From Lactiplantibacillus songbeiensis (GTDB lineage Bacteria > Bacillota > Bacilli > Lactobacillales > Lactobacillaceae): DNA of 42,113 nt. Below the pieces are notes generated by a model. That model was given only the letters and a program-made list of their open reading frames with translations, had not been told where the DNA came from and made no database searches. Within the stretch, counting starts at the first letter, position 1, and each line of letters opens with the position of its first letter. Location of the stretch: the NCBI RefSeq assembly GCF_005405125.1, contig NZ_BJDL01000034.1, positions 1 to 42,113 on the forward strand. The letters run 5' to 3'. Shown here piece by piece: positions 1-42,113 of the stretch. The translations under genes were made by a program, and so were the position numbers.

Positions 1-32
1 TTGAGGATGTGTCCTTTTAGTTTACACAAAAA

Positions 33-63
33 TTGGTGTTGATGGGAAATCCATCAACACCAA
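33..63. terminator. Perfect hairpin at window edge
   Basis: The 13-base arms TTGGTGTTGATGG and CCATCAACACCAA flank a five-base loop. There is no clear T-run on either side, so it may end a transcript entering from outside the window or belong to a repeat. Its role is uncertain. Confidence 0.4.
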
Positions 64-80
64 ATATTGTAGAACCACAA

Positions 81-120
81 AAACTGACCTTAACCTGATA
101 TTGGTTAAAGTCAGTTTTTA
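81..120. terminator. Bidirectional intrinsic terminator
   Basis: The arms AAACTGACCTTAACC and GGTTAAAGTCAGTTT pair with one wobble. T-rich tracts lie on both sides, so it can work in both directions. It lies downstream of the minus-strand LPQTN surface protein gene and probably ends that transcript. Confidence 0.7.
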
Positions 121-123
121 TTT

Positions 124-185
124 TGCCACTCTGGTCGGTCCAGAATCGGCCGGAACGTGGTGACCACGTTTATAAGTCCAAGCGT
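124..185. repeat. Truncated copy of the structured intergenic repeat
   Basis: The segment matches one outer arm of the repeat (GCCACTCTGG, CCAGAATCGGC, GGAACGTGGT) and then jumps to an AAGCGTAC end like the terminal inverted repeat of complete copies. The internal hairpins and the other arm are missing, so this is a deletion remnant between the surface-protein gene and its terminator. Confidence 0.7.
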
Positions 186-187
186 AC

Positions 188-3142
188 TTAATGTTCTTTG
201 TGCCGATAACCGACTAATCCTAAGATCAATACCATGAGACTACCAAGTAGACTCCAACGAGAATTATTGGTTTCATTAGTTTGCGGTAATGTCGTCGTTT
301 CAGTTGCGGTTGCTTTGACAGGACGAGTCGTATGACCAACTGGATTAACTGAATTAGCCATTGGTAAGATGTGTGCCGCCTGAGCCTCACTAGTCCCACT
401 TGTGCCTGGTTGCGTCGCGGTTTGATTTTCTGGTTTAGTTGGCGTCGTTGTGGCCGGTTGATCAGGATCTGGTGTCGGCTGCGGGTCAGGATTAATCGTA
501 TCCCCTTGACCCGGATCTTCCGGTTCAGTTGGCGTTTCTGGATCAGGGTTACCAGGATCAGGCGTTGGTTCCGGATCAGGTGTTCCTGGATCCGTAACCG
601 CTGTGTAAGTGACCGTTGTTTCTAAGCTAGCACTATCGGCGGTGACCCCATCGACTGCCGCCACAGTCGTTTGGTCAGCTTGATATCCAGCAATCACTGG
701 TGAAGTTTGTGCGGCAAACCCCGTCTGATCGCTTTGCCAAGCACGCCAAGTCGTTACCCAGGTCACAAGATCACGTTGGCCACTGCGGTTAAAGACCAGC
801 TGCTTGACACTATCGGCCGCAGCGGTGGTACCATCTGCATAAATGTAATGAATCGTCTGCGTGATCGTCCGACTATCCGTTACTGTAACCACTTGATGTT
901 TGAGATGAACCGTATACGTTGGCGCTTGATCGTCAAAGTCCACACCCTCACTTGGAAAGTCATCGCTAACTAAGACGTAGCCCAAGTCTAAATAATGCTG
1001 AATAGTGGCTTTAGTCTGATAATCACTGGCGCTCCCTTGCGTCCCGGTGATCGTATCGCTGGTCAACGTCTTGCCAGTCGTATCGTCAACATAGACAATC
1101 GTGATTTTACCATCTTCACTTGGCGCCACGGTCTCTTTTTGGTAGATATAAGTGACCGTCCCGCCAGCTTTAGTTAACGTCCCATTAGCCGCTAAACCGG
1201 CACTATCAACCTGCTTAAATGTGTAACCAGCAATTGATTTTTCAGTTGTCGTGTAACTTTCACCGACCCACTGGCCATTTGGATAAGTCGCGGTACCAGT
1301 GGCCAAAACATTGCCAGCCGTATCGACATACTGAACTGTCACCTCACCAGCGGCTTCTTGAGTCGCTTCGGGCGTGAAGTAGAGGTTAACCGTTTGTGGA
1401 TCGGCAGTATACGTTAACTCTAAAGACTCTGCATCCGTTTTAACATAATCATAACCGTCTAGTTTAGTATATGACGTTAAATCAACCGTCTCACCGATTT
1501 TTTGGCCCGTGCCTAGTTTTTCCGGTGCTTTAATGACTTTACCGGTGGTGCTATCAAGGTAATTCACTTGAATGCTGGGATTTTCTTGCCAGTTAGCTGG
1601 TCGATAAATCATCGCATCGGTCAATAATTCTAAACTATTGTAGCCATCGCCATAATTAACATCAAAATAGTAGGCCGACCCCGCTGGATGCGCGAGATAC
1701 CCCCACTGACCATACGTGAAATAATCTTCAGTCTGAACGGGCGCATCAATTTGATACATCCCATCGCCTAAATCTGTGACTGAATCCCAAGTTTTTTTGG
1801 TACTAGTAGTCCCGTCCGGATTCGTAACCGTGGTAGAAACCGGTGGCAAACTGTATGATTTGGTATTTTGATGCTGTAAATATTCACCATTAATGCCAAT
1901 CTGATCAGTAGCTTTAAATGTAATTGGCTGGCCAGCGACAATATTCATCTCGACGGAACTTTTATAAGTCTGATTAGCCGCAAAAATTCGGACATAGGCA
2001 TTGGGGTTAACGCCACTAAAGACTGAAAAATCAGTAATGCAGTTACCCGTTAATCCAACCTGTCTAAAGCTACCGCCATTGCCACCATGGTACCCATTAT
2101 TAAGGAAATCCGTTAACCAATCGGCAATCTGTGCTAATTGGGCATTCGTCATCCCATTGAAGTTCTTGTGATAATACTCCTTATCCGGATCATTTGATTG
2201 TAAATCCACATATTGTAAATCAGTCGTTGCAATTTTATTGAGTGGGGTTAGATCAACCTGATTGAAGTAGTTAGTGTACAAACTAAGCGTGTCAAAATGT
2301 AAGTTTTGTAATGGTTTTAAGTCAAAATCAGTCCCCACAACTTGATTTTGCGCATTGACCGTAGCTGCTTTAATATCCAACGACAGTTTAATCACTGTTT
2401 TTTCAGGTAGATAACTCAGCGCTTCTAAGCCAGCTAAAGTCGTTACATCAACATCCGAAACGGTAATACTGAGCGACGTTTTCTTCGTATTACGAATATC
2501 ACCAATCGTCAAGTCGGCATCAGTCGCTAAGCCCAAGCCTTTTTTAACGGCCGCCAATAAGTTTGTATCACTAATTGTCACGATATCTGTATCACTGACT
2601 TCGGCTTTAACCGCCTTGGCCTTTGGCGCGACACTGCGCGCTGCTGGGGCCGCGGCTTTCATTTTTTCAACATCTTTAGCGGCACTGCTGGCAACTGCTG
2701 GTTGTTTAACAGTACTAATTGGTGCTGCTTCTGACGTTGACTCACTAGCAACGGAACCGGTTTCACTTGAGGCTTCTGATGTCGTTGAAGCTTCCGAAGA
2801 TGCACTAGTCCCGCTTACTGAAGCCTCTGATGCGGTCGAACCAGCTTGACTGGTTGCTTGTGATTCAGTATCGTTTGACCCTTCGCTCGAATTAGGATCA
2901 GTTTCAGTCGATGTTGTGCTATCAGTCGCATTTAAGGCCACTTCTGGTTGTTGTAATTGACCAGCTTGTTGATCTGTTTGCGTCGTTCCGGCATCGCTGG
3001 CAGCTGGTTCGGTTGCGGCTTGGGCGTTGTTAGGCACCGTTAAAAAGGTCCATGAAATCGCCATGGTTGCCACCCCGGCCGTTAGCCAGTTCGGGTGAAT
3101 CGTAACGTGTTTGGTTGATGTAACGGTTGGCTTGATGCGCAT
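188..3142 (-). CDS. LPxTG surface adhesin with LRR and MucBP domains
   Basis: Cell-wall-anchored adhesin of 984 residues. A signal peptide (about 1-43, ending near NAQAATE) is followed by a Ser/Thr/Glu-rich stretch (45-150), a leucine-rich-repeat-like region (about 190-310), a presumed adhesion domain (310-520), two MucBP modules (about 524-590 and 600-668), two further Mub-like modules (678-750, 755-848), a Pro/Asp-rich wall-spanning linker (850-900), and the sortase motif LPQTN at 952 with a hydrophobic segment and basic tail. MucBP modules are known to bind mucus glycans; the ligand here is inferred. The ATG chosen has an AGGGGGAG ribosome-binding site six bases upstream; an in-frame ATG 15 codons earlier has none. 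A promoter and the motif AGAAAGGGTTTA lie upstream. Confidence 0.9.
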   Translation of the reverse strand: MRIKPTVTSTKHVTIHPNWLTAGVATMAISWTFLTVPNNAQAATEPAASDAGTTQTDQQAGQLQQPEVALNATDSTTSTETDPNSSEGSNDTESQATSQAGSTASEASVSGTSASSEASTTSEASSETGSVASESTSEAAPISTVKQPAVASSAAKDVEKMKAAAPAARSVAPKAKAVKAEVSDTDIVTISDTNLLAAVKKGLGLATDADLTIGDIRNTKKTSLSITVSDVDVTTLAGLEALSYLPEKTVIKLSLDIKAATVNAQNQVVGTDFDLKPLQNLHFDTLSLYTNYFNQVDLTPLNKIATTDLQYVDLQSNDPDKEYYHKNFNGMTNAQLAQIADWLTDFLNNGYHGGNGGSFRQVGLTGNCITDFSVFSGVNPNAYVRIFAANQTYKSSVEMNIVAGQPITFKATDQIGINGEYLQHQNTKSYSLPPVSTTVTNPDGTTSTKKTWDSVTDLGDGMYQIDAPVQTEDYFTYGQWGYLAHPAGSAYYFDVNYGDGYNSLELLTDAMIYRPANWQENPSIQVNYLDSTTGKVIKAPEKLGTGQKIGETVDLTSYTKLDGYDYVKTDAESLELTYTADPQTVNLYFTPEATQEAAGEVTVQYVDTAGNVLATGTATYPNGQWVGESYTTTEKSIAGYTFKQVDSAGLAANGTLTKAGGTVTYIYQKETVAPSEDGKITIVYVDDTTGKTLTSDTITGTQGSASDYQTKATIQHYLDLGYVLVSDDFPSEGVDFDDQAPTYTVHLKHQVVTVTDSRTITQTIHYIYADGTTAAADSVKQLVFNRSGQRDLVTWVTTWRAWQSDQTGFAAQTSPVIAGYQADQTTVAAVDGVTADSASLETTVTYTAVTDPGTPDPEPTPDPGNPDPETPTEPEDPGQGDTINPDPQPTPDPDQPATTTPTKPENQTATQPGTSGTSEAQAAHILPMANSVNPVGHTTRPVKATATETTTLPQTNETNNSRWSLLGSLMVLILGLVGYRHKEH

Positions 3143-3237
3143 TTTAATCTCCCCCTGAGTCAAATGTCTACCAGTAACTAACTTCATTAATAATTATCTT
3201 TTCAGATTAACGTTATTATAAATACACCTCTTTAATT

Positions 3238-3265
3238 ATTATACCCTATCGTTAATTTATGTAAA
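3238..3265 (-). promoter_or_regulatory. Promoter of the LPQTN adhesin gene
   Basis: On the minus strand TTTACA, a 16-base spacer and TATAAT form a good vegetative promoter about 95 bases before the start codon. The sequence AGAAAGGGTTTA overlapping the -35 side recurs exactly upstream of the third surface-protein gene (9154-9165). Confidence 0.65.
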
Positions 3266-3349
3266 CCCTTTCTTATTGAAATATTACTAATAAAATAACA
3301 ATGTTCTTTGTATTATACTGAAGACCCGTTTAATTGCGACTAAACACAC

Positions 3350-3388
3350 TTAAAAAAGTGACCTATCAACAGTTCGATAGGTCACTTG
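3350..3388 (-). terminator. Terminator of the BspA/Ig-like surface protein gene
   Basis: The arms AAGTGACCTATC and GATAGGTCACTT close on an eight-base loop and are followed on the minus strand by a T-run. It lies 24 bases beyond the stop codon of the LPQTT anchor frame, which suggests the transcript once ran through both frames. Confidence 0.85.
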
Positions 3389-3411
3389 GTTTAACTTTAT
3401 TTGGGTTTTAT

Positions 3412-3864
3412 CTAATCTTCATGCCGACGTTTGCGACTTAATCCTAGGCCACCCATTAACCCAGTTAAGACTAACAGTACACTCCCTAAAGCAGTGGTTG
3501 CCGATTTGGCTTCTGTCGTTTGTGGCAACGTCTGGGACTCAGTTTTAGCCATTGGCGCTGATGAGTCAACCGTCGACACGGCTTGCGCAACTGTGGTCGT
3601 GTGACTCAGACTAATCGTAGCTGCTTGTGCATCAGTTACTACCGGTTTAGCAATCGAGCCAGCACTGGCTGTTGTACTTGCCGCCGTTGAGTTTTGACCA
3701 CTTTGAGGCCGGTTAACTGTCTTACCCGTCTGATGGTCATCCGTGGTTTTTGAATTATCCGTAGGTTCATCAGTACCAGAATTAATGGTATCACCATGTT
3801 CGCCGCTTCCATCAGGCTGGTCAACATTCACGCCCGGATTATCCCGTATTCCCACTCTCCCCAT
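3412..3864 (-). pseudogene. Frameshifted C-terminal LPQTT anchor of the upstream surface protein
   Basis: This frame encodes a Ser/Thr/Ala-rich wall-spanning segment, the sorting motif LPQTT, a hydrophobic stretch (about residues 125-142) and the basic tail SRKRRHED. It has no signal peptide and no ribosome-binding site of its own. It overlaps the end of the 1273-residue body by 26 bases in a different frame. A one-base loss or two-base gain in the G-rich stretch near the junction would fuse body and anchor into a protein of about 1,410 residues. It is therefore best read as the broken 3' end of the neighbouring gene, by real mutation, phase variation or sequencing error. Confidence 0.75.
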
Positions 3865-6800
3865 TAGCCGTAACCGTCACTGTCGCCGTCTTACTGATCA
3901 GATTACCAGCTGCATCGGTATATTGGTAAGTAACTGGGTAAGTCCCTGCAGTTGTTGGGTCAACAGCGCCAGTCACAACGACTTGTTGAGGATCAACCGT
4001 TTGGCCGGTGGCATCAAGAACCTTGACGATGTTATCAGTGGCGTTCCATGCCTCACCAACCATTAACGTACTGTCTTTAACTTGCAAGTCTGCTTGACTC
4101 TTTACCACGGTAACCGTCACTAATTTCGTCACTTGATTCCCTTGGCCATCCGTATAATGCAACGTGACTGGATACGTTCCTGGCGTCGTCACATCAACCT
4201 TGCCAGTCATCGTCACTTTGCTTAAATCATCAGCTTGACCAGTTTCGTTTTGAATGGCCGTTACACTGTCGCTCAACTGCCAACTCGCTTTAGGACCAGC
4301 AATCACTGTATTGTCATTAGCGTTAATCTTAGCTTGCGTCGCAACGACCGTAATCGTCGCCATATCGTCAAACACATTGCCGGCCCCATCAACATAGTGA
4401 TAGGTGACCGTATATTGACCCGGCTTGGATAAATCAACGGTATCGCCACCAACTGTCATCGCACTAACATCGACTAAGTGACCGTATTCGTCTTGACGAG
4501 TCGTTAATTGGTCGGCCGCATTAAAGTTAGCGTTAGGGCTTTGAATAACCGTCGTATCTTTGGCTTTCACACCAGCTTGCGAAGCGACTACCGTCACAAT
4601 GGCCGTCGCAGTAGTCGTGTTACCTTGACTATCGGTATACGTATACGTCAGTTCATTCCGACCAGCTTTGCTCAAATCAACCGTTCCACTTACCGTAACT
4701 GTAGTCCCATCTGTCCGTAAATAGCTGTACATCACCGACATGACCTTAGCCGCAATTTTGACATTGTTTTCTAAAATAACATCATCAGCACTAACTGTAT
4801 CACCATTGGCCTGAATGACTGACGTTAAATTATCCTTCGCGTACCAAGTGGCGTTCGGCCCCATCACAATGGTGGAATCCGTTGCATTAACTTTCGCTTG
4901 TGAGGCAACTACCTTAATCGTCGCCGTTTTTTCGTGTTGATAACCGGCTGCATCAGTGTAGGTAATCACAACCGTCTGAATCCCCGGCGTGGTTAAGTTT
5001 GGCGTTTGATTGGTAGTAAGCTTAACTGTCGTTAGATCAGTCACGGCATTACCATCAACGTCAGTTAAACTAGCTAAACTATCGGCAATCGTCCAAGTCG
5101 TGTTGGGACCCGCCGTAACTGTGATGTCTTTAACTTCTAAGGCAGCCCCATTGGCAACCACAGTGACGGTAACGTTATAGCTATGTTGGTTACCTTCACT
5201 ATCCGTATAAGTTAAGGTAATCGGGGTTTTACCAACCGTGTTCAAATCAGGTTCAACATTAGCTGTAATATTCAGATTATTGACATCAGTAATAACATTG
5301 CCAGCAAAATCAGTAGCACCCGTCACATGATCAAAGAGGTTCCAACTAGCTTGGTCACCTTGTACAATGGTTAAATCTTTCGTCGTTAGCGTAGCTTGAC
5401 TGGCAACCACATTGACGGTAACGTCTGCCGTCCGTTCATTTCCAGCAGCATCAACGTAGGTTAAGGTTACCGTTTGCGAACCCGCTTTGCTGGTATCTAA
5501 AGTGGTACTCGTCACTTTGGCCAATTCGTCAGTCGTTAACGCATTACCTGCAGCATCTTTACTTTGCGTCGTATCAACACTATCACTAGCTGTCCAAGTT
5601 GTGGCGCCTTGGTTCACACTGACTTCTTTACCAACCAAGACAGATTGGCTATCGACTACTGTAATGGTTACATCTGCAGTCCGAGTAACACCCGCATCAT
5701 CAACATAGGTCAAGGTCGCTGTGTAAACGCCCTTTTTGGTAGGATCAACATTGCCAGTTACCGTTACTGCTTTATTAACATCCGTCGTGGCTAAAATATC
5801 TTCACCAGCAGCATTCTTTAAGCCAGTCACACTATCTTTAGCACTCCAAGTTGCAGTTGGACCGCCGATGATGGTCTTATTTTCGGCAGTTAAGACGGAA
5901 AGTGATGGTGCCGCCTCCCAAACATAGGTCGTCACTTCACTTGGTGCTGATTGACCATTATATAAATTCATTAAATCAGCGCTACTATATTTCTTGGTGC
6001 TATCCGTTAAGCTAATCCACTTACCAGTATAACCAGCCGCCGTGATTGCCGGTAAATTCACAGCTGTCGTTAATTTTGTATTCGCATTTAAAGTTAATGA
6101 TTTAAGAGTCTTTGAGAATAGCATTGACGACAGACTGGTAGCTTGCCGTAAGTCCCAAGATGAGAGATCTAGAGATTCAATGCCAGCACCATTAAACATA
6201 AATGTCGTAGTCTTAACTTTACTTGTATCCCATCCAGAGACATTGACCGACTTCAAATTGTCATCAAGAAAAAACATGCTCATTAAGTCAATAGTTGTTC
6301 CAGTTGCAACATTAGTTCCAACTTGCCACTTGCTCAAATCAATTGAAGTTAAACTTGAATTACTATCAAACATATGAATAAAAGAGGTTACCCGACTAAC
6401 ATCCCAATTTTCAACTGGAATACTAGCAGCAGTAACGCTAGAAAACATGTACGATGTATCGGTTGCTTGACCCATTGACCAATCGGCTACACCAGAAAAA
6501 TCAGCCACTTTATCACCAGAAAACATTTGTGAAAAGTCTTCGGTATTTGTTACGTCTAAATTTTCTAGACCATCAATTTCAGTCAGCGGTACATTATTTT
6601 TATCCTGTGCACGTTTGAAGAACGCATACGATAAAGTCTTTCCGGCAATCACACCTGGTTCAATAACAACTTTTCTAATCTGAGAACGCATAAGATTCCC
6701 ATCAGGTAAAATTTGGGCTGCCTGAGTACCACGCCATGGTGCTGGTGAATCACTCAAGGTCCCAGCACCAATCGTTAATGTCCCGTCACTCGTCAATACC

Positions 6801-7660
6801 CAGTGACTAGTTCCCCAATCGCCACTAGCTAATTCAGTTAATGCCGGTGCCGCCTTCATTAAACTCTTCCGTGAAAATGTCTGTTGGACCGTTGCTGCTT
6901 GAATCGCACTATCCAACAAACCACTCGCTAAATAATTCGCATTTCCAACTGATAAGTCATTCTCAGCTAAGCCATTAACATTCTGGTCAGTAACTAAGTC
7001 ATTAACATTAACCGTAACTTTATCTTCGACTGGATTAGTTATTTCAGATTCTGAATGATCATCGTTCACTGACTGTTCAACATTGGTATCAGTTGCCGGT
7101 GCCGTTACAACTGGTGTTTTTGGTGTCGTCGTAATCGGTTTCTCTGGTTCAGTTGGGTTACTTACCGAATTAGCTGCATCAGACTCAACTGATATGGCTT
7201 CATCTTGTACTTTTTCATCACTATTTGAGGTAGTTTCTTTTTTGCCCGATTCATTGCTAGCACTATTACTAGTATCAGAAGATTCAGTAGTAACTTCAGC
7301 AGCATCAGTCACTGATTTATTCTGGTCATTAGTATCAACAGCCGCATTCTTATCAGTATCAGTGGTGGTCGTGGTGTCAGCCTTAGTGGTTGCTGTATCA
7401 CCTGTATTTTGCCCATTAGCAACGTCTGATGTACTACCCTGATCACTTGAACTCGTGCTATTTAACGGCACAACCTTTTGACTAAGTTCGCTGCTACTCG
7501 TGGTTTCGCTAACAGAAGCGGCACTACTATCATCCGCCGTTGTCGCCGCTTGACCCATTAAAGCATTCACATTCCACGCGGCCACTGCGACCCCCGCAAA
7601 GACCCAAAAACGGCCTTTTTTATACATCTTGTAGTAAACCTTTTCATTTTGTTTTGTCAT
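3839..7660 (-). CDS. Giant BspA-like/Ig-repeat surface protein, frameshifted before its anchor
   Basis: Secreted protein of 1273 residues. It starts with a KxYKxGKxW-type signal (KMYKKGRFW, residues 11-19), known from large exported lactobacillal proteins. A Ser/Thr/Asp-rich stretch (40-200) follows, then BspA-type DUF285 leucine-rich repeats (about 350-520; phrases such as ENWDVSRV, SGWDTSKV, SSWDLRQA), then eight bacterial Ig-like repeats of about 80-90 residues, each ending in a pattern like TYTDAAGN..TATVTVVASQA. The frame stops after TANGESGNTG, just before the LPQTT anchor present in another frame, so as read the product would be released rather than wall-linked. Start ATG has a GGGGG ribosome-binding site. 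Adhesion to host surfaces is inferred from the domains. Confidence 0.85.
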   Translation of the reverse strand: MTKQNEKVYYKMYKKGRFWVFAGVAVAAWNVNALMGQAATTADDSSAASVSETTSSSELSQKVVPLNSTSSSDQGSTSDVANGQNTGDTATTKADTTTTTDTDKNAAVDTNDQNKSVTDAAEVTTESSDTSNSASNESGKKETTSNSDEKVQDEAISVESDAANSVSNPTEPEKPITTTPKTPVVTAPATDTNVEQSVNDDHSESEITNPVEDKVTVNVNDLVTDQNVNGLAENDLSVGNANYLASGLLDSAIQAATVQQTFSRKSLMKAAPALTELASGDWGTSHWVLTSDGTLTIGAGTLSDSPAPWRGTQAAQILPDGNLMRSQIRKVVIEPGVIAGKTLSYAFFKRAQDKNNVPLTEIDGLENLDVTNTEDFSQMFSGDKVADFSGVADWSMGQATDTSYMFSSVTAASIPVENWDVSRVTSFIHMFDSNSSLTSIDLSKWQVGTNVATGTTIDLMSMFFLDDNLKSVNVSGWDTSKVKTTTFMFNGAGIESLDLSSWDLRQATSLSSMLFSKTLKSLTLNANTKLTTAVNLPAITAAGYTGKWISLTDSTKKYSSADLMNLYNGQSAPSEVTTYVWEAAPSLSVLTAENKTIIGGPTATWSAKDSVTGLKNAAGEDILATTDVNKAVTVTGNVDPTKKGVYTATLTYVDDAGVTRTADVTITVVDSQSVLVGKEVSVNQGATTWTASDSVDTTQSKDAAGNALTTDELAKVTSTTLDTSKAGSQTVTLTYVDAAGNERTADVTVNVVASQATLTTKDLTIVQGDQASWNLFDHVTGATDFAGNVITDVNNLNITANVEPDLNTVGKTPITLTYTDSEGNQHSYNVTVTVVANGAALEVKDITVTAGPNTTWTIADSLASLTDVDGNAVTDLTTVKLTTNQTPNLTTPGIQTVVITYTDAAGYQHEKTATIKVVASQAKVNATDSTIVMGPNATWYAKDNLTSVIQANGDTVSADDVILENNVKIAAKVMSVMYSYLRTDGTTVTVSGTVDLSKAGRNELTYTYTDSQGNTTTATAIVTVVASQAGVKAKDTTVIQSPNANFNAADQLTTRQDEYGHLVDVSAMTVGGDTVDLSKPGQYTVTYHYVDGAGNVFDDMATITVVATQAKINANDNTVIAGPKASWQLSDSVTAIQNETGQADDLSKVTMTGKVDVTTPGTYPVTLHYTDGQGNQVTKLVTVTVVKSQADLQVKDSTLMVGEAWNATDNIVKVLDATGQTVDPQQVVVTGAVDPTTAGTYPVTYQYTDAAGNLISKTATVTVTANGESGNTG

Positions 7661-7843
7661 TTTATTGCCCCCAAGCTAAGAAGATCCCTTTGTACTAACC
7701 AACTTGCCAGTCATTAACATTGACTGCCGATTACATTTATTAATAGTGATATCAACGAAGCTAGAATTGACGCTCGTTTGACGATCATTGCTATTTAGTT
7801 CATTAATTATTGTGTTTAATAAATAAATACCTTTTATATTTAT

Positions 7844-7873
7844 AATATAGCACGATAAGTCAGTATAAATCAA
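7844..7873 (-). promoter_or_regulatory. Promoter of the BspA/Ig-like gene
   Basis: On the minus strand TTGATT, an 18-base spacer and TATATT. The 12-mer TTGATTTATACT that includes the -35 box also occurs, with the same 18-base spacing, before the third surface-protein gene. The leader to the start codon is about 180 bases and AT-rich. Confidence 0.5.
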
Positions 7874-8101
7874 CATAAATTCGTTATATATAGATCATTT
7901 CCCACTGTTGCTAAACTTATGCGATAAGCCAGATAATTGCTAATTTATCAATGTTTTACTTTGTTAAATAAAGGAATAGTCTTATCATTTTGTTGTCTAC
8001 TTCAACCAGATATTTTCGTTACTTAACGTTCTTGAGTTTTCCCAAAAATATTGCCATAATTCACAATTTAGATGACGCTAGGCACGGAAACCGTGAGATA
8101 A
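7874..8101. other. AT-rich intergenic stretch between surface-protein genes
   Basis: No convincing gene, RNA or repeat is visible here. Short open frames lack ribosome-binding sites. It separates the promoter of the BspA/Ig-like gene from the terminator of the next minus-strand gene. Confidence 0.5.
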
Positions 8102-8146
8102 CAAAAAAGCACCATCAATCTGTCAGTCAACAGATTAATGATGCTA
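8102..8146 (-). terminator. Terminator of the Thr/Ala-rich exported protein gene
   Basis: On the minus strand the arms AGCATCATTAATCTGT and ACAGATTGATGGTGCT pair with wobbles and are followed by six T residues. It lies just beyond the stop codon. Confidence 0.85.
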
Positions 8147-8167
8147 ATGATTTATTTAGTTTAAGAG

Positions 8168-8998
8168 TTAAGCTTGACGTAATTTGTGACTAACACCGGC
8201 TAAGCCAGTCAAGGTCGTTAAGGCTAGTAATAAGCCCCCTGCCATTGAGATTGGTGTGGTCGTTGGTGTGCCATTGCCTGCAATCGTAATTGCTGGCTTA
8301 GTGACTAGGGTTGCACTAACTGGCTTAACCGTAGCCGTGGTGGCCGCAATCTTAGTCGTCTTAACTGTGACCGGCTTCGTTGCTTTAGCAGTTTTAACAG
8401 CACTGGCCGCAACAACTTCAGCTTTTGGCGTAGTCGTGGCAGCTGACTTAACCGCCGTGGTTGTCGCTGGAGTGGCCGTTACCGTCGTTATTTTGGTAGT
8501 CGCAGTTGAACCTGTCGTTGCTTTAGCGGCTGGCGCAGCGGTTACCTGACTCGTTGCCGTGGCTTTAGCAGGTGTTGTTGTCTTAGCAGTTGTTGTCTTA
8601 GCAGTTGTTGTTTTAGCTTGTTTTTGGCTAACAGGCCGTGGTGATAAGTTAATCCGATCGGTAATTTCTTCGGTCGTTGTCCCATCATCATAAGTGGTCG
8701 TCTTCGTACCATCATTTTCGGTGACACCCGTTTTAACATTGGCGTCATAAGTCGATTCATCGGTCGCACTACTGTCAGTCACATCAGTTTGCGCCTCAGC
8801 GGTACTGTCGCTAGTTTGATCCGTGGCTTGGCTATCATCAGTTGTTGCGGTGACCGTTGTTGAGTCGCCAGTCGTTGCAGCCCCATCATCCGCTTGGCTA
8901 ACGATCCCAGTCATACTTAAGGTAGCAAGGGCGACTCCCGCCAACAGCCAAATTCGACTTTGTTGTTGTAGTTTTTTTAAATTCATTGATTTACGCAT
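8168..8998 (-). CDS. Thr/Ala-rich exported protein with membrane tail but no LPxTG
   Basis: Exported protein of 276 residues. A basic N-terminus (MRKSMNLKKLQQQSR) and hydrophobic segment ending near VSQADD form a signal peptide. The mature part is low-complexity: Asp/Thr-rich first, then Lys/Thr/Ala-rich with KTTTA tandem units. The C-terminus has a hydrophobic segment (ISMAGGLLLALTTLTGLAGV) and a short basic tail as in sortase substrates, but the expected LPxTG-type motif is missing; NGTPTTTP occupies its place. Anchoring may therefore be by membrane only. The ATG chosen follows GGGGGTATCAAGG; an upstream in-frame TTG overlaps that ribosome-binding site and was rejected. No specific function is recognised. 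Confidence 0.75.
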   Translation of the reverse strand: MRKSMNLKKLQQQSRIWLLAGVALATLSMTGIVSQADDGAATTGDSTTVTATTDDSQATDQTSDSTAEAQTDVTDSSATDESTYDANVKTGVTENDGTKTTTYDDGTTTEEITDRINLSPRPVSQKQAKTTTAKTTTAKTTTPAKATATSQVTAAPAAKATTGSTATTKITTVTATPATTTAVKSAATTTPKAEVVAASAVKTAKATKPVTVKTTKIAATTATVKPVSATLVTKPAITIAGNGTPTTTPISMAGGLLLALTTLTGLAGVSHKLRQA

Positions 8999-9153
8999 CC
9001 TTGATACCCCCAAATTCTGTTAAAAAACGTTCGAAATCGATTAATATTATTACATTTACTTATATCGGAAAGTCAATAATCCGGTTAACCACTGATAAAT
9101 CAATCTTTTCATAATTGGTACTATCATTTAATTTAATCAATCGGGTAAATAGC

Positions 9154-9203
9154 TAAACCCTTTCTGCATTTATAGAATAACACATCACATTAGTATAAAT
9201 CAA
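9154..9203 (-). promoter_or_regulatory. Promoter region of the Thr/Ala-rich protein gene with shared motifs
   Basis: On the minus strand TTGATT, 18 bases and TATTCT, sharing TTGATTTATACT with the promoter of the BspA/Ig-like gene. Just downstream is AGAAAGGGTTTA, identical to the sequence by the LPQTN adhesin promoter. Common regulation of the three surface genes is inferred. Confidence 0.5.
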
Positions 9204-9395
9204 TAACAAATTCTTAATATACCGATTTATTTTAGTGACAATTGTAAACGCATAAATGACTACTCATTTACTGTAATAACGCTATTCGTCGACGAGGCCA
9301 CTAACTATACCAATTATTATATTCGACTGATCAGCGTCGTTGATTAGTTAAAACAGCTAATTGTACGTTATTGGAAAAAGCAGGGTAGTGAAAAG
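9204..9395. other. Intergenic stretch with no recognised feature
   Basis: AT-rich sequence between the surface-protein promoter and the terminator of the next minus-strand gene. I see no open frame with a ribosome-binding site, no RNA gene and no repeat copy. Confidence 0.4.
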
Positions 9396-9436
9396 CAAAA
9401 AAATAGCGTTAATCAGACGATAACGTCCAATTAACG
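9396..9436 (-). terminator. Terminator of the 94-residue protein gene
   Basis: On the minus strand CGTTAAT pairs with ATTAACG around an inner GACG-TTAT-CGTC stem, followed by CTATTTTTTT. Confidence 0.7.
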
Positions 9437-9447
9437 ACTCAATCTAT

Positions 9448-9732
9448 TTAGTTATCATGTGATTGATGAGTGACGAATTGTGCCAATACCGCAGTTAGCG
9501 TATCAACCGTTGCTGGATAATCGGCTGGATGTTGTAATAAATAACTCATGACACGACCCTGATACAACACTGAAGTCGATTGTTGGCCATTGGTTTGTAA
9601 TAAGGTCCGTCGAAATTCATTTAATAATTGCTGCAACCCAGCCTGATCAGTGTCTGCTCCGTCTAGCGTTAAAGCCGCGCGACTGATGGCATCCAAGACC
9701 ATCGCTTGCGTTGTTTGTTGTTTAAGTGTCAT
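9448..9732 (-). CDS. Small helical protein, possibly immunity-like
   Basis: Cytoplasmic protein of 94 residues with no signal peptide or membrane segment. The sequence is predicted mostly helical, with a central LLNEFRRTLLQ and a C-terminal VMSYLLQHP...LTAVLAQFV. This is loosely like the four-helix bacteriocin immunity proteins of the enterocin A type, but I see no diagnostic motif and no bacteriocin gene nearby, so the function stays unknown. The ATG follows a GGGTGGGGGC ribosome-binding site. It has its own terminator and is transcribed alone. Confidence 0.7.
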   Translation of the reverse strand: MTLKQQTTQAMVLDAISRAALTLDGADTDQAGLQQLLNEFRRTLLQTNGQQSTSVLYQGRVMSYLLQHPADYPATVDTLTAVLAQFVTHQSHDN

Positions 9733-9865
9733 AGTTCAAGCCCCCACCCTTTTTTGGATAAGCTTTAGTATACGCTAAGTTTTCTGAAAAAAGCCAGTCA
9801 AAAGTTTGTCAATTGCGGCGTATTAGGGAATATGTTAGGGTATTATATTGCGACGATTACTAATC

Positions 9866-10138
9866 TACGCTTGGTGCTAGTTGAAATTGCCGCCTGCCGG
9901 TTGGATTCTAAAATAACTGAACTTTAAATCATTAATCGTTAGTTTTTTAATTCCTGTTAGTTAACGACGGGCGGCCCAGAATTGGCTCAGTGGTGTCGTT
10001 TATCTTGGTCGGCAATATTCCGACTTAGATAAAGCCCGGCTTTCGAGACCGCCCTGTGGCTCGAAAACGCGGCCACCACGTTCCAGCCGATTCTGGGCCA
10101 ACCAGAGTGGCAATTTAATCCAACTAGCACCAAGCGTA
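9866..10138. repeat. Composite structured repeat with perfect 18-bp terminal inverted repeats
   Basis: The ends TACGCTTGGTGCTAGTTG and its exact reverse complement bound a 273-bp element. The left part keeps only the edges of the first hairpin unit (up to CCGGTTGG), as if its interior were deleted. The second unit (about 9975-10100) is complete: outer arms CCAGAATTGGCT/AGCCGATTCTGG, and two inner hairpins. It ends 26 bases before the start of the zinc-ribbon membrane protein gene. Confidence 0.85.
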
Positions 10139-10164
10139 CTAACTGATATGGAGGTTACGACTTA

Positions 10165-10581
10165 ATGAAACCATCCTCAAAATGGCTACGACGGCTTCAA
10201 AATTTCATGCGCGGTCGTTATGGTCAAAATGACACGTTAAATAAATGCTTAAACAACTTGGCACTCTTACTGTTAGTCATCAGTATTTTCACTCGAATTG
10301 GCTGGCTAGTCTTAATTGCTTTCCTATTATTAGCCCTTAGTTACTGGCGACTCTTTTCTAAAAAGATCTATCAACAAGTTGCCATCAATCGCGGGTTTCA
10401 ACGGATCTGGTTTCCAATCGTACGACCCTTTACGCGTTTAGGCTATCAGTTTAAGCAACATTGGCGTTACCGGTTCTTTCATTGTGCACAATGCCAGCAA
10501 CGGATTCGAATTCCACGGCACCACGGGCGTGTTCGGGTCACTTGCCCCAAATGTGGCCATCAATTTGAAGCCAGAACTTAA
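10165..10581 (+). CDS. Membrane protein with C-terminal zinc ribbon
   Basis: Protein of 138 residues. A basic N-terminus is followed by a hydrophobic region (about 27-60) that probably makes two membrane passes, then a basic stretch and a C-terminal zinc ribbon with two CxxC pairs (CAQC and CPKC) separated by a basic, His-rich turn. Such ribbons commonly bind zinc; the partner is unknown. A GGAGGT ribosome-binding site precedes the ATG. There is no visible promoter between the structured repeat that ends 26 bases upstream and the start, so the transcript may begin within or before that repeat. Confidence 0.8.
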   Translation: MKPSSKWLRRLQNFMRGRYGQNDTLNKCLNNLALLLLVISIFTRIGWLVLIAFLLLALSYWRLFSKKIYQQVAINRGFQRIWFPIVRPFTRLGYQFKQHWRYRFFHCAQCQQRIRIPRHHGRVRVTCPKCGHQFEART

Positions 10582-10625
10582 ACTCATTTTCAGAAATTAC
10601 TTACGAAAACTTTCATTTTCTGTTA

Positions 10626-10652
10626 CAGTAATCAATTGTGCTCATATTACTG
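10626..10652. promoter_or_regulatory. Inverted repeat before the DHA2-type transporter gene
   Basis: CAGTAAT and ATTACTG arms with a 13-base spacer lie just upstream of the AAGGAG ribosome-binding site. It could be an operator for a local regulator; no regulator gene is adjacent. Confidence 0.35.
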
Positions 10653-10678
10653 GTTACTAGAAGGAGAAAAGTTTTTTT

Positions 10679-12118
10679 ATGAAAAAACAGTCACAATCCA
10701 ATCCAACCTTAATTATGATTGGGTTACTCTTGGGTGGCTTTGTCGGGATGTTTAGTGAAACGGCACTAAACATTGCGCTCCCCCAATTGGAACAACAGTT
10801 ACACGTTAATACCGGGACCATTCAATGGCTGGTCACTGGTTACTTATTAATGGTCGGAATCGTCCTACCATTATCAAGTATGCTGACCAAGCATTTCACC
10901 ACCCGTCAGTTATTAATCTTTGCGTTAGTCGACTTCATGGTTGGGGCCGCCGTCTCAGCCATGGCTGGCAGCTTTGCCATCTTATTAGTCGGGCGAATGA
11001 TTCAAGGGATCGCGACCGGATTGATTCTGCCATTGATTTTTACCGTCTTGTTAGCGATTTATCCGCCACAAAAACGGGGTAGCGCCATGGGACTAGTTGG
11101 GCTAGTCATTATGTTTGCCCCCGCGTTAGGCCCGACCATTGCCGGCCTGATTCTGGGGACGTTATCATGGCACTGGATCTTTTGGTTATTCATTCCATTA
11201 TTGGCGATTGCCTTAATTATCACCCTGATTTTCATGCAAAATGTTTCCGACGTCACCAAGCCGAAAATCGATATTTTATCCATTATTTTATCTTCATTTG
11301 GTTTCGGTGGGTTAGTCGTTGGTGCTAGTCTAGCTGGGGACCAAGGTTGGGGAAATCCCATCGTTTTATTGGCTTTAGTCATTGGGATTGTCGCCCTTTA
11401 CGTGTATGCCCGGCGCCAACTCAAACTGGAGACCCCTATCTTGAATCTGCGGGCTTTCAGCTTCAAGAAGTTCAGTGTCGGGACGATTCTCGTCATGGTC
11501 GACTTTGGGATTATCATGTCATCGATGTACCTTTTGCCAATGTATTGGCAAAAAGGGTTAGTCGTTCCGGTTGCTTTAACCGGGGTCTTAATGTTACCTG
11601 GTGGGATTGTCAATGCAATCGTATCCGCTACCGCTGGCCGCTTATTTGATAACTATGGCGCCAAGTATTTAACTCAGATTGGCTTTGCGTTGAGTTTCGT
11701 AGGGGCGGCAATGCTACTCTTCACGACCACCCATTCAGCTTACTGGTATGTGATCTTAGCCCATGTCATTATTATGATTGGGGCGCCACTCGCCATGTCA
11801 CCAGCCCAAACGTATGGGTTAAACGCTTTACGGGGGCCAGTTGCCGCTGATGGGAGTACCATTCTGAACACGTTACAACAAATCCTGGGCGCCTTAGCAA
11901 CTGCGATTGCAACTAGTTTATTGGGGATTGGTCAGAGTGCCAGTCACGCAACTGGCGCAACGGCCTTTGTTCACGGGACCCATTACGGCTTTTGGTTCAC
12001 CTTAGCACTAGCCGTCTTAGGCTTCTGTCTCTCTTTCTTAGTTAGCAATCAACCAGAAAAATCAATTGATCCACTCGCTGAAAAACGGCACCCAGAACGG
12101 GCAGCTACTGAACATTAA
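10679..12118 (+). CDS. MFS transporter, DHA2 (EmrB/QacA) family
   Basis: Integral membrane protein of 479 residues with about 14 hydrophobic segments, as expected for the DHA2 drug:proton antiporter group. Family features visible are an early FSETALNIALPQL motif in the first helix, LVTGYLLMVGIVLP in the second, GRMIQGIATGLILPL in the fourth and the LGPTIAGLILGTLSWHWIFWLFIPL motif C region. These proteins export toxic or lipophilic compounds using the proton gradient; the substrate here is unknown. The ATG is preceded by AAGGAG with a rather long spacer. The gene stands alone, ended by a strong terminator. Confidence 0.88.
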   Translation: MKKQSQSNPTLIMIGLLLGGFVGMFSETALNIALPQLEQQLHVNTGTIQWLVTGYLLMVGIVLPLSSMLTKHFTTRQLLIFALVDFMVGAAVSAMAGSFAILLVGRMIQGIATGLILPLIFTVLLAIYPPQKRGSAMGLVGLVIMFAPALGPTIAGLILGTLSWHWIFWLFIPLLAIALIITLIFMQNVSDVTKPKIDILSIILSSFGFGGLVVGASLAGDQGWGNPIVLLALVIGIVALYVYARRQLKLETPILNLRAFSFKKFSVGTILVMVDFGIIMSSMYLLPMYWQKGLVVPVALTGVLMLPGGIVNAIVSATAGRLFDNYGAKYLTQIGFALSFVGAAMLLFTTTHSAYWYVILAHVIIMIGAPLAMSPAQTYGLNALRGPVAADGSTILNTLQQILGALATAIATSLLGIGQSASHATGATAFVHGTHYGFWFTLALAVLGFCLSFLVSNQPEKSIDPLAEKRHPERAATEH

Positions 12119-12130
12119 TTTCTAAACTAA

Positions 12131-12178
12131 ATGACCAAGTTAAGATTCGCTAATGAGTCTCAACTTGGTCATTTTTTA
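12131..12178 (+). terminator. Terminator of the DHA2 transporter gene
   Basis: Perfect arms ATGACCAAGTT and AACTTGGTCAT with a 20-base loop, followed by a T-run. Confidence 0.85.
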
Positions 12179-12239
12179 GATTGCACTTTCCCAGCTTTTC
12201 CGCCACAATGGACTTGGACACACACGAGGGGTTTAATTT

Positions 12240-12434
12240 ATGGAAACAACGATTGATTTAATTATTGGTACCAGCACCATCTTAGCCATCATTTGTTTTT
12301 GGCAAACAATTCACTGCTTTCGGCTCGGTCAGAATCGGCTCATGGCCAGTATCTGGCTCGTAGTCGGTTTGCTACTAGTCGGGTTGGCTGGTTTCTTCAT
12401 CTGGGCCGCTATTCCGCTGTGGACTAGTCTTTAG
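12240..12434 (+). CDS. Small two-helix membrane protein
   Basis: Protein of 64 residues with two hydrophobic segments (about 5-22 and 36-58) joined by a basic loop (HCFRLGQNRLM). It has a GAGGGG ribosome-binding site. Only 14 bases separate it from the next gene, so the two are probably co-transcribed. No family recognised. Confidence 0.7.
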   Translation: METTIDLIIGTSTILAIICFWQTIHCFRLGQNRLMASIWLVVGLLLVGLAGFFIWAAIPLWTSL

Positions 12435-12448
12435 AGGGGGTCTGATCA

Positions 12449-12742
12449 ATGAATCCAGCAGAAGTCTTCAATAAATATTTAGATAAGTATCACATCACCA
12501 TGCAGCATCCCGAACATGGGTTAGTGATGTTAACGTCCCCCGTCTGGCCGCAACATCCTGCGTTACAACAAGCAATCTTGCGTGCGTTGCAAGACCTAAA
12601 AGGCGTCTCACAAGTGACGATTAACAGCCCTGAACAACTTGTCATGCGCTACGATTCTAGTGAACTACGACGAATCAATCCATTGACGCTGTTCGCCATT
12701 GAACGCAAGCTTAGCCGCCAATATCATCAGGCCGGCTATTAA
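12449..12742 (+). CDS. 97-residue protein resembling a metal-free HMA-like fold
   Basis: Soluble protein with no cysteine. The pattern HPALQQAILRALQDLKGVSQVTINSP...LVMRYD resembles HMA_2-type ferredoxin-like domains (helix, GV, strand, RYD strand) that lack the CxxC metal site. This is fold-level resemblance only. It has a strong GAGGGGGT ribosome-binding site and follows the small membrane protein gene in what looks like a two-gene operon. A role together with that membrane protein is inference. Confidence 0.65.
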   Translation: MNPAEVFNKYLDKYHITMQHPEHGLVMLTSPVWPQHPALQQAILRALQDLKGVSQVTINSPEQLVMRYDSSELRRINPLTLFAIERKLSRQYHQAGY

Positions 12743-12791
12743 TTAAAAAAGTCGTTACCCAGTAAGCTGAGTAACGACTTTTTTAATTAAT
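12738..12791. terminator. Bidirectional terminator between convergent genes
   Basis: A long perfect palindrome with A/T flanks: AAAAAAGTCGTTAC and GTAACGACTTTTTT around a 12-base loop. It serves the plus-strand HMA-like gene and the minus-strand DUF1398 gene. Confidence 0.9.
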
Positions 12792-12795
12792 AGCT

Positions 12796-13179
12796 TTAAA
12801 ATTCAATGACGGCCATGATCTTACCTTCGGCCCCGGCAAAATCAATGACTTTGCGCTTTAAGTTGGCGGTCCAGGTCTGACAACCAGCCGCGGCTAACCC
12901 TTTAACGGCTTCTGCCAAGCTCAACTTACCAGCGACATAATCCGTCCCTAGTTGTTGGACTTTATCAGCATCTTCTTCAGTGGCTACCTTAGTGCCTAAG
13001 CCATTAGTTAATCGTTCTACCAAGTACCCATTTTCACCAAAGTACGTTGTCGCACCAGCACGTACATCGTATTCAAAATGTTGCACGCCTAGGTCAGCTT
13101 CTTTTTTCGCGATAGTTGCAAAGTCCGCGTGGTCGCCTAAGCTGGCCAAGACTTCATCAATTGCTGCTAATTTAAACAT
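12796..13179 (-). CDS. DUF1398 family protein
   Basis: Cytoplasmic protein of 127 residues. The pattern GVQHFEYDVRAGATTYFGENG and a C-terminal CQTWTANLKRKVIDFAG fit the DUF1398 family (a phage-envelope-like family of unknown function found widely in Firmicutes and enterobacteria). GAGGGAGA precedes the ATG. It lies 47 bases downstream of the permease gene with no terminator between them, so read-through from the permease promoter is likely. Confidence 0.8.
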   Translation of the reverse strand: MFKLAAIDEVLASLGDHADFATIAKKEADLGVQHFEYDVRAGATTYFGENGYLVERLTNGLGTKVATEEDADKVQQLGTDYVAGKLSLAEAVKGLAAAGCQTWTANLKRKVIDFAGAEGKIMAVIEF

Positions 13180-13226
13180 AATTTTATCTCCCTCGTATAA
13201 TTAGTCCGTCTCTATTGTAATCCAAA

Positions 13227-14600
13227 TCAAGCCTGTGTGTCTTTTAACGGGTAGAAAATTCGCATCAATGCCATATAAATCAGCGCAATTAAGATCATAT
13301 CAATAAAGGTTGCACCTAACACGTTCGCAATCAATGGCAGTTGTTTTAAAAGTAAGAATAGGCCGACACCCAAGACCCAACAAATCAGCGCAATCCAATT
13401 CACCCCGTGCGCATACCAATACTGCCCGTGCGAGTTGGCTAATTCATTGACATCATAGTGTTGGTGATGGCGCCAATAATAATCAACCAACATGACACTG
13501 ATCATCGGTCCTAAGACCATCCCAATATAATCTAGAAAAGCCGTGAACGCCGTCAAAAAGCTACCAACCATTAACGGAATTAACGTGACCAAAGTCGCAA
13601 TGATTGTCACCGCCCAAAGTGCTGGCCGTAACCGAATCTTAGGAAAAATATTGGATAATGCCGATCCAGCAGCCAATAGATTAACCGCATTGGCAGTCAT
13701 ACTCGTTAACACGATGACGAGTAACGCCAACACCCCTAACCCTAACCGACTGGCAATCGTACTAGGATCAGAATTATTCGGATCATAAGTCCCCGATGTA
13801 ATCGCAATACTGATTGTCGCGGCAAGACCGATAAAGGCAAACCAGAATAGTCCCGTAAAAGCGCCGAGAAACGGCATCCCGGTTGCGCCGGACCGTTTAC
13901 GCGTGAACCGCGTAAAATCAGCCCCAGCCGTCACCCAAGAGAGGTTAAACGCCGCTAACGTATCCATTCCAGCACCAGATGTCATTTGTAAATGTGCGGG
14001 AGCATGCCAGTGTAATAAATCGCTAAAAGTCACCGTTTGGAAAACCACAATCGTTTCCCATAAGACAAACAAGATGACCAGTATAATTCCAATCCGCTCA
14101 ATCAGTTGTACCGAGCGTTGACCCACCGAGACACTCAGCAAATGCAGCACACTCATCACAACAATACCCAGGACTAACCCTTTAGCACCACCCGGTTTGC
14201 CATAGACTGGCCAACCGACAATGTCATGCAATAAATAACTGACTGAAGTGGCCGCAATAAAGGTATTAACCGCGGTCCAGCCAATATACTGCGTTAAATT
14301 GACAAACGATGGGACATAACTGCCACGAATTCCAAACGAGCCACGAATCAGACTCATCGTAGCGGCACCAGTCCGATAACCCATAAATCCAACTAACGAT
14401 AAACACAAATACGAAAGGGTTGATGAAGCAATAATGACTTTTAAGGCCGTCAGCAAGCCACACGCTGCTAAGACACCGCCAACATACCAGGTCCCGTTAT
14501 TCGCATTCGCACCAATCCACGTCGCAAACATGTCCCAATTTGCCATATGGCGGTGCTTGGTGGGAATCACTTCAATCTGATATTTACTTTCTTGCTTCAC
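13227..14600 (-). CDS. NCS1-family purine/cytosine permease
   Basis: Membrane protein of 457 residues with about 12 hydrophobic segments. The N-terminal phrase ANANNGTWYVGG, the following GYRTGAATMSLIRGSFGIRG, and NLTQYIGWTAVN match the nucleobase:cation symporter-1 family (CodB-like), which takes up cytosine, purines, allantoin or related compounds; the exact substrate cannot be told. I place the start at a GTG with GAAAGGGTG upstream. An in-frame ATG ten codons earlier has no ribosome-binding site and overlaps the -10 box (TACAAT) of the promoter, so it cannot be the start of that transcript. The DUF1398 gene follows. Confidence 0.85.
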   Translation of the reverse strand: MKQESKYQIEVIPTKHRHMANWDMFATWIGANANNGTWYVGGVLAACGLLTALKVIIASSTLSYLCLSLVGFMGYRTGAATMSLIRGSFGIRGSYVPSFVNLTQYIGWTAVNTFIAATSVSYLLHDIVGWPVYGKPGGAKGLVLGIVVMSVLHLLSVSVGQRSVQLIERIGIILVILFVLWETIVVFQTVTFSDLLHWHAPAHLQMTSGAGMDTLAAFNLSWVTAGADFTRFTRKRSGATGMPFLGAFTGLFWFAFIGLAATISIAITSGTYDPNNSDPSTIASRLGLGVLALLVIVLTSMTANAVNLLAAGSALSNIFPKIRLRPALWAVTIIATLVTLIPLMVGSFLTAFTAFLDYIGMVLGPMISVMLVDYYWRHHQHYDVNELANSHGQYWYAHGVNWIALICWVLGVGLFLLLKQLPLIANVLGATFIDMILIALIYMALMRIFYPLKDTQA

Positions 14601-14628
14601 AATGGTCACCCTTTCTACAATGTTATCC

Positions 14629-14658
14629 ATTGTAAGTTTATCCGTTAGCGATGGTCAA
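14629..14658 (-). promoter_or_regulatory. Promoter of the NCS1 permease gene
   Basis: TTGACC, 18 bases, TACAAT on the minus strand. The -10 box overlaps the upstream in-frame ATG, which decides for the downstream GTG start. No purine riboswitch is visible in the very short leader. Confidence 0.6.
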
Positions 14659-14724
14659 GCGTGTTCAACGAATTTCCTGCATTGCGGTGACTAAAAATTA
14701 GCCGTAAGATAAGCTATAATTGCC

Positions 14725-15104
14725 TGGTGCTAGTTGAAATTGCCGCCTGCCGGTTGGTTCCTAAAATGCTGGAACGCCATGGGCCATTTTGAAGCCAAAG
14801 CCCGGTCTTCAAAGCTGGCCTTGGCCTAAGCCCGAGTAGCCCACTCGCACTAAGGCCAACGACACGGCTGAGCATTTTAGGAACCAACCTCTCGGCTAAA
14901 TAACTGAACTTAAAATAATTAATCGTTAATTTTTTAATTCTGGTTAGTTAACGCCGGGCGGGCCAGAATTGGCTCAGTGGTGTCGTTTATCTTGGTCGGT
15001 GATTTTCCGACTTAGATAAAGCCCGGCTTTCGAGACCGCTCTGTGGCTCGAAAACGTGGCCACCACGTTCCAGCCGATTCTGGGCCAACCAGAGTGGAAA
15101 CTTT
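14725..15104. repeat. Composite structured repeat, two opposed hairpin units
   Basis: The left unit (14752-14889, 138 nt) has perfect 19-bp outer arms GGTTGGTTCCTAAAATGCT / AGCATTTTAGGAACCAACC. The right unit (about 14961-15085) has outer arms CCAGAATTGGCT / AGCCGATTCTGG. Read on the opposite strand, the left unit has the same order of parts as the right one (GCTCAG..GTGTCG, hairpin, hairpin with ACCG..TGGCT, CGTTCCAGC), so they are an inverted pair. The left end keeps TGGTGCTAGTTG; the right terminal repeat has decayed. It ends 37 bases before the downstream transporter start. Confidence 0.85.
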
Positions 15105-15141
15105 AGCATCTCAAAAATAATTAAATTAGGAAGTGTATAAC

Positions 15142-16359
15142 ATGCATGGTCGTTTAGTTGGTTGGCGGCGTAATTTGGCCGTCTTATGGTTAGGCACCTT
15201 TATTGCTGGCATGGGATTCTCCGAAGTCATGCCGTTTTTATCGTTATATGTTGGCGAACTCGGCCACTTTACCCGCGGCCAATTAACGATGTATAGCGGG
15301 CTGACTTATGCCGTCACTTTTTTCGTCATTGCCGTAGTCTCACCATTGTGGGGTAAGCTGGCTGATCGCCGGGGCCGAAAACTCATGCTTTTACGGTCAT
15401 CACTGGGGATGGCCATTGTAATTGGGCTAATGGGGTTCGTCCATAATATCTGGACCTTAATTTTACTGCGTTTCTTACAAGGGCTATGTGCTGGCTATAT
15501 TCCTAATGCCAGCGCCCTGATTGCCACTGAAACTCCGAAAGAAAATAGTGGAACTGCCATCGGGATCCTGACAACCGGTTACGTATCAGGTAACTTGATT
15601 GGTCCCATCTTAGGCGGTGTTTTAGCCCAGATTTTCTCAATTCGACTGACATTTATCATTACTGGCATTTTGCTATTGGTTGTCTTTGCACTAAGTCTTT
15701 TTCTCGTTCACGAAACGTATCGGCCTAATCCGAAAGCTCAAGCAACGCGTCAAGGCAGTTTACTCAGTCAATTTCAAAATCCAACTTTAATCATTGTCTT
15801 GTTAGTGTCAACCATGATTATTCAAATGGGCAATAATTCCATCACCCCAATCATTAGTCTCTACGTCAAGCAACTGATGCACAATGTCGGTCCTATCACT
15901 GTAGTAGCCGGGATTATCGCGGCCCTACCAGGAATTTCAACCTTACTGGCGGCACCACGTTTAGGCCATTTAGGTGATACGCGCGGGACTGGCCGCATCT
16001 TAGTTTTTGGATTCGTCTTTGCCATCTTAATGTATTTCCCTCAAGGCTTAGTGTCTAGCATTTGGGTCTTAGGACTACTGCGCTTCATGATTGGAATCTC
16101 AGACGGCGCCCTCTTTCCAACGATCCAAACGATGCTCTCCAAAAACACGCCACGTGAATTGACCGGCTCCATCTTCAGCTGGAATCAATCATTTCAAGCG
16201 CTTGGCAGTATGCTTGGTTCTTTAGCTGGTGGGGCTGTATCGAATTGGTTTAACTACAATGGCGTCTTTATTTTCACTGCCTTATCGTTACTGTTGAACT
16301 TTATCCTCGTCCTATTCTTTATTCCCGAACTACGACATCCTTGGCAGCCAAAAGCGTAA
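15142..16359 (+). CDS. MFS multidrug efflux transporter, DHA1 family
   Basis: Membrane protein of 405 residues with 12 expected helices. Visible motifs are MGFSEVMPFLSLYV in helix 1, the loop 2-3 signature GKLADRRGRKLMLL (motif A) and GNLIGPILGG (motif C of drug:proton antiporters). Closest in type to PmrA/NorA-like exporters of Gram-positive bacteria; substrate unknown. The ATG follows AGGAAG at nine bases; an in-frame GTG three codons upstream abuts the ribosome-binding site and was rejected. The stop codon lies in the terminator stem. The upstream region is the structured repeat. Confidence 0.88.
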   Translation: MHGRLVGWRRNLAVLWLGTFIAGMGFSEVMPFLSLYVGELGHFTRGQLTMYSGLTYAVTFFVIAVVSPLWGKLADRRGRKLMLLRSSLGMAIVIGLMGFVHNIWTLILLRFLQGLCAGYIPNASALIATETPKENSGTAIGILTTGYVSGNLIGPILGGVLAQIFSIRLTFIITGILLLVVFALSLFLVHETYRPNPKAQATRQGSLLSQFQNPTLIIVLLVSTMIIQMGNNSITPIISLYVKQLMHNVGPITVVAGIIAALPGISTLLAAPRLGHLGDTRGTGRILVFGFVFAILMYFPQGLVSSIWVLGLLRFMIGISDGALFPTIQTMLSKNTPRELTGSIFSWNQSFQALGSMLGSLAGGAVSNWFNYNGVFIFTALSLLLNFILVLFFIPELRHPWQPKA

Positions 16360-16419
16360 ATAAAAGGACCGCCAAGCTAATTTGGCCAAAACCAGTTAGC
16401 TTGGCGGTCCTTTTATTTA
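16357..16419. terminator. Long perfect terminator of the DHA1 transporter gene
   Basis: Arms of 24 bases (TAAATAAAAGGACCGCC.. and its complement) with a 15-base loop and T-rich flank. The stop codon TAA is the first triplet of the stem. Confidence 0.9.
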
Positions 16420-16515
16420 CACGAACTTAACACAAACAATATCAACTCTTTACGCCCCTAATATGTTTAAACGGTAAGCTTAAGCTATCAAATTAGTTGC
16501 TAGGGGGGCACTATC

Positions 16516-17211
16516 ATGCCGGTCATCAAACTTAAAAATGTACAGAAAAGTTGTTTAGATCAACCGATTCTTCAACCACTCAACCTCACCTTACCAGCCC
16601 AACAAATTACCGCCATCACCGGGCCAGCCAGTGCTGGTAAAGCCACCTTGCTGAATCTCATTGCTGGCTATCAACAGCCGGATACAGGCCGAATTTACTT
16701 TGATCAGCGCCTGGTCTTCAATGAAACCCATCACTTTAGCTTGCAGCCCCATGATCGGCAGGTCGCCATGCTCTGTCTTGATTTTGCGTTTTGGCCGCAT
16801 CTGACGGTTCGTGAGAATATCGCTTTTCCGTTGCGCAACGAGTTAACGGGTCAGACTTTAGTTACACGGGTCAACCGCGCACTAGTGCAATTAGAACTGA
16901 CTGACTTGCAGGACCGTTATCCCGGCGACCTAAGCCAGTTACAAAAGCAACATCTCGCGCTAGCCCGCATCTTAGCCCAACAGCCAGCCGTACTAATATT
17001 CAATGAAACTTGGAGTCTGGGTAACACTGACTTAGCCAAGCAACTACGAACCACCGTTGCCACTTTAGCGCGGCGCTTAGTGTTAACGACCGTCATGGTC
17101 ACCGAAGATGATCAAGCGGCCGCTCACTTAGCCGACTACCTGGTGGAACTACAACACGGCCAAGTCGTTCAAACTAGTGCCGCAAAAAAACTAGTGCTAA
17201 CAACCAATTAG
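16516..17211 (+). CDS. ABC ATPase-like protein with degenerate catalytic motifs
   Basis: Full-length (231 residues) ABC nucleotide-binding domain by layout, closest to the PotA/MalK-type importer ATPases (HDRQVAML..FWPHLTVRENIAFPL). Every catalytic motif is altered: Walker A is GPASAGKA (36-43, S/T after K replaced by Ala), the Q-loop Gln is Leu88, the LSGGQ signature is LSQLQ (139-143), Walker B is VLIFNE (Asp to Asn163), the D-loop is SLGN, and the H-loop His is Glu197. ATP hydrolysis is therefore unlikely. No permease or binding protein gene is adjacent. The frame is intact with an AGGGGGG ribosome-binding site, so it may act as a regulator or be drifting. Function unknown. Confidence 0.8.
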   Translation: MPVIKLKNVQKSCLDQPILQPLNLTLPAQQITAITGPASAGKATLLNLIAGYQQPDTGRIYFDQRLVFNETHHFSLQPHDRQVAMLCLDFAFWPHLTVRENIAFPLRNELTGQTLVTRVNRALVQLELTDLQDRYPGDLSQLQKQHLALARILAQQPAVLIFNETWSLGNTDLAKQLRTTVATLARRLVLTTVMVTEDDQAAAHLADYLVELQHGQVVQTSAAKKLVLTTN

Positions 17212-17226
17212 GCCGCGCACTAGTTT
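17184..17226 (-). terminator. Terminator of the alpha/beta hydrolase operon inside the ABC-like gene end
   Basis: On the minus strand AAACTAGTGC and GCACTAGTTT pair and run into a T tract. The stem spans the stop of the convergent ABC-like gene. Confidence 0.6.
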
Positions 17227-17234
17227 CAAATGAC

Positions 17235-18173
17235 TTATTTAAGATATTTCGCCATAAAAGTATCGACTTTTTGCGTATACACTTTTGGCTGTTTCGTAAA
17301 GGACTCCGCATGACCAGCACCTGGGACAACCCAGAGTTGTTTATCCTTAACCGTAGTCGCCTGATAGTTTTGATAGACCATCTTCGTTGGCACAAACGTA
17401 TCACTACCGCCATGGATGAAAAAGATTGGCAAGCGATTATGCTTCAATTGCGTTACGGAACTGGCTTTTAAGAAATTAAAATGGGCTTTGGCTTGTGCGA
17501 CCCAACTAGCAGTGTAAATCAACGGGAATTTCGGCAAATGATATAACGCTTTTAACTCATACGTCAATTCATCGCCCACACTCGTATAACCACAATCTTC
17601 AATAATGGCCTTAACTTGCGATGGCAACTGCTCTCCACTCATCATCATGACGGTTGCACCACCCATCGAAACACCAAACAGGCCGATACGACTATCTTGG
17701 CCCACATGGCGAATAACTTGTTGCGTCCATTTGAGATAATCTAAGCGATCCGGCCAACCGAAGCCATAGTAATTACCTTCGCTTTGACCATTACCGCGAT
17801 CATCCGGCGCTAAGACGTTATAGCCTTGGCGATGCCATAAGCGAATATAGCTGGCCATTTGTTCTTTGTTTCCCATATAACCATGCGCCACAATGACGGT
17901 TCGCTTGGTCGCCTTAGCTGCTGGCACAAAATCAGCAACAAGCTTCAAGTTATCCGTTGCCGAGGTTTCCCGCCAAGTCTGCTTGGACACCGTCTTCAAC
18001 CAGTTTTGATTCCGGACCAAGTTCGCATGACTCTTTTTTGAACTATGCGTCAAAACTTTGGGAGTCGGCTCAAAAGCAAAGTGATATAAATAATAACTGC
18101 CGCCCGCAATGCCGATTACGAGCACCGTGACTAAAGCGATAAGCGCTAAAGTCCATTTCTTTCGTCTAGTCAT
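17235..18173 (-). CDS. Membrane-anchored alpha/beta hydrolase
   Basis: Protein of 312 residues with an N-terminal signal anchor (about 7-31) and an extracellular alpha/beta-hydrolase domain. Oxyanion motif HGYMGNKE, nucleophile elbow GVSMGG (Ser169), acid in GGSDTFVP (Asp258) and histidine in GAGHAES (His288) form a complete catalytic triad. Homologues are esterase-like hydrolases of lactobacilli and bacilli; the substrate is unknown. The ATG follows GAGAGGAACG; a TTG one codon upstream was rejected. The DUF1836 gene ends 24 bases upstream on the same strand, suggesting an operon. Confidence 0.85.
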   Translation of the reverse strand: MTRRKKWTLALIALVTVLVIGIAGGSYYLYHFAFEPTPKVLTHSSKKSHANLVRNQNWLKTVSKQTWRETSATDNLKLVADFVPAAKATKRTVIVAHGYMGNKEQMASYIRLWHRQGYNVLAPDDRGNGQSEGNYYGFGWPDRLDYLKWTQQVIRHVGQDSRIGLFGVSMGGATVMMMSGEQLPSQVKAIIEDCGYTSVGDELTYELKALYHLPKFPLIYTASWVAQAKAHFNFLKASSVTQLKHNRLPIFFIHGGSDTFVPTKMVYQNYQATTVKDKQLWVVPGAGHAESFTKQPKVYTQKVDTFMAKYLK

Positions 18174-18197
18174 CAATTCGTTCCTCTCTAAAAACCG

Positions 18198-18659
18198 TTA
18201 ACTTAATCGTTGCGTTGTCAATAAATGCGCGCCAACCGTTTGCGCAGCTAACTCAATGGCTTGCGCCGTCGAATCGGCCGGCGTTAATTGAAGTGGTTGC
18301 AAGCGCAAGGCCCGTTCAAAAGCCAGTTTAAATTGCTGATATCGCGGCTCGATTGCCCGAGAATCACGAATCTTTAAGATCGCGCGACTGATGGTCGTCA
18401 AGTCAAAATCCTGCTTTAGAATCGTCACGACGATCACCGCTACAATCTGGTTACGCGTATATTGCCGCCCAATTGGTCGACTGAAAAAGTGCTGCTTCAC
18501 ATAACTATTGACCATCGTTTTGGTCACTTCCGGAATTCCCAATGGTGCTAACGTTTGATTAACGAGTTGCAATAATTGTTCCATGTAGATGGGCATTGTT
18601 GGTAATGCCGGCCACGGCGTTAACTCAAACTGTGCTAACGCTGACTGGTTATCAGCCAT
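18198..18659 (-). CDS. DUF1836 family protein, possible regulator
   Basis: Cytoplasmic protein of 153 residues. The phrases PTMPIYMEQLLQLVN, VTKTMVNSYVKQHFFSRPIGRQYTRNQIVAVIVVTILKQ and LTTISRAIL match DUF1836, a family with a MerR-like or winged helix-turn-helix character. A DNA-binding role is inferred from the family. GGAGG lies seven bases before the ATG chosen; two closer starts (ATG, GTG) are too near. The alpha/beta hydrolase gene follows in the same operon, and a perfect palindrome lies upstream. Confidence 0.78.
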   Translation of the reverse strand: MADNQSALAQFELTPWPALPTMPIYMEQLLQLVNQTLAPLGIPEVTKTMVNSYVKQHFFSRPIGRQYTRNQIVAVIVVTILKQDFDLTTISRAILKIRDSRAIEPRYQQFKLAFERALRLQPLQLTPADSTAQAIELAAQTVGAHLLTTQRLS

Positions 18660-18737
18660 CATCACGCCTCCTTCTAAATGCTTTACCTAATTTACCGTAA
18701 TCTAGAATTAATTTCAACAGTTACTAGTATTATAAAT

Positions 18738-18761
18738 TAGATTATCTAGGATTATAATCTA
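18738..18761. promoter_or_regulatory. Palindrome upstream of the DUF1836-hydrolase operon
   Basis: TAGATTAT and ATAATCTA arms, eight-base spacer, in an AT-rich region with TATAAT-like boxes. It is a candidate operator, perhaps for autoregulation by the DUF1836 protein. Confidence 0.4.
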
Positions 18762-18890
18762 CGTGATCATTAATCATCACTGCACTTGCGAGGTCTCACC
18801 CTTTTCCGCTAAAATAAGAGAGTCTTAAGGACGTCAAAGTCGGCTTTGACGCCAACTAATCATTACGCCATGACAGAAAGGAACTTTCTC

Positions 18891-19364
18891 ATGAATAACG
18901 TTTACCTCGCTGCGCCTTTTTTTGACGATGCGCAAAAAGCCCGGATCGAACAAGTTAAAAAGGCCTTGATCGCTAATCCGACCATCAACAGCACTGGGAT
19001 CTTTATCCCCGAAGAACATCAATTTGAAGCAGAACCTTTCGGCAGTCGGGCTTGGCAACAATATGTTTATGCCTCCGATATGCGGCAAGTTCATCGCGCC
19101 GATCTCGTTGTTGCCTTGTTAGACTTTGATATGACCAGTGATACGAATGAACCCGATTCTGGGACCATGTTTGAGATTGGTGCCGCGGTCGCCGAAAAGA
19201 CGCCCGTGCTCGTCGTCCAATTCGATGCTGACAAACAATTAAACTTAATGATTGCACAAGGTTTAACCGCATACTTCGATGCCAGTCAAAATGGCTTAGC
19301 CGAATTAGCAGCTTATAATTGTGATGACTTAAAATCAAAACCAGCTAAACGACCAGTTTTCTAA
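18891..19364 (+). CDS. Nucleoside 2-deoxyribosyltransferase
   Basis: Cytoplasmic enzyme of 157 residues that moves the deoxyribosyl group between purine and pyrimidine bases in nucleoside salvage. It has the family's VYLAAPFF start, YASDMRQVHRADLVVALL, and PDSGTMFEIGAAVAEKTPVLVV, where Glu95 corresponds to the nucleophile of the L. leichmannii enzyme (also 157 residues). The ATG follows AAGGA; 15 in-frame codons upstream contain another ATG without a ribosome-binding site. It is monocistronic with a strong terminator. Confidence 0.9.
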   Translation: MNNVYLAAPFFDDAQKARIEQVKKALIANPTINSTGIFIPEEHQFEAEPFGSRAWQQYVYASDMRQVHRADLVVALLDFDMTSDTNEPDSGTMFEIGAAVAEKTPVLVVQFDADKQLNLMIAQGLTAYFDASQNGLAELAAYNCDDLKSKPAKRPVF

Positions 19365-19376
19365 AGCGGTCCATTC

Positions 19377-19413
19377 AAAAACGCGCGAGCAATCAGCTCA
19401 GCGCGTTTTTTTG
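19377..19413 (+). terminator. Terminator of the deoxyribosyltransferase gene
   Basis: AAAAACGCGC-GAGC stem with GCTC-GCGCGTTTTT and a T-run. Confidence 0.85.
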
Positions 19414-19581
19414 ATTATTCAGTTAACTCGGCCACTGCGACTAAGTCAACAACGTCGTCACTAACCAACCTTGATATAACTCAATTCATATGCAACTAAG
19501 TTTTAAACACCACAACTCAAAATTTCTGGTCCATTTAGCCGCTGCCGCTTGTCATCACTAATATGCTAATCGTTCCGCTCC

Positions 19582-19719
19582 GGTTAGGCTGGATTGATGC
19601 TGGAACGTGGTGGCCGCGTTTACGAGCCAAAGTACGGTCTCGCAAGCCGGGCTTTCACTAGGTCGAGAAAGCCACTCGGCCAAGTGAAATTTCACCACTG
19701 AGCATCATCCAGCCTAACC
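19582..19719. repeat. Single structured repeat unit, variant outer stem
   Basis: Outer arms GGTTAGGCTGGATTGATGCT / AGCATCATCCAGCCTAACC enclose the family core (GGAACGTGGTGGCC, ACGAGCC..GGTCTCG, GCCGGGCTT, CACCACTGAGC) read in reverse orientation. The first inner stem is TTTCACT/AGTGAAA, different from but paired like other copies. Confidence 0.8.
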
Positions 19720-19790
19720 TACGCTAAATAGCAGGCTAATTGTAATTAAACTTAATCTTCTATGTTGATTAGCCTAACTTTAGTCGCAGT

Positions 19791-19941
19791 GACCAGTAGA
19801 TTCGCCGTGTCGAATCACTTAGACCGGTGAGTTTTCCGGTCTTAGTGATTGGGCCAGCTTGTTAGACGTGGTTTTCGGCTAACAAGTGCCCTGCAGACCG
19901 TTCTTTGGCTGCAGGTCTGCCCCACCGCGAACCTGCTGGTC
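19791..19941. repeat. Diverged structured element with an extra hairpin
   Basis: Outer arms GACCAGTAGATTCGC / GCGAACCTGCTGGTC (two wobbles) enclose CGTGTCG, a stem AATCACTTAGACCGG/CCGGTCTTAGTGATT, a stem CTTGTTAG/CTAACAAG, and a third CTGCAG..CTGCAG hairpin. The order of parts matches the repeat family though little primary sequence is shared. Confidence 0.6.
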
Positions 19942-19962
19942 AACGGAGACGGCCAATCACAT

Positions 19963-20002
19963 AAAAAAATAACCTCACCAGCCGTTAAGCCCGTGAGGTT
20001 AT
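19963..20002 (-). terminator. Terminator of the beta-helix/GW protein gene
   Basis: ATAACCTCAC and GTGAGGTTAT arms followed by seven T residues on the minus strand, just past the stop codon. Confidence 0.85.
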
Positions 20003-20014
20003 CATCAATCTTGG

Positions 20015-22198
20015 TTATTTCAAATCAAAAGCAGAAGCACGTGTCCAATTACCATTTTCCATTTGATAGAAAGTGGTCACAGCGCCCTTTGAATCGGTCC
20101 GGCGAGCCCGCTGCACAATCTTAACGTTCAATTGTGAGACATCGCCAGTCGTCCCTTTAGCCTTAGCTAAGTCTTCTGCATTAAAGACCTTGTCATAGAC
20201 TGGGTAACGTTTAATCAAATTCAACGTCTTGCTGTAGTCTTCATACGTAATCTTGTCAAAGACTAAGCCGCTCTTGCGAATCCAGAATTTTTTGGCCGCT
20301 GAATCCTTAGTAAAACGAATCCGGTACCAAGTCCCTGAATCAGCGTCAGCTTTCATATCAATGTAAGCCCGCGTGTAGCCAAGCTTCTTCCAATCAACCT
20401 TGGCCGTCTTCCAGTTCTTAGCACCCTTGATATGGTTGTAAAGCACAAAGTTTTTCGCTTGTAAGTTCGTTGCTAATTCTGCATGTTGGGTATCCAAGCC
20501 AGCCCGATACGTTTGAGTATCATTAGTCTGGTCATGTTTCTTGGTCGACCAACTGCTCAATGATTGCAGATTATTACGCTTCTTAGCTGAGATTGACACG
20601 CCGCCAATCCGAATCCAATAATGGTCGGCTGTTTTTGCGTTACTAAACGCAATCCGGTACCATTGGCCAGACGAAGCTTTGGCATACTTATCTACATAAA
20701 CCGTTGACCCTAACTTCTTCCAATCTGGTACGACTAGATTCCAGTTCTTGTGACCACGAACATGGTTATAAAGCGCGTATTTCTTGCTAACGGCTTTAGC
20801 ACTAACCTTAGCTGCTTGCACTTGTGATCCGTGGAAATAAGTTTCCGTCTTGTTCGTTGCCTTACGCTTCTTAGTCGGCATTGAGATAGATAATTTACCA
20901 GAATCTTCAATCTGCGTCCCACCGGGCACTTCCTCAACCTGAGTACCTGGTAAAGCCGTTGATTTATTATTGCTAATCGCCATGCCAGTCGTGTCGAAGT
21001 TAGCCGTAACAAATGGCACACTACTCTTAGCCGTTTGAATCGTATTACCGGTAATCGTAATGTTCGTCATCTTGGTACCAGTCTTGGCATCCAAGTAAAC
21101 GTAACGGTTATCAGGACTCAAGTTAGAAAACGTATTGTTTTTAATGTTTAAGTTGTCCATCGTAATGTCTTTTTCGGTATTATATAAACGAATATAATTC
21201 CCAGACCCAAGGGCATACTTATTAACGAATTGATTGTTTTGAATGTATAAGTTCGACACATCCCGGAAATGAATATTGGCATCATCTTCGGTTAATAATG
21301 GCCGGACATCTTGCACGTAGTTATTTTCAAAGTAAACGTCATGAATAATGCCGTCTTGACCATGGTTATAAAGCGCATGTTGGCCGATTGGGTTTGGCGC
21401 AAAACTTTGCACATAACCATTCGTCTTTTGCACTGGTAAGAACTTGTTATTCGTGACATGAACATCATAAGTTGGTAAGTTATCATATTGATCGCCCGGG
21501 TTCTTGTAAGACATCGCCTTGGCGTTCGAGTAATCAACCTGGATAGCTTCTTTATATTGCTTATCCGCACCATTAAATCCAGTAAAAGTTGAGTTTTGAA
21601 CAGTAATATCATGACTACCGTCTAAATCAATATAATGGCCAGTTGGTGATTCCGCGTTATCAAAGGTACAACCGTCAAACAAGACCTTGGACGCATGATG
21701 GACACTTTGCGTAAAGATTGATTGACCAGCCGTGGTTTGACTCCCCTTAAATGTGGCGTTTTTCCAAGTAATGTTGGAGATTCCGCCATCGTAGCCAGCA
21801 TTCGGGCTTGGATAGACAAAGTTCACACGCCGGGCATTATCGACGATGAAATTAGCCCCATCTTCGAAGTTAAACGTAATGTTGGAATGTAACTTAACCA
21901 CTTCGGTGCCTGTATCGCTACCAAAATGATAATCACCCTTGGGCACATTGATCACGAGTGGCGCACTGGTATTAGCATCAATAATGTCTTGTAAATTCTT
22001 CACATTATCAATCGCCGCATTATTACCAACTAAGCCCGCATCCTTAGCATTGACTGTCTTGACATTACTAGTTGTCGCAGCCACCGCATTAACTTGTGGT
22101 TGAACTAAGGTGGTGCCACCAGCTGTCAATAACACACCCATGGTAACTAATCCTAAGCCGGCTGCCCAATTGGTCCGTCGGCGGGTACTATGTTTCAT
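20015..22198 (-). CDS. Secreted beta-helix protein with GW cell-wall-binding modules
   Basis: Exported protein of 727 residues. A basic, hydrophobic signal peptide (about 1-43) is followed by a right-handed parallel beta-helix domain (about 60-450) of the pectate-lyase/glycoside-hydrolase type, seen from repeated N-rich rungs such as SNITWKNATFKGS, HDITVQNSTFTGF and NLYIQNNQFVN. The C-terminus has two clear GW/SH3-like modules (KKYALYNHVRGHKNW..WYRI; KNFVLYNHIKGAKNW..WYRI) and a shorter third one, which usually attach proteins non-covalently to teichoic acid. A polysaccharide target is inferred. GGGGAGG precedes this ATG; the frame stays open far upstream through a repeat element, but that part has no ribosome-binding site and was excluded. 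Confidence 0.85.
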   Translation of the reverse strand: MKHSTRRRTNWAAGLGLVTMGVLLTAGGTTLVQPQVNAVAATTSNVKTVNAKDAGLVGNNAAIDNVKNLQDIIDANTSAPLVINVPKGDYHFGSDTGTEVVKLHSNITFNFEDGANFIVDNARRVNFVYPSPNAGYDGGISNITWKNATFKGSQTTAGQSIFTQSVHHASKVLFDGCTFDNAESPTGHYIDLDGSHDITVQNSTFTGFNGADKQYKEAIQVDYSNAKAMSYKNPGDQYDNLPTYDVHVTNNKFLPVQKTNGYVQSFAPNPIGQHALYNHGQDGIIHDVYFENNYVQDVRPLLTEDDANIHFRDVSNLYIQNNQFVNKYALGSGNYIRLYNTEKDITMDNLNIKNNTFSNLSPDNRYVYLDAKTGTKMTNITITGNTIQTAKSSVPFVTANFDTTGMAISNNKSTALPGTQVEEVPGGTQIEDSGKLSISMPTKKRKATNKTETYFHGSQVQAAKVSAKAVSKKYALYNHVRGHKNWNLVVPDWKKLGSTVYVDKYAKASSGQWYRIAFSNAKTADHYWIRIGGVSISAKKRNNLQSLSSWSTKKHDQTNDTQTYRAGLDTQHAELATNLQAKNFVLYNHIKGAKNWKTAKVDWKKLGYTRAYIDMKADADSGTWYRIRFTKDSAAKKFWIRKSGLVFDKITYEDYSKTLNLIKRYPVYDKVFNAEDLAKAKGTTGDVSQLNVKIVQRARRTDSKGAVTTFYQMENGNWTRASAFDLK

Positions 22199-22311
22199 TA
22201 TAAATTTCCTCCCCATAACCCTTTTTTTCCTGGTTAGTTTTAGTCTATCATGAAAACCATTAACAGAAAGATTTGTTAACCAATTGTAAAACAATCGACA
22301 TATATTCTTAG

Positions 22312-22709
22312 TACGGCTGGTGTTAGTTAAAATTGCCGCCTGCCGGTTGGTTCCTAAAACGCTGGAACGCCATGGACCATTTTGAAGCCGCAGCCCGGTC
22401 TTCAAAGCTGGCCTTGGCCTAAGTCCGAGCAGACCACTCGCACTAAGGCCAACGACACGGCTGAGCATTTTAGGAACCAACCTCTCGGCTAAATTTGTAG
22501 TCGACAATAAATAGTCATTAATTTCTGTTAATTAACATCGGGCGGGCCAGAATTGGCTCAGTAGTGTCGTTTATCTAAGTCGTTGTTCTTCCGACTTAGA
22601 TAAAGCCCGGCTTGGAAGAACGTACTTCGGTTTCCAAACGCGGTCACCACGTTCCAGCCGATTCTGGCCCAACCAGAGTGACAATCTAATCCAACTAGCA
22701 CCAAATATA
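22312..22709. repeat. Composite structured repeat, complete two-unit copy
   Basis: First unit 22345-22482 (138 nt; outer arms as in the 14.7-kb copy, with one C-A mismatch), second unit about 22545-22669. The ends TACGGCTGGTGTTAGTT and CCAACTAGCACCAAATATA are diverged terminal inverted repeats. Inner stems TTTATCTAAGTCG/CGACTTAGATAAA and TTGGAA/TTCCAA stay paired. Confidence 0.85.
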
Positions 22710-22834
22710 CCTCAAGCATAGCTGGTTAACTGACTAAATGTACAAAATATTAAATAGTTTGTTGCCATGATTAACGAAATCCGGGTCAACATTGGTATAA
22801 TTAGACCATAAACTCAAAAACGGAGGTGTGCGGA

Positions 22835-24385
22835 ATGCAAATTAAACTAATCTCGACCAGCGATGTCCACGGCTACTTAGCGCCTACTGATTATAGCCGC
22901 CGGACCGACGTCGCGCCTTTTGGTCTGAGTCGCGCCGCTACCCTAATTCGGCAACTGACAGCAACGGATGACGACACGGTCTGGCCAATCGTCATCGACA
23001 ATGGTGACTTTGTACAAGGATCACCATTAACATATTTCATTGCGCGGCAACATTTAGAAGCTGCACCATTATACTCACGGCTCGCCAATTGTAATCAGGT
23101 TCAAGCTGGTATTTTTGGCAACCACGAATTTAACTACGGGTTAGATTTCTTAGACTTATGCGAATCGGCCCGTCACTATCCGATGTTGGCCGCCAATATC
23201 GAAGATGATCAACACCGCACGTTATTTTCCAAGCCCTATACCATTTTGGAGCGGGCGGGGGTTAAAGTGGCTATTCTAGGCTTAACGACACAATTTGTCG
23301 GCCGCTGGGAACTGCCATCCCATCTAAAAGGCCTGCATTTTAAAGACGTCGTGACCACGGCTAAGGCGTACGTGCCTAAGCTACGGCAACTCGCGGACAT
23401 CGTGGTTGTCGCTTATCATGGTGGGTTGGAATGCGATCCCCAAACTAATCATCCAACTGAACGGCTAAACGGTGAGAACCGGGGCTCAGCCTTATTGAAT
23501 GAAGTTCCCGGCATCGACGCCTTAATTACTGGCCATCAGCATCGTCGCCTAGCTGTTAATATTAATGGGATTCCAGTGACCCAACCTGGCATGAAAGGTC
23601 AAAACGTTGGCCTGATTACCTTAGATTTAGATGCCCAACATCATATCACCACTCGTAAAGCTGAAACGTTAAGCGTCAAGCATGCCGCTCCAGATGCGCA
23701 AGCGATGGCGCTAATCAAACCAATCAATGATCAAATGGAAGATTGGCTCGACACCCCATTAGGGACCATTAACGGGGATATGTTAGTTCATGAACCACTT
23801 GCAGCTCGGTTACATAACCATCCGTATCTGAACTTTATTAATCAAGTCGAAATGGCTGCGACCGGCACCGACATTGCGGCCACGGCACTTTTTAACGATG
23901 ATGTGCCAGGCTTAAAACCAAACGTGACCTTACGCGAAGTGATGAACAGCTATGTCTATCCAAATAAATTAGCCGTTGAAACCATTACTGGCGCCGATCT
24001 CAAAGCTGCCTTGGAACGCTGTGCCAGTTACTTCTTACTTCAAGATAGCCATGTGATCGTTAATCCAGAATTTTTAAAACCCAAACTACGGCATTATGTT
24101 TATGATATTTACAGCGGCATCGACTACACCTTTGATTTAACCCGCCCAATGGGACAACGAGTCGTCCAGCTAGATTATCATGGCCAGGCTGTGACCCCTG
24201 AACAACCATTAACCGTCACGCTAAATCATTATCGCGCTGGGGGCGGTGGCAACTACCCGATGTTCAGTACCACGAAGATTCAGCGCCAACTGCCAACTGA
24301 TATGACCGTTTTGATTGCCGACTATTTCGCTAAGCATCCCGTCGTTACGGCGACCCAGCCAACTAACTTTAAGGTTAAGTACTAA
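22835..24385 (+). CDS. Intracellular 5'-nucleotidase/2',3'-cyclic phosphodiesterase-like metallophosphatase
   Basis: Protein of 516 residues with no signal peptide, so probably cytoplasmic. The calcineurin-like metal-site motifs are in order: DVHG (10-13), GDFVQGSP (57-64), GNHEF (95-99), AYHGG (194-198) and GHQH (233-236). A C-terminal 5'-nucleotidase substrate domain follows, with NSYVYPNKLAVETITGADLK and HYRAGGGGNY. The family removes phosphate from nucleotides or opens 2',3'-cyclic nucleotides; the exact substrate is unknown. The ATG follows GGAGG at a good distance; an in-frame GTG overlapping that site was rejected. Confidence 0.87.
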   Translation: MQIKLISTSDVHGYLAPTDYSRRTDVAPFGLSRAATLIRQLTATDDDTVWPIVIDNGDFVQGSPLTYFIARQHLEAAPLYSRLANCNQVQAGIFGNHEFNYGLDFLDLCESARHYPMLAANIEDDQHRTLFSKPYTILERAGVKVAILGLTTQFVGRWELPSHLKGLHFKDVVTTAKAYVPKLRQLADIVVVAYHGGLECDPQTNHPTERLNGENRGSALLNEVPGIDALITGHQHRRLAVNINGIPVTQPGMKGQNVGLITLDLDAQHHITTRKAETLSVKHAAPDAQAMALIKPINDQMEDWLDTPLGTINGDMLVHEPLAARLHNHPYLNFINQVEMAATGTDIAATALFNDDVPGLKPNVTLREVMNSYVYPNKLAVETITGADLKAALERCASYFLLQDSHVIVNPEFLKPKLRHYVYDIYSGIDYTFDLTRPMGQRVVQLDYHGQAVTPEQPLTVTLNHYRAGGGGNYPMFSTTKIQRQLPTDMTVLIADYFAKHPVVTATQPTNFKVKY

Positions 24386-24386
24386 A

Positions 24387-24425
24387 CTGCCACTCTGGTT
24401 GGTCCAGAATCGGCTGGCGTTAATT
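24387..24425. repeat. Remnant of the structured repeat
   Basis: GCCACTCTGGTTGG, CCAGAATCGGCTGG and then CGTTAATTAAC, which belongs to the far side of complete copies. The whole interior is missing, consistent with a precise deletion of the hairpin. Confidence 0.7.
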
Positions 24426-24505
24426 AACCGATATTTGAACTTAAGACCACTCTAGACGCAACGTCACTATGTCTAAAACTTAGCCTCAAGCTACTCAACC
24501 AAATC

Positions 24506-24565
24506 AAAAACGTCCAACCTTAGCACCGGTCATTTACCGATGTTAAAGTTGGACGTTTTATTTTA
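24506..24565. terminator. Bidirectional terminator between nucleotidase and reductase genes
   Basis: AAAACGTCCAACCTT and AAAGTTGGACGTTTTA arms with A and T tracts on the two sides; it serves two convergent genes. Confidence 0.85.
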
Positions 24566-24573
24566 ATGTCAGA

Positions 24574-25434
24574 TTAGAAATTAACCGTATCTGGATCATT
24601 AGCCAAACCAGCAACCCCACGGAGGCCGTCGATGGTTGCCATATCGTCTTCACTTAATTCAAAATCAAAGATTTCAGTATTTTGTTGAATCCGATCGGCG
24701 TGAACTGATTTTGGCAGTGGCAAGAACCCATGTTGCAAGGACCAGCGCAAGACCACTTGGGCCACACTCTTGTCATACTTTTGCGCCATCGTTTGTAATT
24801 CTGTAATACCAAAGATCTTACCAGTGCCTAATGGACTGTAAGCTTCTGATAAAATACCATGGGCGTCATTGTAAGCCACAACTTCTGGTTCCATGTCGCT
24901 AGGATTCAAGAAGATTTGGTTAACCGCTGGCACTACTTTAGCGGTCTTTAGTAAGGCATCCAAATGCTTCGGCCGAAAGTTTGAGACCCCAATGGCCCGC
25001 GCTTTACGATCCGCATAAGCTTCTTCCATCGCCCGCCACGTATCCGCGTTTAATTGTTCCCAATTATCCCGCATATCAGCTGGGTTTGGCCAGTGAATCA
25101 AGTATAAATCAACATAATCCAAACCTAATTTAGCTAAAGACGTGTCTAAGGCCTTTTTTGCTGCTTCGTAACCATGATCGGCGTTCCAAAGCTTCGTCGT
25201 AACGAATAACTCTTTGCGGTCAACACCACTATCAGCGATGGCCTTGCCAACACTATCTTCGTTGCCGTAAGCAGCCGCCGTGTCGATGTGCCGGTAGCCA
25301 GCCTTTAGTGCGGCTAATACTGAGTCATAAGCCACTTGACCATCAGGTGTCTGCCACGTGCCGAAGCCCACAACTGGAATTTTAGTGCCATTATTTAATG
25401 CATACGTATCGGTGAGTTTGGTAATTTTTGTCAT
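24574..25434 (-). CDS. Aldo/keto reductase (2,5-diketo-gluconate reductase type)
   Basis: Cytoplasmic NADPH-dependent oxidoreductase of 286 residues. The AKR catalytic tetrad is visible: Asp51 and Tyr56 (DTAAAYGNE), Lys81 (TTKLWN) and His114 (LIHWP). Other family signatures are GVSNFRPKHLDAL and LPKSVHADRIQQN. The natural substrate is unknown; relatives reduce small aldehydes and ketones. The ATG follows GGAGG; the frame extends upstream without a better start. It is divergent from the ThrE-type exporter operon. Confidence 0.9.
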   Translation of the reverse strand: MTKITKLTDTYALNNGTKIPVVGFGTWQTPDGQVAYDSVLAALKAGYRHIDTAAAYGNEDSVGKAIADSGVDRKELFVTTKLWNADHGYEAAKKALDTSLAKLGLDYVDLYLIHWPNPADMRDNWEQLNADTWRAMEEAYADRKARAIGVSNFRPKHLDALLKTAKVVPAVNQIFLNPSDMEPEVVAYNDAHGILSEAYSPLGTGKIFGITELQTMAQKYDKSVAQVVLRWSLQHGFLPLPKSVHADRIQQNTEIFDFELSEDDMATIDGLRGVAGLANDPDTVNF

Positions 25435-25582
25435 GCCAAAAAACCTCCAATTTTTAATTACAACATCAAGTTTACCGGTTAACGAAGTCCGCTGCCAAGT
25501 AATCTGTTTCAGAAAAGATGACGGTCGCGGAAATAAGTGCGAAAATATAAGCAACCCTTTTAGAGAAACGGAGGTCGCGGTC

Positions 25583-26335
25583 ATGACAGACGCCAATTTA
25601 TTGATGAATACCACGTTACTAGCCGGCGCTATTTTGCTTGAAAATGGCGCTGAAATCGCCCGCGTGGAAGATACCATGCAGCGAATCGCCACGAATGCTG
25701 GCTATCCGGATGCCCAAGTTTTTGTCCTACTAACGGGGATCACCATTTCCTTACCAACCGTCGCAGCTAGTCAAGTTCGCGCCATTCACCAACGCGGCAT
25801 GGATTTGGAAAAAGTCGATCAAGTCAACACTTTATCGCGGCGCTACGCGGACCACGAGATTGATTTACCTGCATTCGCCACCGCTCTAGCCCATGTGAAC
25901 CAGGCCGTCCCAACATTTCCGTTGAGTTGGCTACTTGTAGCCGCGCTAATCGTCAGTGTCACCTTAATGGTTGCTTTTACGGGTCACGCCACCATCATCG
26001 ACCTAACAACTTGTGCAGTGGCTGGTGTTGTTGGCTTTGCAGCATTCTTTGGGATTAATCGCATTGGTCGGATCCGCTTTCTTAGTGAATTTGTCGGTGC
26101 CTTTTTAATTGGCCTCGTTACCCTGATTAGCTTTTGGCTGAGCCATGGACACTTGCATCCCGATGCCATCATTATCGGTGCTGTGATGCCACTCGTTCCC
26201 GGTGTCGCCATCACTAACGCGGTACGCGATACCATGACCGGTAATTTATTAAGTGGTCCCGCCCGGGCGATTGAAGCGATTCTGTCAGCTTGCGCAATCG
26301 GTCTGGGCATTGCCCTAACATCAATTTTTTACTAG
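25583..26335 (+). CDS. Threonine/serine exporter, ThrE-type N-terminal half (DUF1212)
   Basis: Membrane protein of 250 residues. The cytoplasmic N-terminal part (LLENGAEIARVEDTMQRIATNAGYPDAQVFVLLTGI split by conserved positions) matches the DUF1212/ThrE family; five hydrophobic segments follow (about 115-250), including VPLVPGVAITNAVRD-like residues. ThrE of Corynebacterium exports threonine and serine; in Firmicutes it is commonly split in two genes, as here. GGAGG precedes the ATG; the frame is open further upstream but overlaps the divergent gene. The second half follows after 12 bases. Confidence 0.87.
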   Translation: MTDANLLMNTTLLAGAILLENGAEIARVEDTMQRIATNAGYPDAQVFVLLTGITISLPTVAASQVRAIHQRGMDLEKVDQVNTLSRRYADHEIDLPAFATALAHVNQAVPTFPLSWLLVAALIVSVTLMVAFTGHATIIDLTTCAVAGVVGFAAFFGINRIGRIRFLSEFVGAFLIGLVTLISFWLSHGHLHPDAIIIGAVMPLVPGVAITNAVRDTMTGNLLSGPARAIEAILSACAIGLGIALTSIFY

Positions 26336-26347
26336 GAGGTGACCAGC

Positions 26348-26815
26348 ATGCTACATTGGCTTTTTACGATTGGCTTATTACAGACAATTCTAGCTTACCT
26401 TGCCACTGCTGCTTTTGGTGTTTTGCTAAATATTCCACGCCGGGCGCTCAACCTTAGTGGCTGGGTCGGGGCGGCGGGTTGGTTGACCTACGAAGCCCTT
26501 TACCAACTTTTACCGACAACCATCGATATTAAACTCGCAATTGGTAACTTAGTGGCCGCCGTAGTTATTGGGGTCTTCAGTGGGCTCGCCGCTCACTATA
26601 AACGAATGCCAATGATAATTTTTAACATTCCTAGCCTAGTGCCATTAGTCCCTGGCGGCCAATCATATCGCGTGGTGCGTAACTTAGTAACCGGTCACCC
26701 AGCAATTGCCAATCAATACTTAGCCCAAGTCGTCATCATCGCCGGCGTCATTGCGATCGGCTTTTTACTCGCCGAATTTATCAACCGCTTGCTATGGCAA
26801 TTAAGCCATTCGTAG
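26348..26815 (+). CDS. Threonine/serine exporter, ThrE-type C-terminal half (DUF3815)
   Basis: Membrane protein of 155 residues with four to five hydrophobic segments. FGVLLNIPRRALNLSGWVGAAGW and PSLVPLVPGGQSYRVVRNL are typical for the DUF3815 partner of DUF1212 proteins. Its GGAGG overlaps the end of the preceding gene, so the two are translated from one transcript and presumably form one transporter. The ATG is preferred over an in-frame GTG three codons upstream that overlaps the ribosome-binding site. Confidence 0.87.
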   Translation: MLHWLFTIGLLQTILAYLATAAFGVLLNIPRRALNLSGWVGAAGWLTYEALYQLLPTTIDIKLAIGNLVAAVVIGVFSGLAAHYKRMPMIIFNIPSLVPLVPGGQSYRVVRNLVTGHPAIANQYLAQVVIIAGVIAIGFLLAEFINRLLWQLSHS

Positions 26816-26844
26816 CCAGCTTCAACTCAATGGATCGACTGCAT

Positions 26845-26896
26845 CAAAAAAGCTGGCTGACAAGTCTCAGAGTATTCTGAGAACTTATCAGTCAGC
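26845..26896 (-). terminator. Terminator of the 51-residue peptide gene
   Basis: GCTGACTGATAAGTT-CTCAG pairs with CTGAG-ACTTGTCAGCCAGC on the minus strand and is followed by six T residues. There is no T-run on the plus side, so it serves the minus-strand small gene rather than the exporter. Confidence 0.7.
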
Positions 26897-26962
26897 AAAT
26901 AACGTAGACATAGCTGTTATAGTTAACATTCATACTGCCTGCCAATAAAACAGACAAACGAC

Positions 26963-27118
26963 CTAAAGAAAGTCGATTTGATGGAGGTTTGCCGGCATTT
27001 TAGCATGATGGTGAGCTACCGTTCCCGCTTGCATTGCCCGTGCGGCATTCACAAAATGTGCGCCCGTAGCTGCAATCAAACCCATACCTAAAATAGTCAT
27101 AATACTCAATACCATCAT
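26963..27118 (-). CDS. 51-residue small membrane protein
   Basis: A short gene with an AAAAGGGTG ribosome-binding site, a promoter (27151-27178) and a terminator of its own. The product begins MMVLSIMTILGMGLIAATGA, one hydrophobic helix, followed by a polar tail with a histidine cluster (VAHHHAKMP) ending in HQIDFL. A tandem ATG makes the first residue uncertain. No family recognised. One-pass small proteins of this kind often modulate membrane complexes, but any role here would be a guess. Confidence 0.7.
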   Translation of the reverse strand: MMVLSIMTILGMGLIAATGAHFVNAARAMQAGTVAHHHAKMPANLHQIDFL

Positions 27119-27150
27119 TATTCACCCTTTTCTGATTTCTTTACGGTTCT

Positions 27151-27178
27151 ATTGTAGCGCTTACACCAGTGCTGTCAT
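27151..27178 (-). promoter_or_regulatory. Promoter of the small membrane protein gene
   Basis: ATGACA, 16 bases, TACAAT on the minus strand, about 33 bases before the tandem ATG. Confidence 0.5.
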
Positions 27179-27363
27179 TTGAGAACCATTAAAGAAAGAT
27201 TAGGGTTTTCTTTTTTTAGTCTTTTACGTTCAAAACGTTAGATTCTTAAGTTTTAGGTGCTCACGACTAATGATTTAGTGGTTTTGGGCTTTATTATCTA
27301 AAGTGGCTTGGCGTGGCATAATCGAGAGTTAAGCCGCTCAACTTACAAAAATAATCAAAGCAC

Positions 27364-27401
27364 TATAAAAAAAAGGAATCCACGCGGGATTCCTTTTTTT
27401 A
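27364..27401 (-). terminator. Terminator of uppP
   Basis: AAAAGGAATCC and GGATTCCTTTT arms with a short GCGT loop and long T-run on the minus strand. Confidence 0.88.
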
Positions 27402-27410
27402 TATCAGTTT

Positions 27411-28238
27411 TTAATGAATTAACGTGAAGTACCCAATCACTAAAGCCCCGAGTACGATTCGATACCAACCGAATGCCTTAAAGTCATTGCGTTTGATGTA
27501 ATCAAGTAAGAAGCGGATTGAGATATAAGCGACAACGAAGGAGACAATCACACCGACCGCTAAAACCATCCCTTGCAAGCCCATCAATGAGTTACCGTGG
27601 TCAAAGTACTTATACAGCTTCAATAATGACGCGCCAAACATCGTTGGAATCGCCATGAAGAAGGAGAATTCAGTCGCCACATAACGTGACGTGCCAATCA
27701 AGATGGCCCCTAAAATCGTTGCCCCTGAACGTGACGTCCCAGGTACTAACGACAAGAGTTGGAAGACCCCGATAAATAACGCTGTCGTATAAGGTAACGT
27801 CTTTAAGTCAGCAAACCTCGGCGTCAAAGCCTTGTTATGATTTTCAATCACAATGAACAAGATCCCGTAAATAATCAAGGTCGCTGAAACGACGGCCCAA
27901 TTCATCAAATGGGCGTCCATCCAGTCATTTAACGGTAACCCAATAATCACTGATGGAATCACGGCTAAGATCACTTTACTCCATAACACCCAAGTGTCAC
28001 GCTTTTCACCGCTGCTCTTGCGTGGTGATAACGGATTTAGCTTGTGGAAGTAAATGACGACAACCGCCATAATCGCCCCCAACTGAATGACGACGTTGAA
28101 CATATCCGTAAATTGCGTTGATTGTTGCATCTTAATGAATTCATCAACCAACACCAAATGCCCCGTGGAACTAATAGGTAAGAATTCAGTAATCCCTTCA
28201 ACAATCCCCAAGATTACTGCTTTAATAATGTCTAACAC
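27411..28238 (-). CDS. uppP: Undecaprenyl-diphosphatase
   Basis: Polytopic membrane enzyme of 275 residues (BacA/UppP family) that converts undecaprenyl diphosphate to the monophosphate, recycling the lipid carrier for peptidoglycan and other wall polymers; extra copies give bacitracin resistance. Both active-site motifs are present: [14 protein letters not shown] (14-27) and PGTSRSG (166-172). The start is GTG with AAAGGA at a normal distance. It has an extended -10 promoter and its own terminator, so it is monocistronic. Confidence 0.95.
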
Positions 28239-28362
28239 GATGTAATTCCTTTCTGTATGAACCCCGTATTTAAAACTAGCCTTAACTTGCTACTCCGGTT
28301 GGTAAACAGCTTAACCCATTGCCAACTAACAATCAGTAGCTAGCAAGGTCTTAAACTATTTT

Positions 28363-28371
28363 ATTATACCA
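28363..28371 (-). promoter_or_regulatory. Extended -10 promoter of uppP
   Basis: TGGTATAAT on the minus strand. The leader of about 120 bases contains a loose stem (CTTGCTA.. with TAGCTAGCAAG) of unknown meaning. Confidence 0.5.
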
Positions 28372-28419
28372 AGCACATCGCAACCTGAATAGTTCTATCA
28401 GGTAAGGATTCGGTAAAGC

Positions 28420-28938
28420 TTAAGCATTTAAAGCCGCAAGGGCGGTCTCATAGGCCACTTTAGTTTGATTATCGAAACAAACAATCTGAATTGTTTGCAC
28501 CGTTTGTGCCGTAGTCGTCGCGGTCTCTCGTAACGTGGTCAGGGCAATCGTAGCAGCTAACTTTAATGGAAAGTGATAAACGCCCGTACTGATTGACGGA
28601 AATGCCACACTTTGACAATCATTGGCTGCCGCTAATTCCAAGCTATGCCGATAACTATTCGCCAACAGCGCCATTTCTCCGTGCTGCCCGCCACGCCAGA
28701 TGGGACCTGGGGTATGAATCACAAATCTCACCGGTAACTGAAAGCCCGGGGTAATCTTGGCATCACCCGTCGCACAACCGTTCAATGATCGGCACGCTGC
28801 TAATAATTCTGGCCCAGCCGCTCGATGGATTGCGCCATCAACCCCGCCGCCACCAAGTAAACTGGTATTAGCAGCATTGACGATAGCATCCACTTTCACC
28901 GTGGTAATATCACCTAACTTAATTTCAATCGTTGCCAT
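28420..28938 (-). CDS. Macro-domain protein (O-acetyl-ADP-ribose deacetylase type)
   Basis: Cytoplasmic protein of 172 residues made of one macro domain. Ligand-binding motifs are visible: [41 protein letters not shown] and the [10 protein letters not shown] loop. Relatives such as E. coli YmdB hydrolyse O-acetyl-ADP-ribose or remove ADP-ribose from proteins. It is the last gene of a three-gene operon, starting two bases after the TetR gene's stop codon. No DarT-like toxin or sirtuin gene is adjacent. Confidence 0.88.
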
Positions 28939-28940
28939 TT

Positions 28941-29522
28941 CTACCCTACTTTCAAAAGAAGTGTCACACTCGCGACCGCCTGTTGCTTTAATTGCGCCGT
29001 TCCTGGCTGTTGCTTGGCTAAAAGTTGCAAGCCGGTTCGCAGTTGCATCAAGCTCGCCGCAATCGTGGCCGTTGATGCTGGCAAGGTTTGCGCCTGTCGT
29101 GTTAGTAACCCAACTAACCGTGTCTGCAAATCCAAATAGATGGCTTGTGTTTGATCGGCAATCAACGGATCGGCGTCACCGACCTCGGCCATCAAATTAA
29201 CCATTAAACATCCTGCTGGCCAAGTCTCACTTTTAAACGGCATTAACAAGCAATCGGCTAACAATGCTGGCAACGGTGTACCGAGTGCTTGATCACGTTG
29301 GATCAATCGCGTTAACTGCTGATTCAATACTGTCTGATAAGCCTGCAAGCACTGCCTTAATGCCACTGACTTACTGCGATACCGACGATAAAATTGAGAG
29401 CGTGACAGCTGACCAGCCGCAGCTAAATCTGCGACCGTCGTTTGTCCATAACCGGCCGTCCAAAACTGAATCATTAACTTTTCCGTCACTTGAGCTGGTG
29501 TTAACTGCGCTGTAATTGCCAT
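28941..29522 (-). CDS. TetR/AcrR family transcriptional regulator
   Basis: DNA-binding protein of 193 residues. The N-terminal helix-turn-helix is [24 protein letters not shown] (split by turn), typical of TetR repressors; the C-terminal domain (about 75-193) has the [11 protein letters not shown] feature found in the AcrR-like branch. The ligand is unknown. A GGGAGG site precedes the ATG. It is the middle gene of the DUF4870-TetR-macro operon, so it may autoregulate it. Confidence 0.88.
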
Positions 29523-29542
29523 TTAAAAAACCTCCCGACTGT

Positions 29543-29866
29543 TTACGCGGTCACTAAAATCTGAATCCCTCGAATAATTGACCAGAAGTAACTGACAACA
29601 GCGACAATTCCGAAGACTGCTAATAAAATAACTGCCAACCAACCGCTATGCATCAAGTTATCCATATATAGGCCAGAAACGCCTAAGACAATCAAGAAGA
29701 TGACTGCCATCACCGCTGGTAAAACATGGAGCCAAAAAGCGCGGCCGGCTGTGCGATGAGCTTCTGGATTATCGCCAGTGAGCACCCACACGATTAATGG
29801 AAACAACACTGGTAAAAATAAAATACTTAAATAACTCAAACTATCAATGACCCGATTTCGTTGCAT
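29543..29866 (-). CDS. DUF4870/Tic20-like membrane protein
   Basis: Membrane protein of 107 residues with about three hydrophobic segments (10-30, 45-66, 74-100). SLSYLSILFLPVLFPLIVWVL and HRTAGRAFWLHVLP match the DUF4870 family. Function unknown. GGAGG precedes the ATG. It is first in an operon with the TetR and macro-domain genes. Confidence 0.82.
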   Translation of the reverse strand: MQRNRVIDSLSYLSILFLPVLFPLIVWVLTGDNPEAHRTAGRAFWLHVLPAVMAVIFLIVLGVSGLYMDNLMHSGWLAVILLAVFGIVAVVSYFWSIIRGIQILVTA

Positions 29867-29898
29867 AACTAGTGCCTCCCCAATCAGACTTTACCACG

Positions 29899-29927
29899 AG
29901 TATAGCGAACCCGACGCGTCACGGCAA
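29899..29927 (-). promoter_or_regulatory. Promoter of the DUF4870-TetR-macro operon
   Basis: TTGCCG, 17 bases, TATACT on the minus strand. The spacer contains the palindrome GACGCGTC, a possible operator for the operon's TetR protein. Confidence 0.5.
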
Positions 29928-30000
29928 ATCCTAAAGAACGCTTAAATTGTTTAGAAGTCTGTCAAGTTTACGGCCTCATTATCCCATTTGGGGACGGTTC

Positions 30001-30009
30001 TGCTATAAT
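30001..30009 (+). promoter_or_regulatory. Extended -10 promoter of the DUF1002 gene
   Basis: TGCTATAAT lies 36 bases before the start codon; the -35 region is poor, as expected for extended -10 promoters. Confidence 0.55.
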
Positions 30010-30045
30010 TCAAGGTGCATTAGTTAAGATGCGGAGGAAAATAGC

Positions 30046-31008
30046 ATGCAATTTAAATTCAAATGGGGCGTTGTATTAGCTGCCCTACTACTTAGTATCG
30101 GTGGCTGGCAATTAACGTCACGCGCCGATGACAGTTCAAATGACACCCCCATCGTCACACTGGGGACTAGTCTAACGAGCAGCCAAAAGGATGGCACCAT
30201 TAAAACTTTAACGGCTAGTCTCGACGACAGTAGCAACTATCAAACGTTAACCGTCAATGGCGATACCCTCGTCAAATACCTTAACCCCGCTGGCGAGAGC
30301 TTTACCAGCAGTTCCGGCGTTTGGTCCAGTGCCATGATTGAAAAGACCAGTTCCGGGTCCGGGATCAACGTTAAAATTCTCGATTACAATGGCAGCAATA
30401 ATATTACGACCATCACGGCCGATCAATATAAAAACGCGGCCTTAACTGCTGGGATTGCCGATGCCAATATCTACATCACCTCAGCCACACCCATTGATGG
30501 TTCTGGCGCGTTAGCCGGGATTTACGCGGCTTACGCTAAAGCAGGTAATGGTTTAAATGCCAAACAAGTTAGTGCCGCACAAAATGAATTAAGCACGTTG
30601 AGTGGGATTACGAAGGATAATAAGGATAAAGACGGTTATTCTGATGCCCAATTAAACAACGCGGTGGCTGGTGCCAAAAAAGACATGGCCCAAAAAGGGA
30701 GCAACGTCACCAAAAATGAAATTACGACCATCGTCAACAATCAAATTAACAATAATAACTTAACTAATGTCATTACTAATAACCAAAAAACACAAATCAT
30801 CAACTTGCTTGTTAAGATTCGAGATTCTGGGGCGTTAGATTCATCCAGCTTCAAGACCCAAGCCAGCTCATTGATGAAGAACATTCAATCAAATGCTAAG
30901 GGAATCTTCAGTAAATTAAATACCCCTGAAAACCAAAATGCCTTCCAAAAGGTCTGGACATCAATTACCAATTTCTTTAGTTCAATCTTTAAATCGATTT
31001 TTGGTTAG
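30046..31008 (+). CDS. Secreted DUF1002 family protein
   Basis: Exported protein of 320 residues. A signal peptide (about 1-26, ending SRADD) precedes a domain matching DUF1002: IVTLGTSLTSSQKDGTIKTL, VKYLNP, SSAMIEK and GSGALAGIYAAYAKA. The C-terminal part is Asn/Lys-rich and predicted helical, ending in an aromatic, amphipathic NFFSSIFKSIFG. Function unknown; the family is found in many Gram-positive bacteria. A GCGGAGG site precedes the ATG. Confidence 0.88.
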   Translation: MQFKFKWGVVLAALLLSIGGWQLTSRADDSSNDTPIVTLGTSLTSSQKDGTIKTLTASLDDSSNYQTLTVNGDTLVKYLNPAGESFTSSSGVWSSAMIEKTSSGSGINVKILDYNGSNNITTITADQYKNAALTAGIADANIYITSATPIDGSGALAGIYAAYAKAGNGLNAKQVSAAQNELSTLSGITKDNKDKDGYSDAQLNNAVAGAKKDMAQKGSNVTKNEITTIVNNQINNNNLTNVITNNQKTQIINLLVKIRDSGALDSSSFKTQASSLMKNIQSNAKGIFSKLNTPENQNAFQKVWTSITNFFSSIFKSIFG

Positions 31009-31014
31009 ACTACA

Positions 31015-31069
31015 TTAAAAAAGCTAGCAATCACTTGGACACATGTCTGAGTAGTTGCTAGCTTTTTTG
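31015..31069 (+). terminator. Terminator of the DUF1002 gene
   Basis: AAAAAAGCTAGCAA and TTGCTAGCTTTTTT arms with a long loop. Confidence 0.85.
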
Positions 31070-31289
31070 CTAATTAATAGTTGAGCGGATAAAGGTATCC
31101 GGTGGGGACTGGGAATAATAACCCAAGCACGGTCTATTCCTTCGTTCAACTGCACTCAAATAACCTTGGCAAAAATAGTTAGTCAATAACTACTCTAGCT
31201 GAAACTTATCAGTGACAAAACCAATTGTCGAAGTCCCAATCTAATCTTTAAGCATCAAACTCGCTATACTTGTTACAACATAGTCGTGA
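31070..31289. other. Intergenic stretch with no recognised feature
   Basis: I see no open frame with a ribosome-binding site, no RNA gene and no repeat copy before the structured repeat begins. Confidence 0.4.
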
Positions 31290-31465
31290 ATTAGCGGCGG
31301 GCGGACTGGATGACGCTCAGTGGTGTCGTTTGACTTAGGTCGGGTGACTTTTCCCGGCCTTAGTCAAAGCCCGGCTTGTGAGACCGAATTTTGGCTCACA
31401 AACGTGGCCACCACGTTCCAGCGTCAATCCAGGCCAACCAGAGCGGTAACTCAATCCAACTAACA
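31290..31465. repeat. Structured repeat unit, variant stems
   Basis: Outer arms CTGGATGACGCT / AGCGTCAATCCAG (31306-31432), inner stems TTTGACTTAGGTCGGG / CCCGGCCTTAGTCAAA and TTGTGAG/CTCACAA. Compared with other copies, both members of each pair have changed. The right end keeps AATCCAACTAACAATT, a decayed terminal repeat. Confidence 0.82.
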
Positions 31466-31525
31466 ATTAGTTCAATCATTTTGACTGTTAAGTTAGTTTA
31501 CTAACCAATCATTTCCGTCTATACT

Positions 31526-31573
31526 AAAAAATCGTCCCCGCAGTACTCTTCAAACTGCGTGAACGATTTTTTA
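31526..31573 (-). terminator. Terminator of the MarR gene
   Basis: AAAATCGT..GCAGT and ACTGC..ACGATTTT arms; T-runs on both sides, so it could act in either direction. Confidence 0.75.
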
Positions 31574-31604
31574 AAATGATTGACACTTTTTATAAGTTTC
31601 TAGT

Positions 31605-32102
31605 TTATGCTTCGGCCCGCTTGATATCGGCATAACTGGCCTTTTCAGATTGCTTGCCGGCATTATTGTTGACAAACTGATCCATAAATTCATCAACTAA
31701 ATCTAAAGTTTGATATTGTTTAGCTAAGTTAAATGATTGGCTCCATGCACGATTGCGTTGTAATAATTCTGAGAAGACGACGTGTTCAATTCGAGCGCCT
31801 TCTGGTGTTAATTTCAAGACCTTATTCCGACGATCATGATCTTCGGCTTCTTGATATAAGTAATCTTTTCGTAATAAGCGACCAATTAATCGTGAAATTG
31901 CAGAACGCGTCACGCCATGAGTTTCCGCGATATCCATTAGACGAATCTTGCCCTTGGCTTCGGCAATATCATAAAGAATGTAAAATTCGTCTAGCGTAAT
32001 CCCGTGCTCCGTGGCTGGTTCCGCGAACATATCGGCTAAGTTCTTAAAACCGTGTAAGTACATATGACTAAAGCGATTAAAAAGCTCCATGTCTTCATTC
32101 AT
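31605..32102 (-). CDS. MarR family transcriptional regulator
   Basis: DNA-binding protein of 165 residues. The winged helix-turn-helix is visible from about 40 to 105: GITLDEFYILYDIAEA, IRLMDIAETHGVTRSAISRLIGRLLRKDYL and the wing DRRNKVLKLTPEG. MarR proteins usually repress efflux or stress genes until a small ligand binds; the targets are unknown. GGGAG precedes the ATG. A promoter with a palindromic TACTAGTA is upstream, suggesting autoregulation. Confidence 0.9.
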   Translation of the reverse strand: MNEDMELFNRFSHMYLHGFKNLADMFAEPATEHGITLDEFYILYDIAEAKGKIRLMDIAETHGVTRSAISRLIGRLLRKDYLYQEAEDHDRRNKVLKLTPEGARIEHVVFSELLQRNRAWSQSFNLAKQYQTLDLVDEFMDQFVNNNAGKQSEKASYADIKRAEA

Positions 32103-32213
32103 AATAAAAATCTCCCTTTCAATTTAAAAGTCGAATTAGTCCATAAGTTGTCATAATTCGCTCCAAAGTTATTTTAAAATTAGTAAGCGTCTTTTATCAT
32201 TTCCCCGATTTAA

Positions 32214-32242
32214 AGTGTACTAGTATATTTTACGAAATACAA
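32214..32242 (-). promoter_or_regulatory. Promoter and possible operator of the MarR gene
   Basis: TTGTAT, 17 bases, TACACT on the minus strand. A TACTAGTA palindrome sits between the boxes. A similar TACTAATATA..TTTT sequence lies at 33051-33067 by the TetR/pckA intergenic region. Confidence 0.5.
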
Positions 32243-32264
32243 GGAATTTAGGTTATCTTTTATA

Positions 32265-32942
32265 TTAAATTTTTATTTCAGCGCTCAAATCAATGGTGGC
32301 ATGCTCGTGCAAGTAACTAATAAATTGTTGGTAGTAGCGATCCGTATTATATTTCGCCGTACTTAAGTAAATTTGATCGATTTTTTGAGGCTGTTCCCCA
32401 ATTAATAAGTAGAACGCCTGCGCGATATTTTCTGAGATGACTTCGACACTGGCTTTCAGTAAGACCCGCTTAAAGAAGACAGCCATTCCACCTGAAACTG
32501 CGAAGTTAATCGCATAGCGAATCACCGCCGTCTCCCCTTTAACCCCGATTGACTCTAGCCAATCTAGCGTGACCAAGACCAACTCAGTGGTTAACTCTGG
32601 ATTTTCAAAAATATCTTTAATGAAGTTTTCCATCTTGGGATTTTCATCCAGTGTTCGTAACATAAAGCTCATCTGAATCATCGTCCGTTGCTCAGCGGAT
32701 AAAGCGGTCAGCTGCTCATTACTATAGACGAACACACTCAACATAATTTCATTTAACATCGTACTCAAAAGCACAATTTTTTTGGGGAAATAGTGTTGCA
32801 ATAACGATTTACTGATATCGCAAGCTTCCGCGATATCTTTCATCTGAACATTGTCATAACCATTTTCCGCAAACAAACGGAAAGCGGTATTCACGATTTC
32901 CATCCGGCGTTGCGTATTTCTTTTTCGTGGCACGACTTTCAT
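32265..32942 (-). CDS. TetR family transcriptional regulator
   Basis: Protein of 225 residues. The N-terminal helix-turn-helix reads RRMEIVNTAFRLFAENGY, VQMKDIAEACDISKSLLQHYFPKK. The long C-terminal domain is typical of ligand-sensing TetR proteins; ligand unknown. The ATG abuts its GAGGGGG ribosome-binding site; a GTG three codons downstream has better spacing and could be the real start. It is divergent from pckA and followed on the same strand by the MarR gene, with a promoter between them. Confidence 0.87.
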   Translation of the reverse strand: MKVVPRKRNTQRRMEIVNTAFRLFAENGYDNVQMKDIAEACDISKSLLQHYFPKKIVLLSTMLNEIMLSVFVYSNEQLTALSAEQRTMIQMSFMLRTLDENPKMENFIKDIFENPELTTELVLVTLDWLESIGVKGETAVIRYAINFAVSGGMAVFFKRVLLKASVEVISENIAQAFYLLIGEQPQKIDQIYLSTAKYNTDRYYQQFISYLHEHATIDLSAEIKI

Positions 32943-33067
32943 CCCCCTCGCCTGTCAGTTAACTGGTGACCCAAATTAACCAGCTTAATTATTTTATCAT
33001 ATCAACGAACTATTTTTAGAATTTCTCGTTATTTTTCCCTTTTAAAGCTATACTAATATACTTTTCA

Positions 33068-33251
33068 GTGCAAGTTTAAGACCAGTGTGAGCCGCAGTCA
33101 ATCATGCTTAATCACCTAAAGAGGGGTAATTCTCATCACATGTACCCGATTGGGTAAGTTGCCTTATCAACCAATAAGTTTTTATGTAATCGCTTAACCA
33201 CGCGTTTCTGATGGTTGCTTCAAGGAGCGTGGCAGGCCGGTACAACTACAA
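33068..33251. other. Long untranslated region between TetR and pckA
   Basis: No convincing gene or known riboswitch. It contains a TATACT box at 33051 on the plus strand, so pckA may have a second, distant promoter with a leader of about 260 bases. Confidence 0.35.
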
Positions 33252-33265
33252 ATAAAGCGCTTTCA
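33252..33265 (+). promoter_or_regulatory. Probable cre site before pckA
   Basis: ATAAAGCGCTTTCA matches 12 of 14 positions of the catabolite-response element consensus TGWAANCGNTNWCA. It overlaps the expected -35 region of the pckA promoter, where CcpA binding would repress transcription in glucose. Confidence 0.6.
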
Positions 33266-33278
33266 ACAACGTTTTTTG

Positions 33279-33287
33279 TGGTAAACT
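33279..33287 (+). promoter_or_regulatory. Extended -10 promoter of pckA
   Basis: TGGTAAACT lies 34 bases before the pckA start codon, downstream of the cre-like site. Confidence 0.45.
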
Positions 33288-33320
33288 TAATCTATTAAAC
33301 ATGATAGGGAGGTATCCAGC

Positions 33321-34973
33321 ATGAGTACTCAAAATTCATATCAATTAGCTGATATCGGTCGTCATAACCCAATCTTTTCACAAATTCGATCGACCGTTGA
33401 GACCGCTTTTTACGCTAATAACATGACCCACGTCCCAAATGTCGCAACGGCCTACGAATTAGCCGTCAATGGTCCCGGAACCGTTAAGACCGATTTACCG
33501 ATCTATCGGGCAACTGATCTTGGCTTACCGGCAGACGCCAAAATGCTCGTTGAAAATACCGGTAAGGTGGTCGGCCGGACTGCGCAAGCGCGGCGAATTC
33601 TCGGGACGGCCGGCGTTGATGAAGCCGATATGGCAGGACGGCTCCGTCAAGCCATCTATAATGCTCAAAACGAACACTTCATCAAAACAGATGTCTTCGT
33701 TGGCTTAGACAACGACTTTATCGTGCGGGCCCACTTAGCGATTCAGGATAACTATGCGAACAATTTGCTATCCTACATGCTCAACTTCCAGCCGATTACT
33801 AAGCAGTATCAGGACATATTCGACAATTCGGTCGCTTATCCTGAAGGTGATATTTACATTTATGCGGATCCCACCTATCATGACCCAGATTATCCTGACG
33901 GCCTAGCAATTTTTGATCCCGAACATAACGTTGCGGCCATCTTGGGGATGCCCTATTTTGGCGAATTAAAGAAGTCCACCCTGACCTTAGCATGGTCGAT
34001 TGCGCATCGGCACGGCTACGTTGCTTGTCACGGCGGCTTAAAAGCGTTTCATTTCACCGACAAGCAAGATCAAGTCTTCGCGATGTTTGGTTTATCCGGT
34101 TCCGGTAAGTCAACGTTGACGCATGCCAAGCATGGCTACAAATACGATATTACCGTTCTGCATGACGATGCCTTTGTGATTAACCGCAAAAATGGGAGTT
34201 CAGTTGCTTTAGAACCGTCTTACTTTGATAAAACGAACGACTATCCCATGGCTTCTAATGAACCCAAGTACTTTATGACGATTCAAAATGTCGGGGTCAC
34301 ATTAGACGATCAGGGCCGCAAAGTTCTCGTTACTGAAGACTTGCGTAATGGTAACGGGCGGACGATTAAGTCGCGCTATGCCTCCACGAACCGGGTTGAC
34401 AAAGAAGCGGCGCCAATTAATGCCATCTTCTGGATTATGAAGGATGATTGCCTACCACCCGTAATCAAAGTCGATGATCCGATTCTCGCGGCAACTTTTG
34501 GGGCGACTTTAGCAACTAAACGGAGCTCTGCTGAAAACTTGATCGGTAATGTTGACCGTAACGCCTTAGTCATCGAACCATTCGCCAATCCATTCAGAGT
34601 TTATCCACTATCTGAAGATTACCATGACTTTAAGGCCTTATTTGAAGACCGCCATTTGGACTGCTACTTGCTTAATACGGGTTACTTTGGCGACAAAAAA
34701 GTTCCTAAAGAAGTTACACTTGGCGCTTTAGAAGCCATTGTCAACGGAACAACTGAATGGGAATCCTTCGCTGGCTTGGATCACATGCAAAACTTAAAGT
34801 TAGCTGATTTCCCAGTTGATTATGATAATCCTGATTATCGTAACTTAGTGGCAACGCGTTTGGAGATTCGCTCAAACTTCATTGACCATTATCAACATAC
34901 GCATAACGACCGGTTACCACACGAAACCAGTGATGTCTTGATCAAATTACAACAACAATTGAAGCGCAACTAA
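33321..34973 (+). CDS. pckA: Phosphoenolpyruvate carboxykinase (ATP)
   Basis: Cytoplasmic enzyme of 550 residues interconverting oxaloacetate plus ATP and phosphoenolpyruvate plus CO2 and ADP. YFGELKKS (212-219), the P-loop GLSGSGKST (257-265) and the kinase-2 motif HDDAF (281-285) are present, followed by the family's YFMTIQNVGVTLDD and SRYASTNRVD regions. The sequence belongs to the diverged lactobacillal branch of the family. In lactobacilli without a full TCA cycle the enzyme may run in either direction. GGGAGG precedes the ATG. A cre-like site indicates carbon-catabolite control. Confidence 0.93.
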   Translation: MSTQNSYQLADIGRHNPIFSQIRSTVETAFYANNMTHVPNVATAYELAVNGPGTVKTDLPIYRATDLGLPADAKMLVENTGKVVGRTAQARRILGTAGVDEADMAGRLRQAIYNAQNEHFIKTDVFVGLDNDFIVRAHLAIQDNYANNLLSYMLNFQPITKQYQDIFDNSVAYPEGDIYIYADPTYHDPDYPDGLAIFDPEHNVAAILGMPYFGELKKSTLTLAWSIAHRHGYVACHGGLKAFHFTDKQDQVFAMFGLSGSGKSTLTHAKHGYKYDITVLHDDAFVINRKNGSSVALEPSYFDKTNDYPMASNEPKYFMTIQNVGVTLDDQGRKVLVTEDLRNGNGRTIKSRYASTNRVDKEAAPINAIFWIMKDDCLPPVIKVDDPILAATFGATLATKRSSAENLIGNVDRNALVIEPFANPFRVYPLSEDYHDFKALFEDRHLDCYLLNTGYFGDKKVPKEVTLGALEAIVNGTTEWESFAGLDHMQNLKLADFPVDYDNPDYRNLVATRLEIRSNFIDHYQHTHNDRLPHETSDVLIKLQQQLKRN

Positions 34974-35077
34974 CTAAGGATTTCATTCTTGCCCCGTTTT
35001 TTTCAAATTAAGGTTATAATGAAAGTATCAGTTACAAGCACTGAACTTTTACGAATCTAATAATCGGGGTGAAGAGC

Positions 35078-35269
35078 ATGGAACTACCATTAAGTCAGTT
35101 ATCTGAAAAAATCATTGCGTTCGAACGGGATCACCATTTGACCGATAATGATTTAGCCTTTGGCAGTCAATTATCAGTGGAACGAATCCATAACATTAAA
35201 TCTGGTGAAATGACGCCAACACAAGAAGAAGTTCAATTATTGAAGAAATTCATGAATAGCAAAAGCTAA
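35078..35269 (+). CDS. Small HTH-like protein (LBP_cg2779-like)
   Basis: Protein of 63 residues whose central part (LTDNDLAFGSQLSVERIHNIKSG, interrupted by the turn) looks like a helix-turn-helix of the Cro/XRE kind. I recall a lactobacillal family named LBP_cg2779 of this form, but the match is from memory. Its target is unknown. The ATG follows GGGGTG; a GTG three codons upstream overlaps it. A TATAAT box lies about 60 bases upstream and a terminator follows. Confidence 0.72.
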   Translation: MELPLSQLSEKIIAFERDHHLTDNDLAFGSQLSVERIHNIKSGEMTPTQEEVQLLKKFMNSKS

Positions 35270-35273
35270 ACAA

Positions 35274-35310
35274 CACTAAAAAGACCCCCGCTTGGGAGGC
35301 CTTTTTTAGT
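35274..35310 (+). terminator. Terminator of the small HTH-like gene
   Basis: ACTAAAAAGACC and GGCCTTTTTTAGT arms with one mismatch and a T-run. Confidence 0.75.
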
Positions 35311-35346
35311 GATATTTTGATTGCCGCTTACCGGTTTTCGATTAGA

Positions 35347-35640
35347 CTTGCCACTCTGGTTGGCCCAGAATCGGCTGGAACGTGGTGGCCACGTTTTCGA
35401 GCCACAGGTCGGTCTCGAAAGCCGGGCTTTATCTAAGTCGCAAAACCACGACTAAGATAAATGACACCACTGAGCCAATTCTGGACCACCCGGCGTTAAA
35501 ATTAACCGCTATTTAGATCTTATCAATTACTTACTTCAACCTGTTGCCTTAGCCAAGCTATTAATTTCAAACTAGCCATGACGTGCCAGCATCTAGAAGC
35601 CACCCAGCAAATGACAATTTCAACTAATACCAAACGCATT
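35347..35640. repeat. Structured repeat, reverse orientation, with decayed flank
   Basis: One complete hairpin unit (about 35349-35495; GGCCCAGAATCGGCTGG ... GCCAATTCTGGACC) with inner stem TTTCGAG/CTCGAAA. The rest to 35640 is diverged sequence ending in CAACTAATACCAAACGCATT, a decayed terminal inverted repeat. The second unit is absent. Confidence 0.75.
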
Positions 35641-35674
35641 AAATAATCAAATTAAACCCATTATTAATACGCCT

Positions 35675-36799
35675 TTACCGAACATGGATTGCAAAGCTAG
35701 GGGTAAAGTAGGCGGTGCTCTTAACAGAGACCGTTTCGCCGTAATCTGGTGAGGCGATATATTTGCCATTGCCTAAATAAATCCCAACATGATAAGGTGC
35801 GGAATCAGCTCCCCAGAAAACCAAATCGCCAACTTGGGCTTGACCAAAGGAAATATGCGTTCCAGCCGTAGCCTGCGTATATGTCGTGCGGCCAATGGTG
35901 ATTCCAGCCTTAGCATAAGCAGCTTGCGTAAAGGCTGAACAATCCATTTGTTCGTACGGTGTCCCTAAATAAGAATAGGCTGCCGCAACAATAGCACTTG
36001 AAGTCGCGGTCCCAGTAGTATTGGTCGTCGAACTTGAACTACTGGTCGTTGATGAACTCGAACTAGCTGATCTCGTAGCGGTGCTGGTGCTAGCTGCTGA
36101 AGTTGTGTTACCAGTACTGCTACTCGTGACTGAACTAGGTGCCGTGGTACTAGCGCTGGTCGCTGAACTGGTTGACCCTTGACTAGTGACACTTGAGCTG
36201 GCCGCGCTAGAACTACTTTGACTAGCTGTTTGCACATGTGCCCGGGTGGCCGCGCTACTAGTACGATTTGCTGAGCTTGTTACCGCACTACTGCTGACAC
36301 TGCTGGCGGCACTGGTGCTGTTTTGACTAGCTGAACTGGCCGTTGATCCACTTTGACTAGTCGTGATTGACTTGGCCGCCGTTGAACTAGCGCTGATTGC
36401 TGAAGTCGAACTAGCACTCGTCGCCGATGTCGCGGTCGAACTAGCAGTAGTCGCGGTATGACTGCTTACTGCTTGACTCGTACTTTGGCTTGCCGCAGTA
36501 CTGGTCCCACTTTGATTAGTCGTGGTCGATTTAGCGGCGCTGGTCGTGGTTGACCTAGTTGCCGGCTCACCAGTTGGAATCGTAATCTGATGACCAGCAA
36601 TAATTAAATTGGCATCGCTAAGATGATTCGCCGCAACAATTTTTTTAATTGACACATGGTACTTTTGAGAATAATTCCAGACGGTATCGCCCGTTTGGAT
36701 GGTAAAGGTATCAGCATTAGCGACACTTTGCCCGGCGACTAATAAGCCGGCTAAAGCAGCCGTCCCTAACATTGCTGATTTTAAATTGATTTTGATAAT
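35675..36799 (-). CDS. LysM-NlpC/P60 peptidoglycan endopeptidase
   Basis: Secreted wall hydrolase of 374 residues. A signal peptide is followed by one LysM domain (TFTIQTGDTVWNYSQKYHVS..IIAGHQITIP), a very long Ser/Thr/Ala linker, and a C-terminal NlpC/P60 domain with catalytic Cys287 (MDCSAF) and His337 (APYHVGIYLG). The family cuts D-glutamyl-diamino-acid bonds in stem peptides. Start is unusual: the first ATG (at 36772) leaves a signal peptide without a charged N-region and has no ribosome-binding site. Nine codons upstream an ATT lies six bases after GGAG and would add IKINLKSA; I prefer it. A WalR-like box overlaps the promoter. Confidence 0.83.
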   Translation of the reverse strand: MIKINLKSAMLGTAALAGLLVAGQSVANADTFTIQTGDTVWNYSQKYHVSIKKIVAANHLSDANLIIAGHQITIPTGEPATRSTTTSAAKSTTTNQSGTSTAASQSTSQAVSSHTATTASSTATSATSASSTSAISASSTAAKSITTSQSGSTASSASQNSTSAASSVSSSAVTSSANRTSSAATRAHVQTASQSSSSAASSSVTSQGSTSSATSASTTAPSSVTSSSTGNTTSAASTSTATRSASSSSSTTSSSSSTTNTTGTATSSAIVAAAYSYLGTPYEQMDCSAFTQAAYAKAGITIGRTTYTQATAGTHISFGQAQVGDLVFWGADSAPYHVGIYLGNGKYIASPDYGETVSVKSTAYFTPSFAIHVR

Positions 36800-36891
36800 G
36801 AGTCACTCCAAAGAAAAAGTCACGTATGACACTTTCAAGCCACTCTCTATATTACTCAGTTTGTATGACATTGAGGTACCAGATAAATAAC

Positions 36892-36920
36892 ATTATATTG
36901 CATAGGTTACATTTAGTTAA
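36892..36920 (-). promoter_or_regulatory. Promoter of the NlpC/P60 gene
   Basis: TTAACT, 17 bases, TATAAT on the minus strand, giving a leader of about 85 bases. Confidence 0.55.
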
Positions 36921-36922
36921 CA
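36906..36922 (-). promoter_or_regulatory. WalR-like box
   Basis: TGTTAA-CTAAA-TGTAAC is an exact fit to the WalR consensus TGTWAH-N5-TGTWAH. WalRK is known to control wall hydrolase genes, which suits the gene downstream. Confidence 0.6.
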
Positions 36923-36961
36923 GTATGACTAATCCCAGCTAAAAACAATCTTTTTTGTCAC

Positions 36962-36991
36962 AAAAAAATCTGGAGCCGCAACTCCAGATTT
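36962..36991 (-). terminator. Terminator of the 110-residue protein gene
   Basis: AAATCTGGAG and CTCCAGATTT arms followed by a T-run on the minus strand. Confidence 0.85.
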
Positions 36992-37028
36992 CATCAATAG
37001 TCTTCATTAAAGGTGCCAAGTCAGTCCC

Positions 37029-37361
37029 CTAACTGATTTGGTGGTGACGATGGATGCGTGGTAAACCTAAGAGCCACCGAATATCATTACCAGTGAAGTT
37101 TAACTTCACAAATTCGGTTTGGCGCGCCTGGTCGTACATCGTGGTGACGACTTTAGTATCAAGTTCGATCACCCGGCGAGCGACTTCTTCATCGAACAAA
37201 TAAAGCAATGTGGCTTCAGTAATTTGCGTAATTGAGAAAATTTCCGCGGCATTATCAAATAAATCAGTTTTGCTACGTTGTAATTGAACCGTACGAAACT
37301 GGTCGTAAGCTTGATTCAAAACAAATTCAGCTTGCGTGGTTAATGCGGTCGTGGCTGCCAT
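37029..37361 (-). CDS. 110-residue protein of unknown function
   Basis: Cytoplasmic protein with no signal or membrane segment. It is predicted mostly helical, with acidic stretches in the middle (LLYLFDEEVARRVIELDTKVVTT in parts) and a basic, His-rich end (RIHRHHQIS). I do not recognise the family. It has a strong GAGGGGGTC ribosome-binding site and its own terminator, so it is probably expressed alone. Confidence 0.7.
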   Translation of the reverse strand: MAATTALTTQAEFVLNQAYDQFRTVQLQRSKTDLFDNAAEIFSITQITEATLLYLFDEEVARRVIELDTKVVTTMYDQARQTEFVKLNFTGNDIRWLLGLPRIHRHHQIS

Positions 37362-37607
37362 TTTTAAAAGACCCCCTCTTTAAATTATCCCTATTTTAAC
37401 GAGCCTGGTCCAAATTAGCTATCGCCAACCCTCTATTTATTAGGAAATTTTTTATACACCCTTTTAAACATGGCTTTATCTTGACACTAACTAACGTGTC
37501 CTGGCCGATTCGCAAACTTGCACATTCGACTTTTTATGGTACGCTCAGTCTTAGATCGCTCAATGATCTAGCTTAATGAACTTACTAAATAAATGAGGCG
37601 AATACTT

Positions 37608-38315
37608 TTGCAACAAGTAAAGACGATCATTATTACGGGTGCCACGAGTGGCATTGGTAAAGCAACCGCGTTATTAGCAGCCAGCCATGGCCATCAAGTT
37701 GTGCTAGCCGCGCGCAAAGAAGCTGATTTGCAGGCCACTGCTGAAACCATTCAACAAGCGGGTGGTCAGGCAGTTTTTAAGGTAACTGATGTTAGTAAGC
37801 AGGCTGACGTTCAAGCTTTGATTGATTTTACCATAGCCAAGTATGGTCGTATTGATGTGTTGGACCTAAACGCTGGGGTGATGAGCTTCGCACCCATGAA
37901 CGAAGTCAGAGTTGATGAATGGGAAAAGATGATCGACATCAACGTTAAAGGTGTGCTATATGGTCTAGCTGCAGCCATTCCGGTAATGGAAAAGCAACAA
38001 AGTGGCCAGATCATTGCGACTGATTCAACTGCGGGCCATCAAGTTGGTCAAAATAATACGGTTTATGCTAGCACAAAGTTTAGTGTCCGAGCCATTATGG
38101 ATGGGGTCCGGGCAGAAGAAGCCAAGGCACACATTAGAACCATGATGGTGTCACCAGCATTTGTTAAGACGGGGTTCTTTGAAGACCAAAGAAATGCTAA
38201 TTTAGAACAAGTTCCTAAATTAAGTCCTGAAAACATTGCCGCGGCTGTCCTATTCGCTATTGAACAGCCGGCTAATGTGGATATTAACGAAATTGTTTTA
38301 CGACCAACTTTATAA
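37608..38315 (+). CDS. Short-chain dehydrogenase/reductase
   Basis: NAD(P)-dependent oxidoreductase of 235 residues with a complete classical SDR set: TGATSGIG (10-17), NAG (88-90), catalytic Ser140, Tyr153 and Lys157 (YASTK). The Arg at 36 (LAARK) suggests NADPH preference. Substrate unknown. I take a TTG start because GAGG lies eight bases upstream; an in-frame ATG five codons earlier has no ribosome-binding site and in fact overlaps it. Confidence 0.87.
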   Translation: MQQVKTIIITGATSGIGKATALLAASHGHQVVLAARKEADLQATAETIQQAGGQAVFKVTDVSKQADVQALIDFTIAKYGRIDVLDLNAGVMSFAPMNEVRVDEWEKMIDINVKGVLYGLAAAIPVMEKQQSGQIIATDSTAGHQVGQNNTVYASTKFSVRAIMDGVRAEEAKAHIRTMMVSPAFVKTGFFEDQRNANLEQVPKLSPENIAAAVLFAIEQPANVDINEIVLRPTL

Positions 38316-38330
38316 TTAGCATCAATAACG

Positions 38331-38360
38331 AGCTTTGTAGCGCCTTTACGAAGCTTTTTC
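38331..38360 (+). terminator. Terminator of the SDR gene
   Basis: AGCTTTGTA and TACGAAGCT arms (one wobble) followed by TTTTC. Confidence 0.65.
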
Positions 38361-38396
38361 TGTCTATTAAAATTGTGATCCACTATGATAAACTTA

Positions 38397-38795
38397 ACGC
38401 TTGGTACTAGTTGGCTTAAATTGCCACTCTGGTTGGGCCAGAAACGGCTGGAACGTGGTGGCCGCGTTTGGAAGCCAAAGTACGGGCTTCCAAGCCGGGC
38501 TTTATCTAAGTCGGAAAATCACCAACTAAGATAAACGACACCACTGAGCCAATTCTGGCCCGCCCGGCGTTAATTAACGGCATTACTGATAATAATCTAT
38601 TGTCGACCAAAAATTTAGCCGAGAGGTTGGTTCCTAAAATGCTCAGCCGTGTCGTTGGCCTTAGTGCGAGTGGTCTGCTCGGATTTAGGCCAAGGCCAGC
38701 TTTGAAGACCGCACTTTGGCTTCAAAATGGCCCATGGCGTTCCAGCGTTTTAGGAACCAACCGGCAGGCGGCAATTTCAACTGGCATCAAACGTA
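38397..38795. repeat. Composite structured repeat, reverse orientation
   Basis: A full two-unit copy inverted relative to those at 14.7 and 22.3 kb. First unit about 38433-38568, second unit 38625-38762 (138 nt, one mismatch in the 19-bp outer stem). Ends ACGCTTGGTACTAGTTG and CAACTGGCATCAAACGTA are imperfect inverted repeats. It ends 34 bases before the downstream gene's start. Confidence 0.87.
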
Positions 38796-38829
38796 AACTT
38801 AATACTACATTACTGAAAGAGGCTTCACT

Positions 38830-39201
38830 TTGACTAATACAGCTGACCGTTACTACCAACCAAATGACATTAAAGATGCACTCCAGACAATTCAAAAGTT
38901 ATTTAACACGTATACCAATGCTCCACTAACGCCGGAATTAATGGCGTATCATCAAAAATTAGTTAATCAATTACAAACTAATTTATTACCGCTGGCACAA
39001 CAACAAACTGACCAATTACGTGTCGACCAGATTGGCCAAATGATTGCCGTCATGCAAGATTGGCTTAAATTGCGGCTAAATGGGCAAGCATTCAACGGCA
39101 AGATGCAACACTTTAAATTCGTCAGCAATAACCAGCCAACTTTTAAACGGCGCGTGCATAAAATCCGCGGGGGCCAAAACCACCGGGCTAGTCGCCATTA
39201 G
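38830..39201 (+). CDS. 123-residue protein of unknown function
   Basis: Cytoplasmic protein, predicted helical (DALQTIQKLFNTYTN, LMAYHQKLVNQLQTNLLPL), with many Gln residues and a strongly basic C-terminus (FKRRVHKIRGGQNHRASRH), which could bind nucleic acid. I do not recognise the family. The start is TTG, preceded by AGAGG at a normal distance. The structured repeat ends 34 bases upstream, so any promoter lies within or before it. The tRNA-Ala gene follows. Confidence 0.7.
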   Translation: MTNTADRYYQPNDIKDALQTIQKLFNTYTNAPLTPELMAYHQKLVNQLQTNLLPLAQQQTDQLRVDQIGQMIAVMQDWLKLRLNGQAFNGKMQHFKFVSNNQPTFKRRVHKIRGGQNHRASRH

Positions 39202-39225
39202 TTTGAACCCGCTTACTTTCAGGGG

Positions 39226-39253
39226 TTGCACTCACCGAATTTTATTGTATACT
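39226..39253 (+). promoter_or_regulatory. Promoter of the tRNA-Ala gene
   Basis: TTGCAC, 16 bases, TATACT; the mature tRNA begins 12 bases after the -10 box. Confidence 0.6.
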
Positions 39254-39265
39254 AGAATAGTACTT

Positions 39266-39338
39266 GGGCCTTTAGCTCAGTTGGGAGAGCGCCTGCTTCG
39301 CATGTAGGAGGTCGTCGGTTCAAATCCGGTAAGGTCCA
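39266..39338 (+). tRNA. tRNA-Ala (anticodon CGC)
   Basis: A 73-nt cloverleaf: acceptor GGGCCTT/AAGGTCC with the G3-U70 pair that identifies alanine tRNA, D-arm TAGCTCAG..GAGC, anticodon stem CCTGC/GTAGG with loop TTCGCAT (CGC), and T-loop TTCAAAT. The T-stem has two G-U pairs and the anticodon stem one. CCA is not encoded. It would read GCG codons. Confidence 0.85.
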
Positions 39339-39339
39339 T

Positions 39340-39391
39340 AAAACAAATAACACCACTTAGCTCATCGCTAAGTGGTGTTATTTGTTTTTTT
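39340..39391 (+). terminator. Terminator after tRNA-Ala
   Basis: AACAAATAACACCACTTAG and its complement form a perfect stem with a seven-base loop and a T-run. Confidence 0.9.
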
Positions 39392-39513
39392 CGGGCATAT
39401 GCTCTGTACCGACGACCTTAGCGTCACAACCCTTTTTTAAAAAGTTTCGCAAAATTAATCATTTCCGACTATCCTAGATAGGTAAGGATAATAAAAATGG
39501 AGGTTTTTCAAAG

Positions 39514-40260
39514 ATGGATTTTAATGTGACCCGCGACGGGTTAACTTTAGCAGGAATTTACGAACCGGCACCCCAACCTAATGGCACCATCGCCATTCTC
39601 ATGCATGGCTTTATGAGTGACCGTGGCTATACGGATTCGGCCTTATTGGTTCAACTCGCACAACACTTACGCGAAATTGGCGTAGGCACCGTGCGTTTTG
39701 ATTTTAACGGTCTTGGTCACAGTGACGGCGACTTCGCCAACATGACTGTCCTTAGCGAAATCGCTGATGCTCAGGCAGTCTTGACCGCTGTTCAAGATCG
39801 GCTCGCACCTCAGCAAATCGACCTATTAGGTCATTCCCAAGGTGGCGTTGTCGCCAGTATGTTAGCCGGCTACTACCCCGATTTAATTCACAAATTAGTC
39901 CTGATGGCCCCTGCCGCAACGCTCAAAGACGATGCGATTGCCGGGCGCACTCGTGGTCTTGTTTACGACCCACACCATATCCCGGCACAACTGCCAATGG
40001 ATAATGGTCGAACCTTGGGCGGCTTTTATCTGCGTACCGCTCAACTGCTCCCCATCTACGAAACCGCTCAGAACTACGCTGGTCCAGTCTGCTTGATTCA
40101 CGGCGATGCTGACCATATTGTTTCCTACCAAGCTTCACAACGGTACGATAAAGTTTATCAAAACAGTACTTTCCATCTCATTCCCGGTGCCAGCCATTTG
40201 CTAAACGGTGCTGCTCGGGAAACCGTCCTCCAGTTGGCAACGACCTTTATTGCCGATTAG
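39514..40260 (+). CDS. Cinnamoyl/feruloyl esterase-type alpha/beta hydrolase
   Basis: Cytoplasmic serine hydrolase of 248 residues, close in length and sequence pattern to the L. johnsonii cinnamoyl esterase LJ0536 as I recall it (RFDFNGLGHSDG, NMTVLSEIADA, GGVVASMLAGYYPDL, LTLGGFYLR-like, LPIYE, VCLIHGDAD). Catalytic triad: Ser108 (GHSQGG), Asp200 (HGDADH) and His228 (GASH). Such enzymes release ferulic, caffeic or p-coumaric acid from plant esters. Substrate range is inferred. The ATG follows GGAGG. Confidence 0.88.
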   Translation: MDFNVTRDGLTLAGIYEPAPQPNGTIAILMHGFMSDRGYTDSALLVQLAQHLREIGVGTVRFDFNGLGHSDGDFANMTVLSEIADAQAVLTAVQDRLAPQQIDLLGHSQGGVVASMLAGYYPDLIHKLVLMAPAATLKDDAIAGRTRGLVYDPHHIPAQLPMDNGRTLGGFYLRTAQLLPIYETAQNYAGPVCLIHGDADHIVSYQASQRYDKVYQNSTFHLIPGASHLLNGAARETVLQLATTFIAD

Positions 40261-40265
40261 ACACT

Positions 40266-40299
40266 CAACGCGCTCAGTCATTGGCTAAGCGCGTTTTTT
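40266..40299 (+). terminator. Terminator of the esterase gene
   Basis: AACGCGCT and AGCGCGTT arms followed by six T residues. Confidence 0.8.
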
Positions 40300-40435
40300 C
40301 ATAACAAAAATTGCGTTTACGAAATCACCGGTAACAAGTAGCTCCCAACTCACCATCTTTCAATGACTTTTGATTCAGCTTCACCACTAAACCTGCTATA
40401 GTAGGCTTAAACGGATTATCACTAAGGAGAGTTTT

Positions 40436-41164
40436 ATGGCAAATCGCTATTTACATAACGTACAAGGGTTATTCGATACTATTGCCCCTAATTACGATCG
40501 CATGAATAACATTATCAGTCTCGGCACCCATCGGCACTGGCGGCGACAAACGATGGCTCAGATTCAGCTGGCGCCTACCGCACAGGCCTTGGACCTTTGT
40601 TGTGGTACTGGCGACTGGACCATCGCCATTGCCAATGACTTACAATCAACTGGTGAAGTGATTGGCTTGGACTTTTCAGCGCCGATGCTCAAAATTGCGC
40701 AACAAAAAGTCAATCAGGCCAATGTCGCTGACCGCGTCTGGTTACGACGCGGCAATGCGATGCACCTGCCCTTTCACGACAACAGCTTTGACTTAGTCAC
40801 AATTGGCTTCGGACTCCGGAACTTACCGGATAAGCCGCAAGCTTTGGCCGAAATTTATCGGGTCTTAAAACCAGGCGCTCAATTAGTCTGCCTAGAGACC
40901 TCGCAGCCAGATCAACGGCTGATCAAGCCGGTCTGGCAATGGTACTTTACCAAAGTGGTCCCCTTTTTCGGGCGTTTATTCGCACATCAATATCAAGAAT
41001 ATTCTTACTTACAAGAAACGACGCGTCACTTTGTCAGTTATCGCCAACTCGTAGGCTTATTCAAACAAGCTGGCTTTCAGGCAGTCCATTATCAACGCTT
41101 CAACTTTGGTGCCGCGGCGGCTCACTTTGGGACTAAGCCTAGTCTGGAGGACACTCATGACTAA
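40436..41164 (+). CDS. menG: Demethylmenaquinone methyltransferase
   Basis: SAM-dependent methyltransferase of 242 residues, last step of menaquinone synthesis (UbiE/MenG family). N-terminal VQGLFDTIAPNYDRMNNIISLG, SAM-binding LDLCCGTGDW, GLDFSAPMLKIA and the family phrase FGLRNL..ALAEIYRVLKPGG-like region are present. AAGGAG precedes the ATG. Many lactobacilli keep menG and respire only when menaquinone precursors are supplied; no other men gene is in this window. The DUF218 gene overlaps its 3' end by eight bases, so the two are translationally coupled. Confidence 0.92.
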   Translation: MANRYLHNVQGLFDTIAPNYDRMNNIISLGTHRHWRRQTMAQIQLAPTAQALDLCCGTGDWTIAIANDLQSTGEVIGLDFSAPMLKIAQQKVNQANVADRVWLRRGNAMHLPFHDNSFDLVTIGFGLRNLPDKPQALAEIYRVLKPGAQLVCLETSQPDQRLIKPVWQWYFTKVVPFFGRLFAHQYQEYSYLQETTRHFVSYRQLVGLFKQAGFQAVHYQRFNFGAAAAHFGTKPSLEDTHD

Positions 41165-41867
41165 TTTAACTGCTTTAAATCAATGTTTAGCCTGGTTAAC
41201 TGCCCCCGCGGACTCACTAACGACGGTCGATGGGTTAATCTTGTGTGGCAACAGCCTGCCACTAACTGCCCAGTTAGCTGCCCAGTTAGCTGCCCGCTTA
41301 GCCGATGAACACCAGCTCAAAACGGTAATTATCGCTGGTGGCATCGGTCATGCCACTAAATACTTACGACAAAATATGGACGTTACTAATGAGTTAAGTG
41401 AAGCCGAACTAATGACCGGGTTAATGCGAACAGCCGGTTATCAAGGCACCATTCTACAAGATCGTCAGTCGACTAACACCGGCGCTAACGCTCGCAACGC
41501 TATGGCTTTAGCGCCGATTGACTGGCAACATGTCCTACTTGTGCAAGACCCGTTACTCGCACGACGCACTCAGTTGACCTTCGAACAAGTCTGGGGACCG
41601 ACGACCCAGTTCAGCCGCTATCTTCCACCTAAGTTCCAGTTAAGTCAGCTTGATCCATTGATATTCGGCATGAATACAGCCTACGACCATGCTTGGGAAC
41701 CAGCTTACTTTACCGAACTGTTACTCGGTGAACTCCAACGCCTTTGGGATACCCCCCAAGGTTACGGGCCAGCTGGGGCGGGCTATATCCGGCATATCGA
41801 CATCCCGGGAGCAGTTATAACCGCGTACCAAGGGTTGCTACAAGCCTCATTAAAACGGGAACGTTAA
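41157..41867 (+). CDS. DUF218/YdcF-like protein
   Basis: Protein of 236 residues without a signal peptide. ILCGNSLPLTAQ, TVIIAGGIGHATKYL, the acidic SEAELM, and the STNTGANARNA phrase match the DUF218 (YdcF-like) family; E. coli YdcF binds SAM, but function is not established. It starts inside the last codons of menG, with GGAGG before the ATG. A CAGTTAGCTGCC tandem duplication encodes TAQLAAQLAAR. Confidence 0.85.
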   Translation: MTNLTALNQCLAWLTAPADSLTTVDGLILCGNSLPLTAQLAAQLAARLADEHQLKTVIIAGGIGHATKYLRQNMDVTNELSEAELMTGLMRTAGYQGTILQDRQSTNTGANARNAMALAPIDWQHVLLVQDPLLARRTQLTFEQVWGPTTQFSRYLPPKFQLSQLDPLIFGMNTAYDHAWEPAYFTELLLGELQRLWDTPQGYGPAGAGYIRHIDIPGAVITAYQGLLQASLKRER

Positions 41868-41874
41868 TCATCTA

Positions 41875-41922
41875 TAAAAATAGGGATTCAGAAGTCGATT
41901 GATTTCTGAATCCCTATTTTTG
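41875..41922 (+). terminator. Terminator of the menG-DUF218 operon
   Basis: AAAAATAGGGATTCAGAA and TTTCTGAATCCCTATTTTT arms, nine-base loop, T-run. Confidence 0.9.
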
Positions 41923-41952
41923 TAATATCATCCTACTGTTTAATTCAACTAA

Positions 41953-42113
41953 TACGCTTGGTGCTAGTTGCAATTGTCGCCTGCCGGTTGGTTCCTAAAA
42001 CGCTGGAACGCCATGGGCCATTTTGAAGCCAAAGTTCGGTCTTCAAAATTGGCCTTGGCCTAAGTCCGAGCAGACCACTCGCACTAAGGCCAACGACACG
42101 GCTGAGCATTTTA
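41953..42113. repeat. Structured repeat copy running off the window end
   Basis: Begins with the exact terminal repeat TACGCTTGGTGCTAGTTG, then the first hairpin unit with outer arm GGTTGGTTCCTAAAACGCT. The window ends inside the closing arm. Confidence 0.85.

Follow-up and report, generated by a model that had tools for sequence, protein, structure and literature searches.

Structured intergenic repeats of Lactiplantibacillus songbeiensis as probable arms of a MITE-like transposable element

Units of the window and the elements that contain them

What is the intergenic repeat found in many copies in Lactiplantibacillus songbeiensis, and is its fold, both sides of which change together, kept by selection or by the way in which copies are made? 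A preliminary description of the window (the whole stretch of 42,113 nucleotides analysed here) had listed eleven units under the range 9866-38795. All eleven were found at the places given, five on the plus strand and six on the minus strand, but the range was too short and should reach the end of the window. Covariance model R1 returned 13 rows in the window, corresponding to these eleven units, a partial one at 19805-19896, and an antisense shadow of the unit at 14748-14893. The first reading had missed a 3' fragment at 118-182, as well as the arrangement of the units as divergent pairs within larger elements that carry terminal inverted repeats (TIRs) and are flanked by target duplications. 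The limits drawn in this analysis, by which the elements make up about 6% of the window, were as follows:

118-182, minus strand: 3' fragment of an A arm, including its outer end (repeat family D6; blastn of the composite, query 325-373).
9867-10137, plus strand: element with both TIRs and an A arm only (unit 9965-10107), missing from the counterpart site of Lactiplantibacillus dongliensis.
14719-15107: composite of a B arm at 14748-14893 (minus) and an A arm at 14952-15094 (plus), inverted in L. dongliensis.
19540-19960: pair of the second subtype, with a unit at 19578-19723 (minus) and a partial one at 19805-19896 (plus), then one extra hairpin; limits approximate.
22312-22704: composite of a B arm at 22341-22486 (minus) and an A arm at 22536-22678 (plus), used as the query in the first genome searches.
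31295-31443, plus strand: A-type arm with no recognised partner or TIR; about 31326-31403 is absent in L. dongliensis.
35337-35640, minus strand: element with an A arm at 35354-35495 (minus) and a decayed end at 35594-35636, not in L. dongliensis.
38397-38795: reversed composite of an A arm at 38427-38569 (minus) and a B arm at 38621-38766 (plus), with a perfect 7-bp target duplication.
41953-42113, minus strand: left end and B arm (41982-42113) of a composite truncated by the contig end.

An element usually holds a pair of homologous arms whose 5' ends point toward the centre. The composite measures about 395 bp and carries the TIRs ACGCTTGGTGCTAGTTG, which begin with ACGC; elements in this genome are of about 250-400 bp, and of about 900 bp in two relatives. 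Of 84 adjacent unit pairs, 74 were in the order minus-plus and none in the order plus-minus (one duplicate left out of the count). The TIR pattern (up to three mismatches) was found at 244 places of the genome, versus 14 for the reversed pattern, and in a 440-kb sample 76 of 84 TIRs enclosed a unit; of the other eight, some were relics or probably matched by chance, one belonged to an interrupted copy and one lay at the end of a stretch. In genome G019, TIR pairs less than 3 kb apart spanned 400-1080 bp (about 100 of the 133 listed places, read by eye).

Mobility and candidate mover

Signs of transposition were detected around many copies. Among 68 copies with both ends present, from the window's own genome and three relatives, flanking direct repeats of 7-9 bp were perfect in 18 (0.29 expected per shuffle), and a target duplication with at most one mismatch was present in 31 (0.93 per shuffle), being no longer visible at this level in the other 37 flank pairs. 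In addition, comparison with L. dongliensis revealed two empty sites, one in each direction, the duplication being perfect at one of them and imperfect or decayed at the other (9867-10137 of the window). Among the 11 elements with only an A arm, four were also flanked by duplications in which no more than one of seven bases differed; one arm is thus sufficient. No ORF of at least 80 amino acids lay wholly within a window element. The A+T richness that is usual but not defining for MITEs was not found, the arms of this genome having mostly 50-60% G+C versus 45% for the window (from 31% in the arms of other genera). By its sequence features, the element is a non-autonomous transposable element of the MITE type. 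An autonomous copy with the same TIRs and arms was searched for and none was found; a 2.6-kb gap between two units of genome G175 contained two ORFs which, judged by eye, were not transposase-like.

The ends of the element are shared with autonomous elements of the genus, those of the IS982 family. Twelve of the 20 IS982 loci fetched (PF13612) carried one of two TIR variants at both ends with at most three mismatches, and at one of the loci (L248) the 17 bases ACGCTTGGTGCTAGTTG were present at both ends, flanked by the duplication ATCAATT. Four of the seven IS982 elements of the genus that were inspected showed duplications, of 7, 7, 8, and 9 bp, and the NCBIfam IS982 model gave 219 and 228 bits (cut-off 130). 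According to PMC7335449, 5'-AC ends are conserved in this family and the length of the direct repeats varies; the element shows both features. Members such as ISLpl4 of L. plantarum are likened to it here through these family features. In contrast to IS982, the element has no transposase gene, and the likeness to the family that was noticed lies in the TIRs. The window elements contained no ORF of the size of an IS982 transposase; thus, they would at most be mobilised by IS982. In the window's own draft genome no intact IS982 transposase was found, the single match having six stops and scoring below the family cut-off. Because the IS982 elements of the genus have matching ends and similarly variable duplications, an IS982-family transposase acting in trans likely moves the element in Lactiplantibacillus.

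Fold, covariation and strand bias

Judged from sequence, each arm folds with a long outer stem that leads through an asymmetric internal loop (CA / GTTCC) to a 6-bp stem, beyond which lies a junction with two hairpins. The compensatory changes noticed at the outset held up against shuffled, slid and tree-simulated controls. In alignment A1 (38 units), 41 of 53 pairs had changed at least once on each side, and 95.7% of cells were paired. One criterion for choosing its rows was a minimum of 10 outer-stem pairs in RNAfold, a bias toward the outer stem but not toward the inner ones. None of 500 shuffles reached the observed values, and moving the partner by one to three columns lowered pairing to 30-47%. 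A tree-based null, which was our own R-scape-like procedure and not R-scape, gave 15 significant column pairs in A1, all 15 belonging to the structure, and 39 in A3, an alignment produced by the covariance model, 34 of them belonging to it.

As for what keeps the fold, the preliminary description had named either selection or the mode of copying. Across the well-paired columns of three sets, G-T was more frequent than A-C (52:16, 124:80, and 127:27, or 1.6 to 4.7 fold), the window's own genome showing the weakest excess (124:80), versus 3 to 5 fold across species. These counts exclude 11 antisense rows, without which the own-genome bias is weaker. The inner stems alone gave 31:12 and 85:15 across species, and within the own genome the arms were uneven, with 60:22 in A and 28:28 in B (copies counted, not events). 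These counts favour the fold of one strand. Selection on that fold is favoured: if one side of a stem were simply copied onto the other, Watson-Crick pairs would be expected, with no bias toward G-T. Recent, single-copy changes were not significantly biased (29:20); together with the weak own-genome excess, this gives little indication that individual sites serve the host.

Taken as a whole, these data make it probable that the repeats are arms of a MITE-like, non-autonomous element that would be moved in Lactiplantibacillus by an IS982-family transposase supplied in trans. With less support, we infer that selection keeps the fold in those copies that go on to multiply, and that it acts in one strand, be it RNA or single-stranded DNA, where it would most likely be a cis-acting aid to mobilisation. 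Once inserted, copies would decay almost freely.

Two other explanations of the fold seem unlikely, to a similar degree. The units could be RNAs that transposition has spread but that persist because they serve the host, regulating neighbouring genes as leaders, insulators or mRNA 3' ends; this would fit the strand bias, the strong covariation, and the location of three window elements between divergent ORFs, two of them at most 40 bp from a start codon. However, in the 66 of 76 elements that could be placed with a crude gene caller, location roughly tracked intergenic length, with 15 between divergent genes (19.6 expected), 29 between co-directional (30.5) and 22 between convergent ones (15.9); thus, the divergent-gene enrichment to be expected of regulatory leaders was not seen. 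Neither does the lack of significant bias among singleton mutations fit such a role, and several sites differ among close species.

Alternatively, the units could be mere foldback DNA, in which one side of a stem is copied onto the other and the fold has no function. Templated correction is known in near-palindromes, which the arms are, and the modest own-genome excess would agree with it. Nevertheless, such correction does not predict the G-T excess seen across species, and the unpaired TCA before the 6-bp stem and TTCC after it were invariant or nearly so in the 38 units. Less probable still is a mobile gene in which a central two-way promoter would drive trans-acting small RNAs from the arms, since, despite the divergent layout and the possibility of MITE-derived small RNAs discussed in PMC10969869, the spacer of 22312-22704 had one promoter-like site (shuffle mean 0.3) and a relative two (mean 1.4), no promoter or terminator stood out in the two elements scanned, and A-only copies have no paired layout.

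Distribution and relation to known systems

With the covariance model, units were detected in 57 out of 201 Lactobacillaceae genomes and in 12 of 40 genera. Rfam (release 15) had no match to the unit, no score for it exceeding the gathering threshold, in line with the first reading, which could name no matching family. At gathering, the window and nine loci yielded only a tRNA; under permissive settings, 411 bases and 10 loci gave one match to a microRNA, at chance level, inside 22300-22710. The remaining matches lay elsewhere, being a T-box not within the unit and two more of chance level. A literature search, with most subscription journals outside its coverage, found no paper on the family. 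Thus, a unit present in many Lactobacillaceae genomes, food-used genera included, is yet without an Rfam family. A strongly covarying fold tied to mobile DNA makes it directly testable whether folded modules assist the movement of non-autonomous transposons, and the element may also cause breaks in assemblies and changes of gene order in these genomes.

No phage carriage was detected with two queries, and neither the window element nor the G175 element matched plasmids. The 900-bp relative matched 26 plasmid records, none across 80% of its length, and two plasmid regions examined had no listed feature for the unit (incomplete gene table). A 19-base motif occurred in at least 69 genome stretches, with 39 Lactiplantibacillus and 30 other matches among those listed, and a 17-base motif in four viral contigs; the resulting 34 matches outside Lactiplantibacillus were taken as chance, because blastn of the whole composite matched none of them.

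Several known systems resemble the element in part. Integron attC sites fold strand-specifically with sequence-variable stems, an analogy only, as here no integrase or cassettes were seen whereas TIRs and target duplications are present. Elements of the IS200/IS605 type have same-strand hairpins at both ends and neither TIR nor duplication, and were discarded, as the arms here lie on opposite strands and both TIRs and duplications are present. Neither do the size and TIRs of the element fit REP/RAYT systems, with their short hairpin, tag tetranucleotide and RAYT transposase. The bcr1 repeats of Bacillus cereus, which are intergenic and mobile and conserve an RNA-like fold, are alike by description in a different host group. 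The same likeness by description holds for the BOX repeats of Streptococcus pneumoniae, which according to PMC3049150 are modular, structured and in many copies. Bacterial MITEs such as RUP, Correia, ERIC, and Nezha, as described in PMC3049150 and PMC10969869, likewise have TIRs, target duplications, no coding sequence and many intergenic copies, and for some of them an IS sharing their ends has been proposed as the mover. In contrast to these, one three-way-junction fold is kept here by covariation in two divergent arms throughout a dozen genera, the arms of the window's genome are rich in G+C, and the TIRs vary by genus.

In another genus, the element carries different TIRs. In genus g4, ISL3 is a possible mover: one ISL3-family locus (L269; NCBIfam 242 bits, cut-off 180) had ends matching the G175 element at 19 of 22 bases, and none of the other 19 ISL3 loci had such ends on both sides. 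The duplication of L269 is of 8 bp, however, versus five of 7 bp and one of 12 bp among the six good ones of G175 (6 of 12 showed no more than one mismatch in seven, versus 0.66 expected). It is conceivable, though doubtful, that a mobile structured module found in a dozen genera parasitises various ISs by adopting their ends, its strand-specific three-way-junction fold, in the form of RNA or single-stranded DNA, being needed for spread. The ends of such a module would be those of IS982 in Lactiplantibacillus and clearly different ones in a second genus, and perhaps also in a third.

Repeat units and covariation of their fold

The repeats of the window are best read, with good support from sequence comparison, as the arms of a putative non-autonomous, MITE-like transposable element whose mover in Lactiplantibacillus would be an IS982 transposase. 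All eleven intergenic units listed in the preliminary description were found (11 of 11), and matches to R1, a covariance model of the unit, revealed a twelfth, partial one at 19805-19896. Folds and alignment showed a layout common to A and B units, in which an outer stem leads to an internal loop (CA / GTTCC), a 6-bp stem, and a two-hairpin junction. Adjoining the partial unit, 58 bases that include an extra hairpin (19900-19958) matched at least 40 places in genome G020 and about 20 in L. dongliensis, at 76-98% identity; they probably form the end of another subtype having one hairpin more.

A loose motif search in 88 sources produced 217 places (208 distinct sequences), which clustered into 87 representatives; many were false. 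Alignment A1 contains 38 units, corresponding to the 42 of these 87 with at least 10 outer-stem pairs (a filter biased toward the outer stem) minus four that were out of register or deleted. The compensatory stem changes noticed earlier were borne out in A1, where 41 of 53 pairs were altered on both sides, none of 500 shuffles matched the observed values on any of five measures, every slid version scored lower, and our own tree-based simulation detected 15 significant covarying pairs, all within the structure. In A3 (98 rows), aligned by the model and thus leaning toward the structure, the simulation detected 39 significant pairs: 34 in the structure, 3 adjoining it, and 2 linking the first column with the last ones.

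Composite elements and their movement

The composite, about 395 bp long, consists of a B arm on the minus strand plus an A arm on the plus strand, with 5' ends toward the centre, and is bounded by terminal inverted repeats (TIRs) that start ACGCTTGGTGCTAGTTG at both ends. Adjoining units are not independent of each other: among 84 distinct adjacent pairs spaced by less than 700 bp (own-genome sample plus 72 loci from relatives, duplicate excluded), 74 were -+, 5 ++, 5 --, and none +-. The A arm is retained more often than the B arm. In 75 two-TIR elements, part of whose loci were retrieved via the A motif or the full composite, both arms were present in 48, A was kept with B lost or damaged in 22 (one A partial), B without A in 3 rows (2 loci), and neither in 2; for the own-genome stretches and window alone, A-kept versus B-kept elements numbered 15 and 2 loci. 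Relics of 128 bp with two TIRs and no recognised arm were seen in the own genome (L133, 8285-8412) and in L. dongliensis (L228, 1379-1506).

A search for the TIR pattern that allowed up to 3 mismatches gave 244 places in the 3.03-Mb genome, versus 14 for the reversed pattern. Flanks were compared for 68 copies having both ends, drawn from the own genome plus three relatives: direct repeats (7, 8, or 9 bp) were perfect in 18 (0.29 with shuffled flanks), and 31 had repeats with at most one mismatch (0.93 with shuffled flanks). L. dongliensis aligned to the window at 81-93% identity along the longer blocks. The element at 9867-10137 is missing there and its target is single-copy, the window's duplication being decayed; in the reverse case, an L. 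dongliensis element has a perfect 8-bp duplication and the window carries the empty target. The TIRs, the duplications, and empty sites in both directions identify these as transposable elements whose movement postdates the split of the two species.

In L. dongliensis (contig C3, L227 about 17130-17535) the composite of 14719-15107 occupies the corresponding position in opposite orientation, with 96.8% identity over 377 bp and flanking blocks of about 86%. This inversion is an in-place flip, perhaps caused by recombination between arms. No counterpart of 37471-38815 (about 1.3 kb; a 240-aa ORF plus a composite) was found at that place in L. dongliensis. The window also contains:

39266-39338, tRNA gene

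IS982 as candidate mover and the possible role of the arms

IS982 elements have AC ends and duplications of variable length, and the family was sought as mover because the composite shares both traits. Within the genus, 15 of 21 genomes gave matches to PF13612, the family searched for the transposase, and 11 were above the family cut-off. Either TIR variant, with at most 3 mismatches, was present at both element ends in 12 of 20 fetched loci, the remaining eight including partial or decayed matches. The IS982 of L. nangangensis (L248) carries the 17 bases of the TIR at both ends and the duplication ATCAATT. Duplications of 7, 7, 8, and 9 bp were found in four of seven IS982 elements inspected, and none in the other three; the two proteins tested scored 219 and 228 bits with the NCBIfam IS982 model (cut-off 130). 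In the own draft genome, the sole PF13612 match was decayed. According to a review of the family that also treats ISLpl4 of L. plantarum, IS982 elements have AC ends and direct repeats of variable length; the word 'MITE' is absent from the review's main text (PMC7335449).

If the fold matters on only one strand, G-T pairs should be tolerated and A-C pairs not. Counted as cells, not independent events, and with both the model and the outer-stem filter favouring G-T, the G-T:A-C figures for A1, A2 (own genome, 11 antisense rows excluded), and A3 were, respectively, 116:18, 397:94, and 263:28 over all paired columns, including hairpin tips where G-T is common; 52:16, 124:80, and 127:27 in columns at least 80% Watson-Crick; and 31:12, 81:58, and 85:15 in inner stems alone. 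Own-genome transitions leaving a wobble versus those breaking a pair numbered 60:22 in A arms and 28:28 in B arms, and singletons alone 29:20, which is not significant. The pattern points to filtering of the fold in lineages that keep multiplying, followed by decay. The strand bias is clear when species are compared and weak among recent mutations, and placement roughly tracks intergenic length; on these grounds a role of the arms in the element's own mobilisation is preferred, with modest confidence, over a host role. The acting form would be either RNA or single-stranded DNA.

Distribution and other forms

With the window element, blastn matched 16 of 80 relatives, in 3 of 48 genera. R1 reached 19 of 21 genomes within the genus and, with 15 candidates scored per genome, 57 of 201 genomes in 12 of 40 genera of the family; rescoring 18 genomes of other genera with 150 candidates gave from 1 to at least 150 matches each. 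The own genome has at least 150, and 440 kb of it, in stretches picked near known copies or TIRs, gave 126 rows, of which 11 were antisense shadows. G001 and G002, genomes of the genus of 2.6 Mb, showed no R1 match; G002 nonetheless contains IS982 elements whose TIR is almost the same.

The element measures about 900 bp in the relatives G019 and G016; G019 has ACGCATTGTGCTAGTTA-like ends at 64 and 69 places (control, 4 and 10). G175, from another genus, has ends GGTTCTTTCTTAAGTTAGGTTA and duplications mostly of 7 bp, and in G099 the ends appear different again, as judged by eye from four aligned copies. Since the ends differ in G175 and, apparently, G099, the arms either predate the present ends or have swapped them.

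Partial copies were detected on 26 plasmid records (Lactiplantibacillus 19, Ligilactobacillus 7), with no listed feature beneath the match in the two inspected. These copies (e.g., NZ_AP028149.1, 29246-29951), from L. plantarum, L. pentosus, L. paraplantarum, and Ligilactobacillus, are partial relatives of the 900-bp form, and such plasmid-borne relatives offer a possible route between species.

The window, a whole contig, ends inside an element (41953-42113), and several other contigs of this assembly have TIRs within about 400 bases of the contig start; the repeats may break the assembly.
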